DNA from: Rhizobium sp. 007
GTDB taxonomy: Bacteria; Pseudomonadota; Alphaproteobacteria; Rhizobiales; Rhizobiaceae
DNA length: 64,000 nucleotides
Reading direction: 5' to 3'
Assembly: GCF_015353075.1 (NCBI RefSeq)
Contig: NZ_CP064188.1
Span: 682,001-746,000 of the forward strand
The position numbers were made by a program, and so were the translations under genes. The notes beneath the pieces were generated by a model that had not been told where the DNA came from, searched no databases, and was given only the letters and a program-made list of their open reading frames with translations. Of this stretch, positions 1 to 64,000 are shown piece after piece. How positions within the stretch are numbered: the stretch's first letter is position 1; every line of letters starts with the position of its first letter.

Positions 1-358
1 GATCGGAGACGGCCACCTCGGCATGCGTGCCGTCGGCCAGTGTCAGATAGGCGGATTTTGCCCCATCCGTGCAATGCTGCGCCTTGCGATGAAGGCCGGC
101 AACCGTGAAGATCCAGCTCTGGCCGGGCGCAAGAAAGAACCCCGGGGGCGGCGAGAATTCGTGGAAGTTCGCGTTCCGGCGCAGGAACTGGGCGTTCTCG
201 CAGGCTTCAGGGTCGCTCACCCGCGTCAAGGACGTATAGACGAGCTTGAAGCCGGAAAGCGGGCTTTCGGAGAGGTTTAAGAGCGTGAAGGTGAACTGGC
301 CGTTTGGCCCGCCCTTTGGGGTCCAGCTGTTTTCCAAGCGATAGTAAACCGGTTTCAT
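1..358 (-). CDS. GH20 beta-N-acetylhexosaminidase, N-terminal part (runs off window)
   Basis: The reading frame starts with ATG at 358, behind a purine-rich site (aggaacaggac), and stays open to the window edge (119 codons). The visible protein has an immunoglobulin-like N-terminal segment containing RRNANFHEF, PPPGFFLAPGQSW and DGAKSAYLTLADG. I remember this pattern from the N-terminal domain of rhizobial family-20 beta-N-acetylhexosaminidases; the catalytic barrel would lie outside the window. It is the last visible gene of a minus-strand series (RidA-like, RpiR, SDR, this gene) with gaps of 24-29 bases. That suggests one transcript concerned with amino-sugar or glycoside use. The family call is from memory of the domain and is moderately sure. 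Confidence 0.55.
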   Translation of the reverse strand, partial: MKPVYYRLENSWTPKGGPNGQFTFTLLNLSESPLSGFKLVYTSLTRVSDPEACENAQFLRRNANFHEFSPPPGFFLAPGQSWIFTVAGLHRKAQHCTDGAKSAYLTLADGTHAEVAVSD

Positions 359-387
359 GTCCTGTTCCTCTCTTTTGATTATGGATT

Positions 388-1164
388 TCAGTAATGGTCG
401 GATTGCGAGAAGGTGCGGGCGAGCTCCGCCTGGCCCGCGGTCAGGCCGCAATCCACAGGCAAACAAACCCCGCTGATGGCTGCCGCCTGCGGTCCGGCTA
501 AAAAGGCAACGGCATTGGCCACATCCTTCGGGTCGACGATCCGCTGGAGCGGATACCATCGCCGTGCCTCCTCGAAGACGTTGGGATTGGCAGCCGCGCG
601 CGCTTCCCAGGCCCGGGTTCTGACCGTGCCGGGGGCGACCGCATTGGAGCGGATGCCGAACTTGCCGTATTCGACGGCCACCAACCGCGTGAAGTGGAGA
701 AGCCCCGCCTTCGCCGCGCTATAGGCCGGATGCCCGAAAACGTTCATGCCGTTGACGGAGGCGATGTTGATGACCGAGCCTTTCGAGGCCTTCAGCATGT
801 CCTCGACGGCGCGAAAGCATAAGAATGCAGCTTCGAGGTTGAGGGCATTGTCCATGCGCCAGATGGCAGGCGTGGTATCATGAAGGCTGACAGCACGTGC
901 CGCGCCGGCATTGTTGACGAGCGTCTGCAACTGTCCGAGTTCGGCGCAGCGCCTTGCAAGACGAGAAACGTTCTCCTCGCTGGTGACGTCGCATCCGGCG
1001 GCAACGAAGCGGCTTTGCGGACCAAGCGCGGCGGCAACGGCTACGGCCGCCTCCAGGTCGATGTCGGCAAGCAGGACGATGTCATGGTCATCGGCGAGCC
1101 TCGCGGCGATTGCAGCGCCGATGTCTCCAGCAGCTCCCGTCACGATAGCAACCGATTGCGTCAT
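388..1164 (-). CDS. SDR-family NAD(P)-dependent oxidoreductase
   Basis: This is a classical short-chain dehydrogenase of 258 residues, the usual length. The N-terminal cofactor loop is TGAAGDIG near residue 9, the NNAG motif lies near residue 86, and the catalytic YSAAK (Tyr-x-x-x-Lys) lies near 147. It should be a soluble Rossmann-fold enzyme that oxidises or reduces a hydroxyl or keto group of a small metabolite. The substrate cannot be read from the sequence. It sits 25 bases downstream of the RpiR-type regulator gene and 29 bases upstream of the hexosaminidase-like gene on the same strand. A sugar or amino-sugar derivative is therefore a reasonable guess. Confidence 0.9.
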   Translation of the reverse strand: MTQSVAIVTGAAGDIGAAIAARLADDHDIVLLADIDLEAAVAVAAALGPQSRFVAAGCDVTSEENVSRLARRCAELGQLQTLVNNAGAARAVSLHDTTPAIWRMDNALNLEAAFLCFRAVEDMLKASKGSVINIASVNGMNVFGHPAYSAAKAGLLHFTRLVAVEYGKFGIRSNAVAPGTVRTRAWEARAAANPNVFEEARRWYPLQRIVDPKDVANAVAFLAGPQAAAISGVCLPVDCGLTAGQAELARTFSQSDHY

Positions 1165-1189
1165 GCTTCATCCTTCCTTTTGCACGTCC

Positions 1190-2053
1190 TCAGTCTCCGA
1201 GGAGCTGACGGTCGTCGCCGTCGCGGTGCGCGACCAATTGTTGCTTGATACGTCTTAGCGTTACCGCCGCCTTCGGCTGGATGGCATAGGCGACAAGGCT
1301 CGCGATGATGTCGACGGTTGCGATATAGGCGATGCGGGTCGAGGTGGGGCGGAATATATTGTTTCCTTCCGGCAGGTCGATCGGCACCAAGATCTCGGCC
1401 GCCGCTGCCACCGGGCTTCCGGTCTGCGTCAGTGCAATCGTCGTGACTTTGGCTTCGCGCGCCAGCCCGAAAGCGCGAACGAGCTCGGCATTGCGCCCCG
1501 AAAAGGACGAGCCGATCAGCACGTCGCCCGCGCGCGCTGCCGCCGCCATCATCAGCTGCATGCTGTGGTCCGAACTTGCCGTGATGCGCAGTCCTAGGCG
1601 AAAGAGGCGGTTCTGGAATTCGTCGGCGATCATCGAGGAGTTGCCACCCGAACCGAAGGCATAGATCATATCCGCCTTGGCGATCCGGTCGGCGGCGCGT
1701 TCGATTGCGGCGATGTCAAGCGAACGGTGCAGGAGGAACAGCGCGTTCTGGGCCTTGGTGATGATGTCCTGCGCAACGTCGGCGGGATCGCTGCTTTTGG
1801 ACTCGGGCTTCAGATAACGGACGCCGATATGCGCCGTGCGGGCGAGTTGGACCTTGAAGTCAGAGAAGCTTTCGCAGCCGAGACGGCGGCAGAAACGCGT
1901 GACGGTCGGCGGCGAGACCTCGGCCTTCTCCGCAAGCTCGATGATGGAGGCGTTCACGGCAAATTCGAAATCGTTGACGATGATTTCGGCAATCCGGTTC
2001 TCCGAGGGAGAGAGGCGGCCCTTGTCTTCCTGCAATGTGGAAAAGATATCCAA
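1190..2053 (-). CDS. MurR/RpiR-family transcriptional regulator
   Basis: The 287-residue protein has the two-domain layout of RpiR regulators. An N-terminal helix-turn-helix (around PPTVTRFCRRLGC, residues 48-60) is followed by a SIS sugar-isomerase-like domain (AFGSGGNSSMIADEF near residues 132-146) that usually senses a phosphosugar. It lies between the RidA-like gene and the SDR gene on the minus strand. It probably controls this operon and perhaps the divergent NTF2-like/M81 operon from the shared upstream region. An imperfect inverted repeat, CTTGATAAGTTGACAAG at 2491-2507, is a possible operator; this is only a suggestion. The effector is unknown. Confidence 0.88.
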   Translation of the reverse strand: MDIFSTLQEDKGRLSPSENRIAEIIVNDFEFAVNASIIELAEKAEVSPPTVTRFCRRLGCESFSDFKVQLARTAHIGVRYLKPESKSSDPADVAQDIITKAQNALFLLHRSLDIAAIERAADRIAKADMIYAFGSGGNSSMIADEFQNRLFRLGLRITASSDHSMQLMMAAAARAGDVLIGSSFSGRNAELVRAFGLAREAKVTTIALTQTGSPVAAAAEILVPIDLPEGNNIFRPTSTRIAYIATVDIIASLVAYAIQPKAAVTLRRIKQQLVAHRDGDDRQLLGD

Positions 2054-2077
2054 CCGATCCTCCCGGTGATGGCGTCC

Positions 2078-2467
2078 TTACTGGTCTTTTTTCTTATAGG
2101 CGACGCAGTCGATCTCCACCTTGCAATCCACCATCATTGAAGATTGCACGCAGGCGCGTGCCGGGGGGTGCTCGCCGAAATATTCCTGATAGATCTTGTT
2201 GAACGTCCAGAAATCGCGTGGGTCGTCGAGCCAGACGCCGACGCGCACGACATCCTCGACGCCGTAACCGGACTCTTTGAGGATCGCCAGCACATTGGCA
2301 ATTGTCTTATGCGTCTGGGCGATGATGTTGCCCTCGACGATCTCGCCGCTTTCCATTGCAACCTGACCGGAAACATAAAGCCAGCCATCGGCTTCGACGG
2401 CGCGCGCAAACGGCAGAGACTTGCCGCCGGCGCCGGTTTGAACAGTGCCATAGCGCTTGATGGACAT
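2078..2467 (-). CDS. RidA/YjgF-family protein
   Basis: This 129-residue RidA-like protein contains the features usual for the family: GWLYVSGQVAM, RVGVWLDD, the conserved arginine in PARACV and the acidic residue in VEIDCVA. RidA enzymes hydrolyse reactive enamine/imine intermediates made by PLP enzymes. I chose ATG 2467 because it follows an AAGGA site at good spacing and matches the family N-terminus; an upstream ATG at 2506 is less likely. It is the first gene of the minus-strand operon. A PLP-dependent D-threonine-aldolase-like enzyme is encoded in the divergent operon, which makes an enamine/imine-clearing role plausible (inference). Confidence 0.88.
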   Translation of the reverse strand: MSIKRYGTVQTGAGGKSLPFARAVEADGWLYVSGQVAMESGEIVEGNIIAQTHKTIANVLAILKESGYGVEDVVRVGVWLDDPRDFWTFNKIYQEYFGEHPPARACVQSSMMVDCKVEIDCVAYKKKDQ

Positions 2468-2576
2468 TCCGGATCCTTGCAAATTATTTTCTTGATAAGT
2501 TGACAAGTGACCATAGAAAGCAGAATTTGGCCAGCGAAAAACGCAATTTATGAAAAGAATTTAAATAAGGGCGAAC

Positions 2577-3062
2577 ATGCGCGATCCTTTCAAGAATCCC
2601 TTCCCTTCGTCCGACACAGCCCGGCATTCCATCTGGGAGATGCTCGTTCCGCGCGATATCGACGCGTTTTTGGCTGCCGATTGGTCCATGGTTGAAAACG
2701 ACTTCGTGGAAGATGGTTTCATCGGAATCGATGGTCGCAAGCAGGTGAGCCCGGACAAATGGCGTCTTGCCTTTCCGACGCTTGCCGCCTATCGCGACGA
2801 ATGGCTGCGGCAGGCCAAGGAATTTGGCAAGGAAAGCCTGGCGGAGGACGCGCGCACCGCGATCTTTTCGACGACCACGCTGGAAGATATCGAGATCGAA
2901 GGCGACACGGCCCTGGTGCGCAAGAAATTCGATGGCGGCATCGCCAAGACCGACGGCAGCCGCGATGTCATGCAGTGGCAGACGCTCTATTACTGCCGGC
3001 TTCACGAGGGGCGCTGGAAGATCTGCGGGTTCACCGGCTATCTGCCGAATCCGATGGGTTGA
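2577..3062 (+). CDS. NTF2-like / SnoaL-like domain protein
   Basis: This is a 161-residue soluble protein without signal peptide. It contains aromatic and acidic residues in the spacing of a cone-shaped NTF2-like fold (MLVPRDIDAFLAADWSMVENDF near the start and YYCRLHEGRWKICGFTGYLP near the end). The fold call comes from the pattern W-K-I-x-G-F at the last strand and the overall length. No catalytic motif can be assigned. It begins the plus-strand operon with the M81 peptidase and the D-threonine-aldolase-like enzyme, 31 bases ahead of the former. It diverges from the RidA-like gene. Its role is unknown; small NTF2-like proteins often act as isomerases or dehydratases. Confidence 0.7.
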   Translation: MRDPFKNPFPSSDTARHSIWEMLVPRDIDAFLAADWSMVENDFVEDGFIGIDGRKQVSPDKWRLAFPTLAAYRDEWLRQAKEFGKESLAEDARTAIFSTTTLEDIEIEGDTALVRKKFDGGIAKTDGSRDVMQWQTLYYCRLHEGRWKICGFTGYLPNPMG

Positions 3063-3093
3063 AGCGGTGTCGACAACATAAAAGGCCAATCAT

Positions 3094-4569
3094 TTGCGCA
3101 TTTTCACGGCGGCTCTGGCGACCGAGACCAACACCTTCTCACCGATTTGTGTCGACCGGCGGGCTTTCGAGGCTTCGCTTTACGCACCGCCGGGACAGCA
3201 TCCAGAAACGCCCACACTTTGCACCGCGCCGATCACCGTCGGCAGGCGGGTCACTGCTGCAAAGGGCTGGGAGCTGATTGAAGGGACGGCAACCTGGGCG
3301 GATCCGGCCGGGCTCGTCAACCGTTCCACCTATGAAGATTTGCGCGACGAGATACTGGCTCAGCTTAACGCTGCAATGCCAGTTGACGCGGTGGTCCTCG
3401 GGCTGCACGGAGCCATGGTGGCGGCGGGCTACGAAGATACCGAAGGCGACATCCTTGCGCGCGTCCGCGAGATCGTGGGACCCGATATTCTCGTCTGCGC
3501 CGAACTCGACCCGCACAGCCATCTGACCGCCAAGCGCGTGGCGGCCCTCGACTTCGCCGTCTACTTCAAGGAATTCCCGCACACGGATTTCGTCGACCGC
3601 GCCGAAGATCTGTGGCGCATCGCCGTCGATACGCTTGAAGGCAGGGTAAAGCCTGCCGTTTCCGTCTTCGATTGCCGCATGATCGACGTCTTCCCCACGT
3701 CGCGCGAACCCATGCGCTCCTTCGTCGACAAGATCATCGATATCGAAAGGGACGACCCGGATGTCCTGTCGATTTCCGTGATCCATGGCTTCATGGTCGG
3801 CGACGTTCCCGAAATGGGAACGAAAATGCTGGTGGTGACGGATGGCAAGCCGGAAAAGGGGGCAGCACTTGCCCGCGACCTGGGGCTTGAGCTGTTCTCC
3901 AAGCGCGGAACCTTCATGGCACCTCAGATAAACGAGAAGGAGGCGGTCGCGCGTGCTCTGGCCGCCACCGCCTGGCCGGTTGTCATCGCCGATGTCTGGG
4001 ACAATCCGGGCGGCGGTACCGCAGGCGATGCCACGGTCATCCTCGAAGAACTGATGAGCCATGGGGCGACGGATACGGCGATCGGCACGATCTGGGACCC
4101 GATGGCGGTGCAGATCTGTTTTGCGGCAGGCGAGGGCGCTGAAATTCCGCTTCGCTTCGGCGCGAAATCGGCGCCCGGCACCGGAAATCCAATCGATGGT
4201 ACCGTGACGGTCGTCAAGCTTGTGAAGGATGCCGAGATGCAGTTCGGCGAGAGCCTGGCACCCTTCGGCGATGCCGCTCATGTGGTTCTCAACGGCATCG
4301 ACATCATCTTGAACTCAACGCGTGCCCAGAGCTTTGATGCCAGCCTCTTTACGGTCATGGGCATTGATCCGACGAAGAAGAGGATCCTGGTCATCAAATC
4401 TACGAACCACTTCTTCGCGTCGTTTTCGAAGATCGCCGCCGAGATCCTCTATTGTTCCGCGGGGACGCCTTATCCGAACAATCCGGCCAAGACGCCCTAT
4501 CGCCGGGCACCGAGAAATATCTGGCCGATGGTCGCCCACCCTCATGGAAATGAACGTGGAGCTGCGTAG
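3094..4569 (+). CDS. M81-family metallopeptidase (microcystinase C / MlrC-like)
   Basis: The 491-residue product has the two domains of the MlrC family. The N-terminal domain shows TETNTFSP, GLHGAMVA and DPHSHLT (probable metal ligands Asp/His near residues 138-141), and the C-terminal domain has WDNPGGGTAGDAT near residue 306. Relatives are zinc-dependent hydrolases that act on amides or small peptides, but most of their substrates are unknown. The start is TTG at 3094, behind an AAAGG site; no better in-frame ATG is near. The gene abuts the downstream PLP-enzyme gene with no gap. The pair may hydrolyse an amide and then process the released D-amino acid (inference). Confidence 0.88.
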   Translation: MRIFTAALATETNTFSPICVDRRAFEASLYAPPGQHPETPTLCTAPITVGRRVTAAKGWELIEGTATWADPAGLVNRSTYEDLRDEILAQLNAAMPVDAVVLGLHGAMVAAGYEDTEGDILARVREIVGPDILVCAELDPHSHLTAKRVAALDFAVYFKEFPHTDFVDRAEDLWRIAVDTLEGRVKPAVSVFDCRMIDVFPTSREPMRSFVDKIIDIERDDPDVLSISVIHGFMVGDVPEMGTKMLVVTDGKPEKGAALARDLGLELFSKRGTFMAPQINEKEAVARALAATAWPVVIADVWDNPGGGTAGDATVILEELMSHGATDTAIGTIWDPMAVQICFAAGEGAEIPLRFGAKSAPGTGNPIDGTVTVVKLVKDAEMQFGESLAPFGDAAHVVLNGIDIILNSTRAQSFDASLFTVMGIDPTKKRILVIKSTNHFFASFSKIAAEILYCSAGTPYPNNPAKTPYRRAPRNIWPMVAHPHGNERGAA

Positions 4570-5670
4570 ATGCAGGAAAACCGGTTTGCCGTTGTCGCCG
4601 AGGTAGGCGACAGAATCGCGGATCTTTCGACGCCGCGACCGATCGTCGATGAAGACCGGATGGCGGCAAACATCAGTCGGGTGCAATCCTACATGGATGC
4701 AAACGGCCTGCGTTTCCGTCCGCATATCAAGGCCCACAAGATCCCGGCGCTTGCCGCAGCGCAGGTCACCGCCGGGGCCAAAGGCATCAATTGCCAGAAG
4801 ATCTCCGAAGCCGAGGTTTTTGCAGCAGCGAGCTTCGAAGACATCCTCATCACCTTCAATATTCTCGGTCCGCAAAAGCTCGAACGATTGTCGGAACTCC
4901 ATGAGAATATCGCCGGCCTGAAGGTCGTCGCAGACAGCACGGTGACCGTTGACGGCCTTTCAGCGCATTTCGCCGACCGCAAGCCACTTGCGGTCCTGGT
5001 CGAATGCGATACCGGCGGCGGACGCTGCGGCGTGCAGATGCCTGAGGCCGCCTCTTTGCTTGCAAAGCGCATCGTCGAAGCCAAGGGGCTCGTGTTCGGG
5101 GGACTGGTCACCTATCCGAAACCACAATCGGCTTCGGACGTCGAGGCTTTCATCTCGCAGACGCTGGCGCTTCTTCAGGCCGAGGGCATTGCTTGCCCGA
5201 TCGTCAGCAATGGCGGCACGCCGAGCCTCTTTGAAGCACACCTCGTCACGTCTGCAACGGAACACCGCGCCGGCACCTATATTTACAACGATCGCTCCAT
5301 GGTGCGGATGGGCCATTGCACCGAAGACGATTGCGCCATGCATGTGCTTTCGACGGTCCAGTCGAGGCCGACAGCCGATCGCGCCGTCATCGATGCAGGT
5401 TCCAAAGCGCTGACTTCGGATCTTCACGGATTTGCCGATTTCGGCGCCATCGTCGGTTACCCGCAAGCCCGCATAACCAATCTTTCCGAAGAGCACGGCG
5501 TTATCGATCTTTCGAACTGCACCGGTGATCGGCCGAAGATCGGCGAGAAGCTCTTCATCATTCCCAATCACACCTGCGTCGTTTCGAACCTTTTCGACAC
5601 CATGGTCTTTCATCGAAACGGCGCCGTCTCACGGGTCGAAGAGGTCGCTGCGCGCGGCCTCGTCTGGTAG
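4570..5670 (+). CDS. D-threonine aldolase / D-serine dehydratase-like PLP enzyme
   Basis: This 366-residue enzyme belongs to the alanine-racemase-fold group of D-threonine aldolases and DSD1-type dehydratases. The PLP lysine lies in RPHIKAHK near residue 52, a phosphate-binding NGGTPS lies near residue 216, and the C-terminal metal site is HTC (in NHTCVVSNLFD) near residue 336. Such enzymes cleave D-beta-hydroxy amino acids or dehydrate D-serine or beta-hydroxyaspartate. The gene directly follows the M81 gene and ends the plus-strand operon. Aldolase and dehydratase activity cannot be told apart from sequence alone. Confidence 0.88.
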   Translation: MQENRFAVVAEVGDRIADLSTPRPIVDEDRMAANISRVQSYMDANGLRFRPHIKAHKIPALAAAQVTAGAKGINCQKISEAEVFAAASFEDILITFNILGPQKLERLSELHENIAGLKVVADSTVTVDGLSAHFADRKPLAVLVECDTGGGRCGVQMPEAASLLAKRIVEAKGLVFGGLVTYPKPQSASDVEAFISQTLALLQAEGIACPIVSNGGTPSLFEAHLVTSATEHRAGTYIYNDRSMVRMGHCTEDDCAMHVLSTVQSRPTADRAVIDAGSKALTSDLHGFADFGAIVGYPQARITNLSEEHGVIDLSNCTGDRPKIGEKLFIIPNHTCVVSNLFDTMVFHRNGAVSRVEEVAARGLVW

Positions 5671-5892
5671 GCACCATCATCGAAGCAACTGACCATGTGA
5701 ATGATTGGTCTGATCGGACGGATGGCCGCCCACCACTTCAATGAAGCCTTTTTGGCACTCGCCAATACTTTGGGCTGAAGAATTCTCACGAGCGACGTCA
5801 CGTGAGCGAGCAGCCGTCTTCAATGAATGTTTGGCCGTCTTTGAGATCTGTTTACGCATGATATTGGCCAACGATACGCGATCCGTCGTATG

Positions 5893-6699
5893 TCAGCTTT
5901 CGATGGCTTTTAGATATCGTTCGATAGACCGTTCGACGACGCGAGAGCCGTCTCTTTTGATTGTTCTGCCGGTGAACGCACCGTAAATCGCCTCAAATCG
6001 ATATGGCCGGACCGCCTCGGATATTCCTCTTACCGTGCCGGCGTCGAGCGGGATAAGGTTCGGATAGCTCCGCATGAAGCTCACATATTGACGATCGAGG
6101 GTGACTTGCATCGTGTCGCCCACAAACAGAGCGCCCCGACCATTCTCCAGCCAGGGACAGTGGAGCACGGAGCTGCCTGCGAAATGACCACCGCACCGGA
6201 TCAAAGTGGCCTGACCCAGCTGGAGAGTTTCATCCTTCCATGGGCGCAGCGCCGGGCCAAATCTTTGAATCCACTCGCCGTCATCGGCGTGGACATGAAT
6301 TGGCACGCCTCCGCACGCCGCGCTCCATTCAATCATCGAAGAGTAAAAGTGCGGGTGCGAAATGGCGATTGCTAAGAGACCACCCATCGCGGCAATTCGG
6401 GCAATACTGGTCTTGTCAACAAGGCTGAGGCAGTCCCACAGAATGTTGCCGTCCGGTCCTTCGATGAGGAAAGCGCGATGGCCAATCGCGAAGTCGGGCG
6501 AGATCTGCAGACTGTGTATGCCTAAAGCTTCCTTGTTCCAGACCACATTATGCGTCCGGCCGAGCGCCGTCATTTCTGTCCACTCTTGCCCCGACTGAGG
6601 CACGAACTGGCGGTCGTCTTCGCAGACAGGGCAAGTTCGCGATGGCTCTGAACCATCGTTGAACTGCGTGCCGCAGGCGGCACAGATAAAACATGTCAT
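5893..6699 (-). CDS. Metallo-beta-lactamase-fold hydrolase with N-terminal zinc ribbon
   Basis: The 268-residue protein begins with a small zinc-ribbon (CAACGTQF ... CPVC, residues 6-26) followed by an MBL-fold domain. The metal loop reads SHPHFYSS near residue 114, so the usual HxHxDH motif keeps its two histidines but lacks the aspartate. Later ligands are probably H in CGGHFAGS and D in FVGDTMQV. The family is widespread in proteobacteria and its substrate is unknown. It stands alone between two short intergenic regions. A 55-base dispersed repeat (6770-6824) lies just upstream of its start. Confidence 0.8.
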   Translation of the reverse strand: MTCFICAACGTQFNDGSEPSRTCPVCEDDRQFVPQSGQEWTEMTALGRTHNVVWNKEALGIHSLQISPDFAIGHRAFLIEGPDGNILWDCLSLVDKTSIARIAAMGGLLAIAISHPHFYSSMIEWSAACGGVPIHVHADDGEWIQRFGPALRPWKDETLQLGQATLIRCGGHFAGSSVLHCPWLENGRGALFVGDTMQVTLDRQYVSFMRSYPNLIPLDAGTVRGISEAVRPYRFEAIYGAFTGRTIKRDGSRVVERSIERYLKAIES

Positions 6700-6769
6700 T
6701 CTCGAATACCTCGAGGCGCTTGGTTGGATTTTCCCGGCCCTCGCAAACTATGGCACGGCCCTGAGCCTC

Positions 6770-6824
6770 GGTGCGATCAGAGCGAGGTCCGACCTATGGT
6801 CGCGTAAGAACTGCCACAGTGTGG
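6770..6824. repeat. Dispersed 55-bp repeat, copy 1
   Basis: Aligned without gaps, this stretch matches 27977-28031 at 45 of 55 positions. The shared core is GGTGCGATCAGA, then AGGTCCGAC, GTCGCG and ACAGTG. It lies upstream of the MBL-fold gene; the second copy lies upstream of a small hypothetical gene. It may be a rhizobial interspersed element or a regulatory sequence. Confidence 0.6.
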
Positions 6825-6910
6825 ATTATACCGTGGCGAGGCTGCTACTGCCCGATTGATCATGACGAAGGGGCGCCCCACGGTGCAGCGCTTGCGTCGA
6901 TCCGCGGACG

Positions 6911-7189
6911 TCAGCGTTGCCCACCCGAAGTGTCGACCTTCTCTGCGAGCCAGATCTTGATGAGCGACTGATAGGGTACGTCGCGTTTGCCGGCCGCGAC
7001 CTTTATGCGCTCAAGAAGCGCGTTCGGTAGCCGCAGCGAGATCGATGTCGAGGACGGCTTCAGGTTCGGCAAGCGCACGCGCTCCGCCTTGCTCCAGTCG
7101 ATATGATCATCGGAATCCTGGCTTTCCCAGAAGGCCCGTTCTTCCGCCTCCGTCTTGAATTCCGGTACTGGCTTAAGCGTCTTGCTCAT
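6911..7189 (-). CDS. brnA: BrnA/CopG-type antitoxin
   Basis: This 92-residue protein has a C-terminal ribbon-helix-helix segment (SISLRLPNALLERIKVAAGKRDVPYQSLIKIWL), typical of BrnA antitoxins, which both neutralise the BrnT toxin and repress their shared promoter. An acidic/aromatic stretch (ERAFWESQDSDDHIDW) precedes it, as in other BrnA proteins. Its ATG at 7189 overlaps the end of the brnT frame by 17 bases, the standard toxin-first order of this system. The pair looks intact. Confidence 0.85.
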   Translation of the reverse strand: MSKTLKPVPEFKTEAEERAFWESQDSDDHIDWSKAERVRLPNLKPSSTSISLRLPNALLERIKVAAGKRDVPYQSLIKIWLAEKVDTSGGQR

Positions 7190-7475
7190 AATAGCTCCGC
7201 TCCTTGCGGCTCATATCCCGGGCCGAGATCACCCGTATCTTCGTCGCGTTCTGCCGAAGCGTGAAGGTGACATGAAGCAGCCTTCCGTCGTCGGTGCGCC
7301 CAAGAGCGTGGATGCGTTGCTCTTCGGCGCTATGCCTTGCGTCAGGAACCATCAGCAGTGGCTCGTTGAAAAACACCTGCTCCGCTTCTGCCTGGCCCAC
7401 GCTGTGCTTTTCAGCGCTCTTGCGGGCGTTTCCCGCGTCCCAGTCGAAGCCCGTTATCCGCTCCCAATCAATCAT
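7173..7475 (-). CDS. brnT: BrnT-family ribonuclease toxin
   Basis: The 100-residue product matches BrnT (RelE-like fold): FDWDAGNARKSAEKH near the start, a middle GRTDDGRLLHVTF strand, and the C-terminal RVISARDMSRKERSYYE with the arginine and basic/aromatic residues that form the active region. BrnT cleaves RNA and is neutralised by BrnA. I chose ATG 7475; a TTG one codon upstream is also possible. The start lies only 3 bases from an inverted repeat (7479-7499), so the mRNA leader must be very short. The toxin frame appears intact. Confidence 0.85.
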   Translation of the reverse strand: MIDWERITGFDWDAGNARKSAEKHSVGQAEAEQVFFNEPLLMVPDARHSAEEQRIHALGRTDDGRLLHVTFTLRQNATKIRVISARDMSRKERSYYEQDA

Positions 7476-7478
7476 CAA

Positions 7479-7499
7479 TGTATATTGCCATAATATACA
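7479..7499 (-). promoter_or_regulatory. brnTA promoter/operator, inverted repeat
   Basis: TGTATATT-GCCAT-AATATACA is a perfect 8-base inverted repeat with a 5-base centre, ending 3 bases before the brnT start. On the minus strand it contains a TATATT-type -10 element. It is the likely autoregulatory site for BrnA. The very short distance to the ATG suggests a leaderless or nearly leaderless transcript. Confidence 0.6.
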
Positions 7500-7539
7500 C
7501 TGATTTCAAGGGCGAGGCGAAGGGGAAAAGCGCATGACA

Positions 7540-7579
<40 letters not shown>

Positions 7580-7661
7580 CGCTCGCATTACCCGCACGGG
7601 GGCTCAACACGACGGGGTGATATAGCGATATGCCATAAGGGGACCCGCGGTCGTCCTCCGA

Positions 7662-7841
7662 TTACCCCAAATGCCGCTTCCAGGTTCTGGTACGTGACGA
7701 GGGGTAGTCTCCCTCACCGCCGAAAATAACCGGGTCGAGATAGCACAACGTACCCGGCCGGTCATATAGGTTCAAGAATTCGAGCCAATCTGGATTCACG
7801 ACCACTACGTTAACGGCGGCTGTGGCCCCCAGGAGCTTCAT
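7662..7841 (-). pseudogene. Relic of a D12-class N6-adenine DNA methyltransferase
   Basis: A 59-residue frame starting at ATG 7841 contains WLEFLNLYDRPGTLCYLDP followed by an altered catalytic region (DPVIFGGEGDY). D12-class (Dam-like, often phage) methylases carry YDRPGTLFYLDPPY at this place, so the DPPY motif reads DPVI here. The frame ends soon after, and neither the SAM-binding N-terminus nor the C-terminus is seen. It is most simply a decayed fragment of a prophage-type methylase. The assignment rests on this one motif block. Confidence 0.4.
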
Positions 7842-7875
7842 GGCTGATGCACCTGCAGGGCAACGAGGCGAGATA

Positions 7876-8187
7876 TCAGGATCGCTCGATCGCAGCACGA
7901 CTCTTCAGCGATGTGATGAATTCTCGAAAACCGGTTCGAAGCGGATCGAACAGCTCATTGCCCTTTTCCCGCAACATCACCTCTCCAAGCAGTTTTAGTC
8001 CGATAGCGGCAGCGGCTGCAGCATTCGGATCGAGGCCGGTGGTGCGGCGCATGCGCTCCACTATGTCGATGATGTCATCATGGTTGACATGTTCGAATAC
8101 CAGTGAGGAGGGCTCCACGGGAGCGCTGTCGTCACGTCCTCGCACCAATCTCAGGGATACTTCGTAGGTGTAGCTTGAAGATGCCAT
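7876..8187 (-). CDS. DUF3861 family protein
   Basis: The 103-residue protein matches the DUF3861 pattern: VFEHVNHDDIIDIVERMR, then AAAAAIGLKLLGEVML and FDPLRTGFREFITSLK. It is a short soluble protein of unknown function. It lies 22 bases downstream of the formaldehyde dehydrogenase gene on the same strand, so the two are probably co-transcribed under the GATAC-type operator at 9382. That context hints at a role linked to formaldehyde or glutathione metabolism (inference). Confidence 0.75.
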   Translation of the reverse strand: MASSSYTYEVSLRLVRGRDDSAPVEPSSLVFEHVNHDDIIDIVERMRRTTGLDPNAAAAAAIGLKLLGEVMLREKGNELFDPLRTGFREFITSLKSRAAIERS

Positions 8188-8209
8188 GATTTTCCCTTTA
8201 CTGCCTTAC

Positions 8210-9322
8210 TCAAAAGATGACGACGGAACGGATCGACTTGCCCTCATGCATCAGGTCGAAGGCCGTGTTGATCTCGTCGAGCGGCATGGTGTGGGTGATC
8301 AGATCGTCGATGTTGATTTTCCCTTCCATGTACCAGTCGACGATCTTCGGGACGTCGGTCCGGCCACGGGCGCCACCGAAGGCCGTACCCTTCCACACAC
8401 GCCCGGTCACCAGCTGGAACGGCCTTGTCGAGATCTCCTTGCCAGCCTCAGCAACGCCGATGACGATCGATTCGCCCCAGCCGCGATGGCAGCATTCAAG
8501 TGCCTGGCGCATGACCGCTGTGTTGCCAGTGGCATCGAAAGAGAAATCCACACCCCCGCCGGTCAGATCCTGGATGGCCCCGATGACCTTGTCGTTGCCT
8601 ACTTCGTTCGGATTGATGAAGTCGGTCATGCCGAAACGGCGCGCCATCTCCGCCTTGGCGGGGTTGAGATCGACACCGATGATCCGGTCCGCGCCGACCA
8701 TGCGGGCGCCCTGGATCACGTTGAGGCCGATACCGCCGAGACCGAAGACTGCGACATTCGCACCAGGCCAGACTTTCGCCGTGTAGATGACAGCGCCGAT
8801 GCCGGTCGTCACGCCGCAGCCGATGTAGCAAATCTTGTCGAAAGGCGCGTCTTCGCGGATCTTGGCGACAGCGATCTCCGGCAACACCGTGAAATTCGAG
8901 AAGGTCGAGCAGCCCATATAGTGGAAGATTTCTCCACCGTCGCAGGAGAAGCGTGTGGTCTTGTCCGGCATCAGTCCCAGCCCCTGCGTCCCGCGGATTG
9001 ACGTGCAGAGGTTGGAGCGCCGGGAAAGACAGGTTTTGCACTCCCGGCATTCCGGCGTGTAGAGCGGAATAACATGATCCCCAACGCGCAGCGATGTCAC
9101 GCCCAGGCCCACCTCACGAACAATGCCGGCGCCCTCATGACCAAGGATTGCCGGGAACTTGCCTTCGGAATCGAGCCCGGAAAGCGTATAGGCGTCTGTA
9201 TGGCAGACCCCCGTCGCCATGATTTCGATGAGGACTTCCCCGGCCTTTGGGCCGCCGATATCGATGGTCTCGATCGACAATGGTTTGTTGGCCGCCCAGG
9301 CGACTGCAGCACGCGATTTCAT
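8210..9322 (-). CDS. frmA: S-(hydroxymethyl)glutathione dehydrogenase (class III alcohol dehydrogenase)
   Basis: This 370-residue zinc enzyme oxidises S-hydroxymethylglutathione, the adduct of formaldehyde and glutathione, to S-formylglutathione with NAD. Visible features are the catalytic zinc cysteine in [12 protein letters not shown], the GHEGAGIV motif, four structural-zinc cysteines ([15 protein letters not shown]) and the NAD-binding [13 protein letters not shown] near residue 195. Length and motifs are typical of class III ADH. ATG 9322 was chosen for the conserved N-terminus (MKSRAAVAW) and its upstream purine-rich site; an upstream extension in frame is not conserved. An operator copy lies 60 bases upstream. 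In this region it would deal with formaldehyde released by O-demethylation (inference). Confidence 0.93.
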
Positions 9323-9381
9323 TAAGGAGATCCTCCCTCGGGGCAAGCCGTTTCCCGGCATTGACGTTCGTATTGGTTTGT

Positions 9382-9399
9382 AGATACTATCGAGTATCT
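9382..9399 (-). promoter_or_regulatory. GATAC-N6-GTATC operator 1 (frmA promoter)
   Basis: AGATACTATCGAGTATCT has perfect 7-base arms around ATCG. Read on the minus strand, a TTGCAA hexamer lies 5 bases before the first GATAC and a TATCTA hexamer 17 bases after it, so the second arm overlaps a plausible -10 element of the frmA promoter. The same inverted repeat occurs five more times up to 24442. Confidence 0.8.
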
Positions 9400-9692
9400 G
9401 AAATTGCAAGACGCAGTTTCGAGTTGTGTTCACATGATCTGTCCGGTGGCGCAGGCTGGCGGGCAACAGCGCGGATCACGCTCTAATCGAGAAGAGATCG
9501 GGAGGTCTGAATGTTTGACATGGCCGCAGTGCAGCTGCCGAGCAGCGGGTGGAATAAAATGAAAACATGCGGACTTGCGGTCGGCGCCGCCAAGGACCCA
9601 AAAGAAGCCGGCGATCAATCGCGTGGTTCCGCAGCGGCGGCCAGAGGCCAGCGCCTTGTCGAAGCGCCGAACGCAGCTTAGGAGGACTGGCA

Positions 9693-10049
9693 ATGGAACT
9701 CTTCGTTGAACCGACGTCAATTCTCCGGGTGCTATGTGGCCTTTGGTTCGTTCCCCACTGCATAGGCAAGATGCGCAATATCGGGCCGGCCTCGGCAACA
9801 TTCGCGAAGGCGGGATTCCATCCAGCCGCCGCATTCGTGATCACTACCATCATCGTGGAACTGATTGCCGGCGCAGGACTGGTTCTCAATATCCTTCCGA
9901 GGCTCTCCGCCGGCCTGGCTGTCGTCGTTCTGCTCGGCGCCAGCTATGCCGTCCTGCGGATAAACGGATGGAACTGGCGCTGGCAGAAGCAGGGGCCGGA
10001 ATTCATGATCTTCTGGTCGGTCGCTTGCGTCCTGGCCGTGCTTGATTGA
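9693..10049 (+). CDS. DoxX-family membrane protein
   Basis: The 118-residue protein has four hydrophobic segments and the pattern of DoxX proteins: RVLCGLWFVPHCIGKM in the first helix and FVITTIIVELIAGAGLVLNILPR in the second. ATG 9693 follows a GGAGGA site. Relatives take part in sulfur/quinone chemistry or oxidative-stress complexes, but no specific reaction can be given. The gene lies between the divergent frmA promoter and tetR; the tetR promoter overlaps its end. It may share the operator at 9382, though that site is 293 bases away. Confidence 0.78.
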   Translation: MELFVEPTSILRVLCGLWFVPHCIGKMRNIGPASATFAKAGFHPAAAFVITTIIVELIAGAGLVLNILPRLSAGLAVVVLLGASYAVLRINGWNWRWQKQGPEFMIFWSVACVLAVLD

Positions 10050-10066
10050 CGCTCGAATGTTTTAGA

Positions 10067-10082
10067 GATACTGGGGGGTATC
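10067..10082 (+). promoter_or_regulatory. GATAC-N6-GTATC operator 2 (tetR promoter)
   Basis: GATAC-TGGGGG-GTATC lies 31 bases before the tetR start. A TTGACG hexamer ends 15 bases upstream (10046-10051), so the operator covers the expected -10 region. The same -35-to-operator spacing (15-16 bases) is found at the sites at 11616, 16464 and 24427. Autoregulation by the TetR protein is likely. Confidence 0.8.
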
Positions 10083-10112
10083 CGAGTGCAATAGCAATCA
10101 GGGAGAGCAATC

Positions 10113-10715
10113 TTGGCGCGATTGACACGAGAACAGAGCCAGGCGCGGACGAAAGCAAAGCTGCTGGCGTCGGCGCGCGAGGTCGTCGCCCGCGAAGGCT
10201 ACGAGGGCGCAACCATTGAACGCATTGCAGAGGAAGCGGGCTTCAGCAAAGGGGCCTTCTACTCCAACTTCAATGGCAAGGAAGATATCTTCCTTTATCT
10301 GCTCGAAACGCATGCAGGCGAAGACGTGATCGAGCTGCAGAAACTTCTTGGGCCGATAGAAGACGCGCGAGAGTTGATCGACAGGTTGAGCAACTGGGCG
10401 CAGGAACGCTCCAGCGACCCGAGCTGGGGGATGCTGGCATTGGAGCTCTTTCGCCACGCAAGGCGCAACGCGACCTTCGGAGAGCGTCATTCGAATCTGT
10501 TCCGCGCGCAATGGGAAGGACTCGGCAAGATCCTGCTCCGACTGTTCCCGGAAGGCAAGGCGCCCGCCGGACCGACAGCGCTCGGCGGCATCGTCTTCGA
10601 ACTCACCTATGGCGCTGCCTCGAGCTTCACCAACGGCCCGACGGTTGGCGAGCTTGTGAAAGTCACCCTAATGTCGATGCACGAGGCCTATGGTATCAAA
10701 GCAATGGTGAGCTGA
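10113..10715 (+). CDS. TetR/AcrR-family transcriptional regulator (proposed master repressor of the 8-28 kb regulon)
   Basis: The 200-residue protein has an N-terminal TetR DNA-binding domain: residues 10-60 with ATIERIAEEAGFSKGAFYSNF and the following KEDIF. A helical ligand-binding domain comes after it. The start is TTG 10113 after GGGAGAG. Its promoter carries operator 2, and five more copies of the same inverted repeat sit at operons up to 24.4 kb. No other regulator gene lies in this 20-kb block. I therefore infer that it binds GATAC-N6-GTATC, represses these operons and is released by an aromatic substrate or intermediate. The DNA-site assignment is inference; the family call is firm. 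Confidence 0.88.
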   Translation: MARLTREQSQARTKAKLLASAREVVAREGYEGATIERIAEEAGFSKGAFYSNFNGKEDIFLYLLETHAGEDVIELQKLLGPIEDARELIDRLSNWAQERSSDPSWGMLALELFRHARRNATFGERHSNLFRAQWEGLGKILLRLFPEGKAPAGPTALGGIVFELTYGAASSFTNGPTVGELVKVTLMSMHEAYGIKAMVS

Positions 10716-10901
10716 GCCTCCGCATCAGCATTCAAACACAACCTCTCCGGCCTCGCACGATCTCCGGGAGTGGCGGCGCTGCAATGACGATTCGATTGGT
10801 TGCTTGGGGGCTACGTTTTTCCGGCCGATATAGGATCGTCGGGGCGACGATTTTCGAACAAGCAGAGCCCGCGACACATGTTGGCCGCGGGCGGGTACTG
10901 A

Positions 10902-11318
10902 TCAGCCGCCTGCCTTTCTGCCGAAGGTCGGGCGCACTGCAAGCGCCCCGTCGCCTGCGAGAACAACCGCGGCCAAACCGACGATCCACAGTGCCAAGAA
11001 CTCCCATCCGCCATTCGGGTTGGTGAAGAAGAATCCGGCCGCGGCATGGACTGTGATGATTGCGCCGAGCAACACCGGAATCAGCACTAGCGCTGCCACG
11101 CGGGCAAAGAAGCCTGCGACTAGGGCAAGGCCCCCCAAAGTCTCGAGTGCTATCGTCAGGTATGCGAGGGCAGGGGGCAGGCCGAGGCTTACAAAGAACT
11201 GCGCAGTTCCGGACGGCGTGAAAACGAAAACCTTCAAGCCGGCATGGGCGAGAAAAAGAAGCCCGAGTGTCACCCGCAGCATGAGGATGGCGTAAGGGGC
11301 GGTGCGTGTATCTATCAT
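10902..11318 (-). CDS. DoxX-family membrane protein
   Basis: This 138-residue protein has four predicted membrane helices with the DoxX signature: MLRVTLGLLFLAHAGLKV near the start, then LTIALETLGGLALVAGFFARVAALVLIPVLLGAI and a C-terminal GGWEFLALWIVGLAAVVL. It is a second, longer DoxX protein and is not closely similar to the one at 9693. It is encoded on the minus strand between tetR and the ABC transporter operon. It has no clear operator copy of its own nearer than 11616. Its biochemical role is unknown. Confidence 0.85.
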   Translation of the reverse strand: MIDTRTAPYAILMLRVTLGLLFLAHAGLKVFVFTPSGTAQFFVSLGLPPALAYLTIALETLGGLALVAGFFARVAALVLIPVLLGAIITVHAAAGFFFTNPNGGWEFLALWIVGLAAVVLAGDGALAVRPTFGRKAGG

Positions 11319-11615
11319 TTATGTGTCTCCTGTTGGTCTGGTGGATTGGCGCAGCATCCGTCCGGTCCTGAGCCCGGCAAGGCTTCTGGCGATCTTCGAT
11401 GTTTGCAACGGTGTCGCCGTTGACCGGGAAGGCGAGGGTCTCGCTCGGACCGGCGACCGGCCGGCGTACAAATGATCGCTCTTCCATTTGGTCCCCCAAC
11501 CGCTCGCCCCGGGTTTGCAGATGCCCGGAGCACCCGCCAACGGCCGCCTCACATCACTGCATCCGACGGTTTTCATTACACTTCAAACTGTGCATTGACA
11601 TACCAGCCGGACTTC

Positions 11616-11633
11616 AGATACTTTATGGTATCT
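11616..11633 (+). promoter_or_regulatory. GATAC-N6-GTATC operator 3 (ABC importer operon promoter)
   Basis: AGATAC-TTTATG-GTATCT has perfect 6-base arms. TTGACA at 11595-11600 and ATACTT at 11618-11623, 17 bases apart, form a good sigma-70-type promoter whose -10 lies inside the operator. The transporter operon starts at 11714. Confidence 0.82.
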
Positions 11634-11713
11634 TGAGGATTGTCAAGCGGCGCCACTGAGGAGATACGGCGCGGGCAACTCGGGAGTGAGTGAACAGCCC
11701 CAGGGAGGATAGG

Positions 11714-12511
11714 ATGGCTGTGGATCTGCAAGCTACCGGCAGCGGCTGCCCCGTGCTTTCCGTCGAAAATATCGACGTTCGCTTTGGCGGCATACACGCG
11801 CTTAAGGGCGTCTCGCTCAGCGTGAATGCAGGCGAGATATGCGGGCTGATTGGCCCGAACGGCGCCGGAAAAACGACGCTGTTCAACTCCATTACCCGGC
11901 TCAGCGCGGTGACTGCCGGTTCCGTTCGCCTCTGCGGTCGAACGATTGAAGCCGTGCCCGCGCGCCAGATCATCCGTCTGGGTATAGCGCGCACGTTTCA
12001 GAACCTCGGCATCTACGGCGGAATGACGGTTCTGGAAAACGTCATGCTCGGCGCTCACCATTTGATGGGCGGTCGCATTGTCGAAGCGATGCTTCGACCC
12101 GGGCGCGCCCATCACAGGGAAAGCGAGACCAGACAGCGTTGCCGGGCGATCCTTGATGAACTAAACCTCTCCGGCGTTGCCGACAAGGCGGCGGGCTCGC
12201 TGCCCTACGCGACCCAAAAGCGCATGGAGATCGCCCGAGCGCTTGCCTCGTGTCCCACCGTACTCCTCCTCGACGAGCCGGCGGGCGGCCTTACCCACGG
12301 CGAGGTCGCCGAATTCGGTGAGCTCGTATCGCGCGTCCGCGACGATCATGGCGTCACGGTCATCCTGATCGAGCATCATATGGGGCTGGTCATGACCCTC
12401 TGCGACCGTATCGAGGTTTTCCATCTCGGTCGCAATTTGGCGAGCGGCACGCCCGCGCAGGTGAAGGCCAATCCGGCGGTCATCGATGCCTATCTGGGGA
12501 GGACACAATGA
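11714..12511 (+). CDS. Branched-chain/aromatic acid ABC transporter, ATP-binding protein (LivG type)
   Basis: This 265-residue ATPase of the HAAT (Liv) importer family has Walker A GPNGAGKTT near residue 51, a LivG-style signature (SLPYATQKRMEIARAL near residue 162) and Walker B VLLLDEPAGGL near residue 186, followed by the switch histidine in IEHHMG. ATG 11714 follows AGGGAGGAT and was preferred to an upstream start at 11690. It opens a five-gene operon with LivF, LivH, LivM and a binding protein. The operon is preceded by operator 3, which ties uptake to the P450 region. The likely cargo is an aromatic or carboxylic acid (inference). Confidence 0.92.
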   Translation: MAVDLQATGSGCPVLSVENIDVRFGGIHALKGVSLSVNAGEICGLIGPNGAGKTTLFNSITRLSAVTAGSVRLCGRTIEAVPARQIIRLGIARTFQNLGIYGGMTVLENVMLGAHHLMGGRIVEAMLRPGRAHHRESETRQRCRAILDELNLSGVADKAAGSLPYATQKRMEIARALASCPTVLLLDEPAGGLTHGEVAEFGELVSRVRDDHGVTVILIEHHMGLVMTLCDRIEVFHLGRNLASGTPAQVKANPAVIDAYLGRTQ

Positions 12512-13218
12512 CGATGCTGCAGGTGAAGGGGCTATCTGCCGGATATGGCGCAGCCGATGTTCTGCATGGCATCGACTTTTCCGTCGAGCAAGGCACCATC
12601 GTGGCGCTACTTGGATCGAACGGCGCCGGAAAGACGACGATCCTCAGAGCGCTGTCCGGGCTCATATCGGCGCGGGGGACGATCGATTTTTGCGGCGCGA
12701 ATCTTAACCGCTGCAATGCGGCACAAAGGGTGGCGCTTGGTCTTGCGCACATACCGCAGGGCCGCGGAACCTTCGGTGACTTCACCGTCGAAGAGAACCT
12801 TGCGGCTGGCGCGTACACGATCGGCGACAGGCAGCAGATCGCTGCCGACATGCAGCGGTGGTACTCGGCCTTTCCAAGGCTCGCTGAACGCCGGCGGCAG
12901 CAGGCCGGTAGCCTCAGCGGCGGCGAGCAGCAGATGCTGGCAATTGCCCGGGCTCTCATGTCGCGCCCGAAGCTCCTGATGTGCGACGAGCCTTCGCTCG
13001 GCCTTGCGCCAGCGATTACCGAAGAAATCTTCGAGATATTCAAGTCACTCAATCGGGAGCACGGCATGACACTTCTCATCGTCGAGCAGAACGCCGACCT
13101 CACCCTCCAATTCGCGGACATGGCTCACGTCCTAGAGTCCGGATCCTTCACGGTGAGCGGAGCGGCGCGGGATCTTTTGGGCAACGAAGCCGTCCAGCAA
13201 TCCTATCTGGGGGTGTAA
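12508..13218 (+). CDS. ABC transporter ATP-binding protein (LivF type)
   Basis: The 236-residue second ATPase of the importer has Walker A GSNGAGKTT, a canonical LSGGEQQMLAIARAL signature and Walker B LLMCDEPSLGLAP. It overlaps the LivG gene by 4 bases (ATGA), which indicates translational coupling. LivF/LivG heterodimers power HAAT importers. Nothing unusual is seen. Confidence 0.93.
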   Translation: MTMLQVKGLSAGYGAADVLHGIDFSVEQGTIVALLGSNGAGKTTILRALSGLISARGTIDFCGANLNRCNAAQRVALGLAHIPQGRGTFGDFTVEENLAAGAYTIGDRQQIAADMQRWYSAFPRLAERRRQQAGSLSGGEQQMLAIARALMSRPKLLMCDEPSLGLAPAITEEIFEIFKSLNREHGMTLLIVEQNADLTLQFADMAHVLESGSFTVSGAARDLLGNEAVQQSYLGV

Positions 13219-13219
13219 G

Positions 13220-14101
13220 ATGGAATTGTTCTTCCAACTTGTTGTCGATGGCCTGGCTTCCGGCGCTATCTACGCTTCGCTGGCGCTGGCACTGGTTCTG
13301 ATCTTTCGAGCAACGCGGATCGTCAATTTCGGTCAGGGCGAGATGGCCACCTTCTCCGCCTACTGTGCTTGGCAGCTCTGCGAATGGGGCATGCCGATGT
13401 TGCTTTCCTTTCTTGTCGTCGGTGCCTTGGCGTTTTTGCTCGGCATCGGCGTTTTCCGTTTCGTCATCAGGCCGGTTTCCAGGGCTCCGGTCGAAGCTGC
13501 CGTCGTCGTGACCCTCGGGCTCTTCGTCGTCTTCCAGGCGCTGTCCTTGTGGCTCTGGGGCTCCGATCAGCGCGCCTTTCCTTCGATGTTCCCGAATGTC
13601 GGCTGGGATCTCCTTGGCGTGCGCGTGACGACCAGCGCGGTCGGCATCGTTGCCGCTCTGCTCTGTCTCGCCGTGGCCGCGGGGGCGATCTTTCGGTTCA
13701 CAAGGCTTGGCCTTGGCATGCGAGCTTCCGCCTATGACGGCGAGAAGAGCCTTCTCGTCGGCATCCCGGTCGAGCGAATGCTGATGCTCGGCTGGGGTCT
13801 TGCGGCGCTGATTGGGTTCGTCGCGGCCTTGCTGGTCGGGCCACGGTTGTTCCTGAGCCCGACGATGATGATGCCGATCCTGCTCTACGCCTTGGCGTCG
13901 GCCACCCTTGGCGGCTGGGATAGTCCGCTCGGGGCTATGATCGGCGGCCTGATCGTCGGCGTCGCCGAAAGCCTTGGCGCAACATTCCTGCCCTTCATCG
14001 GTGCGGACCTGCGCGTGGTGATCCCAATCATCGTCACTCTCGTGGTCCTGCTCGTTCGGCCGGTCGGTCTTTTTGGTACTCGCACGGTGATCAAGCTATG
14101 A
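13220..14101 (+). CDS. ABC transporter permease (LivH type)
   Basis: This is a 293-residue integral membrane protein with about eight hydrophobic segments. The family-typical N-terminus is GLASGAIYASLALALVLIFRATRIVNFGQGEMA, containing the conserved N-F-(G/A)-Q-G-E. It follows the LivF stop by one base. It forms the membrane channel with the LivM-type permease encoded next. Confidence 0.92.
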   Translation: MELFFQLVVDGLASGAIYASLALALVLIFRATRIVNFGQGEMATFSAYCAWQLCEWGMPMLLSFLVVGALAFLLGIGVFRFVIRPVSRAPVEAAVVVTLGLFVVFQALSLWLWGSDQRAFPSMFPNVGWDLLGVRVTTSAVGIVAALLCLAVAAGAIFRFTRLGLGMRASAYDGEKSLLVGIPVERMLMLGWGLAALIGFVAALLVGPRLFLSPTMMMPILLYALASATLGGWDSPLGAMIGGLIVGVAESLGATFLPFIGADLRVVIPIIVTLVVLLVRPVGLFGTRTVIKL

Positions 14102-15108
14102 ACATGCTACGTCTTCGATTTGCCCCCGCGGCTCTTGGCTCGATTGCTGCGCTCAGTCTGCCTCTCGTCGTTCCGAACTTCCTGCTGTTCGAATTCAGCA
14201 TCGCCGTCTCATATGGAATTGCGATTCTCGGCTTGAATCTTCTCCTCGGCTTCACGGGACAGATCTGCCTGGCCCAAGGTGCGCTGTTCGGGGTGGGGGC
14301 CTACACGACTGCCATTCTCAATGTCAGCTTCGGCTGGGATCCCTTAGCGACACTGCCATTTGCGGCCATCGTCGCTGGCCTGATTGGCGTCGTCGTCGGG
14401 CTCCCTGGCTTGAGGCTGCAAGGGCTGCAGCTCGCAATCATCACCTTCGGTGTCGCGTCGGCATTTCCGCAGCTCCTGTTGAAAATGGACACGCTCACCG
14501 GCGGCGTCACCGGGCTTGCGACAGATCAGCCGATGGCGCCGATATGGTTCCCGGGAAGCCAGGAGATTTGGCTTTACGGGTTGTCGCTGATCTGTGCTGC
14601 CATTTCAATCATCGTGGTCACCCGGCTCCTCCGCGGCGATACCGGTCGCATGTTGCGCGCCCTGCGTGACAATCCGGTGATCGCCGAGGCACTGGGCGTC
14701 AACCTGACGATGGGCCGACTGGCAGCCTTTGCCGTGAGTTCCGCGCTCGCGGGTCTCGGCGGAGGGCTCTTTTGCGTCCTGAATGGCTTCATCAGCCCGC
14801 AGTCTTTCCTGCCGATGAAATCGATCGACATCCTGATAGGCGGTATCGTCGGCGGGATCATCAGCATTCCCGGTGCCTTCATCGGGGCCATCTTCGTCGT
14901 CTTCGTGCCGGGCTTCACGACCGACATCAATCCTGCGCTCGGTGGGCTGATCTACGGCCTCTGCCTGATCGCCATGATGATGGTCGCGCGCCGCGGCATC
15001 GCCGGGTTCCGGGTCGAGGAGCTCAAGAAGGCAGTCTTGCGCATATTCAAGTTCAAGGTTCTGTCGCGGATTCCGGGGCCTGTTCCCGGTCAATTGGGAG
15101 GAGAATGA
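14098..15108 (+). CDS. ABC transporter permease (LivM type)
   Basis: The 336-residue permease has the LivM motifs NLLLGFTGQICLAQGALFGVGAYT near residue 45 and GRMLRALRDNPVIAEALGVN (the EAA-like cytoplasmic loop) near residue 183. It overlaps livH by 4 bases. Together they form the transmembrane pore of the HAAT importer. Confidence 0.92.
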   Translation: MNMLRLRFAPAALGSIAALSLPLVVPNFLLFEFSIAVSYGIAILGLNLLLGFTGQICLAQGALFGVGAYTTAILNVSFGWDPLATLPFAAIVAGLIGVVVGLPGLRLQGLQLAIITFGVASAFPQLLLKMDTLTGGVTGLATDQPMAPIWFPGSQEIWLYGLSLICAAISIIVVTRLLRGDTGRMLRALRDNPVIAEALGVNLTMGRLAAFAVSSALAGLGGGLFCVLNGFISPQSFLPMKSIDILIGGIVGGIISIPGAFIGAIFVVFVPGFTTDINPALGGLIYGLCLIAMMMVARRGIAGFRVEELKKAVLRIFKFKVLSRIPGPVPGQLGGE

Positions 15109-15109
15109 A

Positions 15110-16351
15110 ATGCCGAGACGCGTACTACGAGGAGTTTCCATGATGCTGGGGGCGCTCGCCTTCACGGGGCTTATAGCCGCAACGCCGAGGGCGCAGGAGA
15201 CTGCATCACCAGGCATCACGGATGATGCGGTGAGGATTGGCATCTCAGGTCCGCTGACCGGCCCTGTCGCTGCGATCGGGGCGATTGCCGAAGGGATCAA
15301 GACAAAGGTCGATGCGATCAATGCAGCGGGCGGCGTCAAGATGGGTGATGACAAGACGCGAAAGATCGAACTGATCGTGGAGGATGACGGACTTGATCCG
15401 CAACGCACGCTCACCAACGTACGCAAGCTCGTCGAGCGCGAGGAGGTGTTCGCCGTCCTGGCAACTGCGGGAACGCCGAACAACCAGGCGATCGGCCGGT
15501 ATGTGACGCAACGCGAGGTGCCGAATCTCTTCATGTATTCGGGCGTCCACGAGCTCGCCGGGCCCGAGTGGGAGATCGGGCTTGTTCCGTCCTTCACCAC
15601 GGAAGCTGCGGCATTCGCGCGCTATCTGCTGGACACCAAGCCCGAAGCGAAGATCGCCCTTCTCTATCTGAACACCGAGACGGGGCAAACCTTCCAGAAG
15701 GCACTGGAGGATGCAGTGAGCACGTCCAACATCAAGATCATCGCCTCCCAGCCCGTAACATCGGCCGACCCAACCGTCGAAACCCAGCTTTCGACGCTGA
15801 AGGCGTCGGGTGCTGATACGTTGGTTGTGATCACAGGTCCGAAGCAGGGCGCCGAAGCGGTGCGCTTCGCCACGGAAAGCGGCTGGAAGCCAACGACGCT
15901 CGTGTCGAACATCGCGGCCTCCGTCGCTTCACTGAAACCGGCGGGCCTCGAAAATGCGAAAGGCGTGATCACGAGCCAGTACCTGAAGCAGGTGAATGCA
16001 GCGGCGCCCGGCGAGGACGCGGGCGTGAAGCGTTACATTGCCGACCATGAAGCCGCGAGGGCCAGCTTCGCCATCGATGATGCGCTCGGTCAGGTCGGAT
16101 ATGCGACCGGCGAGGCGCTCGTGAAGGTACTCGAATCGATGAAGGACCCGACCCGTGCGGCGATGATGGAGACCGCTCGAAATCTCGGGGGCGTTCAATT
16201 GGATCTTCTTTTGCCCGGCATCACACTGAACACGAAAAGCGGGGAGGACGTCTATCCGATCGAGTCGCTGCAGCTCTTCCAGTTCGACGGTGCGGCCTAC
16301 CAGCCCGTCGGTTCGATGATCTCTTTTGAAGGAAAGACGCCGTCGCATTGA
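15110..16351 (+). CDS. ABC transporter periplasmic substrate-binding protein (HAAT family)
   Basis: The 413-residue protein begins with a signal peptide (basic MPRRVLRG, a hydrophobic core LGALAFTGLIAAT, cleavage probably near PRAQE). The mature part is a Peripla_BP_6 domain starting VRIGISGPLTGPVAAIG. Binding proteins of this type in catabolic regions often bind aromatic acids rather than leucine. It ends the importer operon and is followed by a strong rho-independent terminator at 16374-16397, so the operon stops here. Confidence 0.92.
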   Translation: MPRRVLRGVSMMLGALAFTGLIAATPRAQETASPGITDDAVRIGISGPLTGPVAAIGAIAEGIKTKVDAINAAGGVKMGDDKTRKIELIVEDDGLDPQRTLTNVRKLVEREEVFAVLATAGTPNNQAIGRYVTQREVPNLFMYSGVHELAGPEWEIGLVPSFTTEAAAFARYLLDTKPEAKIALLYLNTETGQTFQKALEDAVSTSNIKIIASQPVTSADPTVETQLSTLKASGADTLVVITGPKQGAEAVRFATESGWKPTTLVSNIAASVASLKPAGLENAKGVITSQYLKQVNAAAPGEDAGVKRYIADHEAARASFAIDDALGQVGYATGEALVKVLESMKDPTRAAMMETARNLGGVQLDLLLPGITLNTKSGEDVYPIESLQLFQFDGAAYQPVGSMISFEGKTPSH

Positions 16352-16373
16352 CTGTGACCGACAGCTTTGCCGA

Positions 16374-16397
16374 GGGGCGCTCAGGCGCCCCTTTTTT
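16374..16397 (+). terminator. Rho-independent terminator of the ABC importer operon
   Basis: A perfect 7-base stem GGGGCGC / GCGCCCC with loop TCAG is followed by six T residues. It lies 22 bases after the binding-protein stop codon. Confidence 0.92.
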
Positions 16398-16463
16398 CTG
16401 CCTTGCTCGCAGAACCAGGTTCAGCGGCGTGCAGATTTAGTATTGACATTCTAATAGGAATTT

Positions 16464-16481
16464 GGATACTAACGGGTATCC
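16464..16481 (+). promoter_or_regulatory. GATAC-N6-GTATC operator 4 (aldolase-ferredoxin-transhydrogenase operon promoter)
   Basis: GGATAC-TAACGG-GTATCC has perfect 6-base arms. TTGACA at 16443-16448 and ATACTA at 16466-16471 (17-base spacing) form the promoter, with the -10 inside the operator as at 11616. It precedes the seven-gene operon 16551-22407. Confidence 0.82.
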
Positions 16482-16550
16482 TAAGACGGCGAAGACCAAG
16501 GCAGCAAGGCTTGTGGGTGTCGCCGGGAAGGGCCGCCGCGGGAGGGCGTC

Positions 16551-17225
16551 ATGGCGAAGGTGATGCGAAATATAAAACGAACGGATGACGCGGTTGTCCG
16601 TGGGCTGGGCGCGCTCGGTGTCGCAACCGTGCACGAAGCGCAAGACAGGCGAGGTCTTCTAGCGCCTCATCTGCGGCCGATCTACCGGCCCGCCCGTATC
16701 GCAGGCAACGCGCTCACTTGCGAGGTGGCTCCGGGCGACAACTGGATGATCCACGTAGCGCTGGGTGAGGCGCGCCCGGGAGATATTCTTGTCGTCACAC
16801 CGACATCGCCCTGCGACGACGGTTATTTCGGCGATCTCCTGGCGACGTCCGCCAAGGCGATCGGCATCCGCGGCCTCATCATCGATGCCGGCGTTCGTGA
16901 CATTGCCACGCTTACGGAGGTGCAATTCCCGGTCTGGTCGAAAGCCATCTCAGCGCAGGGAACCGTGAAGGAGACCCTGGCCAATGTCCAGGTGCCGATC
17001 GTCTGTGCCGGCTGTCTGGTCAACCCGGGGGATGTCATTGTCGCCGACGACGACGGTGTTTGTGTCGTTCCGGGCGAGAACGCAGCGATGGTGCTCGAGA
17101 AGGGGCGTGCGCGGGAGCGGATGGAGGAGGAGAAGCGGTTGCGGTATGCGGCGGGCGAACTCAGTCTCGACGTGAACGACATGCGCCCGAAACTCGTGCA
17201 GAAGGGCCTTGTCTATGTCGACTGA
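16551..17225 (+). CDS. ligK: 4-carboxy-4-hydroxy-2-oxoadipate / HMG aldolase (LigK/ProA, RraA-like family)
   Basis: The 224-residue protein has the RraA fold with the class II pyruvate-aldolase residues. [24 protein letters not shown] contains the Arg-Asp pair and the metal-side glycine-rich loop, and [24 protein letters not shown] and [10 protein letters not shown] match what I remember of LigK/ProA enzymes closely along the whole length. These metal-dependent enzymes cleave 4-carboxy-4-hydroxy-2-oxoadipate to pyruvate and oxaloacetate (and 4-hydroxy-4-methyl-2-oxoglutarate to two pyruvates), the last step of the protocatechuate 4,5-cleavage and gallate pathways. It opens the operon under operator 4. 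The matching hydratase (LigJ type) is encoded at 25763. This makes the aldolase reading far more likely than an RNase E regulator. Confidence 0.85.
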
Positions 17226-17772
17226 GAGCAAATCAGCCTTGCCGCGGCGGGTCGTGACGGGCATCCGAAATGGCCGATCCGTCTTCATCAGCGATGGCCT
17301 CGTGCCAAATGCGCATCTGCATGAATCGATCCCGGGTTTCATGACGTCGGTCTGCTGGGCAACGCAGGCACGCCCAAAGTTGCAGCTGAATGGTTCGGAG
17401 CCCGCCTTGCCCGGGATCCGCATTACCCCTTCGGTCGGCGAGACACGCCTGATGATCGTTCGCTTTCCACCGGACTCGGTGATGGCGGATCCGTCCTTCG
17501 ACCCGGAAGCGGCGGATGCGGAGCAGCGCCTGCATCTGCCGGGGCTGGCAGAACTCTTCGAGCACGAAAATCCGGGTATGCACATGACGGACTCGATCGA
17601 CTACGACATCGTGCTTAAGGGCGAGATCTGGCTTGAGCTCGATGATGGGGCGGAGGTGCATCTCCGCCAGGGCGACGTCGCGATCCAGTGCGGCACGCGC
17701 CATGCCTGGCGAAACAGGGGATCGTCGCCGGCCACGATGGCCTTCGTTCTGATCGGAGCGGCGCGCTCCTGA
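17215..17772 (+). CDS. Cupin-domain protein
   Basis: The 185-residue soluble protein has a C-terminal cupin barrel: [23 protein letters not shown], then [20 protein letters not shown], giving possible metal ligands H, E and H. The N-terminal half is a variable domain. ATG 17215 overlaps the aldolase stop by 11 bases; a TTG six bases upstream is less likely. Cupins of this type are found in many aromatic-degradation operons and could be isomerases, oxygenases or binding proteins. No reaction can be assigned here. Confidence 0.8.
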
Positions 17773-17845
17773 GCGCCGTTCAGGCGCGCGGAAGATTCAT
17801 CCGGGAAACATGCCTTTGCAATTCACGCGGCCGGAGGAGGGCGCG

Positions 17846-19057
17846 ATGCATTACGATTGCCTCATCATCGGAAGCGGACACGGCGGAGCCCAGGCGGCGA
17901 CTTCGCTCCGTCAGCACGATTTTCAAGGATCGATCGGAGTCCTCAGCGAGGACCCCGATGCGCCTTATGAACGTCCGCCCTTGTCCAAGGACTATCTCCT
18001 TGGCAGCAAGACTTTCGATCGCATTCTCATCCGGCCGACGGACTTCTGGGCGTCGCGCAATATCGACCTCTTGCTCGGCAACAAAGTCGTCAGGGTTGAC
18101 GCAAGCGAAAGGCAGGTCCTTTGCGCGAACGGCGCAACGGTCAGCTATGGTCATCTTGTCTGGTCCGCGGGAGGACGCCCGCGCCGCATGTCCTGCCCCG
18201 GCCATGATCTTCAGGGCATCCACGCGGTCCGGACCCGGTCGGACGTGGATCGACTCAACGAAGACCTCGTCAAAGCAGAAAAGGTGGTGATCGTTGGCGG
18301 CGGTTACATCGGGCTCGAGGCCGCGGCGGCGCTTTCCAACCTTGGAAAAACGGTGACTGTGGTCGAAGCGATGAACAGGGTGCTTGCCCGCGTCGCGGCA
18401 GAACCGCTCTCCCGCTTCTACGAGAGGGAGCATCGCGACCACGGGGTCGATGTTCGACTGGAAACCGGCGTCGAGAGCTTCATTGGAAGCGACGGGCACC
18501 TGACTGGCGTGATGTTGCAGGATGGCGCGACGCTTCCCGCGGATATCGCAATCGTCGGCATCGGAATCGTGCCCTGTGTCGAGCCGTTGATTGAGGCCGG
18601 AGCGGCGGGAAATGACGGTGTCGATGTCGACGAGTTTTGCCGGACCAATCTCCCGCAGGTCTTTGCCATCGGGGACTGCGCCCGGATCAGGAGCGCGCAC
18701 GGTCTGCGGATCGAGTCCGTGCAGAACGCTCATGATCAAGCCACTGCCGTGGCAAAGACGCTTTGCGGTGAGCTGACGTCCTACAGCGCAACGCCCTGGT
18801 TCTGGTCGAACCAATATGACCTTCGCCTGCAGACGGTCGGCCTTTCCGCAGGCTTCGATGACACCGTCGTCAGAGGCGATCCCAACAGCCGCAGCTTCAG
18901 CGTCGTCTATCTCCGTGATGGCACGGTGATCGCCTTGGACTGCATCAATTGCGTCAGGGACTATGTCGAAGGCCGGATGCTCGTCGAAAGGCGCACGCGC
19001 ATCGACGTGCAAGTCCTGGCAGACACCAGCATCAGGTTGAAATCTTTGATTGTGTGA
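17846..19057 (+). CDS. NAD(P)H:ferredoxin oxidoreductase (putidaredoxin-reductase type)
   Basis: This 403-residue FAD enzyme of the rubredoxin/putidaredoxin reductase group has an FAD-binding CLIIGSGHGGAQAA at the N-terminus, PYERPPLSKDYL, an NAD(P)-binding VVIVGGGYIGLEAAAAL near residue 150 and the FAD-binding FAIGDCARI near 273. It passes electrons from NAD(P)H to the [2Fe-2S] ferredoxin encoded next, and through it to the P450 at 24573 (inference from context). ATG 17846 follows GGAGGAGGG; an upstream start at 17810 has no support. Confidence 0.9.
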   Translation: MHYDCLIIGSGHGGAQAATSLRQHDFQGSIGVLSEDPDAPYERPPLSKDYLLGSKTFDRILIRPTDFWASRNIDLLLGNKVVRVDASERQVLCANGATVSYGHLVWSAGGRPRRMSCPGHDLQGIHAVRTRSDVDRLNEDLVKAEKVVIVGGGYIGLEAAAALSNLGKTVTVVEAMNRVLARVAAEPLSRFYEREHRDHGVDVRLETGVESFIGSDGHLTGVMLQDGATLPADIAIVGIGIVPCVEPLIEAGAAGNDGVDVDEFCRTNLPQVFAIGDCARIRSAHGLRIESVQNAHDQATAVAKTLCGELTSYSATPWFWSNQYDLRLQTVGLSAGFDDTVVRGDPNSRSFSVVYLRDGTVIALDCINCVRDYVEGRMLVERRTRIDVQVLADTSIRLKSLIV

Positions 19058-19084
19058 GTGCGCAGAAGGAATGGGAGGGTGAAA

Positions 19085-19402
19085 ATGTCGAATTTTACGG
19101 TGATCTCACGAATCGGGGAGGTCTTCTCCGTCGAAGGGCGAGCGGGCATCTCGGTGATGGAAAATATTCGCGATGCGGGAGTGGACGAATTGCTGGCGCT
19201 CTGCGGCGGCTGCTGTTCTTGCGCCACTTGCCACGTCTATGTCGACGACGCCTTTCATGAGCATCTACCGGCGCTCACCATCGACGAAGATGATCTGCTC
19301 GACGGTTCGGATCATCGGCGGCCGCAATCCCGGCTCTCTTGCCAGATCCGCTTCACCCCGGAGCTTCAGGGGATGATCGTTACGCTGGCACCGGAAGACT
19401 GA
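19085..19402 (+). CDS. [2Fe-2S] ferredoxin (adrenodoxin/putidaredoxin type)
   Basis: The 105-residue ferredoxin has the cluster ligands of vertebrate-type ferredoxins, C-x5-C-x2-C ([10 protein letters not shown] near residues 40-49) and a fourth cysteine in SRLSCQI. Two extra cysteines in the loop (CGGCCSC, usual form CGGSCAC) are unusual. ATG 19085 follows GGGAGGG. It is placed directly after the reductase gene and is the likely electron donor of the class I P450 system. Confidence 0.92.
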
Positions 19403-19450
19403 TCGCAGGCGTATCTCTCAAACCAGAGGCCCAGAACCGGCCGGAGGAAC

Positions 19451-20614
19451 GTGGCATTGGATGTGAGTGTGTACATAGCAAGGGAAAGTAGGTCCGACGA
19501 AGGGCGCGTTGCGGCGTCTGCCGAAACTGTAAAGAAGATGGGGAACCTCGGCTTCGACATCGTGGTCGAGGCAGGTGCTGGGGTTTTATCGCGCATACCG
19601 GACAGCGAATTCGAGGCTGCAGGGGCGCGGATCGGCTCGGCTGGCGATGCGGCAACCGCGGATGTGGTGCTGAAAGTGCGCCGCCCGACGGAGGCGGAGA
19701 TTGCCGGCTACAAGAGCGGCGCGGTCGTCATCGCGATCATGGATCCCTATGGAAACGATGAGGCGATTGCCGCGATGGCGAAGGCAGGGCTTTCAGCCTT
19801 CGCGATGGAACTGATGCCGCGCATTACGCGCGCCCAGTCCATGGATGTTCTTTCCTCACAGGCAAATCTCGCCGGCTATCAGGCCGTCATTGAAGCGGCG
19901 TCTGTCTATGATCGCGCCCTGCCGATGATGATGACGGCCGCCGGCACCGTTCCGGCCGCCAAGGTCTTCGTGATGGGTGCAGGTGTGGCAGGCCTCCAGG
20001 CGATTGCGACGGCGCGCCGCCTCGGCGCTGCGGTCTCGGCCACCGACGTTCGCCCCGCCGCCAAGGAACAGGTCGCCTCACTCGGCGCCAAGTTCATCGC
20101 CGTTGAAGACGAGGAGTTCAAGGCAGCCGAGACGGCGGGCGGCTACGCCAAGGAAATGTCCAAGGAATACCAGGCGAAGCAGGCAGCCCTCGTTGCCGAG
20201 CACATCGCCAAGCAGGACATCGTCATCACCACGGCACTGATCCCCGGACGCCCTGCGCCGAAGCTCGTATCGCGCCAGATGCTGGCTTCGATGAAGCCCG
20301 GCGCCGTTGCCGTCGATCTTGCGGTCGAGCGTGGCGGCAATATCGAGGGCGTGGTTGCAGACGAGGTCGTCGATGTCGAAGACGTCAAGGTGATCGGTTT
20401 CGCCAACCTGCCGGGCCGGGTGGCCGCCAGCGCTTCGGCGCTCTATGCCAAGAACCTCGTCACCTTCCTCGAGACCATGCTCAACAAGGAGACGAAGAGC
20501 GTCGTCCTCAACCTCGACGACGAACTCATCAAAGCGACCATGCTGACCTATGCAGGCGATGTCGTGCATCCGGCATTCGCCGGGACGAAGAAGGGGATAG
20601 CTGATGGCCAGTGA
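19451..20614 (+). CDS. pntAA: Proton-translocating NAD(P) transhydrogenase, subunit alpha part 1
   Basis: This is the 387-residue NAD(H)-binding domain I. It begins [21 protein letters not shown] and has the Rossmann motif [20 protein letters not shown] near residue 175 and the mobile-loop region before it. The start is GTG 19451 with CGGAGGAAC at ideal spacing. The three-gene arrangement pntAA-pntAB-pntB is normal for Alphaproteobacteria. What is unusual is its place as part of a ferredoxin/P450-type operon: the gap to the ferredoxin gene is 48 bases, with no terminator seen. Confidence 0.93.
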
Positions 20615-21002
20615 AGCAATGGACAAGGCGCTGGAGCAGCTTGACCAGGCGGTCAACGCAGTCGTGGCGGCGGCCGCGCAGGCACCGGAAGCGGCAAGTG
20701 CGGCAACGGGCGGGGCGATCGATCCCTTCATTTTCCAGTTCGCGATCTTCGTGCTGGCGATCTTCGTCGGTTATTACGTCGTCTGGTCGGTGACGCCGGC
20801 GCTGCATACGCCGCTGATGGCCGTCACCAACGCCATCTCTTCAGTCATCGTCGTCGGCGCGCTGCTTGCAGTGGGCATTTCGGCAAGCGGGCTTGCGACC
20901 GGTTTCGGCTTCGTCGCGCTCGTTCTCGTCTCGGTCAACATCTTCGGCGGTTTCCTCGTCACGCAGCGCATGCTGGCGATGTACCGCAAGAAGGACAAGT
21001 GA
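20604..21002 (+). CDS. pntAB: NAD(P) transhydrogenase subunit alpha part 2 (membrane)
   Basis: The 132-residue membrane part of the alpha subunit has an N-terminal soluble stretch followed by three hydrophobic helices ([20 protein letters not shown], then [20 protein letters not shown], then [19 protein letters not shown]). It overlaps pntAA by 11 bases. With PntB it forms the proton channel. Confidence 0.93.
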
Positions 21003-21012
21003 GGCCGGACGA

Positions 21013-22407
21013 ATGACCAATATCGCAGCTTTCCTCTACCTCGTCTCCGGCGTGCTTTTCATCCTGGCACTGCGCGGCCTCTCCCATCCGGCCACCAGCC
21101 GCAAGGGCAATCTCTACGGCATGATCGGCATGGGGATGGCGATCCTCACGACGCTGGTGCTGGCAACGCCTTCTTTTGCCGGCTTCGTGCTGATCGTGCT
21201 CGGACTGGCGATCGGCGGCGGGGCGGGCGCCTATATCGCCCGCGTCATCCCGATGACCTCGATGCCGCAGCTGGTGGCGGGCTTCCACTCGTTGGTCGGC
21301 CTGGCCGCCGTGCTGGTTGCCGCCTCCGCGCTTTATACACCGGCCTCCTTCGGCATCGGCGATATCGGCTCGATCCATGGCGAGGCGCGTATCGAGATGG
21401 CGATCGGCGCCGCGATCGGGGCGCTTACCTTTACCGGCTCGATCATCGCTTTTTTGAAGCTTGACGGGCGCATGTCCGGCAAGCCGATCCTGCTTGCCTT
21501 CCGGCATATCATCAACATCGCGCTTTTGGTGCTGATCGTCTTCTTCATCATCGGGCTCGCGGCAACCGAAAGCCATTTCGATTTCTGGGCGGTCGTGGCG
21601 CTTTCGCTGGCGCTCGGCGTGCTGCTGATCGTGCCGATCGGGGGCGCCGACATGCCGGTCGTCGTCTCCATGCTGAACTCCTATTCGGGGTGGGCGGCAG
21701 CCGGTATCGGTTTCACGCTCGGCAATCTCGCTCTGATCATCACCGGTGCGCTGGTCGGCTCTTCGGGTGCGATCCTGTCCTACATCATGTGCAAGGGCAT
21801 GAACCGCTCGTTCATATCCGTCATTCTCGGCGGCTTCGGTGGCGAGACCTCTGCAGGGGCTGCGGACAATTCCGACAAGACCGTCAAGCTCGGCTCGGCA
21901 GAGGATGCCGCCTATCTGATGGCGAACGCTTCCAAGGTCATTATCGTGCCGGGCTACGGCATGGCGGTTGCCCAGGCGCAGCACGCGCTTCGCGAGCTGG
22001 CCGACAATCTCAAGAAGGCCGGCGTCGAGGTCAAATACGCAATTCATCCGGTCGCCGGCCGCATGCCCGGCCACATGAACGTGCTGCTGGCCGAAGCGAA
22101 CGTGCCTTATGACGAGGTCTTCGAACTCGAAGACATCAACTCCGACTTCGGCCAAGCCGATGTCGCTTATGTCATCGGTGCCAACGACGTCACCAATCCA
22201 GCGGCGCGCGATGACAAGACCTCGCCGATCTACGGCATGCCGATCCTCGATGTCGACAAGGCCAAGACCTGCCTCTTCGTCAAGCGTTCGCTCGGCTCCG
22301 GCTATGCGGGCATCGACAATACGCTGTTCTACAAGGATGGCACGATGATGCTGCTCGGCGATGCAAAGAAGGTCACCGAGGAGATCAACAAAGCGATCGG
22401 CCACTGA
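21013..22407 (+). CDS. pntB: NAD(P) transhydrogenase subunit beta
   Basis: The 464-residue beta subunit has about nine N-terminal membrane helices followed by the NADP-binding domain III, with VPGYGMAVAQAQHALREL near residue 314, HPVAGRMPGHMNVLLAEA and GANDVTNPAARDD. ATG 21013 lies ten bases after the pntAB stop; an open frame extends further upstream but overlaps pntAB in another frame. The enzyme uses the proton gradient to drive hydride transfer from NADH to NADP, giving NADPH. It ends the operon. Confidence 0.95.
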   Translation: MTNIAAFLYLVSGVLFILALRGLSHPATSRKGNLYGMIGMGMAILTTLVLATPSFAGFVLIVLGLAIGGGAGAYIARVIPMTSMPQLVAGFHSLVGLAAVLVAASALYTPASFGIGDIGSIHGEARIEMAIGAAIGALTFTGSIIAFLKLDGRMSGKPILLAFRHIINIALLVLIVFFIIGLAATESHFDFWAVVALSLALGVLLIVPIGGADMPVVVSMLNSYSGWAAAGIGFTLGNLALIITGALVGSSGAILSYIMCKGMNRSFISVILGGFGGETSAGAADNSDKTVKLGSAEDAAYLMANASKVIIVPGYGMAVAQAQHALRELADNLKKAGVEVKYAIHPVAGRMPGHMNVLLAEANVPYDEVFELEDINSDFGQADVAYVIGANDVTNPAARDDKTSPIYGMPILDVDKAKTCLFVKRSLGSGYAGIDNTLFYKDGTMMLLGDAKKVTEEINKAIGH

Positions 22408-23205
22408 GCAGGATAAACAGCATCGTTTGCTGCCGGCCGGGATCCCTCGTCCGGTATTTTTTGCCCATCGACGCGCCTCACCTGTTGCCGGCACGTCTGG
22501 AGCGCCGACAACTGCCCAAAAGCCGTGGGAAGCGACAGTCTAGGTCTTTGGCCCAAGCTTCAGCGACGCGGCCGGGAGATGGATGTCGGCCCAACGGTTC
22601 ATATCAGATGGGGTCAACCGCACGCGACCACACTCGCATCTGCCGTGGCTGTTGGGACCAGATGAAAATGCCAATTCCTATTCGGGGTCCGTTGGCGATC
22701 CCGTTCCGCGTCTGCGGCATCACGTAGAATAAGATGAAGCCGAACATCTACACGATCTGCAGACGTGCCTTCCGTCGCATCAAGAAGCAGCGGCATACTT
22801 CCGGCACGGCAACTGTTCGCCGACATCAGGGGCTACCCTCATCTGCCCGAACGGACGAAACCCGGCCGTTCTGAGCGACATCGTTAGCGTCTTCGGCGCA
22901 TGCCTGAACACAGGCGGCCGATAGGGATGTGTGTCGATTGTAATCAGAATTTGAGCGCAGGCTGCCATTCTTTTCCGGCAGTTAAGCGGCCTATGTGTGC
23001 CGCTTCCCGAATGGAAGGACATCCATGAATTAGGCCACCTGCTGAGGGTACAGAGTATCGGGCCGAATAAACGTTTGCCATCAAGAGCCGCGTTCGGCTT
23101 TGCCAGACTGTTGAGAACATCGCCTGGCGGGATAACAGAAGACGCCTTCCACCCGGACGGGGCGGAGGGCGTCTTCCTCTCCAGTGAGCCGCTGCGGCTC
23201 TCGAT
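22408..23205. other. 798-base stretch without a convincing gene
   Basis: Between pntB and the convergent zinc dehydrogenase gene, no frame on either strand shows a recognisable family, a good start site or stable coding character. A 45-codon frame at 22735-22872 and frames around 22945-23080 were considered and look random. The region may contain decayed DNA. A strong hairpin at 23138-23176 closes it. Confidence 0.6.
23138..23176 (-). terminator. Hairpin downstream of the zinc dehydrogenase gene
   Basis: GAAGACGCC (23138-23146) pairs with GGCGTCTTC (23168-23176); a GC-rich interior extends the stem. It begins 30 bases after the dehydrogenase stop on the minus strand. No clear T-run follows, so termination strength is uncertain. 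Confidence 0.5.
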
Positions 23206-24315
23206 CTAGATAGTGACGGCGTAGTAGGTGAAGCCGCCATCGCCTGAGGCAACGCCGGAAATCGCTTCATTGATGCTCTCGAGCGGCCAAACCATCGGCT
23301 TCATGACGGAGATGTCGACAACTTCGTTTTCGACCATGGAGGCGATTTCCATACCTTCAGCGGCGGTGAACCATACCGAGCCGATCAACTCCATCTGCTC
23401 ATCCATCCACCACTTTACGTCGAGGGGCAAATTACCCGCAGTACCGCCGATATTGACGATGCGGCCGCCTCTGCGCACACCCTTCATGGCATCGAGCATG
23501 GATTCGAGCGGCGCCTTGGCGCCGAGCGTGTCGAGCATCAGGTCGGCACCGACGCCGCCCGTTCTGGCCTTGATGAAATCGCCGCTCGAGCCGGTCCGGT
23601 TCGAGAAGATTTCAATCCTGTCCGGCGCAAGCGCCTTCAGGCGGGCCAGCAATTCGTCGCCACGGGCGACTGCATAGATCTTGCCGACGCCCATGGCCAG
23701 CGCGAAAAGAGTCGCGCCGATGCCGAGGGTTCCGCTAGCGCCGTTGATAATCAGCTTGCGCCCCATCAGCGGCCCGCACTTTTTCAGGGCGGCGTAGGAC
23801 GTACCGAGGTAGCCCATGCGCGACCCCTGGACGAAGGACATGTTGTCGGGAATTTTCACGACCTGCGCCTGCGGCGCCAGCATATATTCACAAAAGCCGC
23901 CATAGGGGTAGCGTTTGAACATCTCAAGGCTGTTCGGATTGTAGCCGAAATAACCGCCGAGTGTCCAATGCTGGCAGGCTTGCGGGTGTCCCGATGAACA
24001 TGCGTGGCAGGCTCCGCAGAAGCGGCCGGGATTGACATAGACCCGGTCGCCCGGCTTGAGCGACACGACCTGCTCGCCGACCTGATGGACGATACCTGAA
24101 GGATCGAGGCCATGGATTGCGGGGCGGGGCGGTAATGGCATCTGCGGATACCAGCTCTCCCAGTTCGCAAGGACATTGGCGAGATTCGGGACCATTCCGC
24201 AGGCCTTGACCTCGACAACGACGTCGGTTCCGGTGGCCACGGGGCTCGCCACCAGATCCATTCTCATCGGTTCTCCGACGGCGTGCAGCCGCGCTGCGCG
24301 CATCATCTGCGTCAT
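23206..24315 (-). CDS. Zinc-binding alcohol dehydrogenase family protein (MDR superfamily)
   Basis: This is a 369-residue medium-chain dehydrogenase with a structural-zinc lobe C-x2-C-x2-C-x7-C (CGACHACSSGHPQAC, near residues 99-113) and a coenzyme-binding NGASGTLGIGATLFA. The catalytic GHE motif of typical ADHs reads IHGLDPSGIV here, and the first ligand cysteine lies in KACGMVPN, so the active-site zinc shell is atypical. It probably oxidises an alcohol or reduces an aldehyde or enone in the same pathway as the divergent P450. Its promoter carries operator 5, and a good site (GGGAGGAATTTT) precedes ATG 24315. Confidence 0.87.
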   Translation of the reverse strand: MTQMMRAARLHAVGEPMRMDLVASPVATGTDVVVEVKACGMVPNLANVLANWESWYPQMPLPPRPAIHGLDPSGIVHQVGEQVVSLKPGDRVYVNPGRFCGACHACSSGHPQACQHWTLGGYFGYNPNSLEMFKRYPYGGFCEYMLAPQAQVVKIPDNMSFVQGSRMGYLGTSYAALKKCGPLMGRKLIINGASGTLGIGATLFALAMGVGKIYAVARGDELLARLKALAPDRIEIFSNRTGSSGDFIKARTGGVGADLMLDTLGAKAPLESMLDAMKGVRRGGRIVNIGGTAGNLPLDVKWWMDEQMELIGSVWFTAAEGMEIASMVENEVVDISVMKPMVWPLESINEAISGVASGDGGFTYYAVTI

Positions 24316-24361
24316 TAAAATTCCTCCCTAATGAATGTCACCAGATACTGGAAAGTTTTCA

Positions 24362-24377
24362 AATACCAAACAGTATT
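24362..24377 (-). promoter_or_regulatory. GATAC-N6-GTATC-type operator 5 (zinc dehydrogenase promoter)
   Basis: AATAC-CAAACA-GTATT is a one-base variant of the core with perfect 5-base arms. On the minus strand TTGCGC lies 5 bases before it and TATTTG 17 bases after TTGCGC, the same geometry as at 9382. A further partial site (GATAC-TGGAAA-GTTTT) lies at 24344-24359. Confidence 0.65.
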
Positions 24378-24426
24378 CAAAAGCGCAAGCGCCTGCAGCT
24401 CATCATTGACACCATGGTCGCATTCA

Positions 24427-24442
24427 GATACTAACTGGTATC
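24427..24442 (+). promoter_or_regulatory. GATAC-N6-GTATC operator 6 (P450 operon promoter)
   Basis: GATAC-TAACTG-GTATC has perfect 5-base arms. TTGACA at 24406-24411 ends 15 bases before it, so the -10 element lies within the operator. The P450 gene starts at 24573. Confidence 0.8.
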
Positions 24443-24572
24443 GGAAATCTATGTGGTATGCGTAAAAGAGTGCCTGAGCTCCACGCCGAGCTCAAATGAC
24501 GGTGAAAGCCGGTCTGGACGAAGGATGCCGGATTTGCGCCGGTCGTCCGACGATTTTCGTGGGAGGAAGAAA

Positions 24573-25763
24573 ATGATAGATGACGCGTCAGCATTGACGG
24601 GCGAGAACCTTTATAGAGACCCTTACCCGGTCTATGCGAGGTTGCGCCGGCAAGCTCCGGTTGCCCTTTTCGAGGGGACCAAAGAGTATTTCATTACCCG
24701 CTACGACGATTGTCGCACAGTTGGTGCGACCGACCGAGCCTTCGGACCGTCTGGCGCTGCCAACCGGCCCGAGGCACGCGTTATGGGAATGCCGAACGTC
24801 CTGACCATGTCGGGCGAAGAGCATTCATGCCTGCGCGAAGGCATCGACCTCAATCTGACACAGGAGCGCGTGCGCTCTTATGTCGAGCGTCTAACGCGGC
24901 CAGTGGTGCAGCGCTTCCTTGACGAGCTCAAGCCCAAGGGCGAGGCGAACCTGACGACGGAGCTCTTCGAGCCGATCTCGGTGCGCTGCATCGGCGACGT
25001 GATCGGTTTGACAGAGACCTCGAATGACAATCTCGTGGAGTGGTTTCACGCCATGGCCCTTGGGCTGCAAAACGTCTCCAACGACCGGGCGGTCTGGGAC
25101 CGGCTCGACGCCGCGCTCGCAGACATCGATCACCAGCTTGGCGCGCTTTATGACGCTGCATTGTCGAAGCCGAACAACACGCTGATGAGCCATGTGATGT
25201 ATGGCGGCATGCCGGAGGGCGCAGCGCGCAGCCTGGAGGAAATTTCGCCGACTATGCGCGTTATCATCCTGGGCGGTCTGCAGGAGCCTGGACACGCGGC
25301 CGCAAATGCTTGTGCGGGCCTGCTTTCCAGCCCCGAGCAGGCCAAAATCATGGCGGAGGACCCGTCCGCGCATGCGCTCAGGGCTTTTGACGAGGGGCTG
25401 CGCTGGATAGCGCCGATTGGAGTGACCCCGCGTGTCGCCCTTGAAGATTTCGAGATCGCCGGGACTGTAATCCCCGCCGGCTCTTCCGTGGCCATCGTCA
25501 TGGGATCTGCAAACCGCGATGAAGCGCGCTTCGAGAGGCCGGACCAGTTCGACATGTTCCGCAAGAAGAAGCAGCACGTATCGTTCGGTTTCCGCCCGCA
25601 TTTCTGCTCTGGACATTTCCTGTCGCGAGCCATGGGCGAGATCGCTCTTCAAGAAGCCTTCCGGCAATTGCCGAATCTGCGCCTCGATCCTGAGCAGGAG
25701 ATCAAGGCCAAAGGCTGGCGCTTCCGCGGCGTGAACGTGCTTCCGGCCAAGTGGGACGCGTGA
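24573..25763 (+). CDS. Cytochrome P450
   Basis: The 396-residue soluble bacterial P450 has the heme-ligand loop FGFRPHFCSGHFL (Cys near residue 337), the K-helix ExxR in DEGLRW and the expected length. In the I-helix the usual G-x-(D/E)-T-T motif reads GGLQEPGHA. A proline thus follows the acid where the oxygen-activating threonine usually sits, which is unusual and worth attention. ATG 24573 follows GGGAGGAAG; an upstream start at 24453 lacks support. Electrons probably come from the ferredoxin and reductase encoded at 17.8-19.4 kb, which share the operator. An O-demethylation or hydroxylation of an aromatic is the best guess (inference). Confidence 0.93.
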   Translation: MIDDASALTGENLYRDPYPVYARLRRQAPVALFEGTKEYFITRYDDCRTVGATDRAFGPSGAANRPEARVMGMPNVLTMSGEEHSCLREGIDLNLTQERVRSYVERLTRPVVQRFLDELKPKGEANLTTELFEPISVRCIGDVIGLTETSNDNLVEWFHAMALGLQNVSNDRAVWDRLDAALADIDHQLGALYDAALSKPNNTLMSHVMYGGMPEGAARSLEEISPTMRVIILGGLQEPGHAAANACAGLLSSPEQAKIMAEDPSAHALRAFDEGLRWIAPIGVTPRVALEDFEIAGTVIPAGSSVAIVMGSANRDEARFERPDQFDMFRKKKQHVSFGFRPHFCSGHFLSRAMGEIALQEAFRQLPNLRLDPEQEIKAKGWRFRGVNVLPAKWDA

Positions 25764-26788
25764 TGACACTGATTATCGATTGTCACGGACACTTCACCAC
25801 CGAACCGCAGAAACATCACGACTTCCGCAAGGCGCAAGTCGCCTTTGCAGAAGGTAAGGCGAGCGCAAGGCCGATCTATCCAGGCATTTCCGACGAGGAA
25901 TTGTTTGCGATCATTAAGGCCAACCAGTTGCGGCTCCAGAAGGAGCGCGGCTCGAATCTGACGATCATTAGCCCGCGCGCCTCCGGCATGGGTCACCACA
26001 TCGGTGGCGCGGATGTCGCGACCGAGTGGGCGCGCATCTCTAACGACAACATCAAGCGCGTCGTTGAGATGTTCCCGGAGAATTTCGCGGGCGTTTGCCA
26101 GTTGCCGCAGACGATCGATGGAGATCTCGATCCCGTGATCGCCGAACTTGAGCGTTGCGCCGACGACGGGTTTATCGGCTGCAATCTCAATCCGGATCCT
26201 TCCGGAGGCCGGTGGAGCGCGCCGCCGATCTATGACCGTTGGTGGGATCCGATGTGGGAGGCCTTGGCGGCATACGACGTGCCGGCAATGATCCATGTGT
26301 CTGGCTCATGCGAGCGCTGCCTGCACACGACCGGCGCTCACTACATCAACGCCGATACGGCCGTTTTCATGCAGCTCATACAGGGCGACCTGTTCGAACG
26401 TCATCCCAAACTACGGCTGATCATTCCGCATGGCGGCGGTGCGGCGCCTTATCACTGGGGACGGTACCGAGGGCTGTCGATGATGCTGGAGAAGCCGCCC
26501 ATTACCGAGCACCTCATGAACAACCTGTTCTTCGATACTTGCGTCTATCATCAGGCGGGAATCGATACGCTGTTCCGGGTGGTAGACAAGAAAAACATCC
26601 TTTTCGGCTCCGAAATGCTCGGCGCCGTCAAGGCCGTCGATCCCGAAACCGGGCATAGCTTCGACGATACCAAACGCTACATCGACGCGCTCGATCTCAG
26701 TGCGGAAGACAGGCACGCGGTCTTCGAAGGCAATGCGCGGCGGGTCTATCCCTTGCTCGACAAAAGGCTCAAGACACAGAACCGCTAA
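25763..26788 (+). CDS. ligJ: 4-oxalomesaconate hydratase (LigJ-type amidohydrolase-superfamily enzyme)
   Basis: The 341-residue amidohydrolase-superfamily protein has the N-terminal HxH metal motif (DCHGHF). The blocks SPRASGM, FAGVCQLPQ, FIGCNLNPDPSGG, MIHVSGSC, IIPHGGGAAPYHWGR, NILFGSEMLGAVKAVDPETG and FDDTKRYIDALD match LigJ of the protocatechuate 4,5-cleavage pathway, as I remember it, along the whole length. LigJ hydrates 4-oxalomesaconate to 4-carboxy-4-hydroxy-2-oxoadipate, the substrate of the LigK-type aldolase at 16551. ATG 25763 overlaps the P450 stop (TGATGA), so the two are translationally coupled. No ring-cleavage dioxygenase or tautomerase is seen nearby. Confidence 0.85.
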   Translation: MTLIIDCHGHFTTEPQKHHDFRKAQVAFAEGKASARPIYPGISDEELFAIIKANQLRLQKERGSNLTIISPRASGMGHHIGGADVATEWARISNDNIKRVVEMFPENFAGVCQLPQTIDGDLDPVIAELERCADDGFIGCNLNPDPSGGRWSAPPIYDRWWDPMWEALAAYDVPAMIHVSGSCERCLHTTGAHYINADTAVFMQLIQGDLFERHPKLRLIIPHGGGAAPYHWGRYRGLSMMLEKPPITEHLMNNLFFDTCVYHQAGIDTLFRVVDKKNILFGSEMLGAVKAVDPETGHSFDDTKRYIDALDLSAEDRHAVFEGNARRVYPLLDKRLKTQNR

Positions 26789-26819
26789 TTCGACGCCGAA
26801 ATCTGGGAGAGGAATATTC

Positions 26820-27731
26820 ATGGCAATTACAGTTAGATTGGCGGGTGGCGCCCAAGGGTTCAATTGGCTGCCGGTCTTCGTCGCCGAACAGGAGGGACTG
26901 TTCGAGAAACACGGACTGAAAATTGAATATCTGCGCCTTGGCAGCGTCGACAAGGCGACGATCGCAGTGGCCGAAGGCGAAGCCGAGTTGGCGATCACGC
27001 CACCGGAAGGAGCTGTCTCGAATTATGCCAAAGGCGGTGAACTGCGCATTGTGGCGTCGAATTCCAACCGCCTTCCGATGTCGATCGTGGCAGCTCCTTC
27101 GATCAAATCGATCGGGGGACTGAAGGGAAAGAAAATCGGCACCTCGTCACTGACCGAGGGCACAGCGGTCTACACGCAGATGCTGCTTTCCCGCGAAGGA
27201 CTCAAGTACCCAGGTGACTATGAATTTGTTCTTGCCGGCGTTCATACGACGCGCTGGGCGGCGCTTCAGGCTGGCGACATTGATTGCGCACCGCAACCCG
27301 CCCCCTGGAACTTCATCGCTGAAAGCGCCGGGTACAATCTGATCGGAGAGATCAACGACGTCATACCGGAAATCCTGTTTGCCGCGCTTATCGCGAAGAA
27401 AAGTTGGCTCGAATTGAATAGCGAGACTGTCGGGAAGCTCTTGAAGGCTTTGGCCGAAGCCTATCTGATTACCAACGATCCCTCGCAGGAGGAAGAAATT
27501 GCGTTGCCGATCTTCCAGCGCATCACGGTGCCGGATGACGCCGATCTTGCCCGTCGCGGGCTGCGCTACATGCGTGACATGGGCATGTGGCCGAACGGCC
27601 TGGGCATTCCCGAAAGGGCAATTGAAACCACGATCGACCTGATGATCCAAGCGGGCTTGCTAGACGAAGGCACACGGATGTCGGCCGTTGGTGTCTTTGA
27701 TAATTCTTACCTCCAAGAGGCGCTGGCGTGA
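26820..27731 (+). CDS. NMT1/THI5-like (SsuA-type) protein without signal peptide
   Basis: The 303-residue protein has the fold of nitrate/sulfonate/taurine-type binding proteins: a start at VRLAGGAQGFNWLPVFVAEQEGLFEKHG, then LAITPPEGAVSNYA and GLKGKKIGTSSLTEGTAVYTQMLL. It begins directly with the mature-type beta-strand, so no signal peptide or lipobox is present and no permease or ATPase gene is adjacent. It may be a cytosolic enzyme or sensor. 4,5-dihydroxyphthalate decarboxylase, to my knowledge, has this fold, which would fit an aromatic pathway (inference). ATG 26820 follows GGGAGAGG, 31 bases after the ligJ stop, in the P450 operon. Confidence 0.75.
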   Translation: MAITVRLAGGAQGFNWLPVFVAEQEGLFEKHGLKIEYLRLGSVDKATIAVAEGEAELAITPPEGAVSNYAKGGELRIVASNSNRLPMSIVAAPSIKSIGGLKGKKIGTSSLTEGTAVYTQMLLSREGLKYPGDYEFVLAGVHTTRWAALQAGDIDCAPQPAPWNFIAESAGYNLIGEINDVIPEILFAALIAKKSWLELNSETVGKLLKALAEAYLITNDPSQEEEIALPIFQRITVPDDADLARRGLRYMRDMGMWPNGLGIPERAIETTIDLMIQAGLLDEGTRMSAVGVFDNSYLQEALA

Positions 27732-28076
27732 CGCGTGGGTGGGGCCTCTCAGTCGCTGAGGCGAAAGAAACGATCGTTTCTCTTCTGCGACCGAAGGTCT
27801 CGCCACCATTATGAAGCACTAGTCTGTACGTGTCGTGCCGCCCTGGATGGACGTTCAAACGAGCGGATAGCAGCGCGAGAGAGCGGCGATCAGTCCCTCG
27901 GGCTCACATGGCTTCCAAAGCAGCTGGCCCTGCGGACAAGGCGGGGCTCGAGCCAGGACTTAGGTCTTAAGCGAAGGGTGCGATCAGACCAAGGTCCGAC
28001 GTCTAGTCGCGAAGGAGCTGCTACAGTGCGGCTACACGCAAGGCGCGCTGCCGCCACGTTTAGATCGGGGAGGCTC
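27732..28076. other. Intergenic stretch with repeat copy 2, no gene seen
   Basis: After the P450 operon there is no credible frame until 28077. The only structure noted is the dispersed repeat at 27977-28031. This gap marks the right edge of the proposed regulon. Confidence 0.6.
27977..28031. repeat. Dispersed 55-bp repeat, copy 2
   Basis: It matches 6770-6824 at 45 of 55 positions with no gaps. It lies 46 bases upstream of the hypothetical gene at 28077. Confidence 0.6.
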
Positions 28077-28385
28077 ATGTCCCACGGTATTATCACCGAA
28101 ATTCGCGATGCGCGGAAAGAACTGTTGAGCCTTTCAATCAAGGATCGCGAGCGTCTTGTTCGCCGGATTGTGGATGAACTGCACGCGGTTCGAACGAGCG
28201 ACTTTTCCGACAGCCCGTTTGCCAGCAGCACGGGCCTCGATTACCTTGTTGCGCGCACTTACGACACGATCCCGGAGATAGCGCGGATGGATGACAAGAA
28301 TTTTGGAATGGTCCTCGACCAGTTCGTTGAGCTGCTCGAGACGATTACGAGCATCGTTCGCCTGCCGCCGACTGTGCTGCACTAA
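28077..28385 (+). CDS. Hypothetical protein (102 aa)
   Basis: The frame starts at ATG 28077 behind a strong site (GGGGAGGCTC). The product is a soluble, mainly helical protein with a charged N-terminal part (RDARKELLSLSIKDRERLVRRIVDEL), no cysteines and no recognised family. The good ribosome site and stable composition support a real gene. It opens a run of small genes that I read as a stress-related island (28-35 kb). Confidence 0.6.
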   Translation: MSHGIITEIRDARKELLSLSIKDRERLVRRIVDELHAVRTSDFSDSPFASSTGLDYLVARTYDTIPEIARMDDKNFGMVLDQFVELLETITSIVRLPPTVLH

Positions 28386-28458
28386 GGCGAAGTGTCAGCG
28401 CAGCGAATGACGGGGACGTCGTTTTTATAGGCGCGCGCGTTATGCTGACGGAGTTCTC

Positions 28459-28698
28459 ATGGACGCCTACACTAACCACTATGTCGAACTTAGCAGCCGC
28501 CTTCGCTCGGCGCAGGCCTTTTGCGAATTTCTGGCATCCGGCGGAAGGGTATGGGACCAGCCGGATGGCACAGCCTGGCGCGATGTTACGGCCGAGACTG
28601 TGCAGCGCGAGCTTCCAAAGGTCAGAGCACTGGAGACGCTCCGGCGCCAACTTTATCCTGATGTTGCCGCTGAGGACGGTTCGCCCTTTCGCCATTGA
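28459..28698 (+). CDS. Small hypothetical protein (79 aa)
   Basis: The frame from ATG 28459 encodes a charged, mostly helical protein (ELSSRLRSAQAFCEFLASGGRVWDQPDG...) without recognised motifs. It lies 73 bases after the preceding gene on the same strand. Competing frames on the other strand are longer but compositionally poor. Coding status is moderately likely. Confidence 0.45.
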   Translation: MDAYTNHYVELSSRLRSAQAFCEFLASGGRVWDQPDGTAWRDVTAETVQRELPKVRALETLRRQLYPDVAAEDGSPFRH

Positions 28699-29053
28699 TG
28701 CCGAAGCCGAGCTGGCGGACGCGGACTCAAACCAAGCGACGCGATCTCCATTTTAGGGCTATGGCCGACCTCGCGAGTTCTGGACGGCCTGGCGAGCAGC
28801 AGAAGCTGAGGCGTCCAAGCCCCTAAGCGTCACGGAGAGCGCGTCACTTGATGATGCAGAGCCTGTTGCACAAAGACACGGCTCGGCGCCTTCTCTGCCG
28901 GATCACCGAGCACCATTAGTGCAAGAGCGATAGCTGCGATGGCCGCTGCGATCACCGCGAGTGGAAATCCCATATCACTAGCCTTTGCTTCGTCGCATAA
29001 GATGGTCTTCTCTTGCCCCCGGCGGACTTGCCGCCGGGGGAAGTCGGGGCCAT
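28699..29053. other. Intergenic stretch, no gene seen apart from a terminator-like hairpin
   Basis: No frame with a start site and family likeness was found. A possible membrane-helix coding stretch near 28900-28975 on the minus strand lacks a clear start. The 29017-29041 hairpin belongs to the minus-strand DUF1236 gene. Confidence 0.5.
29017..29041 (-). terminator. GC-rich hairpin after the DUF1236 gene
   Basis: CCCCCGGCGG and CCGCCGGGGG form a perfect 10-base stem with loop ACTTG, 12 bases after the stop codon at 29054. There is no T-run on the minus strand, so it may stabilise or terminate the message. Confidence 0.55.
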
Positions 29054-29845
29054 TCAGACAATGATGTAGACGATCTTGAACGTCGAGGGTTCGACGATGA
29101 TGATCCTGCCATCTGCCAGGATGAAGAAGCGATAGCCTTCATATTGCGGGACGATCTTGACGATCCGCGGCGGCAGCGGCTCAAGTCGGATCGTCTTTGG
29201 GATGGCTGTGCCAACTTCAACCGTGAAGTCGACTTCGCGAACCGGCTCGACATTGACTTCCTTCACGACCTGCTGGATTTCAGTCTTCTGTTCGACAGAG
29301 ATGTTGACATCGGTTTCAGTCTTAGTGGAAGTGGATTGACCGGACGTTCCCGTCGACGTGCCCCCACCCGTCGTGCCAGCGTCGCCCGATCCTGTGGCGT
29401 CAGACGGCTTATCGGATGTGGCTTTTCCATCAGGCGAAGTTGTTTCACCGGAGCTCTTCGTCGAACTCTTTCCGCTCTCGCTGCCGGATGCAGGCGCCTG
29501 CTGCGAAGTGGATCCGTCGGCAGGTTTCGTTGTGTCTTGCTGTTGAGTGGTAGGCTGATCAGTACCTTGCGAAGATGAGCCGGATGTTCCCGTTCCTCCG
29601 CTATCGGGTTGGACGGTTGTGGCGTCGCCCGTTCCTCCGGACGGGGCTTCTTGACCCGAACCGTTGCTTGGCGCTTCTGCGCCTGACGGCTGCTGCGATG
29701 TGCCGGATTGCGGCTGCTCGCCTTGCGTCGTGCCCTTCTTGGGCAATATCGGAGTTGCATCCTGCGCGGCTGCGGAAAGCAGACCAACTGGCGACGCGCC
29801 GAGCGCGAGCGAGGCGATCAGGACAGGTAGGATCTTGCGGTTCAT
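29054..29845 (-). CDS. Secreted DUF1236 protein with long Ser/Gly/Thr-rich linker
   Basis: The 263-residue protein has a signal peptide (MNRKILPVLIASLALGAS, cleavage probably after LSAAAQ). A low-complexity region of about 150 residues rich in G, S, T, Q, P and E follows, then a C-terminal DUF1236 domain (LPPRIVKIVPQYEGYRFF ... GRIIIVEPSTFKIVYII). DUF1236 occurs in periplasmic or envelope proteins of rhizobia; its function is unknown. The disordered linker may span the periplasm or bind the wall. ATG 29845 was chosen for the signal peptide. It lies downstream of a second DUF1236 gene, with a perfect 28-base palindrome between them. Confidence 0.82.
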   Translation of the reverse strand: MNRKILPVLIASLALGASPVGLLSAAAQDATPILPKKGTTQGEQPQSGTSQQPSGAEAPSNGSGQEAPSGGTGDATTVQPDSGGTGTSGSSSQGTDQPTTQQQDTTKPADGSTSQQAPASGSESGKSSTKSSGETTSPDGKATSDKPSDATGSGDAGTTGGGTSTGTSGQSTSTKTETDVNISVEQKTEIQQVVKEVNVEPVREVDFTVEVGTAIPKTIRLEPLPPRIVKIVPQYEGYRFFILADGRIIIVEPSTFKIVYIIV

Positions 29846-29932
29846 AGCTTTAACTCCCTGGCCGAGGACGTGCTGCGCCAGAGGGCGTCGCAGCACGACG
29901 TCCTTGTGGTGTCGATTTGGTTTGAGTTTGCA

Positions 29933-29960
29933 GGTTGGACCCGGCATGCCGGGTCCAACC
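29933..29960. repeat. Perfect 28-base palindrome between two DUF1236 genes
   Basis: The sequence GGTTGGACCCGGCA followed directly by its reverse complement forms a palindrome without a loop. It starts 7 bases after the stop codon of the upstream minus-strand gene. It may be a terminator without T-run or an mRNA-stabilising stem. Confidence 0.7.
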
Positions 29961-29966
29961 TTGTCG

Positions 29967-30359
29967 TCAGTTGACGATCTGGATGACCTTGCGCGAGGAA
30001 GGCTCCACGATCACACGCTGGTCGTTGACCACAGCGTAGGCGTATGTTGGGTCATCGGGCACCGGAGTGACTACGACGGCCTCAGGCAGCGGCTGTCCGA
30101 CGACAACCTTCTCCTTTATGACGACGGTGCCTGACGGAGGAGGCGCTTCGCGCACATAGGTCACAACCTTCGGCGGCGGATCGAGTAGAGTCCCGACGAC
30201 CGCACCTGCTGCGCCACCGATTGCGGCGCCGGCGGGACCGCCGACGATTGCGCCTGTGGCTGCACCGCCAACCGCGCCGTTAACCGTCGAGGATCCTGCA
30301 AAGGCAGCACCCGACATGAGGGCGATCGCAGTGGTAGAGACGAGAATCTTGCTAAACAT
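29967..30359 (-). CDS. DUF1236 protein with glycine-zipper segment
   Basis: The 130-residue protein has a signal peptide (MFSKILVSTTAIALMSGAAFAG). A glycine-zipper stretch (GAVGGAATGAIVGGPAGAAIGGAAGAVVG), typical of outer-membrane-associated small proteins, comes next, and then a short DUF1236 domain ending DQRVIVEPSSRKVIQIV. I chose ATG 30359 because GGAGAAG lies directly upstream; ATG 30371 is an alternative. A well-formed EcfG promoter at 30407-30431 suggests control by the general stress response. Confidence 0.85.
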   Translation of the reverse strand: MFSKILVSTTAIALMSGAAFAGSSTVNGAVGGAATGAIVGGPAGAAIGGAAGAVVGTLLDPPPKVVTYVREAPPPSGTVVIKEKVVVGQPLPEAVVVTPVPDDPTYAYAVVNDQRVIVEPSSRKVIQIVN

Positions 30360-30406
30360 TTTCTTCTCCATTTCCGTGGCTGTCTTGGCAGCCTCACAGG
30401 TGAGCA

Positions 30407-30431
30407 AACGACAGCACAACGCAGCAGTTCC
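30407..30431 (-). promoter_or_regulatory. EcfG (general stress sigma) promoter of the DUF1236 gene
   Basis: On the minus strand GGAAC is followed by 16 bases and CGTT, exactly the alphaproteobacterial EcfG/RpoE2 consensus. The element lies about 48 bases upstream of the chosen start. Confidence 0.7.
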
Positions 30432-30459
30432 CTCCATCAGACCATTGGCCTGAAGCACT

Positions 30460-30945
30460 CAAGACTTTGGTCTGATTGAGTTCATTTGCGGCAGCTGGTT
30501 GGTCTCCATCACCTGCGATCAAGTTTAGCGGACACGCAAGTTATTGATGCCAGGGAGATGTATCTTTTCAGAGCAACCACAATCTTCATGGCGAGGGTTC
30601 CATCAAGGTGTTTGAGCGACGGCTTTCGGGTGTATTGCGGCGGGGTTAAGCAAGCTCAGCATGGTTGGTTCTCCAACACCCCTGAGACTCAACAAAAAAC
30701 CCGCCGAAGCGGGGGCAAGCATTTCACGAAACATATTGCGACAAGGGCTCGTCTAATGAGAGGTCGAATGCGAGTCCAACCATCAGCTGAGTGCCAAGGG
30801 TCATGCCCGCAGCACTGCAGATCACGCAGATTCAGCGACTGGTGGGTATATGAAAAGCGTGATCGCCATAAACATCCAGGCGAAGATAAAGTTCCGAGAC
30901 AAAAGAAAAAGCCCCTGCTCGTGATCGGCTACTCCAGACCACCGT
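30460..30945. other. 486-base stretch without a convincing gene
   Basis: The region is less GC-rich than its surroundings. A long plus-strand frame (30486-31019) overlaps the PPC gene and looks random (poor composition, no start site). It contains a good minus-strand terminator at 30694-30713 and an inverted repeat, ATCAGACCA / TGGTCTGAT, at 30436-30476. An unannotated small RNA on the minus strand is possible. Confidence 0.5.
30694..30713 (-). terminator. Rho-independent terminator on the minus strand
   Basis: On the minus strand the stem CCCGC / GCGGG with a TTCG tetraloop is followed by TTTTTTG. The nearest upstream gene on this strand ends at 30946, 230 bases away, so it either ends a long 3' region or a small RNA. 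Confidence 0.8.
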
Positions 30946-31389
30946 CTACAGGTCGATCAGCGCGATACCGAGGTCTTCGCGCTTTCGGCGGCGGAAGCCG
31001 ACTGCGCTTTCGCGGATGATGATCTCGAGGGTAGGATGAACGGTGCCCTTGATAAAATGGCCGCCCCGGGTGGCTCCGTCTGACCGGCCGAGGACCACAT
31101 GCATGTGGAGGCTGGCCTTGCCGTCGTCGCCGATAGCAATGTCTCCAATAGCACTTAGGACCTCGGTCTGTTCCTCAACCGGAATCTCCTTGTAGTTCTT
31201 CGTCGCGAACTCGAAGAAGCCGAGCGTGGCGCTACGGAAGGCCCCGATGGCGGTTAGCGACGCGCCGCCGACCTTTTGCTCCTCGGCGAAGCGCGTGATT
31301 GCTTCGAACGCCTCTTCGCCGTCGTCCAGGACCAGCACGAAGTTGCGCTCGCGCCACGGATCACTTTCGTCAAGTTCCTTGCTCTTCAT
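30946..31389 (-). CDS. PPC-domain (DUF296) putative DNA-binding protein
   Basis: The 147-residue protein is a PPC/DUF296 domain. FVLVLDDGEEAFEAITRFAEEQKVGGASLTAIGAF is the first half, and the motif LHMHVVLGRSDGATRGGHFIKGTV contains the conserved metal-binding HxH and the GGH. Bacterial single-domain PPC proteins form trimers and are of unclear function. ATG 31389 follows AAAGGAGA; longer upstream extensions are not conserved. Confidence 0.87.
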   Translation of the reverse strand: MKSKELDESDPWRERNFVLVLDDGEEAFEAITRFAEEQKVGGASLTAIGAFRSATLGFFEFATKNYKEIPVEEQTEVLSAIGDIAIGDDGKASLHMHVVLGRSDGATRGGHFIKGTVHPTLEIIIRESAVGFRRRKREDLGIALIDL

Positions 31390-31697
31390 TGGGATTCTCC
31401 TTTGAAGAATGAGGGTTTCGTCAATGTCGGTCACGAACACGCTCCGCGTCGCGCTCCTTAACGAGCTGCATAGTGACCAATGCCTCAAGATGTCGAGGTC
31501 TCGGCAGTGGCTGAAGCATCTTCTATCCGCTGCACATGTGATAGCGTCAGGGGGTCGCGATGCCCGTAGCCGTCGACGCCGTATGGACGCCAGTGACCAG
31601 CTCATAAAATGAAGGAGGGAGGGACAAACGTCCGGCCTCTGTGGCGTCTCCGACGGCACCGACCTGCGCCGACCAGCGTCGATCATCTCGTCCGCGC
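31390..31697. other. 308-base intergenic region, no gene seen
   Basis: This stretch between two minus-strand genes has no credible frame and no EcfG-type promoter or strong hairpin that I could find. Confidence 0.5.
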
Positions 31698-32459
31698 TTA
31701 TCGGCTGCGTGGGAAGCTTTGCTCCTGACGCAGGCCGTCCATGTCCTGGCTCTGACGAAGTTCGCGGTCGGCTGGATCCTGTCCCTCGGCGACCGTTCGC
31801 GGATGACCGGTCGGAAGGATGTCGTCGCGCATATGTTCGTCCACGCGAACTTCCTCATCGAGCTCATAGGCGCGCACGCGCGAAGGCGTAGGTTCGCCGC
31901 TTCTCATGTAGTGACCTGCGACCGTAGCAGACCCCGCGGCGGCGTCGGCTTCGAACACATCGTCGCGAGAGCCGGAGACCTGCTGGTCGCGATTCGCTTC
32001 CCCGAGACGGTTCCGATCATATCTCGCCTCGACATATGTCTCGTTCGGCTTCAGGACGTTCCAGCCTTCGCTGCGCCAAAGGTCGGCGCGCTCGTCCATG
32101 TCGATTGCTCCTTCATCGTCGAGTATGTCATGGGCCGTGTCGTAGGTGGCCTCGTCCACCGAAGCGGACACCAGGAAGCCACCGCGTCGAAGTCCTTCGG
32201 CATAGACGACACGGTCCTCGTCCGGAAGGAGCCAGTCTCCGAGTTGAGGCCAGAAACCTCCGCGATCGTCGCTTTCGACATTAGCCTTCTCGGCATCGGC
32301 TTCGTATCCCGGCATCAGCCGGACGTGGGCGACGCCTGCCTCTTTGAGGCGCTCGACGGCATCCTCCGCTTCGCTTCGAGAGTCAAAGAACGCAGTCAGC
32401 ATGCTTTTTGCCGGTTCGCCCGAGACCGCGGGGTCGCTTTCATTGTAAAGATTGCTCAT
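31698..32459 (-). CDS. General stress protein (YflT-like domain)
   Basis: The 253-residue acidic soluble protein begins with a general-stress-protein 17M-like domain: AFFDSRSEAEDAVERLKEAGV, then a middle GFLVSASVD and an acidic C-terminal tail rich in D, E and R. Such proteins are induced by desiccation, heat or starvation in rhizobia. ATG 32459 follows CGGAGGAT. The EcfG promoter at 32489-32513, 30 bases upstream, supports control by the general stress sigma factor. Confidence 0.8.
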   Translation of the reverse strand: MSNLYNESDPAVSGEPAKSMLTAFFDSRSEAEDAVERLKEAGVAHVRLMPGYEADAEKANVESDDRGGFWPQLGDWLLPDEDRVVYAEGLRRGGFLVSASVDEATYDTAHDILDDEGAIDMDERADLWRSEGWNVLKPNETYVEARYDRNRLGEANRDQQVSGSRDDVFEADAAAGSATVAGHYMRSGEPTPSRVRAYELDEEVRVDEHMRDDILPTGHPRTVAEGQDPADRELRQSQDMDGLRQEQSFPRSR

Positions 32460-32488
32460 GTGATCCTCCGATTGCTGCTCTTCCTGCG

Positions 32489-32513
32489 AACGGTCCGAGC
32501 CCGACAATGTTCC
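32489..32513 (-). promoter_or_regulatory. EcfG (general stress sigma) promoter of the stress-protein gene
   Basis: On the minus strand GGAAC-N16-CGTT fits the consensus exactly and lies directly upstream of the gene starting at 32459. Confidence 0.78.
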
Positions 32514-32537
32514 AGACGGCGCAGTCCAAGCCGTGCG

Positions 32538-33059
32538 TTACATGCCTGCCTCGTTCACTTTCCGAAGCCTGAAGAAATACCGGCACGAAACGCCGCGCAC
32601 GCACATCATCCCGACTAGTTCATCATGTCTTACAAGCCGGAAGTGGTCCACGATGGGCTGCTTGTCGTAGATCATTGCCGCGCTTTCGACGTGTTCGAAT
32701 ATTTGGAGCGTTATCGAAGCTGTCGTACCTTTTGCGCGCAACGCCTGCTGAAGGTGCAAAAACATCTTCCGAGCAACAGCCGTTCGTCCCAACGGTGCCG
32801 CCTTGATCGCGAGCCCGATGGGGATATAGCGGGGATCAATCGACACAAGCCGTCCGGGCCGCCGTTGGAAGAGCAAAGCGTCCGCCCGCATGTCGGCATG
32901 GAAGCGCTTTCCGAACCAGTGCAAGTTCTCGAGGACGCCGTCCAGCGGATGTCCCGACGGAAGGCCGACGCCTTTCCAAAGTCCGATCATGTCCTTCGGT
33001 TGGACAGGCTCCAGTGACCGCAACCAGGAGGCCATTTCCTGCTGCTGGTCGCCTCGCAT
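32538..33059 (-). CDS. GXWXG / DUF4334 domain protein
   Basis: The protein (173 residues from ATG 33059) contains the GXWXG motif, GLWKGVGLPSGHPLDG, followed by LHWFGKRF. The C-terminal DUF4334 part reads YDKQPIVDHFRLVRHDELVGMM with YFFRLRK. The function is unknown, although the domain pair is common. ATG 33083 would add eight residues. I prefer 33059 because a weak EcfG-like element (GGAAC-N16-CATT at 33092-33116) would leave almost no leader for the longer form. Confidence 0.75.
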   Translation of the reverse strand: MRGDQQQEMASWLRSLEPVQPKDMIGLWKGVGLPSGHPLDGVLENLHWFGKRFHADMRADALLFQRRPGRLVSIDPRYIPIGLAIKAAPLGRTAVARKMFLHLQQALRAKGTTASITLQIFEHVESAAMIYDKQPIVDHFRLVRHDELVGMMCVRGVSCRYFFRLRKVNEAGM

Positions 33060-33551
33060 GGAATCTCGTTCTCGGATGCTCATCTCGATCAAATGAGAAG
33101 AAGGTCCGGAAGTTCCACATTCATGGAGCCTCGCGCACTTCAAGGTGGAGCGCCCACGCAACGGCCCAGAGGGAAGGGGCGGTCGCGCACCTGATCGCGC
33201 AGCAGCTCTTCGACTTGTCTCCTGACATGGGTTGTCCGACCCCGACACGGACTTCAATCTGCACCAACCACCGGGACCATGGTCGGTTAAACCTGCTGCC
33301 CCGGGAGAGAATGCTACGAATAGGCGACATTCGAATGCCTCGCGACGGTTCGCCAGAAGGAAAACGTATGTCTTGGATCACAACGGGCTCGTCCTTCGGT
33401 ATCAATCGAAGGAACGGACGCCATGCAGTGGTTCTGATGCAATAGGGAATGCCAATAATTCGCCGATATCATCACCCTGATGCTGCTGATTTTCTGGCCG
33501 AGGACGTACTTTCGGACGCCCATCTCGCCAAGGCGGGCGGTTGCCTTTTTT
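33060..33551. other. Stretch without a convincing gene
   Basis: Frames on both strands were examined (for example 33121-33405 minus and 33014-33445 plus); all look like chance frames. A possible weak EcfG-like promoter for the GXWXG gene lies at 33092-33116. Confidence 0.5.
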
Positions 33552-33944
33552 TCAGTGCTTCGTTCTGTGCATGCCGTCAGTTGCCGACCCACTTTCATCG
33601 ACGCACTTCCAAGAACCGTCTTTATTCTTCTTCCATTTACTCCCTTCCTCCAGAGCGGCCATGAGTTTCACTACCAGTTCTGGATCATCACCTTCTGGCA
33701 CCATCCCAACTCTCATTTCAAATTTCGGTTTCTCCGTAATATCAACCCAGAACTTGTGCCCCTCGAACTCAAGGACAGTTTGGCCTGCTGGCAGTTTTGT
33801 TATCAGAGACACGAGTGTTTCCTCCCTTTCATTTAAGGTATCGCTAATACTGCCATAAAATCGCCAGTGGGAGGAGTCTGACCTTCTTTTGTACAATGAG
33901 ACCCGAACCGTCGGAATTGGGGAAGTTGGCCGCGCTTCTTGCAT
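33552..33944 (-). CDS. Hypothetical protein (about 130 aa), lower-GC gene
   Basis: The frame encodes a soluble protein with alternating hydrophobic strands (TVRVSLYKRRSDSSHWRFYG, then TLVSLITKLPAGQTVLEFEGHKFWVDI) and a charged C-terminus. No family was recognised. Base composition is clearly lower in GC than the neighbourhood, which suggests recent acquisition. An in-frame start further upstream (33980) is possible. The coherent amphipathic pattern supports coding, but no strong ribosome site is visible. Confidence 0.45.
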   Translation of the reverse strand: MQEARPTSPIPTVRVSLYKRRSDSSHWRFYGSISDTLNEREETLVSLITKLPAGQTVLEFEGHKFWVDITEKPKFEMRVGMVPEGDDPELVVKLMAALEEGSKWKKNKDGSWKCVDESGSATDGMHRTKH

Positions 33945-34128
33945 CGACCTGATCCGACAAAATATTCTGATCTCAATCACTTATCTGGGAAAGTTAGGAC
34001 TTTAGCCGAGGCACTTGCGTGAGACGCTATTCCACCCGCATCCACCTGCATCGGGGCATTTCTTTGATCTGGGATGGACGTGTTACCAACCAGCATAACG
34101 GCTCGATGGCATGTGCAACCAATGTTGA

Positions 34129-34416
34129 TCATGTCAACAAGGCATGCAATGCGATGGCGGCAACAAAAGTGATAACGACAAGCCAGGCAATCTTCATGGC
34201 TTGGCGATTGGCTTTTTCGAACACGCGGAATCGTGCCCCTCGCTTCGGGCGAAGGCGATGTGGCCGAACGGGAGCGGCGCTGGAGCGGACGCTCTTCTTC
34301 TTTCCTGACGTCTCGGCCTCCCTTGAAACAAATTGCGACAACCTGCTTCTAATGCCGCAGAGGACGCGTAGGTTCCCGGAAGACGACGATCTCGTCCGCT
34401 GATCTTGCAGGATCAT
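34129..34416 (-). CDS. Possible small tail-anchored membrane protein
   Basis: A 95-residue frame has a basic N-terminal part and one clear C-terminal membrane helix (KIAWLVVITFVAAIALHALL) reaching the stop codon. The helix and the following stop are the only support. The start is uncertain and the N-terminal part may not be real. Confidence 0.3.
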   Translation of the reverse strand: MILQDQRTRSSSSGNLRVLCGIRSRLSQFVSREAETSGKKKSVRSSAAPVRPHRLRPKRGARFRVFEKANRQAMKIAWLVVITFVAAIALHALLT

Positions 34417-34602
34417 CCGGCTCGATGAAGCCGAACGTTTGTTTGAACCGATAGCTGCCGCAGCTCCCTTCGCTCAATTGGCGAGCAGCATGGAAGACGC
34501 CAGTTGGATCCATTACAGGCCGACGGCTCACGGATCCGCCGACGACATTCATTCAGTCAGTATCTGCGGGGCGGAAACTGGAATTACGCCATGCGCCGGA
34601 TT

Positions 34603-34640
34603 GATGTGCCCATCTGGCGCTTAATGCCAGACGGGCATCT
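34603..34640 (-). terminator. Imperfect hairpin after the 68-aa gene
   Basis: GATG-GCCC-TCTGGC and GCCAGA-GGGCATC pair with two bulged bases around GCTTAAT or nearby loop bases, just after the stop at 34644. No T-run is seen on the minus strand. Confidence 0.4.
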
Positions 34641-34643
34641 TGA

Positions 34644-34850
34644 TTAACGCGTCGCAAGCAACTCCCGAAGTTGATGGGGTTTATCGACGCCGAACTCAAA
34701 CCACATCACCAACTCCCTTGCAGCCTCTTGGGACTCCAAGTTCAAAATGTCGTAGTGGCGACTGTCGCACCATTCCTTGAGCAAACCGTCCAGCATGTCT
34801 AGATCGTTTGAAGACAGCACGCGTTTCTTCAAGGCCACTTTGTGTGACAT
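34644..34850 (-). CDS. Small hypothetical protein (68 aa)
   Basis: The frame from ATG 34850 is preceded by GGGAGGAAATAG, a strong ribosome site. The product is a charged helical protein (LSSNDLDMLDGLLKEWCDSRHYDILNLESQEAARELVMWFEFG) with no recognised family. The strong site and the absence of a competing frame make it a likely gene. Confidence 0.6.
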   Translation of the reverse strand: MSHKVALKKRVLSSNDLDMLDGLLKEWCDSRHYDILNLESQEAARELVMWFEFGVDKPHQLRELLATR

Positions 34851-35160
34851 TCTATTTCCTCCCAAAAAATAGTACTTTTACCTGCTGTTGACCCCAGCGC
34901 GTATGACTTTAGTCTAATGTTTCTTTCTCGAAAATACACTTCGGCATACTTTAACGTTTTGACGCTGTAACTGTCTGTTTGGGCGCAGGAATTTTTTACC
35001 GAGTGGCATGACGGCCGACGTAAACATCGCTGCGGCCCAGACTGTCCGCGACGGCGCGCTCTGGCTTTACATTCCTTTACATTTGCCCAGAACACTCGAA
35101 ACGTTGCCCTGTTAGCGTACCTTCATTGCAGCAGGTGCTGCGCAGTGAAGGAGACTAACG
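34851..35160. other. AT-richer intergenic region with regulatory repeats
   Basis: This is the shared upstream region of the 68-aa gene and the Spy-like operon. No gene is seen. It contains the tandem CTTTACATT repeats at 35065-35083. Confidence 0.6.
35065..35083 (+). promoter_or_regulatory. Tandem CTTTACATT repeats, probable response-regulator site
   Basis: CTTTACATT occurs twice with a 10-base period (35065-35073 and 35075-35083), the arrangement expected for an OmpR/PhoB-type response regulator binding head-to-tail. It lies 78 bases upstream of the Spy-like gene, which is followed by such a regulator gene; autoregulation is likely. Confidence 0.55.
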
Positions 35161-35697
35161 ATGGAAAACGAGGACAAGAATTTGGCGAGCCCGACTTTCG
35201 GCGAACCAGCCTCGAAAGGATGGGGGCGGCGCGCCGCGATTGGCGGCGTGGTAGCCGTCGCTTTAGTCGGCGCGGCCGGTTTTGCAGCCGCGCGGAGCGA
35301 TGTTTTCGGCTTCGGGATGGGCGGCCACATGATGCACGCACATATGGGAGGTGGCGGCTTTATGGAACACCGAATCGGCTCCGTGCTTGACGAAATCGAT
35401 GTGACATCCGAGCAGGAAGACAAGATTTGGGAGATCATCGACAAGGCGCGCGATGAGATCGGGCCGACTTTCCGGGACTTTCGCGAGACGCGTGAGCAGG
35501 TTATCGAACTCCTCGGTGCTCCTTCTATAGACCGGGCGGCCGCCGAAAAGCTGCGCAGTGAGCGCGTCGCGGCCATCGACGCGGCCTCGCGCAAGATGAC
35601 GACTGCTCTGCTCGACGCCGCCGCAGTTTTGACGCCGGAGCAGCGCGTTAAGCTCGTCGAGCATTTGAAAGAGCGCAGGGGTCGCGGCCGGTGGTAA
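35161..35697 (+). CDS. Spy/CpxP-like periplasmic protein
   Basis: The 178-residue protein has an N-terminal membrane anchor or signal segment (AAIGGVVAVALVGAAGFAAA, residues 25-44) and a His/Met/Gly-rich stretch (GMGGHMMHAHMGGGG) that could bind metal. A long helical domain ends with the LTxxQ-type motif (LTPEQRVKLVEHL). Proteins of this kind act as periplasmic chaperones or metal/stress sensors that modulate a partner histidine kinase. It is the first gene of a three-gene operon with a response regulator (37-base gap) and a kinase, which supports a CpxP-like sensing role (inference). Confidence 0.8.
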   Translation: MENEDKNLASPTFGEPASKGWGRRAAIGGVVAVALVGAAGFAAARSDVFGFGMGGHMMHAHMGGGGFMEHRIGSVLDEIDVTSEQEDKIWEIIDKARDEIGPTFRDFRETREQVIELLGAPSIDRAAAEKLRSERVAAIDAASRKMTTALLDAAAVLTPEQRVKLVEHLKERRGRGRW

Positions 35698-35734
35698 GGC
35701 TAAGTGGGCCGAGCGACTGAACGGAGGGCAAGTA

Positions 35735-36433
35735 ATGGCGCAACGGGTCTTGATTGTTGACGACGATACGCGCCTCTCCGCCATGCTCGCTGACTATCTC
35801 TCCGGCAACGGTTACACCGTCCACGCCGCGGCGACGGCCGCGGTGGGCCTTACCGACCTTGGCCGCCTTATGCCGGATGTCGTGATCCTCGATGTCATGC
35901 TGCCGGACCTTGACGGCTTCGAGACCTGCCGGCGCATGCGCGCGGTATCGGACGTGCCGATCTTGATGCTCACGGCCAAAGGTGAAGAGACAGACCGTAT
36001 CGTCGGGCTGGAGCTTGGAGCCGACGACTATCTGCCCAAGCCTTTCAATCCGCGCGAATTGCTGGCGCGTCTGAAGGCGATCCTGCGTCGCCGCAACGGG
36101 AGCGCAGCGGTCTCGCGCGTCCTGCGCTTCGGACGGTTGGAGATCGATCCGGGATCCCGCTCGGTCAGGATCGACGGCGATGAATGTGTCCTGACCAGCT
36201 ACCAGTTCGACCTGCTTGTGGCGCTTGCCGAAAATGCCGGGCGCACGCTGTCGCGCGAACGGTTGATGGACACGGTCAAGGGCGAGGAGTTGGATGCGTT
36301 CGACCGCTCCATCGACGTCCATATATCGCGCATCAGGGCGGCCATCGAAAGCGATCCCAAGCATCCGAGGCGCATCATCACCGTGCGCGGCGCCGGCTAT
36401 GTCTTCGCCCGTTTCCAGGACGAAGAGAGATAG
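35735..36433 (+). CDS. OmpR-family response regulator
   Basis: The 232-residue regulator has an N-terminal receiver domain (acidic pocket VDDDT, phospho-acceptor Asp in VVILDVMLPDLDGFE near residue 52, Lys in LPKPFNP near residue 102) and a C-terminal winged helix (RTLSRERLMDTVKG, then RSIDVHISRIRAAIE). It lies two bases upstream of the kinase gene. The CTTTACATT direct repeats upstream of the operon are its likely target. Confidence 0.94.
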   Translation: MAQRVLIVDDDTRLSAMLADYLSGNGYTVHAAATAAVGLTDLGRLMPDVVILDVMLPDLDGFETCRRMRAVSDVPILMLTAKGEETDRIVGLELGADDYLPKPFNPRELLARLKAILRRRNGSAAVSRVLRFGRLEIDPGSRSVRIDGDECVLTSYQFDLLVALAENAGRTLSRERLMDTVKGEELDAFDRSIDVHISRIRAAIESDPKHPRRIITVRGAGYVFARFQDEER

Positions 36434-36435
36434 CG

Positions 36436-37698
36436 ATGCGCAGCCGGCTGTTCCTAAAAATTTACCTGACGCTGCTGGCGAGCCTTGCAGCGGTCGCGCT
36501 CGCCAGTGCGGCCTTCGTGTGGCTGGGGCAGGGAGAGGAGGAGTCCAGCTGGCAGAGCCAACGCGCGCGGTTCGTCGCCGCACTGATTCCGCCCGACATG
36601 GACCTGCAGTCGATCGAGGCGACGCTGGAGCGGTTTTCACGCGCATTCGACGCTGACATTGCAGTTTACGATCCGCGCGGTAGGCTGATCGCGAGCGCCG
36701 GCCAGCCGCTTCCGCGCGACGTTCTCGAGGGGCGCTGGCGCCACGGCAGAGGCAGCTTTCACACCATGGTGACGGAGTTGCCCGACGGGCGCGCGGTGGC
36801 AGCGCGCATGGCGCGGCCCTTCCGTCCGTCCGGACGCAATCCGCTAACCTATCTGGCGTTGATCGCCGGCGTCATTGGGCTTGCCGCCTATCCGGTGGTG
36901 CGCCACCTGACCAGCCGATTGGAGCGGTTACGCAGGGGCGTGGATGCCTGGGGGAGGGGCGACTTCGTGGCGCGTGTACCAGCGGACGGCAGCGATGAGG
37001 TCGCGGCGGTCGCGAAGAGCTTCAACAAGGCCGCCGATCATGTCGAGCGATTGATCAAGTCAAACCGCGCTCTGCTCGCCAATGCCAGCCACGAATTGCG
37101 CTCGCCGCTTGCGCGCCTTCGCATGGCGATCGATCTCTATGAGCAGGCGCCGGACGAGAACCGCAAGGAGGAGATCGTGCGCAACCTCGCCGAACTGGAC
37201 ACGCTCGTCGAGGAGATTCTGCTGGCGAGTAGGCTCGACCATGTCGAAAAGCTCGATGCGCCCGAGTCGATCGACCTCTTGGCTCTTGTCTCGGAAGAAG
37301 GGGCGCGCCACGGCGTCGAGGTCGTTGGCACGCCCGCGACTGTCATAGGCGATGCGCGCCTGCTCGGCAGGCTCGTGCGCAATCTCATGCAGAACGCGTT
37401 GCGCCACGGCGTCCCTCCCGTCACGGCCAGTGTTCAGCAGGTAGACAGTGCGGTGGAACTCAAAATCCGTGACCAGGGCCCGGGCATACCGGATAGCGAG
37501 AGCGTCCGCGTGTTCGAGCCGTTTTACCGGCCCTCGGGGCGAAGCGAGGCCACGGGCGGCTGGGGCCTGGGATTGGCGCTGGTGCGCCAGATCGCCGAGC
37601 GCCATGGCGGTGCAGTCCGTTACGAATCCCCGTCGGGCGGCGGCGCCTGCTTCGTCGTGACACTTCCAGCGCATCGGGCCGCCCGAAAGATCAACTGA
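36436..37698 (+). CDS. Sensor histidine kinase (CpxA/OmpB-like)
   Basis: The 420-residue kinase has an N-terminal membrane helix (FLKIYLTLLASLAAVALASAAFVW) and a periplasmic segment to about residue 130. A second helix (YLALIAGVIGLAAYPVV) is followed by a HAMP domain, the phospho-acceptor H-box NASHELRSPLARLRMA (His near residue 219) and the ATPase boxes NLMQNALRHG, RDQGPGIP and GWGLGLALV. ATG 36436 follows the regulator stop by two bases. A metal or envelope-stress signal is suggested by the Spy-like partner. Confidence 0.94.
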   Translation: MRSRLFLKIYLTLLASLAAVALASAAFVWLGQGEEESSWQSQRARFVAALIPPDMDLQSIEATLERFSRAFDADIAVYDPRGRLIASAGQPLPRDVLEGRWRHGRGSFHTMVTELPDGRAVAARMARPFRPSGRNPLTYLALIAGVIGLAAYPVVRHLTSRLERLRRGVDAWGRGDFVARVPADGSDEVAAVAKSFNKAADHVERLIKSNRALLANASHELRSPLARLRMAIDLYEQAPDENRKEEIVRNLAELDTLVEEILLASRLDHVEKLDAPESIDLLALVSEEGARHGVEVVGTPATVIGDARLLGRLVRNLMQNALRHGVPPVTASVQQVDSAVELKIRDQGPGIPDSESVRVFEPFYRPSGRSEATGGWGLGLALVRQIAERHGGAVRYESPSGGGACFVVTLPAHRAARKIN

Positions 37699-37784
37699 TG
37701 TGTCCGCAATGCCGCGTGGCGCCACGGCAGCGAACTTGATACCGGCGATTGAATGACGATCCTAGAGCGCCGGCATAACGTGGT

Positions 37785-38477
37785 TCACACACCGTCCTTG
37801 ACGCGCTCCCACGCATTTTTCAGATGCCGTCCAAGCGCCTCCGACAATGCCGGCTTATTGCGCTGTTCCAGGGCGACGATCATCTCTTCATGCTCGGCAA
37901 CTGCGGCAGCCCATTTCTCAGGGCCTTCATGACCGACGAAACGGATGCGCTTCAGCCTCGTTTGCAACGTCGTATGCATGTTCGAGAGCGTTGCGTTGTG
38001 CGCCATCTGGACGATTGCCGTATGGATGGCCTGGTTGAGCTTGTAGTAGTTCAGCCGGTCGCCCGACCTGTATTTGTCCAGCATCTCATCGTGAAGAGCG
38101 CGAACATGGGCGATTTCCTCGGCGGAGCCGACCTCGCATGCGAGCCGTCCGGCTAGCTCCTCCATTGATTGCAACACCGTCAGCATGTCCTCCACATCCT
38201 TCGGACTGAAGCGCTTCACGACTGCTCCGCGACTGGGGACGAGCTCGACGAGCCCTTCGCTCGCCAGATACTTGATTGCCTCACGCAACGGGGTCCTTGA
38301 AACGCCAAGCTGCTCACCGAGCTGGCCTTCATGGATACGGCTTCCCGGCGCGAGATTACCCTCGATGATCATGTCGCGCAGGTGGTTCACAAGCGTGTCG
38401 TGCAAGGCTGTCCGTTGCAGCGGCGCAACGCTGCTGACATCACCCGTACCCACGTTGACTGAGTTCATCCGGACCAC
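37785..38477 (-). CDS. GntR-family (FadR/FCD subfamily) transcriptional regulator
   Basis: The 230-residue regulator has an N-terminal winged helix (RIHEGQLGEQLGVSRTPLREAIKYLASEGLVE, residues 45-77) and a helical FCD ligand domain. GTG 38477, behind GGAGAATCAGC, or the ATG nine bases later may be the start. It diverges from the PdxA2-TctCBA operon and most likely represses it. The inverted repeat at 38550-38566 is a candidate operator. Confidence 0.88.
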   Translation of the reverse strand: MVRMNSVNVGTGDVSSVAPLQRTALHDTLVNHLRDMIIEGNLAPGSRIHEGQLGEQLGVSRTPLREAIKYLASEGLVELVPSRGAVVKRFSPKDVEDMLTVLQSMEELAGRLACEVGSAEEIAHVRALHDEMLDKYRSGDRLNYYKLNQAIHTAIVQMAHNATLSNMHTTLQTRLKRIRFVGHEGPEKWAAAVAEHEEMIVALEQRNKPALSEALGRHLKNAWERVKDGV

Positions 38478-38549
38478 GCTGATTCTCCATGAGGGCGCTC
38501 GCTGAGGTCACCTAATGAAACTCCGCGGCGATCAAGTCAATGAAATATT

Positions 38550-38566
38550 CTGCATACAGCATGCAG
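38550..38566. promoter_or_regulatory. Inverted repeat, candidate GntR operator
   Basis: CTGCAT-ACAGC-ATGCAG has perfect 6-base arms and lies between the divergent GntR gene and the PdxA2-like gene, 67 bases upstream of the latter. Confidence 0.5.
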
Positions 38567-38632
38567 TACTCTTGATATTGAATGCCAAACCGGTGTATCT
38601 GCTTCTTCGAGGAGAAACATGTGGAGAGGTTC

Positions 38633-39670
38633 ATGATCAAAGATGGCGCAACCGAAACGCGTCCAGTAATCGCCCTTGCGATGGGTGATCCGGCCGGCAT
38701 CAGTCCCGAACTTACCGCGCGCATCATCGCCCTTCCGGAAATCCGCGCGGCGGCGCATCTTGTCGTGATCGGCGACCGTCGTATTCTCGAGGGCGGAGCC
38801 AAGGAAGCGGGCCTCGACTTGAACCTTGCCAGCGCGCCGCTCGACAATTTCGAGCAGGCGGGTAAGGATCGCCACGTCTTCATCGACCTTGCGCATCTCA
38901 ATCCTGCCGACGTGGTACGCGGCGAGGCGACACTTGCAGGCGGCACTTTCGCCACGACGAACTTCCGCACTGCGCTGAAGCTTGCTGACAGTGGCCGAGC
39001 GCATGCCGTGTGCTTTACCCCCTTCAACAAGAAGGCGATGCGTTACGCTTATTCGGGCTACGACGACGAAATCCGTTTTGTTGCCGACGTCATCGGTTTC
39101 ACTGGCAAGGCGCGCGAATTCAATGTTCTCGAACGCGTCTGGAACGCACGTGTGACTTCGCACATACCACTGGCGGAGGTTGCGTCGGCTCTGTCGGTGG
39201 AGGGGATTGTCGCCGAGCTCGCTTTGACGCAGGCATGCCTGAAGAGCGCCGGTCACGAAAATCCGAGGATCATCGTCGCGGGCCTCAACCCGCATGCTGG
39301 TGATGGCGGCAACTTTGGGACGGAAGAGATTGAGATCATCGAACCGGCCGTGGCAGCCGCGCAAAAGGCCGGTCTCGACGTCGCAGGCCCGTTCCCTGCC
39401 GACACCGTCTTTCTGCGCGCACTCAAGGAAGAGTTTCACGCCGTCCTGACCATGTATCACGATCAGGGTCAGATCGCGATGAAACTGATCGGTTTCGACA
39501 AGGGCGTGACCATGATAGGTGGCCTGCCGTTCCCGCTGTGCACGCCGGCCCACGGCACGGCCTATGACATCGCTGGAAAGGGCATCGCCGATGTAGGCGC
39601 CAGCCGCGAGGCGCTGCTTCTGGCGGCGCGCATGGCCAGGAGGGCTGCAGCACTGTCTGCTGCGGCCTGA
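38633..39670 (+). CDS. pdxA2: PdxA2-like 4-phospho-D-threonate/erythronate dehydrogenase
   Basis: This 345-residue member of the PdxA family shows ALAMGDPAGISPE at the N-terminus. Metal and substrate residues lie in TPFNKKAMR, NVLERVWNARVTSHIPLAEV, AGLNPHAGDGGNFGTEE and MYHDQGQIAMKLIGF. PdxA2 enzymes oxidise and decarboxylate 4-phospho-D-threonate or erythronate to dihydroxyacetone phosphate, usually after a DUF1537 kinase. The company of a GntR regulator and an acid transporter favours a catabolic PdxA2 over vitamin B6 synthesis. No DUF1537 kinase is seen in the window. ATG 38633 follows GGAGAGG. Confidence 0.85.
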   Translation: MIKDGATETRPVIALAMGDPAGISPELTARIIALPEIRAAAHLVVIGDRRILEGGAKEAGLDLNLASAPLDNFEQAGKDRHVFIDLAHLNPADVVRGEATLAGGTFATTNFRTALKLADSGRAHAVCFTPFNKKAMRYAYSGYDDEIRFVADVIGFTGKAREFNVLERVWNARVTSHIPLAEVASALSVEGIVAELALTQACLKSAGHENPRIIVAGLNPHAGDGGNFGTEEIEIIEPAVAAAQKAGLDVAGPFPADTVFLRALKEEFHAVLTMYHDQGQIAMKLIGFDKGVTMIGGLPFPLCTPAHGTAYDIAGKGIADVGASREALLLAARMARRAAALSAAA

Positions 39671-39741
39671 CTTCAGAAATCTGCAGGATCGCCCGGCACG
39701 GAGGAGGGTTCGTGCCGGATGAGTTCAAAGGAGGAGTAACG

Positions 39742-40734
39742 ATGAAGAAGCCTTTTTCCATTGCATGCACTATCCTGGCGGCGCTAAGCGCGGCTACCCA
39801 GGCATTCGCATTCGAGCCGAACCGCCCGGTCGAGTTCGTCGTCGCCTCGGGCGCCGGCGGCGGCACCGACAACTTCGCTCGCACCATCCAGTCCATCATT
39901 ACGAAGTACAAGTTGATGGATCAGTCGATGGTCGTCCTGAACAAGGGTGGCGGGAGCGGCGCGGAAGCGTTTCTCTATGCAAGGCAGAACAAGGGCGACG
40001 CGAACAAGCTCTATTTCGGAACGAACAACGCCTATCTGCTGCCCCATGTGGCGAAGATGGCCTACTCGACCGAGGATCTGACGCCCATTGCAGCTCTTGC
40101 GTTTGACGAATTCCTGATCTGGGTAAAGTCCGATTCCCCATATGGGAAGCCTACGGACCTTGTTGAGGCCGCCAAGGCAAAGCCTGGAACGGTTGCCTTT
40201 GCCGGCAGCCAGTCCAAGGATACGGACGAGACGCTTGTCGCCCTGATTGAACAGCAGACTGGCGCGAGCTTCAAGTACGTGCCGTTCAACGGCGGCGGCG
40301 AAGTCGGCGTGCAGCTGGCCGGTGGTCATGTGGCTGCAAACGTCAACAACCCGAACGAGAATGTCGGCCAGTGGCAAGCTGGCGCCGTGAAACCTCTCTG
40401 TGTCTTCTCGTCCACGCAAATGGCAAAAAGCGAGCCGATCCATGACGGCAAGGGCTGGCAGGATATTCCGACCTGCATCGAGGCCGGGATTCCGATCGAA
40501 TCCTACAAGATGCCGCGCACTGTCTGGACTGCAGCCGATGTTCCGGAGGATGCACTCGCCTACTACACCGAGGTTCTTCGTAAGGTGAGCGAAACCTCCG
40601 AATGGAAAGAGTATGTACGCAAGACGTCGCAGACCGGTGATTTCCTGACCGGCAAGGCGCTCGGCGAATTCATCGCGACCAGCGAGACGAATGCCGTCAA
40701 GGTCTTCAAGACCGAAGGCTGGCTCGTCCAGTGA
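39742..40734 (+). CDS. tctC: Tripartite tricarboxylate transporter binding protein (TctC/Bug family)
   Basis: The 330-residue protein has a signal peptide (MKKPFSIACTILAALSAATQAFA). The mature domain begins EPNRPVEFVVASGAGGGTDNFART, the Bug-family pattern with the GGxxD ligand loop. It captures a carboxylate in the periplasm for the TctAB permease encoded downstream. ATG 39742 follows AAAGGAGG. An 11-base-pair perfect hairpin follows the gene, as is common after genes for highly expressed binding proteins. Confidence 0.92.
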   Translation: MKKPFSIACTILAALSAATQAFAFEPNRPVEFVVASGAGGGTDNFARTIQSIITKYKLMDQSMVVLNKGGGSGAEAFLYARQNKGDANKLYFGTNNAYLLPHVAKMAYSTEDLTPIAALAFDEFLIWVKSDSPYGKPTDLVEAAKAKPGTVAFAGSQSKDTDETLVALIEQQTGASFKYVPFNGGGEVGVQLAGGHVAANVNNPNENVGQWQAGAVKPLCVFSSTQMAKSEPIHDGKGWQDIPTCIEAGIPIESYKMPRTVWTAADVPEDALAYYTEVLRKVSETSEWKEYVRKTSQTGDFLTGKALGEFIATSETNAVKVFKTEGWLVQ

Positions 40735-40740
40735 GATGAT

Positions 40741-40765
40741 CGGTCCGGCGGGCGCCGCCGGACCG
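40741..40765 (+). other. Intercistronic hairpin between tctC and tctB
   Basis: CGGTCCGGCGG pairs perfectly with CCGCCGGACCG (11 bases, 3-base loop GCG), followed by GTTCTTTCTC. It probably protects the tctC message or partly terminates transcription, giving an excess of binding protein over permease. Confidence 0.75.
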
Positions 40766-40791
40766 GTTCTTTCTCATAGGGAGGATAGCAA

Positions 40792-41286
40792 ATGCACATT
40801 AAACGCATCCACATGGAGCTGGTCGCCGCGACACTGACCGCAGGGATCGGACTTCTTGCTGCGACGGGCTCGCTCGATCTAGGAGTCGGTTGGGAAAGCT
40901 CTGGCCCGCAACCTGGTTATTTTCCCTTCTATGTCGGGCTGATTGTGCTCCTGGCGAGCGTCGCCTCCGCCGCTCAGACGCTTTTTGCACTCCGACGGCA
41001 CGGAGAAAAGCGCCGTGAGATCTTCTTGGAGGCCGAACAGGTCAGCCGTCTGGCCTCCTTTTTCTTGCCGATGGCGGTTTTCGTGGTCGTTGCCATCCAG
41101 CTTGGCCTTTACGTCGGCAGCGCGCTCTATCTCTTCTACGTCTCGTGGAGACAGGGCAAATATCACCCCCTTGCAGCCGTTTCCCTTGGTCTCGGATTTG
41201 CCGTGGCACTTTATCTGATTTTCGAGATCGTCTTCCAGATCCCGCTGCACAAGGGTCCGCTCGAAAACATGTTCGGCGTTTACTGA
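40792..41286 (+). CDS. tctB: Tripartite tricarboxylate transporter small permease (TctB)
   Basis: The 164-residue membrane protein has four hydrophobic segments (LVAATLTAGIGLLAATGSL, YFPFYVGLIVLLASVASAAQ, FFLPMAVFVVVAIQLGLYVG and LAAVSLGLGFAVALYLIFEIVF). These and the PGYFPFYVG motif are typical of TctB. It lies between the binding protein and TctA genes. Confidence 0.88.
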   Translation: MHIKRIHMELVAATLTAGIGLLAATGSLDLGVGWESSGPQPGYFPFYVGLIVLLASVASAAQTLFALRRHGEKRREIFLEAEQVSRLASFFLPMAVFVVVAIQLGLYVGSALYLFYVSWRQGKYHPLAAVSLGLGFAVALYLIFEIVFQIPLHKGPLENMFGVY

Positions 41287-41303
41287 ACGACAGGGAGGCT
41301 TCG

Positions 41304-42818
41304 ATGGGAAATTTTGGGCTGCTGCTGGACGGATTCCAGATCGCTTTAACGCCCTACCACATCATGCTCATGGTGGTGGGCGTGATGCTTGGCTTGATCG
41401 TCGGCGTACTGCCGGGCCTTGGCGCGCCGAATGGCGTGTCGTTGCTCATTCCGCTGACGTTCTCGATGGATCCGGTGTCGGCCATCATCCTGCTCGCGTC
41501 GATGTACTGGGGTGCCCTGTTCGGGGGATCGACTACCTCCATCCTCTTCAACATTCCCGGTGAGCCGAGTTCGGTCGCCACGACGTTTGATGGCTATCCG
41601 ATGGCCCGCGCAGGCCAGCCCACGCGCGCGCTGACACTTGCCTTCATGTCGGCGGGCATCGGTGCGCTTGCCGGGGTTGTTGTCATTACGCTTCTATCTT
41701 CGTGGGCAGCAAGCTTCGCCTTGCGTTTCGGCGCACCGGAATATTTCGCCGTCTATTTCCTTGCCTTCTGCGCTTTCGTAGGGATGGGCAGCGCTGCTCC
41801 GTTGAAAACGGTGGTTTCGTTGGGACTTGGTCTTCTCTTCTCGACAGTTGGCATGGATACCGTCACCGGATCGCTTCGTCTGACATTCGGGCTTGACGTG
41901 CTCATTGGCGGCATCAGCTTCCTTGTGGTCGTCATCGGACTTTTCGGAATTGGAGAAATCCTCGCGACGGTCCAGGACGGCCACAAATTTCGCGGCCTCT
42001 CGTCAAGGATCGATCTGCGCGACGTGCTCCGCACGATCGCTGAACTGCCCAGATACCTCACCACAGTCATCCGCTCCTGCGCGGTCGGGATCTGGATGGG
42101 CATCACTCCGGGTGGTCCAACTGCGGCGTCATTCATGAGCTATGGCATCGCACGGCAATGCTCCAAGCCGGGCCAGGCCTTTGGCAGCGGGCGTGCGGAA
42201 GGTATCGTCGCACCAGAAACGGCCGATCATTCGGCGGGAACGTGCGCGATGCTGCCGATGCTGGCGCTCGGCTTGCCGAGTTCGGCGACAGCTGCCGTAA
42301 TGATGGGAGGACTGATGATCTGGGGCCTCACGCCCGGACCGATGCTCTTCACAACCAAGCCCGATTTCGTCTGGGGCTTGATCGCCAGCATGTATGTGTC
42401 GAACATCGTCGGCGTAATTTTAGTCCTTGCCACGGTGCCAATGTTCGCAGCGCTCCTGCGCATTCCGTTTTCGATCATCGGGCCAGTCATCGTCGCGATC
42501 TGCTTCGTCGGCGCTTACACTGTCTCCAGCGAGACGTTCGACCTCTGGCTGGTGCTCGTCTTCGGCGTCCTAGGCTTCGTCTTCAACAAGCTTGAATTCC
42601 CGATTGCCCCGCTGGTGCTTGCCATGGTGCTTGGCCATAAGGCTGAAAATGCCTTCCATCAATCGATGATCATCTCGGACGGCTCCCTTGGCGTCTTCTT
42701 CTCTAATCCGCTTGTCGGGACCATCACCACGCTGGCGCTGGCGCTCGTCGTCGTTCCCCAGGCCGTCAAACTGCTCTCCCGGTTGCGGCGGCGGGGTGCG
42801 GCAGGCTCGGCCCACTAG
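41304..42818 (+). CDS. tctA: Tripartite tricarboxylate transporter large permease (TctA)
   Basis: This is a 504-residue permease with about 12 membrane helices. The TctA motifs are GVLPGLGAPNGVSLLIPLTF, YWGALFGGSTTSILFNIPGE and GITPGGPTAASFMSYGIARQ. The ion-coupled pump takes up the carboxylate delivered by TctC. ATG 41304 follows CAGGGAGG. The substrate is unknown; an aldonic acid such as threonate or erythronate fits the neighbouring PdxA2-like gene. Confidence 0.93.
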   Translation: MGNFGLLLDGFQIALTPYHIMLMVVGVMLGLIVGVLPGLGAPNGVSLLIPLTFSMDPVSAIILLASMYWGALFGGSTTSILFNIPGEPSSVATTFDGYPMARAGQPTRALTLAFMSAGIGALAGVVVITLLSSWAASFALRFGAPEYFAVYFLAFCAFVGMGSAAPLKTVVSLGLGLLFSTVGMDTVTGSLRLTFGLDVLIGGISFLVVVIGLFGIGEILATVQDGHKFRGLSSRIDLRDVLRTIAELPRYLTTVIRSCAVGIWMGITPGGPTAASFMSYGIARQCSKPGQAFGSGRAEGIVAPETADHSAGTCAMLPMLALGLPSSATAAVMMGGLMIWGLTPGPMLFTTKPDFVWGLIASMYVSNIVGVILVLATVPMFAALLRIPFSIIGPVIVAICFVGAYTVSSETFDLWLVLVFGVLGFVFNKLEFPIAPLVLAMVLGHKAENAFHQSMIISDGSLGVFFSNPLVGTITTLALALVVVPQAVKLLSRLRRRGAAGSAH

Positions 42819-42856
42819 GGCCGGCCGCCGCTTTTTCTTACGAGGTTGGAGTCATC

Positions 42857-44266
42857 ATGAACTACCATAGCTACTTCCCCAAAGGCGCCGCCCCCGTTGA
42901 ATGCTGCATCGTCGGCACCGGTGCGTTCGGGCGCAGCTTCCTCGGTCAGAGCCGCAGAACGCCGCTCGTCAGCACGCGTGTCGCGGTCGATCTTTCCGCG
43001 AAAACTGCAGTGGCCGCACTCCGTTCGATCGGGGTACCTGCCGATGAAATCGCCCTTTGCCGGACAAAAGAGGAGGCCGCGGCTGCCTGGGTCGAGCATC
43101 GGTTCATCGCAACGGACAACCTTGAGACAGTGCTCGCTCTACCGTTTACCGTGGTTGTAGAGGCGACTGGCCATCCCGAAGCCGGCGCGCGGCATGCGCG
43201 CCTCGCCATCGATGCCAGCAAGCATGTGGCGCTCGTGTCAAAGGAGGTCGACAGCGTGGTAGGCCCTGGTCTCGCTGCGCGGGCACGCCGCAACAATGTG
43301 CTGGTAACACCTGTCGATGGCGACCAGCCAAGCCTTCTCATGGGGCTCATCAGCTGGGCCCAGGTTCTCGGTCTAAATATCATCGCTGCCGGCAAATCCA
43401 GCGAATACGACTTCGTCTTTGATCCGGCCGAAAACATGCTGACCTGCAACGGCACGTCGCTCTATGCTCCGGAGTTTGCCGCATGGCTCGAGCTGGGCAG
43501 CCTGGCTGCCCCGGATGTCGCCGCGGGCAGGGCGCAGGCGGCAGCGGCGCTGCCTCAGAGGACGGTGCCCGATCTTTGCGAGCTGACCCTTGTTGCCAAT
43601 GCGACCGGCTTCACGGTGGATCGGTTGGATCTGCACGCCCCCATCGCACGGATCGGCGAAGTGGCAGACTTCTTCTCTGCGGTGGAGGAGGGTGGTCTGC
43701 TCACTCGCAAATCAACTCTAGACGTGTTTCATTGCCTCCGTCTCCCTGGCGAAGTCAGCTTCGCCGGTGGCGTCTTCGTTACAGTCGAATGCAACGATGC
43801 GGAAACATGGGCCATGCTTGCTGAAAAGGGCCACGTGGTCAGCCGGTCGGGTCGTACCGCAATGCTCTATCTACCGCGCCACCTCCTGGGAGTCGAAGCG
43901 GCAAGCAGCATCCTGGAAGTCGGCCTCAAGGGCGTGTCGAGCGGGGCCGAGGCGCCGAAGCCGGTCATTGACCTCATCGCCCATGCCGATGCCGACCTGT
44001 CGGCGGGAACGCTACTTGCGGCAAGCGGTCATCATCATTCGATCACCAATGTTTCGGGCAGAATGGTGCCGGCGCAGGCGATGTCGGCCGAAAGTCCGGT
44101 GCCTTTTTATCTCGCCGCCAACCGCAGGCTGGTTCGGCCGGTATCGGCGGGAAATCCGATCCTATGTGGTGACGTCGAAATCGATGGAAGTTCCGAGCTG
44201 TTGAGGCTGCGACAGGAGCAAGACCGCATATTTTCGCATGACAACGGCGCGATCGCAGTCGGTTAA
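42857..44266 (+). CDS. Homoserine-dehydrogenase-like NAD(P)-binding protein with C-terminal SAF domain
   Basis: The 469-residue protein has an N-terminal Rossmann domain (CCIVGTGAFGRSFL), a homoserine-dehydrogenase-like middle part (VVEATGHPEAGARHARLAIDASKHVALVSKEVD) and a C-terminal SAF domain (PVPFYLAANRRLVRPVSAGNPILCGDVEI). It is the last gene of the PdxA2-TctCBA operon, 38 bases after tctA. Proteins of this architecture occur in sugar-acid operons, but I know of no fixed function. It may be the oxidoreductase for the imported acid (inference). Confidence 0.8.
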   Translation: MNYHSYFPKGAAPVECCIVGTGAFGRSFLGQSRRTPLVSTRVAVDLSAKTAVAALRSIGVPADEIALCRTKEEAAAAWVEHRFIATDNLETVLALPFTVVVEATGHPEAGARHARLAIDASKHVALVSKEVDSVVGPGLAARARRNNVLVTPVDGDQPSLLMGLISWAQVLGLNIIAAGKSSEYDFVFDPAENMLTCNGTSLYAPEFAAWLELGSLAAPDVAAGRAQAAAALPQRTVPDLCELTLVANATGFTVDRLDLHAPIARIGEVADFFSAVEEGGLLTRKSTLDVFHCLRLPGEVSFAGGVFVTVECNDAETWAMLAEKGHVVSRSGRTAMLYLPRHLLGVEAASSILEVGLKGVSSGAEAPKPVIDLIAHADADLSAGTLLAASGHHHSITNVSGRMVPAQAMSAESPVPFYLAANRRLVRPVSAGNPILCGDVEIDGSSELLRLRQEQDRIFSHDNGAIAVG

Positions 44267-44286
44267 AAGCCTACTTATCTTCTATC

Positions 44287-44561
44287 TCAGCAGGCGATAT
44301 TTGGGCGCCATGCAAGATACGCAGGATATGAATCCTGCATCACCGCATAGGCCGCAATATAAGGTGCGCGCGGGATAACAAGTTCGCGTGTTCCAGCAAT
44401 CCGGCCGGGACGTCCGCTTTCAGGAAACTCAAGGAGACGACGCGCGGCGCGCGAACGACCTCTTCATCGACATGAACCGCCGCGCGCGGGTTTTCTGCTT
44501 CGATATAGCTGAAGATACTGTGGCGATCATCAAGAGCGTATTGCGACCAGACTAGTCTCAT
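44287..44561 (-). pseudogene. ParE/RelE-family toxin gene, frameshifted
   Basis: The frame from 44561 encodes the ParE start (MRLVWSQYALDDRHSIFSYIEAENP) but changes near 44445-44455 to a non-homologous tail ending at 44340. In the alternative frame the protein continues with RRLLEFPESGRPGRIAGTREL and YIAAYAVMQD to a stop at 44287, the expected ParE C-terminus. A one-base loss (or two-base gain) explains this. The toxin should be inactive unless a frameshift restores it; the antitoxin gene upstream is intact. Confidence 0.8.
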
Positions 44562-44860
44562 CAGTCGCTTGCCTTAAGCAGTGCTGCTGACCGGCGTGCA
44601 CTGAAATGCTTATCGGCGTCGGCGTCTTCGATGTCGGCGCGCGTATCCTCGAGCGCTTCCAGTACTTTAGCACGGAACCAGGCATCGTGGACGTCGCTAT
44701 TGCTGACAAGCTCCAATGGCAAGGCGCCTTCGTTTGCGGTTCGGGTCAATAGGATGCGGACAGCATCTGAAACCGTCAGTCCCATGTTCTCCAGCACCGC
44801 CGTTGCGCGCTCCTTGACGGCGGCGTCAATCCGAGTCTGAACCAGCGCGTTTGAAGCCAT
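44561..44860 (-). CDS. RelB/DinJ-family antitoxin
   Basis: The 99-residue antitoxin has an N-terminal ribbon-helix-helix of the RelB/DinJ type (ALVQTRIDAAVKERATAVLENMGLTVSDAVRILLTRTAN). Its acidic C-terminal part (DTRADIEDADADKHFS) would wrap the toxin. Its stop codon meets the toxin ATG. The gene is complete, so it has outlived its toxin partner. Confidence 0.87.
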   Translation of the reverse strand: MASNALVQTRIDAAVKERATAVLENMGLTVSDAVRILLTRTANEGALPLELVSNSDVHDAWFRAKVLEALEDTRADIEDADADKHFSARRSAALLKASD

Positions 44861-45082
44861 ACGCTAATCTCCCTTTTGGATGTTGAAAGTGTAATGCATT
44901 TGCATGACATACACCAGAGCCACCATACCTTCTGTCATTCCTTCTCGACGAAGCGGGTAGGCGTGTTTCGCGGCGAACGTCGGCAACTTGCTTCCCTGGC
45001 AAGGATGATCTGTAAGGCGTCGACCCATAGATAACGAAATATATATAGTCGTCTTCGATCAGGGATGACAGTTGCGCTTCTT

Positions 45083-45982
45083 TCAGCCCAACAGGTGATG
45101 CTTGGCTACGGCCATGACCTCGCGCGTCAGGTCAACCAGCCGTTCCGCCGCTAGACGGTTCATTTGCCAGTACAGAGGAACGTCCAGTGGCGTTTCCGGG
45201 ATCAGTTCCACCAGACGCCCGGAGTCCAAGTGCTCGCGCACGAGGGGGGCCGGGTTCATGCCCCATCCCATGCCGGAAAGGCTGGCCTCGATGAAAGCCT
45301 GCGTCGAAGGCAGCCAATGGGTCGGAGGGCTGAGGTCTTCTCCGAGCACCTGATGTATCCACCGGCTCTGGAGCCTGTCCTTTTGATTGAAGGTCAAGGC
45401 GGGCGCATTGCCGATAGCCTCTGCCGTTACGCCCTGCGGGAAATGCCGGGTAACGAAATCGGGGCTCGCCGTTGCATGATAGCGGAGCGCGCCGAGAAAC
45501 ATGCGCCGGCAGCCCTGAACCGGCTTTTCCAGGCTGGAGACGGCAGCGACCACCTGCCCACGCCGCAGCCATTCGGCGGTATGATCCTCGTCATCGATCG
45601 CAATGTTGAGCAGATACGCAGAGCGTCTGGCGAAGGTTGACATGGCCGTCAGGAACCATGTTCCAAGACTGTCGGCATTCGTCGCAATGTGCAGCGTCAC
45701 CCTCGGCTCGGGTTTGGCCGGATCGACAAGGGCGGGCAGATGCTCGAACAGATCGGCTTCGAGCATGCCGACATTCTCCATGTGCCGGCAGAGCCATTCT
45801 CCCTTCTCCGTTGCAGTGCAGGGACTGCCCCGCGCGACCAGAACGATGCCAAGACGTTCCTCAAGCTGTTTCACCCGCTGCGAGACAGCCGAGGGCGTCA
45901 CGTTGAGAATGCCGGCGGCCTTTTCGAAGCTACCTGCTTGAACGACCGCCGATACGGCGCGGAGAGCGGAATAGTCGATCAT
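45083..45982 (-). CDS. argP: LysR-family regulator, ArgP/LysG type
   Basis: The 299-residue LysR regulator has an N-terminal HTH (ALRAVSAVVQAGSFEKAAGILNVTPSAVSQRVKQLEERLG) and the ArgP-typical GSPCTATEKGEWLCRHMENVGMLEADL. ArgP/LysG proteins activate a basic-amino-acid exporter gene in response to arginine or lysine. Here it diverges from just such an exporter gene at 46077, with 94 bases between, which supports the assignment. Confidence 0.9.
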   Translation of the reverse strand: MIDYSALRAVSAVVQAGSFEKAAGILNVTPSAVSQRVKQLEERLGIVLVARGSPCTATEKGEWLCRHMENVGMLEADLFEHLPALVDPAKPEPRVTLHIATNADSLGTWFLTAMSTFARRSAYLLNIAIDDEDHTAEWLRRGQVVAAVSSLEKPVQGCRRMFLGALRYHATASPDFVTRHFPQGVTAEAIGNAPALTFNQKDRLQSRWIHQVLGEDLSPPTHWLPSTQAFIEASLSGMGWGMNPAPLVREHLDSGRLVELIPETPLDVPLYWQMNRLAAERLVDLTREVMAVAKHHLLG

Positions 45983-46076
45983 GAGTTAGTTTTGCTTAAT
46001 CAGGGTTAGCAACATTAACTATCCTAAGTCGACGGGATGCGATAGCGGAAAGTCTCGATATTTCGGGGAGCGGTTT

Positions 46077-46688
46077 ATGGTGAATTTTCCGGTTTTTGGG
46101 ACCGGCCTCATGATGGGGCTCAGCCTGATTGTTGCGATTGGCGCGCAGAACGCGTTCGTGCTGCGCCAGGGCCTGCGCAACGAGCATGTATTGGCCGTCT
46201 GCCTCGCATGTGGTTTGTCGGACGCTGTGCTCATCACGCTGGGCGTGACCAGTTTCCGGCAGATCAGCGCGTTGCTGCCCTGGCTCGATCCGGCAATGCG
46301 CTATGGAGGAGCGGCGTTCTTGATCTGGTACGGCGCAAAAAGCCTTTATTCCGCCTTCCGCTCGACGGGAGCGCTGGCGGTGCAGGAGGCGGGTCTATCG
46401 AATTTTCGAGCGACCCTTACCACCTGTCTTGCTCTTACCTGGCTCAACCCGCACGTCTACCTCGATACGGTCGTGCTGCTTGGCACCATCTCGACCCGGT
46501 TTCCGGGATACGAGGTATCGTTCGCGGCGGGAGCCGCAACCGGCTCGTTTCTGTTCTTCTTTTCGCTTGGCTACGGTGCGACCTGGCTACGGCCGATCTT
46601 CTCGAAGCCGGCATCGTGGCGAATTCTGGAAACGCTCATTACTTTTACGATGTGGATGATTGCCTTTAACCTATTGAGGGAAATGTAG
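46077..46688 (+). CDS. argO: LysE/ArgO-family amino-acid exporter
   Basis: The 203-residue membrane protein has six hydrophobic segments and the family motif LIVAIGAQNAFVLRQGLRNEH, then WLNPHVYLDTVVLLG, typical of LysE/ArgO. It exports arginine or lysine and protects against excess. It pairs with the divergent ArgP-like regulator. Confidence 0.92.
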   Translation: MVNFPVFGTGLMMGLSLIVAIGAQNAFVLRQGLRNEHVLAVCLACGLSDAVLITLGVTSFRQISALLPWLDPAMRYGGAAFLIWYGAKSLYSAFRSTGALAVQEAGLSNFRATLTTCLALTWLNPHVYLDTVVLLGTISTRFPGYEVSFAAGAATGSFLFFFSLGYGATWLRPIFSKPASWRILETLITFTMWMIAFNLLREM

Positions 46689-46853
46689 CCGCCGATCTGC
46701 CGGGATGTCCGCATGGGTCGGGAGCACCGCCCGCTATCCCGCTTTCGGCGACGTCATAAAAAGTCGATCGTGGCGCCCAAAGATGGAGACAGGCGCCCGG
46801 TTTGCACGTTACGTTACGTTTCGATCGACCTACCGTAATAACCAACAGCATGA

Positions 46854-47504
46854 TTGGGCCTCAGATTGTCTGCCGAACTCCACCATCTCCTGATTGTCTA
46901 CACCGCCTATGTGATCGCAGCCGGAAGCCCCGGCCCCAGCAATATGCGGATCATGGGGGTGGCGATGCATAACGGGCGGCGTGCAGCCCTCATACTCGCT
47001 GCCGGCGTGGTCAGCGGTTCGATCTTCTGGGGTGCGATGGCTGCAACAGGTGTCTCAGCAATCCTGACCCGCTATGCGGAAGCGCTGATCGTACTCAAAA
47101 TCTTCGGTGGTCTTTATCTTCTTTATCTCGCCTTCAAGGCGGGCAAAGCCGCACTTGCTTCGGGCGATCAGGCTGTGTCGCATACGGGGCCGAATGGCGC
47201 CGCAGTGTCGGGAACAGATCTCTACCGGCGCGGCTTACTCATGCACCTCAGCAATCCGAAATCGATCCTTGCGTGGATCGCCTTGGTGACGCTGGGCCTT
47301 GGCCCGAACTCGTCATGGCACACGCTTGCGGCGATCCTTGGCGGTTGCGCGGTGTTGAGCGTGACCATCTTTTGCGGCTATGCGGTCATTTTCTCGACCG
47401 CACCCATGGTGCGCCTGTACCGTCGCGCGAGGCGCTGGATCGAAGGAGTACTGGCCCTGTTTTTCGGCGTTGCCGGTCTCCGGCTGCTACTGGCGCGCGC
47501 GTAA
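46854..47504 (+). CDS. LysE-family translocator (RhtB type)
   Basis: The 216-residue exporter has the RhtB/LysE signature AAGSPGPSNMRIMGVAMHNGRRAALILAAGVVSG and six membrane segments, ending with an amphipathic C-terminus. The start is uncertain: TTG 46854 gives the length quoted, and TTG 46866 (MSAELHH...) is equally possible; no strong ribosome site marks either. It probably forms an operon with the DapA-family gene, 17 bases downstream. Confidence 0.88.
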   Translation: MGLRLSAELHHLLIVYTAYVIAAGSPGPSNMRIMGVAMHNGRRAALILAAGVVSGSIFWGAMAATGVSAILTRYAEALIVLKIFGGLYLLYLAFKAGKAALASGDQAVSHTGPNGAAVSGTDLYRRGLLMHLSNPKSILAWIALVTLGLGPNSSWHTLAAILGGCAVLSVTIFCGYAVIFSTAPMVRLYRRARRWIEGVLALFFGVAGLRLLLARA

Positions 47505-47521
47505 GGTATGGGAGAAGCATC

Positions 47522-48412
47522 ATGAAGCTCTTCGCGGGCCTCTCGGCCTTTTCCATCACGCCCACGGATGCCTCCGGATGTGTCGACACGGCCGCGCTTG
47601 CGCGCCTCCTCGAACGCATTGCTGCGGCCCGCGCCGACTCGATCGGACTGCTGGGAAGCACCGGCGGTTACGCTTTTCTTTCGAGACACGAGCGACAGCG
47701 TGCCGTCGAGGCGGCAATGGCGTGCGTTGGCGGGAAGATACCTGTCATCGTCGGTGTCGGCGCGCTGAGAACCGACGAGGCTCAGGCGCATGCCCGTGAT
47801 GCGAGGAAGGCGGGAGCGAATGGTCTTCTGTTGGCTCCCATGTCCTATACTCCCCTGACGGAAGAGGAGGTTTTTCAGCATATTTTGGCCGTTGCGGAAG
47901 CGGGTGAGCTGCCCTTGTGCATCTACAACAACCCGAGCACCACCCGCTTCACCTTCACCGACGATCTGATCGTCCGTCTGGCGAGCGCACCGAACATTGT
48001 CGCCGTGAAAATGCCACTTCCCACCCATGGGGATGTTAAGGCTGAACTTACGCGTTTGCGAAGGCGCACGCCGGACGACTTCGCAATCGGCTACAGTGGC
48101 GATTGGGGCGCGGCCGACGCACTGCTGGCGGGCTGCGACGCCTGGTACGGCGTGATCGCTGGCCTGTTGCCTTCCGAAGCCGTTGCTCTCACGCGAGCAG
48201 CCCAAGCAGGAGACGCCTGCGAGGTCGAGGGCCTCGATCAGGCCTTTCAACCCTTGTGGAGGCTCTTCAAGGAGTTTGGCAGCTTCCGCGTAATGTACGC
48301 GATAGCTGACGCCCTTGGCCTTTGCCGCGCCGCGCCACCACGGCCAATACTGCCCTTGCCGCCATCAGACATGCCAAGAGTGAAAGACGCACTCGATCGT
48401 ATCTTGATCTGA
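47522..48412 (+). CDS. Dihydrodipicolinate synthase (DapA) family aldolase
   Basis: The 296-residue TIM-barrel enzyme has the Schiff-base lysine in NIVAVKMP, the catalytic tyrosine in LCIYNNPSTT and the substrate loop GSTGGYAFLSRHER (GTTGE in DapA). The altered loop argues against true DapA and for a catabolic relative acting on a pyruvate-derived aldol. ATG 47522 follows GGGAGAAG. The neighbouring exporters may remove its product or a related amino acid. Confidence 0.85.
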   Translation: MKLFAGLSAFSITPTDASGCVDTAALARLLERIAAARADSIGLLGSTGGYAFLSRHERQRAVEAAMACVGGKIPVIVGVGALRTDEAQAHARDARKAGANGLLLAPMSYTPLTEEEVFQHILAVAEAGELPLCIYNNPSTTRFTFTDDLIVRLASAPNIVAVKMPLPTHGDVKAELTRLRRRTPDDFAIGYSGDWGAADALLAGCDAWYGVIAGLLPSEAVALTRAAQAGDACEVEGLDQAFQPLWRLFKEFGSFRVMYAIADALGLCRAAPPRPILPLPPSDMPRVKDALDRILI

Positions 48413-48508
48413 CCGCACATGGGCGCATTTGAGACCTGGCCAAGGTGGCGTTTTGGCTCCGCGGCCGGAGTGCCAATATCCGCAAGAGTGGTCTTGTGGT
48501 GCGTCATC

Positions 48509-48528
48509 TGAGGCTACATTTAGCCTCA
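48509..48528. promoter_or_regulatory. Perfect inverted repeat upstream of the broken Xre gene
   Basis: TGAGGCTA-CATT-TAGCCTCA has perfect 8-base arms and lies 20 bases before the start of the Xre antitoxin relic. It is the likely former autoregulatory operator of the toxin-antitoxin pair. Confidence 0.6.
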
Positions 48529-48548
48529 TCTGGAGCGAGGATTGAATT

Positions 48549-48720
48549 ATGTTGGCCTTTGAAGACGTTGCGAACGTACTCGGCATTCCTGCCAAGGAGG
48601 CGGCTCTTCGGTCGCAGTTCGGGTGATATCGCGCATCGAGGGTGGGCTGCCGATCGCTGCACTGGAGCGGGTGCCCATCTGCTTGCGCCGGCGCCCATGG
48701 GATCTGATGGGCGCCGGTAA
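48549..48720 (+). pseudogene. Xre/MbcA-type antitoxin relic
   Basis: Three overlapping frames together make a recognisable antitoxin: MLAFEDVANVLGIPAKEAALRSQF (48549 frame), ISRIEGGLPIAALERV (next frame) and AHLLAPAPMG (third frame, ending 48720). The middle block is the RGLP-type core of MbcA/ParS/Xre antitoxins. Two frameshifts and loss of the C-terminus make the gene defunct, and no RES toxin follows. An intact Xre-RES pair exists at 54.2 kb. Confidence 0.6.
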
Positions 48721-48764
48721 TTTCATCGTCGGCAGGCGGTTGCGTTCGGCTGCGGCATGCTGCG

Positions 48765-50111
48765 TCAGACGAGCCCAGGCACGACGAAGACCAACCAGGC
48801 AACCAGCGGCCCGATGATCGCGATCAGGGCGCTATAAATCAGCAGTTGACGCAGCACTTTCTCGCGTTTGTCATCCGGGGCGTTGGCAACGACGAGTGCG
48901 CCATTGGTGGAAAACGGGCTGGTATCGACGATCGTTGTCGAGATCGCGATTGCCGCTACCACGCCGACGGCGCTGATATGACCTTGCAGCAGGAATGGCA
49001 CCGCCAAGGGAATGATGGCGCCAAGGAGCGCTGTCGAGGATGCAAAGGCCGAGACGATGGCGCCCGTGAAGCAGAGCAGCAGCGCAACCAAGAGCGGCAT
49101 GCCGAGACTTGAAATGCCGTGCGCGACATAGTCGACCGTGCCGGCCTTTTCCATGACGCCGACATAGGTAATGATGCCTGCAATCAGCAGCACGGTCGAC
49201 CAGCTTACCTTGTCGATTGCCGCCTTTTGAGTTTTCGGTGACAGCAGCGCGAGAGCGACTGCGACAGTCATGGCGACCAGACCCACATTGAACTTGAAGA
49301 CCAGGGCACCGATGCCGAGAGCCGTCAAGCCGATCAAGGTGGATATCCGCTCGCTGGTGAGGCGGAATGTTGCAGCTGTGTCGGCGGCCGTGCCGTAAGC
49401 ATGCTCTCTGATCGGCTTTGCGGGTGTACCCCCATGGCCTCTGATCGATGCCGATACGCCTTCAGGGTGCAGATCGGGCAAGGGGCCGAACAATACCGAT
49501 TGCTGCTTCATTACTCGCGCACCGCCAAAAACGAAGAACACCAGTACGGCAATCGCCAGATTGAAGAAGAAGCTGGAAAGGAACAGCGATGTCGGAGCCA
49601 AAGGCAGCCCTGCCTTTGCGACGATCTGATTGGTAATGCCGCCATAGACACTGATCGGCGAAAAGCCGCCGGCCTGTGCGCCATGGATGACCATCAGGCC
49701 CATCATCACCGGGTGGATCCTGTATTGCACGGCAAAGCTCAGCGCCACCGGCGCAAGGATAGCCACGGCTGCCGGCCCCAGCGCCCCAAAGCCGGTGATG
49801 ACCGCAGCGACCAGGAACATCACCCAGGGAATCCATGCGACATGCCCTCGGACCAGGCGGACGGCGCATTCAACAAGCCAGTCGATGGTGCCGTTGATCT
49901 GCGCGATTGCAAAAAGATAGGTCACGGCGACCAGAGTCAGGAATAGATCGCTCGGAAAACCTGCGAAGATATCGGTGGCTTTCATACCGATGATGAGCGT
50001 GCCGAGCAGGAACGTGCAGGCGAAAGCAAGTGCGCCCATGTTGATTGGCTGGATCGTTGCGACGACAAACATGCCGATCAACAAGAGTATGGACAGTATT
50101 TCGATGCTCAT
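48765..50111 (-). CDS. matC: Malonate/dicarboxylate transporter MatC
   Basis: The 448-residue integral membrane protein has about 12 hydrophobic segments and the MatC N-terminal pattern (LLIGMFVVATIQPINMGALAFACTFLLG). Other blocks are SPISVYGGITNQIVAKAGLP and a C-terminal STTIVDTSPFSTNGALVVANAP. It imports malonate for MatB. ATG 50111 follows GGAGGGG. It ends the minus-strand matA-matB-matC operon. Confidence 0.9.
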   Translation of the reverse strand: MSIEILSILLLIGMFVVATIQPINMGALAFACTFLLGTLIIGMKATDIFAGFPSDLFLTLVAVTYLFAIAQINGTIDWLVECAVRLVRGHVAWIPWVMFLVAAVITGFGALGPAAVAILAPVALSFAVQYRIHPVMMGLMVIHGAQAGGFSPISVYGGITNQIVAKAGLPLAPTSLFLSSFFFNLAIAVLVFFVFGGARVMKQQSVLFGPLPDLHPEGVSASIRGHGGTPAKPIREHAYGTAADTAATFRLTSERISTLIGLTALGIGALVFKFNVGLVAMTVAVALALLSPKTQKAAIDKVSWSTVLLIAGIITYVGVMEKAGTVDYVAHGISSLGMPLLVALLLCFTGAIVSAFASSTALLGAIIPLAVPFLLQGHISAVGVVAAIAISTTIVDTSPFSTNGALVVANAPDDKREKVLRQLLIYSALIAIIGPLVAWLVFVVPGLV

Positions 50112-50207
50112 GATTCCCCTCCCTCCGGCGCTCTCGCGCCGGCAGCTTTTCGTTTGTAACAATTGAAAATGTCTGCGCGCCGTCCTCCCAGAGGGCGCAC
50201 AGGCGGA

Positions 50208-51722
50208 TCAGGTCCTTGCGTAAAGGTCGGCGTATTTCTGCCGAAGAACGTTCTTTTGCACCTTGCCCATGGCATTGCGCGGCAAGTCCTCGGCGAAGAT
50301 GATGCGCTTCGGCTGCTTGTACCGTGCGAGCCGGTCGTGGAGCGCATGAAGAATGGCGCCTTCGTCAAGCACCGTATTGGCTTTGCGCACCACGATGGCC
50401 GTGACGCCCTCTCCGAAATCGGGATGAGGAACTCCGATGACGGCACTTTCGGCGACGCCATCGAGTTGGTCGATCTCGCCTTCGACCTCCTTGGGGTAGA
50501 TGTTGTATCCGCCGGAAATCACCAGGTCCTTGCTACGACCGACAATGTGGACATAGCCGTCCGTGTCGATCTTGCCGAGGTCGCCGCTGATGAAGAACCC
50601 GTCGGAGGTGAATTCGGCTGCCGTCTTTTCCGGCATTCGCCAGTAGCCCTTGAAGACGTTCGGCCCCTTGATTTCGATCATCCCGGTTTCATCGGGCGGC
50701 AGCACGGCGCCGGTGGCCGGATCCGTAACGCGCACCGTCACTCCAGGAAGGGGCAAGCCGACTGTTCCGGCGATCCGCGCTCCGTCGTAGGGATTGGACG
50801 TATTCATGTTGGTTTCGGTCATCCCGTAGCGCTCAAGGATGGCATGACCGGTGCGCTTTTCGAACTCGACATGCGTTTCGGCAAGCAGGGGCGCCGAACC
50901 AGAAACGAAGAGGCGCATATTCGCGACCGCCTGCTTGTCGAGGCGGCGGCTCTGCAGGAGGCGCACGTAAAAGGTCGGGACACCCATCAGCATGGTCGCC
51001 TGCGGCATCAGCGCCACGACCTCGTCTGCATCGAACTTCGACAGCAGGAACATCGAGGCACCGGCAAGTAAAGTGACGTTGGTGGCAACGAACAGCCCGT
51101 GCGTGTGGAAGATGGGCAATGCGTGGATCAGACGATCGCCGGATGTAACGCGCCAGCAATCGCGCAAGGTCGTGGCGTTTGAAAGAAGATTTCCATGCGT
51201 GAGCATCGCCCCCTTGGAGCGGCCCGTGGTTCCTGAGGTGTAAAGGATCGCTGCCAGATCATCTGCCGAACATGACGCATCCACGAAATCAAGTGGTTCG
51301 TCCCTCGCAAGATCGAGCAACGAGCCCGTACCGTCTGCGTCGAGCGTTTCGACGATTGCGCCATGAGCCTTCGCAATTGTTGCGACCGCCTCACGCTGAA
51401 CTGGCGAGACCACAACCAGGCGCGGCTCGGCATCGCCAATGAAGTAGTCGAGTTCGGCGAGCGTGTAGGCTGTATTCAGTGGCAGATAGACAGCGCCACA
51501 GCGAAGGCAGGCCAGGTAGAGGATCAGGGCTTCGGCGCTCTTTTCCACCTGCACGGCAACCCGATCGCCGGGACGAATACCGAGGGCGTCGATCGCACTG
51601 GCGATACGGCCTGAAAGGTCCAGCGCCTCGTCGTAGGTCCAGATCCGTCCGCCATTGATGCGGATGAATGGCGCATTGCCGGGTGCGGCAGCCCGTATGG
51701 CGTCGAAAAGATGGTTGCTCAT
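50208..51722 (-). CDS. matB: Malonyl-CoA synthetase MatB
   Basis: The 504-residue AMP-forming acyl-CoA synthetase has the P-loop YTSGTTGRSKGAMLTHGN near residue 164, RYGMTETNMNTSNPY near 301 and the C-terminal lysine region MGKVQKNVLRQKY. These match MatB, which makes malonyl-CoA from malonate, CoA and ATP. ATG 51722 follows GGAGGGCG. It lies between the malonyl-CoA decarboxylase and transporter genes. Confidence 0.93.
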   Translation of the reverse strand: MSNHLFDAIRAAAPGNAPFIRINGGRIWTYDEALDLSGRIASAIDALGIRPGDRVAVQVEKSAEALILYLACLRCGAVYLPLNTAYTLAELDYFIGDAEPRLVVVSPVQREAVATIAKAHGAIVETLDADGTGSLLDLARDEPLDFVDASCSADDLAAILYTSGTTGRSKGAMLTHGNLLSNATTLRDCWRVTSGDRLIHALPIFHTHGLFVATNVTLLAGASMFLLSKFDADEVVALMPQATMLMGVPTFYVRLLQSRRLDKQAVANMRLFVSGSAPLLAETHVEFEKRTGHAILERYGMTETNMNTSNPYDGARIAGTVGLPLPGVTVRVTDPATGAVLPPDETGMIEIKGPNVFKGYWRMPEKTAAEFTSDGFFISGDLGKIDTDGYVHIVGRSKDLVISGGYNIYPKEVEGEIDQLDGVAESAVIGVPHPDFGEGVTAIVVRKANTVLDEGAILHALHDRLARYKQPKRIIFAEDLPRNAMGKVQKNVLRQKYADLYART

Positions 51723-51745
51723 GTCGCCCTCCTCCAATTGCTGTT

Positions 51746-53131
51746 TTACGACTCGCGCGAAAGTCCGCGAAGCCTGACGACTTTTGTGGCGTCCCCGTTG
51801 CGGCCGAGGAGATTTTTGACAGCCGGTGAGGCTGCAACTTCGCCACGCTGCGCAAGGGCCTCGTGGTTGGCTACGATGTCGTCGAGCTTGTAGAGATAGT
51901 TGACCATCAGGCCGTGCGCCTGCGTCATCGCCCTGGCCGAGTGGTCGGCCAGAAAATTCAATCTTTCCAGTCGCGCCCCGTTGCCCAGATGGAAACGGGC
52001 GACAGGATCAAGCGGGCGACCCTGCGGCGTGCGTTCGATCAAAAAATACCGCGCCGCAAGCGGCAGCAACACGCGCTCCACCTCAACCGCCTTGGCCCTG
52101 TCGTCTGCCCATCTCGGGTCGTCAAGTAGCGCCAGGGTTTTGCGATCGGCATCCGACGGCACCGGGCTGGCTGCCGAGGCACGCGCTTTGGCAAGCCAGC
52201 GGGCAAAGCCTGGAACGGGCGAGAGCGTCACAAAATTCTTCAATCCGGGCAGGTCTCGCCGCAGGTCCTCGACGACCTGCTTGATCAGAAAGTTGCCGAA
52301 GGAGATTCCGCGGAGGCCGTCCTGGCAATTGGAGATCGAATAGAAGACAGCCGTCGTCGCCTCGTCGGCGTTGATCTGCTCTCTGCCTTCGTCGAGCACG
52401 TCCGCGATGGTGTTTGGTACCGACCGCGTGAGTGCCACCTCGACGAAGACAAGCGGTTCGTCTGCGAGGCGAGGATGGAAAAAGGCAAAGCAGCGACGGT
52501 CGGCTGGCGCCAGGCGGCGGCGCAACTCCTCCCAACTGGCGATCTCGTGCACGGCTTCGTATTTGATGATCTTTTCGAGAATGTGAGCCGGCGTCGACCA
52601 GTCGATTGGCCGAAGTGTGAGAAAGCCGCGATTGAACCAGGAGCCGAAGAGGTGGGCAAAGTCAGTGTCGATGGCGCGATATTCGTCCGCTTGCGCGGCT
52701 AAAGCTAGAAGTTGCTGACGCATCTGGACCAGCTTGGCCGTACCATTGGGCGCTTGGTTCAATCGGCGCAGGAGTTCCTGGCGCCGTGGTTCAGCTGCCT
52801 GATGGAGCGCCGTGATCGTCGCGGAGTTCTTTTGAGCACGATACGTTTCGATCGCCTGATCGAGTTTGGCCGTGTCTGGCCCGAACCTGTCATAGAGCAT
52901 TTGCAGAAACTGTTGCACGCCGTTTGCTTCGAGTTTGCTCCACCGATCGAGGATCTCGGCAGCGATGGCCATCCCGGACGCCTCGCCGCGGCTCGACATC
53001 AGCATTTCACAGAGGGTTTCGAAATCGACTTTTGTTGCATCCGCCGGCGTACGCGAATCCGCAAACAAAAGCTTGCGTCCGCGATCCGTGATGTTTTGCA
53101 GCATGTCGCTGAAAAATGAGGTTCCAGGCAT
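51746..53131 (-). CDS. matA: Malonyl-CoA decarboxylase MatA
   Basis: The 461-residue enzyme has the malonyl-CoA decarboxylase fold. An N-terminal helical domain is followed by a GNAT-like catalytic domain with FFHPRLADEPLVFVEVAL, FYSISNCQDGLRGISFGNFLIKQV and the C-terminal FHLGNGARLERLNFLAD. It converts malonyl-CoA to acetyl-CoA and CO2. ATG 53131 follows GGGAGGAG. It is the first gene of matABC, under the MatR operator at 53247-53260. Confidence 0.94.
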   Translation of the reverse strand: MPGTSFFSDMLQNITDRGRKLLFADSRTPADATKVDFETLCEMLMSSRGEASGMAIAAEILDRWSKLEANGVQQFLQMLYDRFGPDTAKLDQAIETYRAQKNSATITALHQAAEPRRQELLRRLNQAPNGTAKLVQMRQQLLALAAQADEYRAIDTDFAHLFGSWFNRGFLTLRPIDWSTPAHILEKIIKYEAVHEIASWEELRRRLAPADRRCFAFFHPRLADEPLVFVEVALTRSVPNTIADVLDEGREQINADEATTAVFYSISNCQDGLRGISFGNFLIKQVVEDLRRDLPGLKNFVTLSPVPGFARWLAKARASAASPVPSDADRKTLALLDDPRWADDRAKAVEVERVLLPLAARYFLIERTPQGRPLDPVARFHLGNGARLERLNFLADHSARAMTQAHGLMVNYLYKLDDIVANHEALAQRGEVAASPAVKNLLGRNGDATKVVRLRGLSRES

Positions 53132-53246
53132 GCCATTCTCCTCCCTGCTTCGCGGCGATAAAGGCGTCCCCGTCGCCACCGTTCTCATTTCTAAGGCTTC
53201 GCGGTATAGTATTTAAATTGGCGCATATCGCGTACAATGTCAATGA

Positions 53247-53260
53247 TTGTGTATACAAGA
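53247..53260. promoter_or_regulatory. MatR operator
   Basis: Read on the minus strand, TCTTGTATACACAA differs at one base from the MatR site I remember from Rhizobium leguminosarum (TCTTGTATACACGA). Its core TGTATACA (53250-53257) is a perfect palindrome. It lies 116 bases upstream of matA and 32 bases before matR, between the divergent genes. Confidence 0.75.
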
Positions 53261-53291
53261 AACTGATTTGAGTATTATGAAGGTGGAACGC

Positions 53292-53942
53292 ATGTCTGAA
53301 AATGTTGGCAGGTGGCTTCGAGACGAGATTGAAAATGCCATTCTTTCCAATGAGTTCGCGCCCGGCGAACGGTTGGACGAGATGGTGCTCGCCACCCGGT
53401 TCGGTGTATCGCGGACACCCGTCCGCGAGGCGCTGATGCAACTCAATGCGATTGGGCTTATCGAAATTCGCCCGCGCCGGGGGGCTATCGTCATCGATCC
53501 GGCGCCGCACAGAATTTTCGAGATGTTTGAGGTCATGGCGGAGCTCGAAGGCCTGGCCGGATCGCTCGCCGCCCGCCGGCTGGACGACGAATCTCGCGCG
53601 GCAATCACGGCTGCCCACAGGCGCTGTGAGCTGTCAGCCGGGGCCGGCGACAGCGACGCCTATTATTACGACAACGAGGAATTCCATAAGGCCATCTACG
53701 CAGCAAGCCGCAGCGAGTTCCTTGAGGAGCAGTGCCTGCAACTGCATCGGCGCTTGCGCCCTTATCGGCGACTTCAGCTGCGTGTGCGTAACCGCCTGTC
53801 GACGTCCTTTTCCGAACATTGCACCATTGTCGATGCAATTTTCGCCGGAAACGGCGAGGAGGCTCGCCGCCTGTTGCGGGTACATGTCGGAATACAAGGC
53901 GAGAGGTTCAGCGATCTGGTAGCCAGCATGACGACAAGGTGA
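53292..53942 (+). CDS. matR: GntR-family regulator of malonate use, MatR
   Basis: This is a 216-residue FadR/FCD-type regulator with an N-terminal winged helix (ERLDEMVLATRFGVSRTPVREALMQLNAIGLIEIRPRRGA) and a helical ligand domain. ATG 53292 follows AAGGTGG; an upstream ATG at 53277 has no ribosome site. It diverges from matABC and should repress it until malonate binds. Confidence 0.93.
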   Translation: MSENVGRWLRDEIENAILSNEFAPGERLDEMVLATRFGVSRTPVREALMQLNAIGLIEIRPRRGAIVIDPAPHRIFEMFEVMAELEGLAGSLAARRLDDESRAAITAAHRRCELSAGAGDSDAYYYDNEEFHKAIYAASRSEFLEEQCLQLHRRLRPYRRLQLRVRNRLSTSFSEHCTIVDAIFAGNGEEARRLLRVHVGIQGERFSDLVASMTTR

Positions 53943-54247
53943 GCGCAGGTCGAAGGTAGCAAGCTGGCGCCACCGGCATTTCTGTGCGTTCTGGAATCCC
54001 AGCGTAACCTGAAAAGGATATGAGCGCAGGTTCGTCGGCCATTTCGCCTGGCATGGGTCGGGCGTCCTAGTGTCGGATTTGGCGCTAGTGATCGAATTCA
54101 TCTTTGCACTCAGATGGAGATAATCCTTCAAGCATGCTTTCAGAAGCAGATGCTCTGCCGGCAATGGTTTTGGAGATTGCATTGCGCACGGAGAGGTCAT
54201 ATATTCTGTACGAAATATAAGGCATCAGATGTGGCGAGGTGATAGCG
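53943..54247. other. 305-base intergenic region, no gene seen
   Basis: No credible frame lies between matR and the Xre antitoxin gene; long minus-strand frames overlap matR and look random. Confidence 0.5.
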
Positions 54248-54637
54248 ATGGCTGAGGCCATGAAGATTGCAAGGCAGAATGGGCCGCTGGTTCTATCGTA
54301 TATGGATAGGTCTGGCAGGATCGTAGTCGATCGGCTCGTGGACGGGTTCGGCATGTCCAAGACCCAGCTCGCAGAAACCGCAGGGCTTGCACGAGAGACG
54401 CTGTATCGGGTGGAGCGCAGCGGCACGGCCAAAACGCAAGGTCGCCTGCGTGAAATGCTCGAGATCATCAGCCGCGTTACAGATTGGGCGGGCGGTAAAG
54501 AGCAGGCCATGGCCTGGTATCGGGCCCAGCCGCTTCCGGCATTCGGCGGGCGCACCGCCGAATCGCTCGTGAAAGACGGCAAGGCAGCTGCCGTTCGCGA
54601 ATACCTCGATCATATGGCCCTCGGCGGTTTTGCTTGA
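54248..54637 (+). CDS. Xre/MbcA/ParS-family antitoxin
   Basis: The 129-residue antitoxin has an N-terminal Xre-like helix-turn-helix (SKTQLAETAGLARETLYRVERSGTAKTQGRLREMLEIISRV). The C-terminal MbcA/ParS toxin-binding domain (AMAWYRAQPLPAFGGRTAESLVKDGKAAAVREYLDHMALGG) is the standard partner of RES toxins. ATG 54248 follows GCGAGG; a GTG nine bases upstream is less likely. It overlaps the toxin gene by four bases. Confidence 0.92.
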   Translation: MAEAMKIARQNGPLVLSYMDRSGRIVVDRLVDGFGMSKTQLAETAGLARETLYRVERSGTAKTQGRLREMLEIISRVTDWAGGKEQAMAWYRAQPLPAFGGRTAESLVKDGKAAAVREYLDHMALGGFA

Positions 54638-55152
54638 GGTTCGTCGGAACCTGCTATCGGGCGCATGATCCTCGTTGGGCCTTCAAGCCGGTCTCCGGTG
54701 ATGGAGCGGCGATCAGGGGTGCGCGTTTCAATCCCAAGGGTGTGCCAGCGCTCTATCTGGGCCTGAGCATCATGACGGCAGTGAAGGAGGCCAATCAAGG
54801 CTTTGCTCATCGGATCGATCCGTGTGTGCTCTGCTCCTACGAGGTCGATTGCGACCATATCGTGGATCTGACGGTAGAAGAGGGAAGGGGAGGATTTTCC
54901 GTCGCATTGGTGGATATGGCCTGCGCATGGGCTACGGCTCTTAGTATTGGAGATCGGCCGGCGTCGTGGGCGATTTACGATCGCCTGCGACCTCAAGGCG
55001 TTTCAGGTATTCTTGTTCCGAGCTTCGCGCCCGGGGCCGAGGGCGATGACAAGAATCTCGTGCTCTGGGACTGGGGCGCGGCGCTTCCGCACAAGGTAAC
55101 GGTGGTCGATCCAAGCGGTCGGATGCCGAAAGACCAGCTGTCCTGGCGCTGA
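54634..55152 (+). CDS. RES-domain toxin
   Basis: The 172-residue RES toxin has the conserved residues of the family: Arg in CYRAHDPRWAF, Arg in GARFNPKGVPALYL, Glu in TAVKEA and Ser in GILVPSFA. RES toxins degrade NAD. The start is TTG overlapping the antitoxin stop (TTGA). The domain looks complete, so this pair is probably active. Confidence 0.92.
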   Translation: MRFVGTCYRAHDPRWAFKPVSGDGAAIRGARFNPKGVPALYLGLSIMTAVKEANQGFAHRIDPCVLCSYEVDCDHIVDLTVEEGRGGFSVALVDMACAWATALSIGDRPASWAIYDRLRPQGVSGILVPSFAPGAEGDDKNLVLWDWGAALPHKVTVVDPSGRMPKDQLSWR

Positions 55153-55167
55153 GGCGACGGGATGCTC

Positions 55168-55877
55168 TTAGGGTGGTGGGTCCAATCGAATTTCACTATC
55201 GAAGGGCTCCTTCGTTGAAGCAACGGGCTGACAAGCTTCAGGCAGACGGGCCTCGTCCAGGAGGGCCCTGACGGAGGACGGTTGCCATTTACGGCCCCCA
55301 CGCGCCGGCGGCCCACGCATCTGGTCCAACTGAGCTGCAATGTCGCGCAACGAAAGATCAGGATCGGCAATTGCGATCCCGGCGACCAGTTTCATCAGAT
55401 GAGCCTCAGGGGGCCGCCGCGGCGACCGGGCAAGCAGTTCTGGTTCCACAAGCTTTTCGCGTACCATCCGATGGATCGCCCGGTGAAGTCGTTCGGCCGT
55501 CCAGTCGTGACCTCGGCTATTGAGGATTCGCATGACATTGTCCCAACTGTGCTGCGGCCGTACGGTGGGCAGTCATGTCTGCGCCGACGAGATCAGTTCG
55601 TTCAGGTAGGCTCGTTCGCGAGCCGCTGAAACGGCACGGATTGCCTCCGGGCGACGTTCGCGAGGGCCGGGGTTGCCGGCAAGTCGGCCAGCCTGCCTTG
55701 GCGGCCTTCATATCGGCCTTCGTGCGCTCCGCAATAAGGGCGCGCTCGAGCTGGGCGACAGCGCCGAGCACTTGCAAGGAAAACATGCCCTGCGGTGTGG
55801 AAGTATCGATCGCCTTTCGACTGCTGCTCTGGAATATTTGAGCTATTTGAAAGAAAGCTGGTGACGTTCCTAGCCAT
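55168..55877 (-). pseudogene. Serine site-specific recombinase (resolvase) relic
   Basis: Fragments on the minus strand form a resolvase/invertase. AIDTSTPQGMFSLQVLGAVAQLERALIAERT (about 55725-55815) is the C-terminal part of the catalytic domain. ARERAYLNELISSAQ is followed by an in-frame TGA in place of an expected Trp codon, and RILNSRGHDWTAERLHRAIHRMVREKL plus LSLRDIAAQL / GGRKWQPSSVRALL form the C-terminal DNA-binding part ending at 55168. The first half of the catalytic domain, with the active serine, is missing, and a frameshift separates the blocks. It is a dead mobile-element gene beside the Xre-RES pair. Confidence 0.8.
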
Positions 55878-55889
55878 ACCGTTTGCTAG

Positions 55890-56054
55890 GTGGGGAATGA
55901 TGATGAGGAGTTGCCTGCGCCGGCCGCAATCTACAAGGTTTGGCTAAAGCCTATCGACACTGCGCTGCTCCTCGACGTCATGAATTTCCCCGACGAACGC
56001 CCGGAGGTTCGACTCGTTGCACGTAAACAGCGCATTGGACTCGTGACGGAATGA
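55890..56054 (+). CDS. Possible small protein (54 aa)
   Basis: A frame from GTG 55890 encodes a coherent small protein (AAIYKVWLKPIDTALLLDVMNFPDERPEVRLVARKQRIGLVTE) and is followed about 100 bases later by a strong rho-independent terminator. No family was recognised and no good ribosome site is visible. The amino-acid pattern looks protein-like; coding status is uncertain. Confidence 0.3.
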   Translation: MGNDDEELPAPAAIYKVWLKPIDTALLLDVMNFPDERPEVRLVARKQRIGLVTE

Positions 56055-56151
56055 TGCCCACGACCGCTGAAGCCGTTGGATGCCTCGCTGTGAATCAGGA
56101 CCGAGTCGATACCTGGATGCGACGTGCAATCTCCCTAAACCCTCGACCTAA

Positions 56152-56196
56152 AGCGGGGCCGCGACCGGTGCGCCGATCGCGACCCCGCTGTTTTTT
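56152..56196 (+). terminator. Strong rho-independent terminator
   Basis: AGCGGGG-CCGCGA pairs with TCGCGA-CCCCGCT (one mismatch) and is followed by TTTTTT. No certain gene on the plus strand ends nearby, so it points to a small gene or RNA at 55.9-56.1 kb. Confidence 0.85.
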
Positions 56197-56368
56197 CTGT
56201 TTCTGCAGTACTTCCAGACCGTCGCCGGATATCGGCGGGGTCAACCTTTTTGTGCTGAATCGCGGAGGGGAGCCGAAACAATGCCTGCCACCATGCTTGG
56301 TCAGGGCGACGCGCAATATAAGAGCGGTCGAAGGCGCTGAGATCGTCATCCTCCTGCCGGAGAGCAGT

Positions 56369-56803
56369 TCATCCTGTCCAATACCTCGGCCCCGGCCCCT
56401 TGCGTCCTGCTACATCAGCAGGGTTGGCCAGGCTACAGCGGTCGATCGACAGGCAGCCACAGCCGATGCACTCGGTAAGCCCGGTCCGCAGGCGCTGCAA
56501 CTCGGCTATGCGCTGGTCGATGCGCTTTGCCCACTCCCCCGACAATCGCGACCAATCCCGACGCGAGGGCACGCGTTCGGCTGGCAACTTGGCGAGCTCG
56601 GCGCCGATCTCCTCAAGCGTCAACCCAATGCGCTGCGCGAAAATGACGAAGGCGATCCGGCGCAACACGGACCGGTGATAGCGCCTATGCCCCGACCCGG
56701 CCCGCTCGGACGCTATCAGCCCACGCTCCTCGTAAAAACGCAGGGCTGACGAGGCGACGCCGCTACGACGCGACACTTCTGTGATGGTCAGCATCGAATC
56801 CAT
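56369..56803 (-). CDS. soxR: Redox-sensitive transcriptional activator SoxR
   Basis: This 144-residue MerR-family regulator has an N-terminal winged helix (LTITEVSRRSGVASSALRFYEERGLIASERAGSGHRRY) and the diagnostic [2Fe-2S] motif CIGCGCLSIDRC near residue 112. SoxR is activated by oxidation of its cluster by redox-cycling compounds. ATG 56803 or the ATG at 56794 may be the start. It diverges from an SDR gene across a near-perfect SoxR box. Confidence 0.95.
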   Translation of the reverse strand: MDSMLTITEVSRRSGVASSALRFYEERGLIASERAGSGHRRYHRSVLRRIAFVIFAQRIGLTLEEIGAELAKLPAERVPSRRDWSRLSGEWAKRIDQRIAELQRLRTGLTECIGCGCLSIDRCSLANPADVAGRKGPGPRYWTG

Positions 56804-56833
56804 GCATAAACGAGAGCACGATTCTCGCTTGAC

Positions 56834-56849
56834 TTCAAGTTAACTTGAA
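56834..56849. promoter_or_regulatory. SoxR box
   Basis: TTCAAGTTAACTTGAA is a perfect 16-base palindrome with the core CAAGTTAACTTG of the known SoxR box. TTGACT (56829-56834) and TAGCAA (56854-56859) are spaced 19 bases, the overlong spacing expected for MerR-family activation of the SDR gene. Confidence 0.88.
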
Positions 56850-56889
56850 CTTGTAGCAAATACCTTTGCGGATTGAAGGAGCACCGGCT

Positions 56890-57612
56890 ATGCAGACGAA
56901 TATCGATCTTCAGGGACTGCGTGTGGCCGTCACCGGCGGCACGTCTGGCCTCGGACTGGCGCTTGTGCGGCAGCTTGCCGAAAGGGGTGCGCGCGTCGCC
57001 TTCGTCGCCCGCACCGCAGCGAATGTCGAACGCATAGCAGACGAGACTGGCGCGCACGGCATTGTCGCCGATATCGGCAAGAAGGACGACATTTACCCGA
57101 TGGCCATGCAGGTCAACGCCATCCTTGGCGGAGTCGACGTCCTGATCAACAATGCGTCGAACCTCGGTCCTGTCCCTCTGGCGCTTCTGGCCGATACAGA
57201 GTGTGAGGAGCTGGAAGCAGCGCTTGCAGTCAACCTCCTCGGCGCGTTCCGGCTGACGAAAGCCCTGTTCGGCGCGCTTGCCGCGTCCGCTCGCGAGGGC
57301 CGCGGCGCGGTGGTGGTCAACATCTCCAGCGACGCGGCGGTGACTGCCTATCCCGGCTGGGGCGCGTATGGTGCGAGCAAGGCCGCTCTTGCCCATTTGA
57401 CGGCGATCTGGGACGAGGAGGCGAAAGACGATGGTATAAGGATCCTCGCGCTCGACCCCGGCGATATGGACACCACGCTACACGCGCTGGCGGTTCCTGA
57501 CGCCGATCCATCGGCATTGAAGCGTCCCGAACTGGCCGCTGCCGAGATCATTGAAAAGATGCTCGACGCGTTGCCGGTCTGGGCTGGGCTTCACGCCGGA
57601 GAACATGCATGA
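56890..57612 (+). CDS. SDR-family oxidoreductase (SoxR-regulated)
   Basis: The 240-residue short-chain dehydrogenase has the N-terminal cofactor loop TGGTSGLG, INNASNLG (a variant of NNAG), the catalytic YGASKAALAHL and an active serine in NISSDAA. ATG 56890 follows AAGGAGCACC. Its promoter carries the SoxR box, so it is probably induced by redox-cycling agents and may reduce a quinone or aldehyde (inference). It overlaps the QueA paralogue gene by four bases. Confidence 0.92.
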   Translation: MQTNIDLQGLRVAVTGGTSGLGLALVRQLAERGARVAFVARTAANVERIADETGAHGIVADIGKKDDIYPMAMQVNAILGGVDVLINNASNLGPVPLALLADTECEELEAALAVNLLGAFRLTKALFGALAASAREGRGAVVVNISSDAAVTAYPGWGAYGASKAALAHLTAIWDEEAKDDGIRILALDPGDMDTTLHALAVPDADPSALKRPELAAAEIIEKMLDALPVWAGLHAGEHA

Positions 57613-58709
57613 TCGCCGCCGACCGCCCCGATCGGCACTCCGCCAGGCTGCTCGTCGTCGAGGCGGACGGCACGATGCGGGATCTGCCGCGCGTCGGGCT
57701 CGCGACGCTTTTCAATCCCGGCGATCTGGTCGTCGCCAATGACGCCGCAACCTTGCCTGCTAGCTTGCACGGCACGCATGTCCCAACGGGCAAGGCGATC
57801 GAGATCCGCCTGGCAGGCTGGCTATCACTTCCCGGTCCCACCCGCTTCGTGGCGATTGCCTTCGGCTCGGGCGATCACCGCACGCGCACGGAAGACCGGT
57901 TGCCTCCGCCGACGCTGGCAGCAGGCCACCGCCTCCGGCTCGGCCCACTTGAAGGGGTCGTCGAGCGTCTTCTCGACCATCCTCGACTACTCGAGCTGTG
58001 CTTTTCAGGCAACCGCGCAGCGGTGCTTGCAGGAATGGCGCAGCACGGCCGGCCAATCCAATACGCGAATGTTCCTGAGCCGTTGGCATTGTGGGATGTT
58101 TGGACGAAGATTGCCGCCCGGCCGTTCGCGTTCGAGGCGCCGTCGGCAGGCTTCGCGCTCGACTGGCGCACGCTCAACGCCTGGCGCCGGCGCGACGTTG
58201 GCTTCGCAACACTCACGCATGCCGCGGGCGTTTCTTCCACCGGCGATCCGGCGCTCGACTCGCGCCTTCCCTTCGATGAGCCATATTGCATCTCTGAGCG
58301 CACCGCAGCGCAGGTCGCGCGGGCAAAGCTCCGCGGCAGCCGCATCATCGCGATCGGCACGAGCGTCGTGCGCGCGCTCGAGGCAACCGTTAATCCCGAT
58401 GGCAGCGTGCGCGCCGGAAATGGCATTGCGACAGGGCGCATAGCGCGGGACACTGCGCTTCGCGTGGTCGATGCGATTCTCACGGGCGTCCACCAGCCCG
58501 GCGAAAGCCACTTCGAGCTCCTGCGCGCCTTCGCCGATGATAACTTGCTCGCCAAGGCCTCCGCAGCGCTCACCGCGTGCGGCTACCGCGCGCATGAATT
58601 CGGCGATTCTGTGCTGCTGAACTGCTCGCCGCTGCTTTTATCGATGCGATCAGCGGAGCTCGTCGAGGTGCATAGTCCTTTGCCTAACCAATCGGAGCGC
58701 TGGCATTAG
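57609..58709 (+). CDS. S-adenosylmethionine:tRNA ribosyltransferase-isomerase (QueA) paralogue
   Basis: The 366-residue protein has QueA motifs: GDLVVANDAATLPASL near residue 38, a middle GRPIQYANVPEPLALWDVWTKIAARP (QueA has PYI-like residues here), FATLTHAAGVSS and the C-terminal GVHQPGESHFELLRAF. QueA transfers the ribosyl part of SAM to preQ1 in tRNA. The canonical N-terminus (DFDLPxxLIA) is missing, and the gene sits under a SoxR box, translationally coupled to an SDR. This suggests a paralogue with a different substrate rather than the housekeeping enzyme. Confidence 0.8.
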   Translation: MIAADRPDRHSARLLVVEADGTMRDLPRVGLATLFNPGDLVVANDAATLPASLHGTHVPTGKAIEIRLAGWLSLPGPTRFVAIAFGSGDHRTRTEDRLPPPTLAAGHRLRLGPLEGVVERLLDHPRLLELCFSGNRAAVLAGMAQHGRPIQYANVPEPLALWDVWTKIAARPFAFEAPSAGFALDWRTLNAWRRRDVGFATLTHAAGVSSTGDPALDSRLPFDEPYCISERTAAQVARAKLRGSRIIAIGTSVVRALEATVNPDGSVRAGNGIATGRIARDTALRVVDAILTGVHQPGESHFELLRAFADDNLLAKASAALTACGYRAHEFGDSVLLNCSPLLLSMRSAELVEVHSPLPNQSERWH

Positions 58710-58776
58710 ATGTGGTGTCCGCGCTGGCAAATCGATGTAGCTTATCGAACGATTCTCCGTTTTGATCCGCAGGCCA

Positions 58777-59445
58777 ATGGAAACTTCGCTTTATCAGCCG
58801 GTCAAAGGCTTTCTGGAAAAGGCAGGATACGTCGTCAAGGGTGAAGTCGGCGGCTGCGATCTCGTGGGCGTGAGCGATGACGATCCGCCTGTTGTCGTGG
58901 TCTGCGAACTAAAGATGAGCTTCAATCTCGAGCTCATCCTGCAGGCCGTCGACCGGGCCGCCGTTTCGGACGAGGTCTGGATCGCGGCCCGAGTTTCGCG
59001 CAAGGGCAAAGGCCGCGAGGCAGATAAGCGCTTTCGCGATCTCTGCCGCAGGCTCGGCATCGGCATGCTCGGCATTTCAGATGCCGGCGACGTCAGCATC
59101 ATCGTCGGCTCAGTATCACCGATGCCGCGGACCAATCCGAAGCGACGTTCAAGACTGATGCGCGAGCATCAGGAACGGCGCGGCGATCCAGCCCTCGGCG
59201 GCAGCACGCGCACGCCGGTCATGACGGCATATCGCCAGCAGGCGCTCGGCTGCGCAGCCGCATTGGCATCCGGCCCCCTGCGTGTGCGGGATATCAGGCG
59301 TGGTGTACCGGAGGCCGGGAAGATCCTGCTTTCCAATGTCTACGGGTGGTTTGAGCGGCTCGACAGAGGCGTCTACGGCTTGACGGATGACGGACGGGAA
59401 GCACTGAAGCGATGGCCGCAGTGGGAGATGCAGGCGGCGCAGTAG
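58777..59445 (+). CDS. DUF2161 family putative PD-(D/E)xK nuclease-like protein
   Basis: The 222-residue protein has an N-terminal restriction-endonuclease-like core: GGCDLVGV supplies the Asp and VVCELKMSFNLELILQAVDR the ExK motif. The C-terminal part is a winged-helix-like domain (NVYGWFERLDRGVYGLTDDGREAL). ATG 58777 is chosen for the family start METSLYQPVKGFLEKAGY. DUF2161 proteins are common in Alphaproteobacteria; their target is unknown. It follows the QueA paralogue on the same strand, 67 bases later. Confidence 0.85.
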   Translation: METSLYQPVKGFLEKAGYVVKGEVGGCDLVGVSDDDPPVVVVCELKMSFNLELILQAVDRAAVSDEVWIAARVSRKGKGREADKRFRDLCRRLGIGMLGISDAGDVSIIVGSVSPMPRTNPKRRSRLMREHQERRGDPALGGSTRTPVMTAYRQQALGCAAALASGPLRVRDIRRGVPEAGKILLSNVYGWFERLDRGVYGLTDDGREALKRWPQWEMQAAQ

Positions 59446-59629
59446 CCATGCCGCTGTGGCCGCCAGTTCTATAAATCAATATTACGATGCTGATGGCTGA
59501 GATCGTGAATGAAGCCGGCGACGAATTCTCCCGCGTCCACATCCGTGGCGTCACCTGATCCATATCGTCCAGAGGCGGTACACGCTCTCTGCGTAGGTCA
59601 AGGTTACGAATTCAGCGTGATTTCACATT

Positions 59630-59863
59630 TCAGACGACCGGTGCTGTTTTTCTGATGCCACGCCTGCCGTCAGGACTTCGCGTCAGATCGTTCATGGATT
59701 CGATGGCCGTCGGAGAAGGCGGCTTTCCGCCAGCGATCGCGACGTACCAAACGTTGGTATCGCTATCGAAGTAGAGCGAAGGTCGAGCATGCAACTCGTC
59801 GTGCAATTCGCGACGAAGATGATGGTCCGTTCCGAGGTAGGCGTCTTTGTTCAAGGCCTTCAA
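59630..59863 (-). pseudogene. Truncated DUF3422 gene (N-terminal fragment)
   Basis: A 77-residue frame contains the DUF3422 start, HHLRRELHDELHARPSLYFDSDTNVWYVAI, then diverges and stops. Complete DUF3422 proteins have over 400 residues. The C-terminal 85 percent is absent, so a deletion or insertion cut the gene. Confidence 0.75.
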
Positions 59864-59877
59864 TCTGCGCTATTTGG

Positions 59878-59899
59878 GGCCGCGCCGTCCGGCGCGGCC
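59878..59899 (-). terminator. Hairpin after the quaternary-amine transporter operon
   Basis: GGCCGCGCC-GTCC-GGCGCGGCC is a perfect 9-base stem, 3 bases beyond the ATPase stop on the minus strand. There is no T-run, so termination may depend on other factors. Confidence 0.6.
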
Positions 59900-59902
59900 A
59901 GT

Positions 59903-60946
59903 TCAATGAGGAGTGACGATCGCCAAGGCCAGTTGTCGAAGGTTAAGGGTGCCGACGGCCGCTCCCGTCGAATCCGTCACGGCGGCGTCCTCATCCGCGC
60001 GTCGATCGGTCAATATCCTCATTGCATCTTCGATTGTCGTTCCCGATGCTATGTTCGTGCCGTTCAGCCGGTGTCCGGGTTCGGCCGGCGTCATAACCGC
60101 ATCCACGTGGATGACCCGTCCCCGATTGACCTCCTTCACGAAGTTGGCGATGTATTCGTCGGCCGGTCTAAGGACGATGTCCTGGCTGGTGCCTTGCTGA
60201 ATGACCTCGCCGTCCCGCAGAATGGCTATCTGGTCACCCAGGCGGAGGGCCTCATCGAGATCGTGAGTGATGAATACGATCGTCTTTTTGATCTCCTTTT
60301 GCAGGTCCAGCAGGACGGTCTGCATGTCCATCCTGATCAGCGGATCGAGTGCCGAGTAAGCTTCGTCCATCAGCAGGACCGGCGCGTCGTTGGCGAGCGC
60401 GCGGGCAAGGCCAACGCGTTGCTGCATGCCACCTGAAAGCTGATTGGGATATTTCTGTTCGAATCCCTTCAGTCCGACGCGCTCGATCCATTGCATGGCG
60501 GTCTCGACGCCTTTGGCGCGAGGGACACCTTGGACTTCCAATCCGTAGATCGCGTTTTCAAGCACGTTGCGATGCGGAAGCAGCGCAAATTTCTGAAACA
60601 CCATTGCCGTCTGGTGGCGACGAAACTCCTGCAGTTCTGCGGGGTTCATCTTGACTACGTCGACACCCTTCACCAGGACCTCGCCTGCGGTCGGATCGAT
60701 CAAACGGTTGATATGCCTGATCAGCGTGGATTTCCCGGAGCCCGACAGGCCCATGATCACCTGAATGCAACCAGCCGGCATCTCGATGTTGATATCTTTC
60801 AGACCAAGCACGTGCCCGTGCTTTTCGTTCAGTTCGGCTTTGCTCAGACCGTTCCGGACGGCGTCGACATAGGCAGCGCCGTTAGGCCCGAAGATCTTGT
60901 AAAGGTTGCGTATTTTTATCCCTTCGAAGCGTTTTTTATCAACCAT
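59903..60946 (-). CDS. Glycine betaine/choline-type ABC transporter ATPase (ProV/OpuAA)
   Basis: The 347-residue ATPase has the ProV-type extension before the P-loop (GLSKAELNEKHGHVLGLKDINIEMP). Walker A is GLSGSGKST, the signature is LSGGMQQRVGLARALA and Walker B is VLLMDEAYSALDPL (DEA, as in ProV), followed by two short CBS-like motifs at the C-terminus. It energises uptake of quaternary amines. It overlaps the permease gene by eight bases and ends the operon. Confidence 0.93.
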   Translation of the reverse strand: MVDKKRFEGIKIRNLYKIFGPNGAAYVDAVRNGLSKAELNEKHGHVLGLKDINIEMPAGCIQVIMGLSGSGKSTLIRHINRLIDPTAGEVLVKGVDVVKMNPAELQEFRRHQTAMVFQKFALLPHRNVLENAIYGLEVQGVPRAKGVETAMQWIERVGLKGFEQKYPNQLSGGMQQRVGLARALANDAPVLLMDEAYSALDPLIRMDMQTVLLDLQKEIKKTIVFITHDLDEALRLGDQIAILRDGEVIQQGTSQDIVLRPADEYIANFVKEVNRGRVIHVDAVMTPAEPGHRLNGTNIASGTTIEDAMRILTDRRADEDAAVTDSTGAAVGTLNLRQLALAIVTPH

Positions 60947-61826
60947 GGACCACCTCCCGGTGCTTCTGCAGGCGGTGTCCGTATGCCTGGCTGACCCGGT
61001 CGAAGATGATTGCGATGCCCACGATGGCGAGTCCATTGAAGATCCCCAATGTAAAATACTGATTGGCGATGGCCTTGAGAACAGGCTGACCTAGGCCCTG
61101 CACCCCGATCATCGAGGCGATAACCACCATGGCAAGCGCCATCATGATCGTCTGGTTGATTCCGGCCATGATCGTCGGGAGCGCCAGAGGGAGTTGAACA
61201 TTTCTCAGCTTTTGCCAGCTTGAGGAGCCAAAAGCATCGGCCGCCTCCAGGACATCCTTGTCAACGAGGCGGATGCCAAGGTTGGTCAATCGGATCATCG
61301 GAGGTATCGCATAGATAACGACTGCGATAAGTCCTGGCACGCGTCCGATGCCAAGCAGCATGACCACAGGTATCAGGTATACGAAGCTGGGCATCGTCTG
61401 CATCACGTCAAGGAGTGGATTGATCACTCTCTGGACCCGGTCCGACCGCGACATGAGGATTCCAATCGGAATTCCGATCGCGATGGACAAGATGGTGCAG
61501 ACGAGGATCATCGAGATGGTCCGCATGGTGTCGTCCCACATGTCGAGGTAGCCGATTGCCAGCAATGTCAGAAGACAGCCCAAGACCACCTTGACGCTTC
61601 GGCTGCCGGCCCACGCGATGGCTAAAATCATCAGCGTAATAATCGGCCATGGCGTCTGCGTCATGAAACGCTCTGCGGCCATCAGGAAGTGCTGCAGCGG
61701 CGAGAACATGGTTTCGATACCTTCACCGTAAGCGCGGGTGAACGATCTAAATCCGTCGTCTATCGCCTTCTTGAGATTGCGAAGAGCGTCATCATCCATG
61801 TGCGGGAATTTGTAAAACCATTCCAT
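60939..61826 (-). CDS. Glycine betaine/choline-type ABC transporter permease (ProW/OpuAB)
   Basis: The 295-residue permease has six or seven hydrophobic segments and the EAA-type motif VDKDVLEAADAFGSSSWQKLRNVQLPLALPTIMAGINQTIMMAL. The N-terminus (MEWFYKFPHMDDDALRNLKKAIDDGF) resembles ProW. It assembles with the ATPase and the binding protein encoded on either side. Confidence 0.93.
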   Translation of the reverse strand: MEWFYKFPHMDDDALRNLKKAIDDGFRSFTRAYGEGIETMFSPLQHFLMAAERFMTQTPWPIITLMILAIAWAGSRSVKVVLGCLLTLLAIGYLDMWDDTMRTISMILVCTILSIAIGIPIGILMSRSDRVQRVINPLLDVMQTMPSFVYLIPVVMLLGIGRVPGLIAVVIYAIPPMIRLTNLGIRLVDKDVLEAADAFGSSSWQKLRNVQLPLALPTIMAGINQTIMMALAMVVIASMIGVQGLGQPVLKAIANQYFTLGIFNGLAIVGIAIIFDRVSQAYGHRLQKHREVVHG

Positions 61827-61884
61827 GCGGTTCCCCTTTTCTTAAAAAGAGCCGGCCAAATTCTTCTTATTTTCGGCGTTTACG

Positions 61885-61914
61885 TGTGCGGTGCGCATGG
61901 ATACGCACCGCACA
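61885..61914 (-). other. Intercistronic hairpin between binding-protein and permease genes
   Basis: TGTGCGGTGCG pairs perfectly with CGCACCGCACA (11 bases, 8-base loop). It lies 6 bases after the binding-protein stop. It probably stabilises that message so that the binding protein is made in excess. Confidence 0.75.
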
Positions 61915-61920
61915 AAGGAT

Positions 61921-62922
61921 CTACAGAGAAGCTTCGATTTTCTCTGCTGCTTCAGGCGAGACCCACTTGGTCCAGAGGCCCTTGTTTTCTTTCAGGAAGT
62001 GTTTCGCACCATCTTCGCCGGACGCTTGATTTTCAGTCATCCAGGCCATCAGCTTGCCGACCGTGTCGTTGCTCCAGGAGCGCTTTTCGAGATAGCTCAT
62101 GACCTCAGGACCGACCTTTTCCGAGAATGGTTTCGCCACCAGGGTTACGACCTTGTCGACAGGCCAGGCGTTCGGCTTCGGATCAGGGCAATCGGCCACG
62201 GTGTTGCAGCGCTTCCACTCGGCCGCATCATGGGGCACACCGGCATCCAGCTTTACCATCTCATACTTGCCCAGAAGCGCAGTGGGAGCCCAGTAATATG
62301 TCGCAAAGCCCTGCTGGCGCTCATAGGCTTTTGCAATCGCCCCATCGAGGCCGGCAGCCGAACCAGTGTCAACAAGGGTGAAGCCCGCCTTGTCAGCGTC
62401 GAAAGCCTTGTAGAGCTGCGAAGTGACGATCGTTCCTCCCCAACCCTGGGGGCCGTTGAAAATCGCGCCCTTCTTCTTATCCTCCGCATCGGGGACAAGT
62501 TCGGGGTGTTTCAGCATGTCGGGGATCGTCTTGAGGTCGGGATGAGCCTCGGCAAGATACTTGGGAATCCACCAGCCTTGAACGCCGCCATCGGGAAGAG
62601 GGGAGCCCACTTGAATGATCTGACCTTCTTCCGTTCCTTTCTTCACGACATCCGGGAGAAGGTCGATCCAAGCTTCGGGCGCGATATCCGGCTGGCCCTT
62701 CTCCGCCATCGAAGTGATGGTCGGAACCGTGTCACCAACGGTGATGTCGGCACTACATCCATAGCCTTCATTCAGAACAATCTTGTCGAGGTTTGAAAGA
62801 ACCTCTGCGCTTTGCCAGTTCATGCTGGCGATCGTCACGCTTCCACATTCTGCGGCGCTGACAAGCGATGTTCCGCCGAGAAGGCCGAACATCAGGCATG
62901 TTGATGCAAGGAGTTTGTTCAT
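61921..62922 (-). CDS. Quaternary-amine ABC transporter substrate-binding protein (OpuAC/ProX-like)
   Basis: The 333-residue protein has a signal peptide (MNKLLASTCLMFGLLGGTSLVSAAE) and an OpuAC domain: VTIASMNWQSAEVLSNLDKIVL, APEAWIDLLPDVV, GWGGTIVTSQLYKAF and YYWAPTALLGKYEMVKLD. Aromatic residues in these blocks would form the cage for a quaternary ammonium group. The ligand may be glycine betaine, choline or proline betaine. A broken pyrroline-5-carboxylate reductase gene lies upstream, which hints at a proline-betaine or proline link. Confidence 0.9.
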   Translation of the reverse strand: MNKLLASTCLMFGLLGGTSLVSAAECGSVTIASMNWQSAEVLSNLDKIVLNEGYGCSADITVGDTVPTITSMAEKGQPDIAPEAWIDLLPDVVKKGTEEGQIIQVGSPLPDGGVQGWWIPKYLAEAHPDLKTIPDMLKHPELVPDAEDKKKGAIFNGPQGWGGTIVTSQLYKAFDADKAGFTLVDTGSAAGLDGAIAKAYERQQGFATYYWAPTALLGKYEMVKLDAGVPHDAAEWKRCNTVADCPDPKPNAWPVDKVVTLVAKPFSEKVGPEVMSYLEKRSWSNDTVGKLMAWMTENQASGEDGAKHFLKENKGLWTKWVSPEAAEKIEASL

Positions 62923-62988
62923 TATCGTTCCCTTTGTTGAGCGGCGCTTTTTGAAGCGGGGCGCTGCGTTAGCCCGCTCATGCGGTCG

Positions 62989-63698
62989 TCAGGAGGCGTC
63001 TCCCATACTCACCGATTTTTTGAATGCTGCCGAAAGTCCTTCCGAAACGGTGGCTTCCAGGCCAAAAGCGCGCATCGCCTCGATCGCCGCTGCGGTCGTA
63101 CCCCGATAGTCGAGAAACGAATTGACGACGTTGTTCGGACAGTGATCTTGATGCTCAAGCAGGGCCCCGGCCCCTATCAGCACGGTGTTCACGGCGCGCC
63201 GTGCAATATCTGGGGGAAGGCCGTGGCAAACAGCGCCGGAAACGCGGACCCGGACAAGCCGGTCAAATAGTCAATATCGCTTTCGCAATTCACTTCGTCT
63301 TCAACGCCAAAAGCACGAAAGATACGACGTGCGATGCTTCGATCGGCCTCGTCCATGTCACCTGATGCAATCCAGGGCGTATAGGATCTGCTAACTTCAG
63401 CCGCGGCATTGGGTAGGGCGCGGACAACGCGGCCCGTTTGATGATGTGCCGCAAGCTGGTCCAGGCGGATGCCCGCCATGACAGAGATGACGAGTTTGCC
63501 GTGGGCGTCGACCGACAGAGACGGCTCCTGGTTGTCTTGCGTGCAGTGAACGTTCGGAAAAGACGCGGGCCTCTCATGCCGATAGGAGAGTGTCAGTCCT
63601 TCGTGCTCAACAACGCCCTTGTTGAGTATTGCGCTGGCAAGGGTTTTCCCAAGCCACCCTCCGCCACCAATCACGCCGATCCTTATTGAGTCCTGCAT
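62989..63698 (-). pseudogene. Pyrroline-5-carboxylate reductase (ProC) family gene, frameshifted
   Basis: The frame from ATG 63698 encodes the ProC start (IRIGVIGGGGWLGKTLASAIL), VISVMAGIRLDQL, VRALPNAAAEV and LTGLSGSAFPALFATAF, then ends at 63189. The continuation IARRAVNTVLIGAGALLE and NSFLDYRGTTAAAIEAM lies in another frame to 62989. About ten residues expected between the two parts are missing, so a small deletion with a frameshift has broken the gene. It lies upstream of the quaternary-amine transporter on the same strand. Confidence 0.8.
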
Positions 63699-63708
63699 CC
63701 GATTCTTC

Positions 63709-63999
63709 TCATTTCGGTTTATGGCCATGCCTGGCAAAGAAGCGGTCAAGCTCTCTTTGCTGGGGTATCTGGCCGGTGTAGATCGCGATATATTCGGGAA
63801 TACGCTTCATTCGCACCGCGACCTCTTCGCGGGACTGCATCGAGATGTAGCCGATCTGAACGAGATAGGTCGTCCGGGCTCGGACGTCGGCTGGTGTTTC
63901 CTCGTATCCAAAGCGCACGAACATTCGCTTGAGCGCCTCAAGCCGAACTTGATCTGCCTTTTGGACCTCGAAAAGAATCTCTTCCGATTGCAGCGCCCA
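63709..63999 (-). CDS. TetR-family regulator, C-terminal part (runs off window)
   Basis: The open frame enters from the window edge and gives 96 residues: SEEILFEVQKADQVRLEALKRMFVRFGYEETPADVRARTTYLVQIGYISM and then RMKRIPEYIAIYTGQIP. The helical pattern with RA-x-TYLVQIGYI resembles the C-terminal domain of TetR-type regulators, with no DNA-binding domain in view. It lies 10 bases upstream of the broken proC-like gene and may control the transporter operon. Confidence 0.55.
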   Translation of the reverse strand, partial: WALQSEEILFEVQKADQVRLEALKRMFVRFGYEETPADVRARTTYLVQIGYISMQSREEVAVRMKRIPEYIAIYTGQIPQQRELDRFFARHGHKPK

Positions 64000-64000
64000 A

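Follow-up and report, generated by a model that had tools for sequence, protein, structure and literature searches.

Inverted repeats at the promoters of a tetR gene and a putative methoxy-aromatic catabolic cluster in Rhizobium sp. 007

Six promoters within 15 kb of the Rhizobium sp. 007 genome, including that of a TetR-family gene, share an inverted repeat. This raises the question of whether the repeat is the operator of that regulator and what the genes behind it may do together.

The inverted repeat and its distribution in the genome

The initial annotation had described six inverted repeats with a 6-base centre in the window (the whole stretch of DNA analysed, 64,000 nucleotides, to which all positions refer), and all of them were found where it placed them (9382-9399, 10067-10082, 11616-11633, 16464-16481, 24362-24377 and 24427-24442). 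Its consensus, GATAC-N6-GTATC, is exact at five of the six sites; the site at 24362-24377 reads AATAC-N6-GTATT, with two mismatches to that consensus, despite which it is a perfect inverted repeat. The shorter ATAC-N6-GTAT occurs six times in the 64 kb window, precisely at the six sites. Between 9382 and 24442, the exact GATAC-N6-GTATC (5 observed) was found in none of 300 dinucleotide shuffles, and ATAC-N6-GTAT (6 observed) had a shuffle mean of 0.027 and a maximum of 1. A scan of the window allowing two mismatches gave 22 places versus 13.3 expected, which is weak evidence (2 of 100 shuffles reached 22).

The initial annotation had left genome-wide scatter to a scan of the whole genome; by the exact core, a 24-base motif and an 18-base tandem alike, the sites concentrate at the cluster promoters and are not scattered. 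Exact GATAC-N6-GTATC was present at 9 places in the genome, 5 of them in the cluster (1 place for the reversed control pattern), and with the four places outside the cluster as the background rate, the Poisson probability of 5 exact sites in 15 kb is about 3e-13. The refined 24-base motif, derived from a site set that included the window's own sites, was found at six places in the 7.6-Mb genome, all six inside the cluster. The 18-base tandem (see below) occurs four times in the whole genome, each time at a cluster promoter (ABC importer, ligK, adh and P450). We took the four exact places outside the cluster, inspected by ORF listing, as presumed background, because none was matched by the 24-base motif even with two mismatches allowed and one (C2:1666607) lies within overlapping open frames. 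Repeats that arose by chance or serve a structural role, with no regulator involved, might be suspected, as short palindromes are common, a one-mismatch genome scan gave 106 places versus 55 for the control (a comparison that is not informative), and isolated exact copies occur in 79 of the 148 genomes of the genus. This explanation, contradicted by the shuffles, the clustering and the conservation described below, was rejected on the first two grounds and has next to no probability.

The TetR protein and the geometry of its putative operators

The TetR-family gene (10113..10715, plus strand) encodes a presumed repressor of 200 aa. Its N-terminus carries the TetR_N helix-turn-helix (PF00440, 53.3 bits, cut-off 24), its AlphaFold2 model has the all-helical TetR fold (mean pLDDT 90.6), and of the 50 Foldseek matches listed nearly all belong to the TetR-family regulators, at 15-24% identity and with TM-scores, normalised by query length, of 0.47-0.73. 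With TetR-family local repressors it thus shares the DNA-binding domain, the fold, palindromes over core promoters and a site before its own gene; it differs in that no NCBIfam model was passed at its cut-off and, outside the DNA-binding domain, no Pfam family was matched (E 1e-4). The best NCBIfam match is to the ScbR/CprB gamma-butyrolactone receptors (NF041196) and CprB is among the PDB sequence matches, although at 50.7 versus 150 bits the protein is far under the cut-off and outside that family. CprB operators have ATAC-like half sites, more widely spaced than in the N6 site. The operator of PhlF, the Pseudomonas phloroglucinol repressor, has GATAC arms like those here with a wider centre. 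The recognition region KGA-x-YSNF (x being F or V) is identical in 13 of 13 homologues of an alignment built from a plasmid tblastn and a genus search; we base the claim on this alignment, because in a second one of 32 sequences the pattern had served to search for the rows, so that its invariance there is partly by construction. The genome holds no close paralogue of the protein (next match 38% over 106 residues); Sinorhizobium fredii NGR234 has an orthologue with 93% identity.

At two promoters the predicted operators lie on the minus strand behind a TTGC hexamer. That of frmA (9383..9398; GATACTATCGAGTATC on the plus strand) has TTGCAA 5 bases upstream and is separated by 60 bases from the ATG at 9322, and that of the zinc alcohol dehydrogenase gene adh (24362..24377; AATACCAAACAGTATT on the plus strand) has TTGCGC 5 bases upstream. 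The other four lie on the plus strand: the operator of tetR itself (10067..10082; GATACTGGGGGGTATC) with TTGACG 15 bases upstream and 30 bases between the site and the TTG start; that of the LIV-type ABC importer operon (11617..11632; GATACTTTATGGTATC) with TTGACA 16 bases upstream; that of the ligK-cupin-ferredoxin reductase-ferredoxin-transhydrogenase operon (16465..16480; GATACTAACGGGTATC), likewise with TTGACA 16 bases upstream; and that of the P450-ligJ operon (24427..24442; GATACTAACTGGTATC) with TTGACA 15 bases upstream. No site within one mismatch precedes either of the doxX heads in the window. Both spacings noted in the initial annotation recur in relatives: among about 140 exact sites at 41 loci, 97 of the 119 TTGAC hexamers within 40 bases stand 15-16 bases before the site, and the TTGC hexamer 5 bases before it is kept in 8 of 8 aligned sequences at frmA and 6 of 6 at adh (window included).

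The 41 related loci have 54 pairs in which a further copy, in many cases weaker, stands at a distance of exactly 18 bases, compared with at most 2 pairs for every other spacing. A seventh, weaker site of this kind, absent from the earlier list of six, is the second predicted adh operator (24344..24359, minus strand; GATACTGGAAAGTTTT on the plus strand), 18 bases from 24362 and within one mismatch. The partners at the other three promoters, all on the plus strand, have two mismatches in eight: the one of the ABC importer (11599..11614; CATACCAGCCGGACTT), 18 bases upstream of 11617, overlaps the -35 TTGACA and has its left arm kept in relatives; the one of ligK (16447..16462; CATTCTAATAGGAATT), 18 bases upstream of 16465, also overlaps the -35 TTGACA and has an ATTC-N6-GAAT shared by aligned relatives; and the one of P450 (24445..24460; AAATCTATGTGGTATG) lies 18 bases downstream of 24427, its right arm GGTATG being kept in relatives.

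Judging from the sequence, the TetR at 10113 is very probably a local repressor that acts through these operators on a regulon of six promoters, its own gene included (this confidence does not extend to the inducer). A TetR dimer would bind an extended palindrome, approximately TTCRGATACY-N4-RGTATCYGAA, over the -10 of each promoter. At the ABC importer, ligK, adh and P450 promoters the weaker site 18 bases off would leave room for a second dimer, possibly bound cooperatively, which at the ABC importer and ligK promoters would overlap the -35 TTGACA. Such a strict 18-base tandem in promoter register may offer a clean case of two TetR dimers sharing one promoter. The sites lie over the -10 (at two promoters over the -35 as well) and TTGACA is normally spaced, which fits steric repression and argues against a regulator that binds the sites and mainly activates, or that needs a further catabolic regulator. 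Some TetR-family proteins do activate, and the -35 elements of frmA and adh are weak TTGC hexamers; no other regulator was found among the proteins scanned between 8 and 28 kb (a subset of the ORFs), and we consider activation or a co-regulator improbable.

Co-occurrence of site and regulator in relatives

The exact core lies upstream of 142 of the 185 operon heads in the 41 related loci, the next unrelated palindrome of 3,328 reaching 24, and the sites stay at the same genes where operons have been rearranged. No site within one mismatch was found at 38 of the 185 heads, and in a Microvirga locus all four scored heads were siteless by this measure. In a de novo count of palindromes upstream of tetR homologues, ATAC-N6-GTAT ranked first of the 3,328 types and was present in 16 of 40 independent regions (16 of 28 without Actinobacteria). 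With a site defined by exact inner arms or one mismatch in ten, 28 of 80 genome loci had one at most 450 bases before tetR, as had 23 of the 48 in which TetR identity was below 50%. In seventeen of the loci with TetR identity below 50% (L137-L153), no cluster gene was found around tetR except one livG at 30%, and in Paraburkholderia terrae tandem sites occur at efflux genes. In genomes with this TetR, 15 of 15 LigJ loci had the site, compared with 1 of 14 LigJ-paralogue loci; within the genus, all 16 genomes with a LigJ of at least 78% are among the 18 that have this TetR. These sequence comparisons support the view that the site follows this TetR, also where the neighbouring genes differ, and the repressor-site pair appears to recur in distant bacteria.

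There are some exceptions. One Rhizobium genome has a TetR 57% identical to this one, yet the 20-kb piece holding its tetR is siteless. In the Actinobacteria (14 loci scanned) the N6 site near tetR was missing in most, and four of the 14 have an N5 form directly before tetR; two loci with cluster genes (L129 and L133) had the N6 site nowhere in the scan, and two other clusters had it between p450 and livG (L131) or before ligJ (L132).

Twenty loci with an exact core were taken from other members of the genus, and 10 of them share GATACTNNNTGGTATC. At one of these ten, the only one at which neighbouring ORFs were read, GATACTGCATGGTATC stands beside a different TetR; the starts of that gene and of the site are 56 bases apart. 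A GATAC core private to this TetR subfamily was therefore rejected. The same observation might suggest that some other regulator, with its gene at a distant place in the genome, recognises the palindrome and that the neighbouring TetR is incidental. We regard this as very unlikely, because the site recurs with this TetR's homologues in varied gene neighbourhoods, is missing at 13 of 14 LigJ-paralogue loci and lies 30 bases before tetR itself, in a genome lacking a close paralogue.

Genes of the predicted regulon

The genes behind the sites begin with frmA (8210..9322, minus strand), encoding S-(hydroxymethyl)glutathione dehydrogenase (TIGR02818, 621 bits over the cut-off of 544). A DoxX-family membrane protein (PF07681; 9693..10049, plus strand) precedes tetR. 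On the plus strand there follow the five genes of the LIV-type ABC importer (11714..16351, by profile matches), a LigK-type 4-carboxy-4-hydroxy-2-oxoadipate aldolase (16551..17225; TIGR02798, 330.9 bits over 304.5; 3noj, 4.7e-83), a cupin that is a candidate ring-processing enzyme (PF07883; 17215..17772), an FAD ferredoxin reductase and a 2Fe-2S ferredoxin (17810..19402), and the NAD(P) transhydrogenase PntAA-PntAB-PntB (19451..22407). The zinc-dependent alcohol dehydrogenase (23206..24315) is on the minus strand. Beyond it, on the plus strand, are a cytochrome P450 of the GcoA aromatic O-demethylase type (24573..25763; 8u09, 3.6e-88), a LigJ-type 4-oxalomesaconate hydratase (25763..26788; 6dwv, 7.6e-143, residues 5-343), and an NMT1/THI5-like periplasmic-binding-fold protein (26820..27731) with no signal peptide evident by eye. 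The P450 is closest to GcoA-type structures, and its homology to GcoA (5ncb, 1e-72, residues 49-435 of the 436-residue ORF) covers the whole protein. The partner of GcoA is the fused reductase GcoB, whereas here the separate ferredoxin and FAD reductase are the probable redox partners.

From its gene content, the regulon looks like one for O-demethylation of a methoxylated aromatic acid and its breakdown by LigJ and LigK. Release of the repressor, probably by such an acid (syringate / 3-O-methylgallate class) or a breakdown intermediate, would permit uptake by the ABC importer, O-demethylation by the P450 with its ferredoxin and reductase, removal of formaldehyde by FrmA and breakdown of the ring fragment by LigJ and LigK. 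LigJ and LigK homologues are shared with the protocatechuate 4,5-cleavage / gallate pathway, but a LigB-family ring-cleavage dioxygenase was not found in this genome (no PF02900 match at E 0.001; matches in 4 of 14 control genomes). DesA/LigM-like genes (38-96% identity to an Agrobacterium copy) lie near TetR in 11 of the 39 genome loci tested (L098-L136), two of them preceded by predicted operators; the Agrobacterium proteins reach 502 and 444 bits, short of NCBIfam cut-offs of 800 and 580.

Some other aromatic as the substrate, with regulator and sites as proposed, would be compatible with this reading, and we hold it to be a serious though lesser possibility. In its favour, no LigB-type dioxygenase was found in the genome to supply LigJ, neither the cupin nor the binding-fold protein can be assigned a function, a substrate does not follow from homology of the P450 on its own, and the DesA/LigM-like scores fall short; a GcoA-type P450 together with a formaldehyde dehydrogenase, LigJ and LigK, and the DesA/LigM-like genes near TetR, speak for the syringate / 3-O-methylgallate class. 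A bolder proposal, which we think rather doubtful, is that the operators mark out a complete, unrecognised route for methoxylated gallates. In that route the ring would open with no LigB-type dioxygenase involved, and the conserved cupin, perhaps together with the binding-fold protein in the cytoplasm, would feed 4-oxalomesaconate to LigJ and LigK; an old TetR-operator pair, in which the geometry of two dimers 18 bases apart is locked to the spacing of -35 and -10, would have carried the regulon through Proteobacteria into Actinobacteria.

With the TetR at 10113 as repressor, one highly specific operator code would name the members of a widespread, probably methoxy-aromatic, catabolic regulon, and the repressor-operator pair might be of use in sensing aromatic acids that derive from lignin. 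The code would also bring in unassigned genes, namely those of the cupin, the binding-fold protein and DoxX and, in relatives, the YceI genes that occur there as neighbours.

The proposed operator in the window and the genome

As far as sequence can go, the initial annotation, which proposed a regulon under the TetR encoded at window positions 10113-10715, is supported, and the system is best described as a local TetR regulon in which the operator code is unusually clear. The window spans positions 682001-746000 of a 2.28-Mb contig in the 7.6-Mb genome, and all six proposed sites were located where they had been described, at frmA (9383), tetR (10067), the ABC importer (11617), the ligK operon (16465), adh (24362) and the P450-ligJ operon (24427). 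Five of them are exact copies of GATAC-N6-GTATC, whereas the sixth, said to share it, reads AATAC-N6-GTATT (24362). Across the window the core ATAC-N6-GTAT has six copies, which are exactly these sites; of 300 dinucleotide-shuffled versions of the region, none contained more than one. The expected clustering was also recovered on the genome scale, with the exact 10-base motif at nine places, five of them in the window (reversed control: one). Inspection of relatives led to a longer motif of 24 bases, TTNRRATACYNNNNRGTATYYNAA, which matched the 7.6-Mb genome with up to two mismatches at six places, which are all six sites (control: one); because the site collection from which it was drawn includes these six, it is a description of specificity and no independent test. 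The pattern GATACYNNNNRGTATC was found at seven places in the genome. Elsewhere in the genus it occurs at 0 to 4 places per genome, and 78 of those 147 genomes have it at least once, so isolated copies outside the cluster are common.

Conservation of the sites among relatives

Gene order in the cluster varies among the relatives that have these genes (in Rhizobium anhuiense, the P450 operon and the ABC importer are divergent, as are doxX and adh, with tetR following doxX), and the sites travel with the promoters through these rearrangements. Counting a cluster gene as an operon head when none of the others lies immediately upstream in the same orientation, we collected 185 upstream regions of 300 bases from 41 loci. 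ATAC-N6-GTAT was present exactly in 142 of the 185 and within one mismatch in 147, counts that are not independent events because the loci are related and divergent promoters share sites (99 distinct exact sites). The 11 other letter orders of the half-site reached at most 6 exact matches and 47 within one mismatch; in the full set of 256 x 13 palindromes, the best one other than extensions of this site reached 24. A site within one mismatch is missing from 38 heads. These are doxX heads, the second copies of adh in Mesorhizobium, a number of frmA, ligK and sbp heads, and every one of the four scored in a Microvirga locus (L120). In the window itself, five of the seven heads have the exact core, the exceptions being both doxX heads.

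The site keeps company with TetR. When palindromes were counted without guidance in the DNA upstream of 92 tetR homologues, which fell into 40 groups without alignable upstream DNA, ATAC-N6-GTAT ranked first (16/40 groups, or 16/28 excluding Actinobacteria). The scan of GTDB species genomes, of which the best 80 TetR loci were kept (a lower bound on the distribution, not a census), yielded homologues 33-96% identical which, going by record titles, come from alpha-, beta- and gammaproteobacteria, Acidobacteria and Actinobacteria; the site lies within 450 bases before tetR in 28 of the 80, and in 23 of the 48 with a TetR identity below 50%. Seventeen loci (L137-L153) showed no cluster genes near tetR except for a 30% livG in one, and in Paraburkholderia terrae tandem sites are found at efflux genes. 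In Actinobacteria, cores stand at cluster promoters in L131 and L132, none was found in L129 and L133, and ATAC-N5-GTAT, one base shorter, occurs just before tetR in 4 of 14 loci (L168, L171, L177 and L162).

As a control, LigJ loci were compared. All 15 LigJ orthologues of TetR-bearing genomes have the exact core within 1.5 kb on one side or the other; for LigJ paralogues (55-62% identity, none with a TetR hit on the contig) it was found at 1 of 14, inside the matched coding stretch. TetR was detected at E 1e-30 in 18 of 148 genomes of the genus, own counted, and LigJ at 78% or more in 16, own included, every one within those 18. The two remaining TetR genomes are G112 and G128; no site was found in the piece of G112 that holds its tetR. 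At one locus read (L068:3663-3678), GATACTNNNTGGTATC adjoins a different TetR gene; it recurs in 10 of 20 loci from other genomes.

Promoter register and tandem sites

The reported spacing of the TTGAC element is borne out by the relatives, where 97 of 119 such hexamers within 40 bases of 140 exact sites end 15 or 16 bases before the 16-mer, so the first arm of the site would sit as the -10. The TTGC hexamer noted 5 bases before the site at frmA and adh is likewise kept (8/8 and 6/6 aligned, the window counted), which would place the operator between -35 and -10. Both predicted placements are repressor positions.

The 41 loci contain 300 sites with at most one mismatch in eight positions; 54 pairs of these show a distance of exactly 18 bases, and no other distance between 7 and 60 accounts for more than two. 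Over 98 loci the 18-base pairs number 87 (82 distinct, a few contigs being represented twice). When up to two mismatches are allowed, a 32-base tandem pattern marks four places in the own genome, namely the promoters of ABC, ligK, adh and P450 (control: one). The first two of these have the stronger copy over the -10 and the weaker overlapping TTGACA, and in the last two the weaker copy is downstream. Our interpretation is that two TetR dimers would sit next to each other on the tandem, presumably with cooperativity. Relatives also have tandem sites in front of a pair encoding a hypothetical protein and a YceI-family protein (L028:38196 and 38323-39775; L114:10800; L122:9938); a search of the window and its 20-kb flanks did not find this pair.

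The regulator, its origin and the putative pathway

TetR has a TetR_N domain and a confident structure model, the Foldseek neighbours of which include FadR, Rv0078, EthR2 and RolR (15-24% identity); no NCBIfam model scored above its own cut-off, and the second-best homologue within the genome is 38% identical over 106 residues. Sinorhizobium plasmids encode homologues with 90-93% identity, and those of Rhizobium and one Agrobacterium have 57-60%. Overall, identity is 87-96% to Sinorhizobium/Ensifer/Phyllobacterium copies and only 41-61% to the own genus, which suggests horizontal acquisition of the cluster.

The predicted regulated set (FrmA, LIV-type importer, LigK, cupin, ferredoxin reductase, ferredoxin, transhydrogenase, zinc dehydrogenase, GcoA-type P450 and LigJ) fits O-demethylation of a methoxylated aromatic acid with formaldehyde removal and 4-oxalomesaconate breakdown. 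DesA/LigM-like O-demethylase genes, below NCBIfam cut-offs where scored, lie near TetR in 11 of 39 genome loci and in Agrobacterium (L032), in two cases with the operator in front. A search of the own genome for LigB-family dioxygenases found none; the cupin (17215-17772), a single copy with 3es1 (unknown function) and fungal StrC as nearest structures, is a candidate for a missing ring-processing step, and a ring-opening role is a guess. In many loci, Actinobacteria included, this cupin accompanies LigJ/LigK and TetR. Downstream of P450-ligJ, an NMT1/THI5-like binding-fold protein (26820-27731; N-terminus MAITVRLAGG) has no evident signal peptide and no permease of its own alongside, and may be a cytoplasmic enzyme. 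An S-formylglutathione hydrolase gene lies inside the cluster in S. alkalisoli; its counterpart in the own genome, 84% identical, is on another contig (G000:C1:1686267-1687097).
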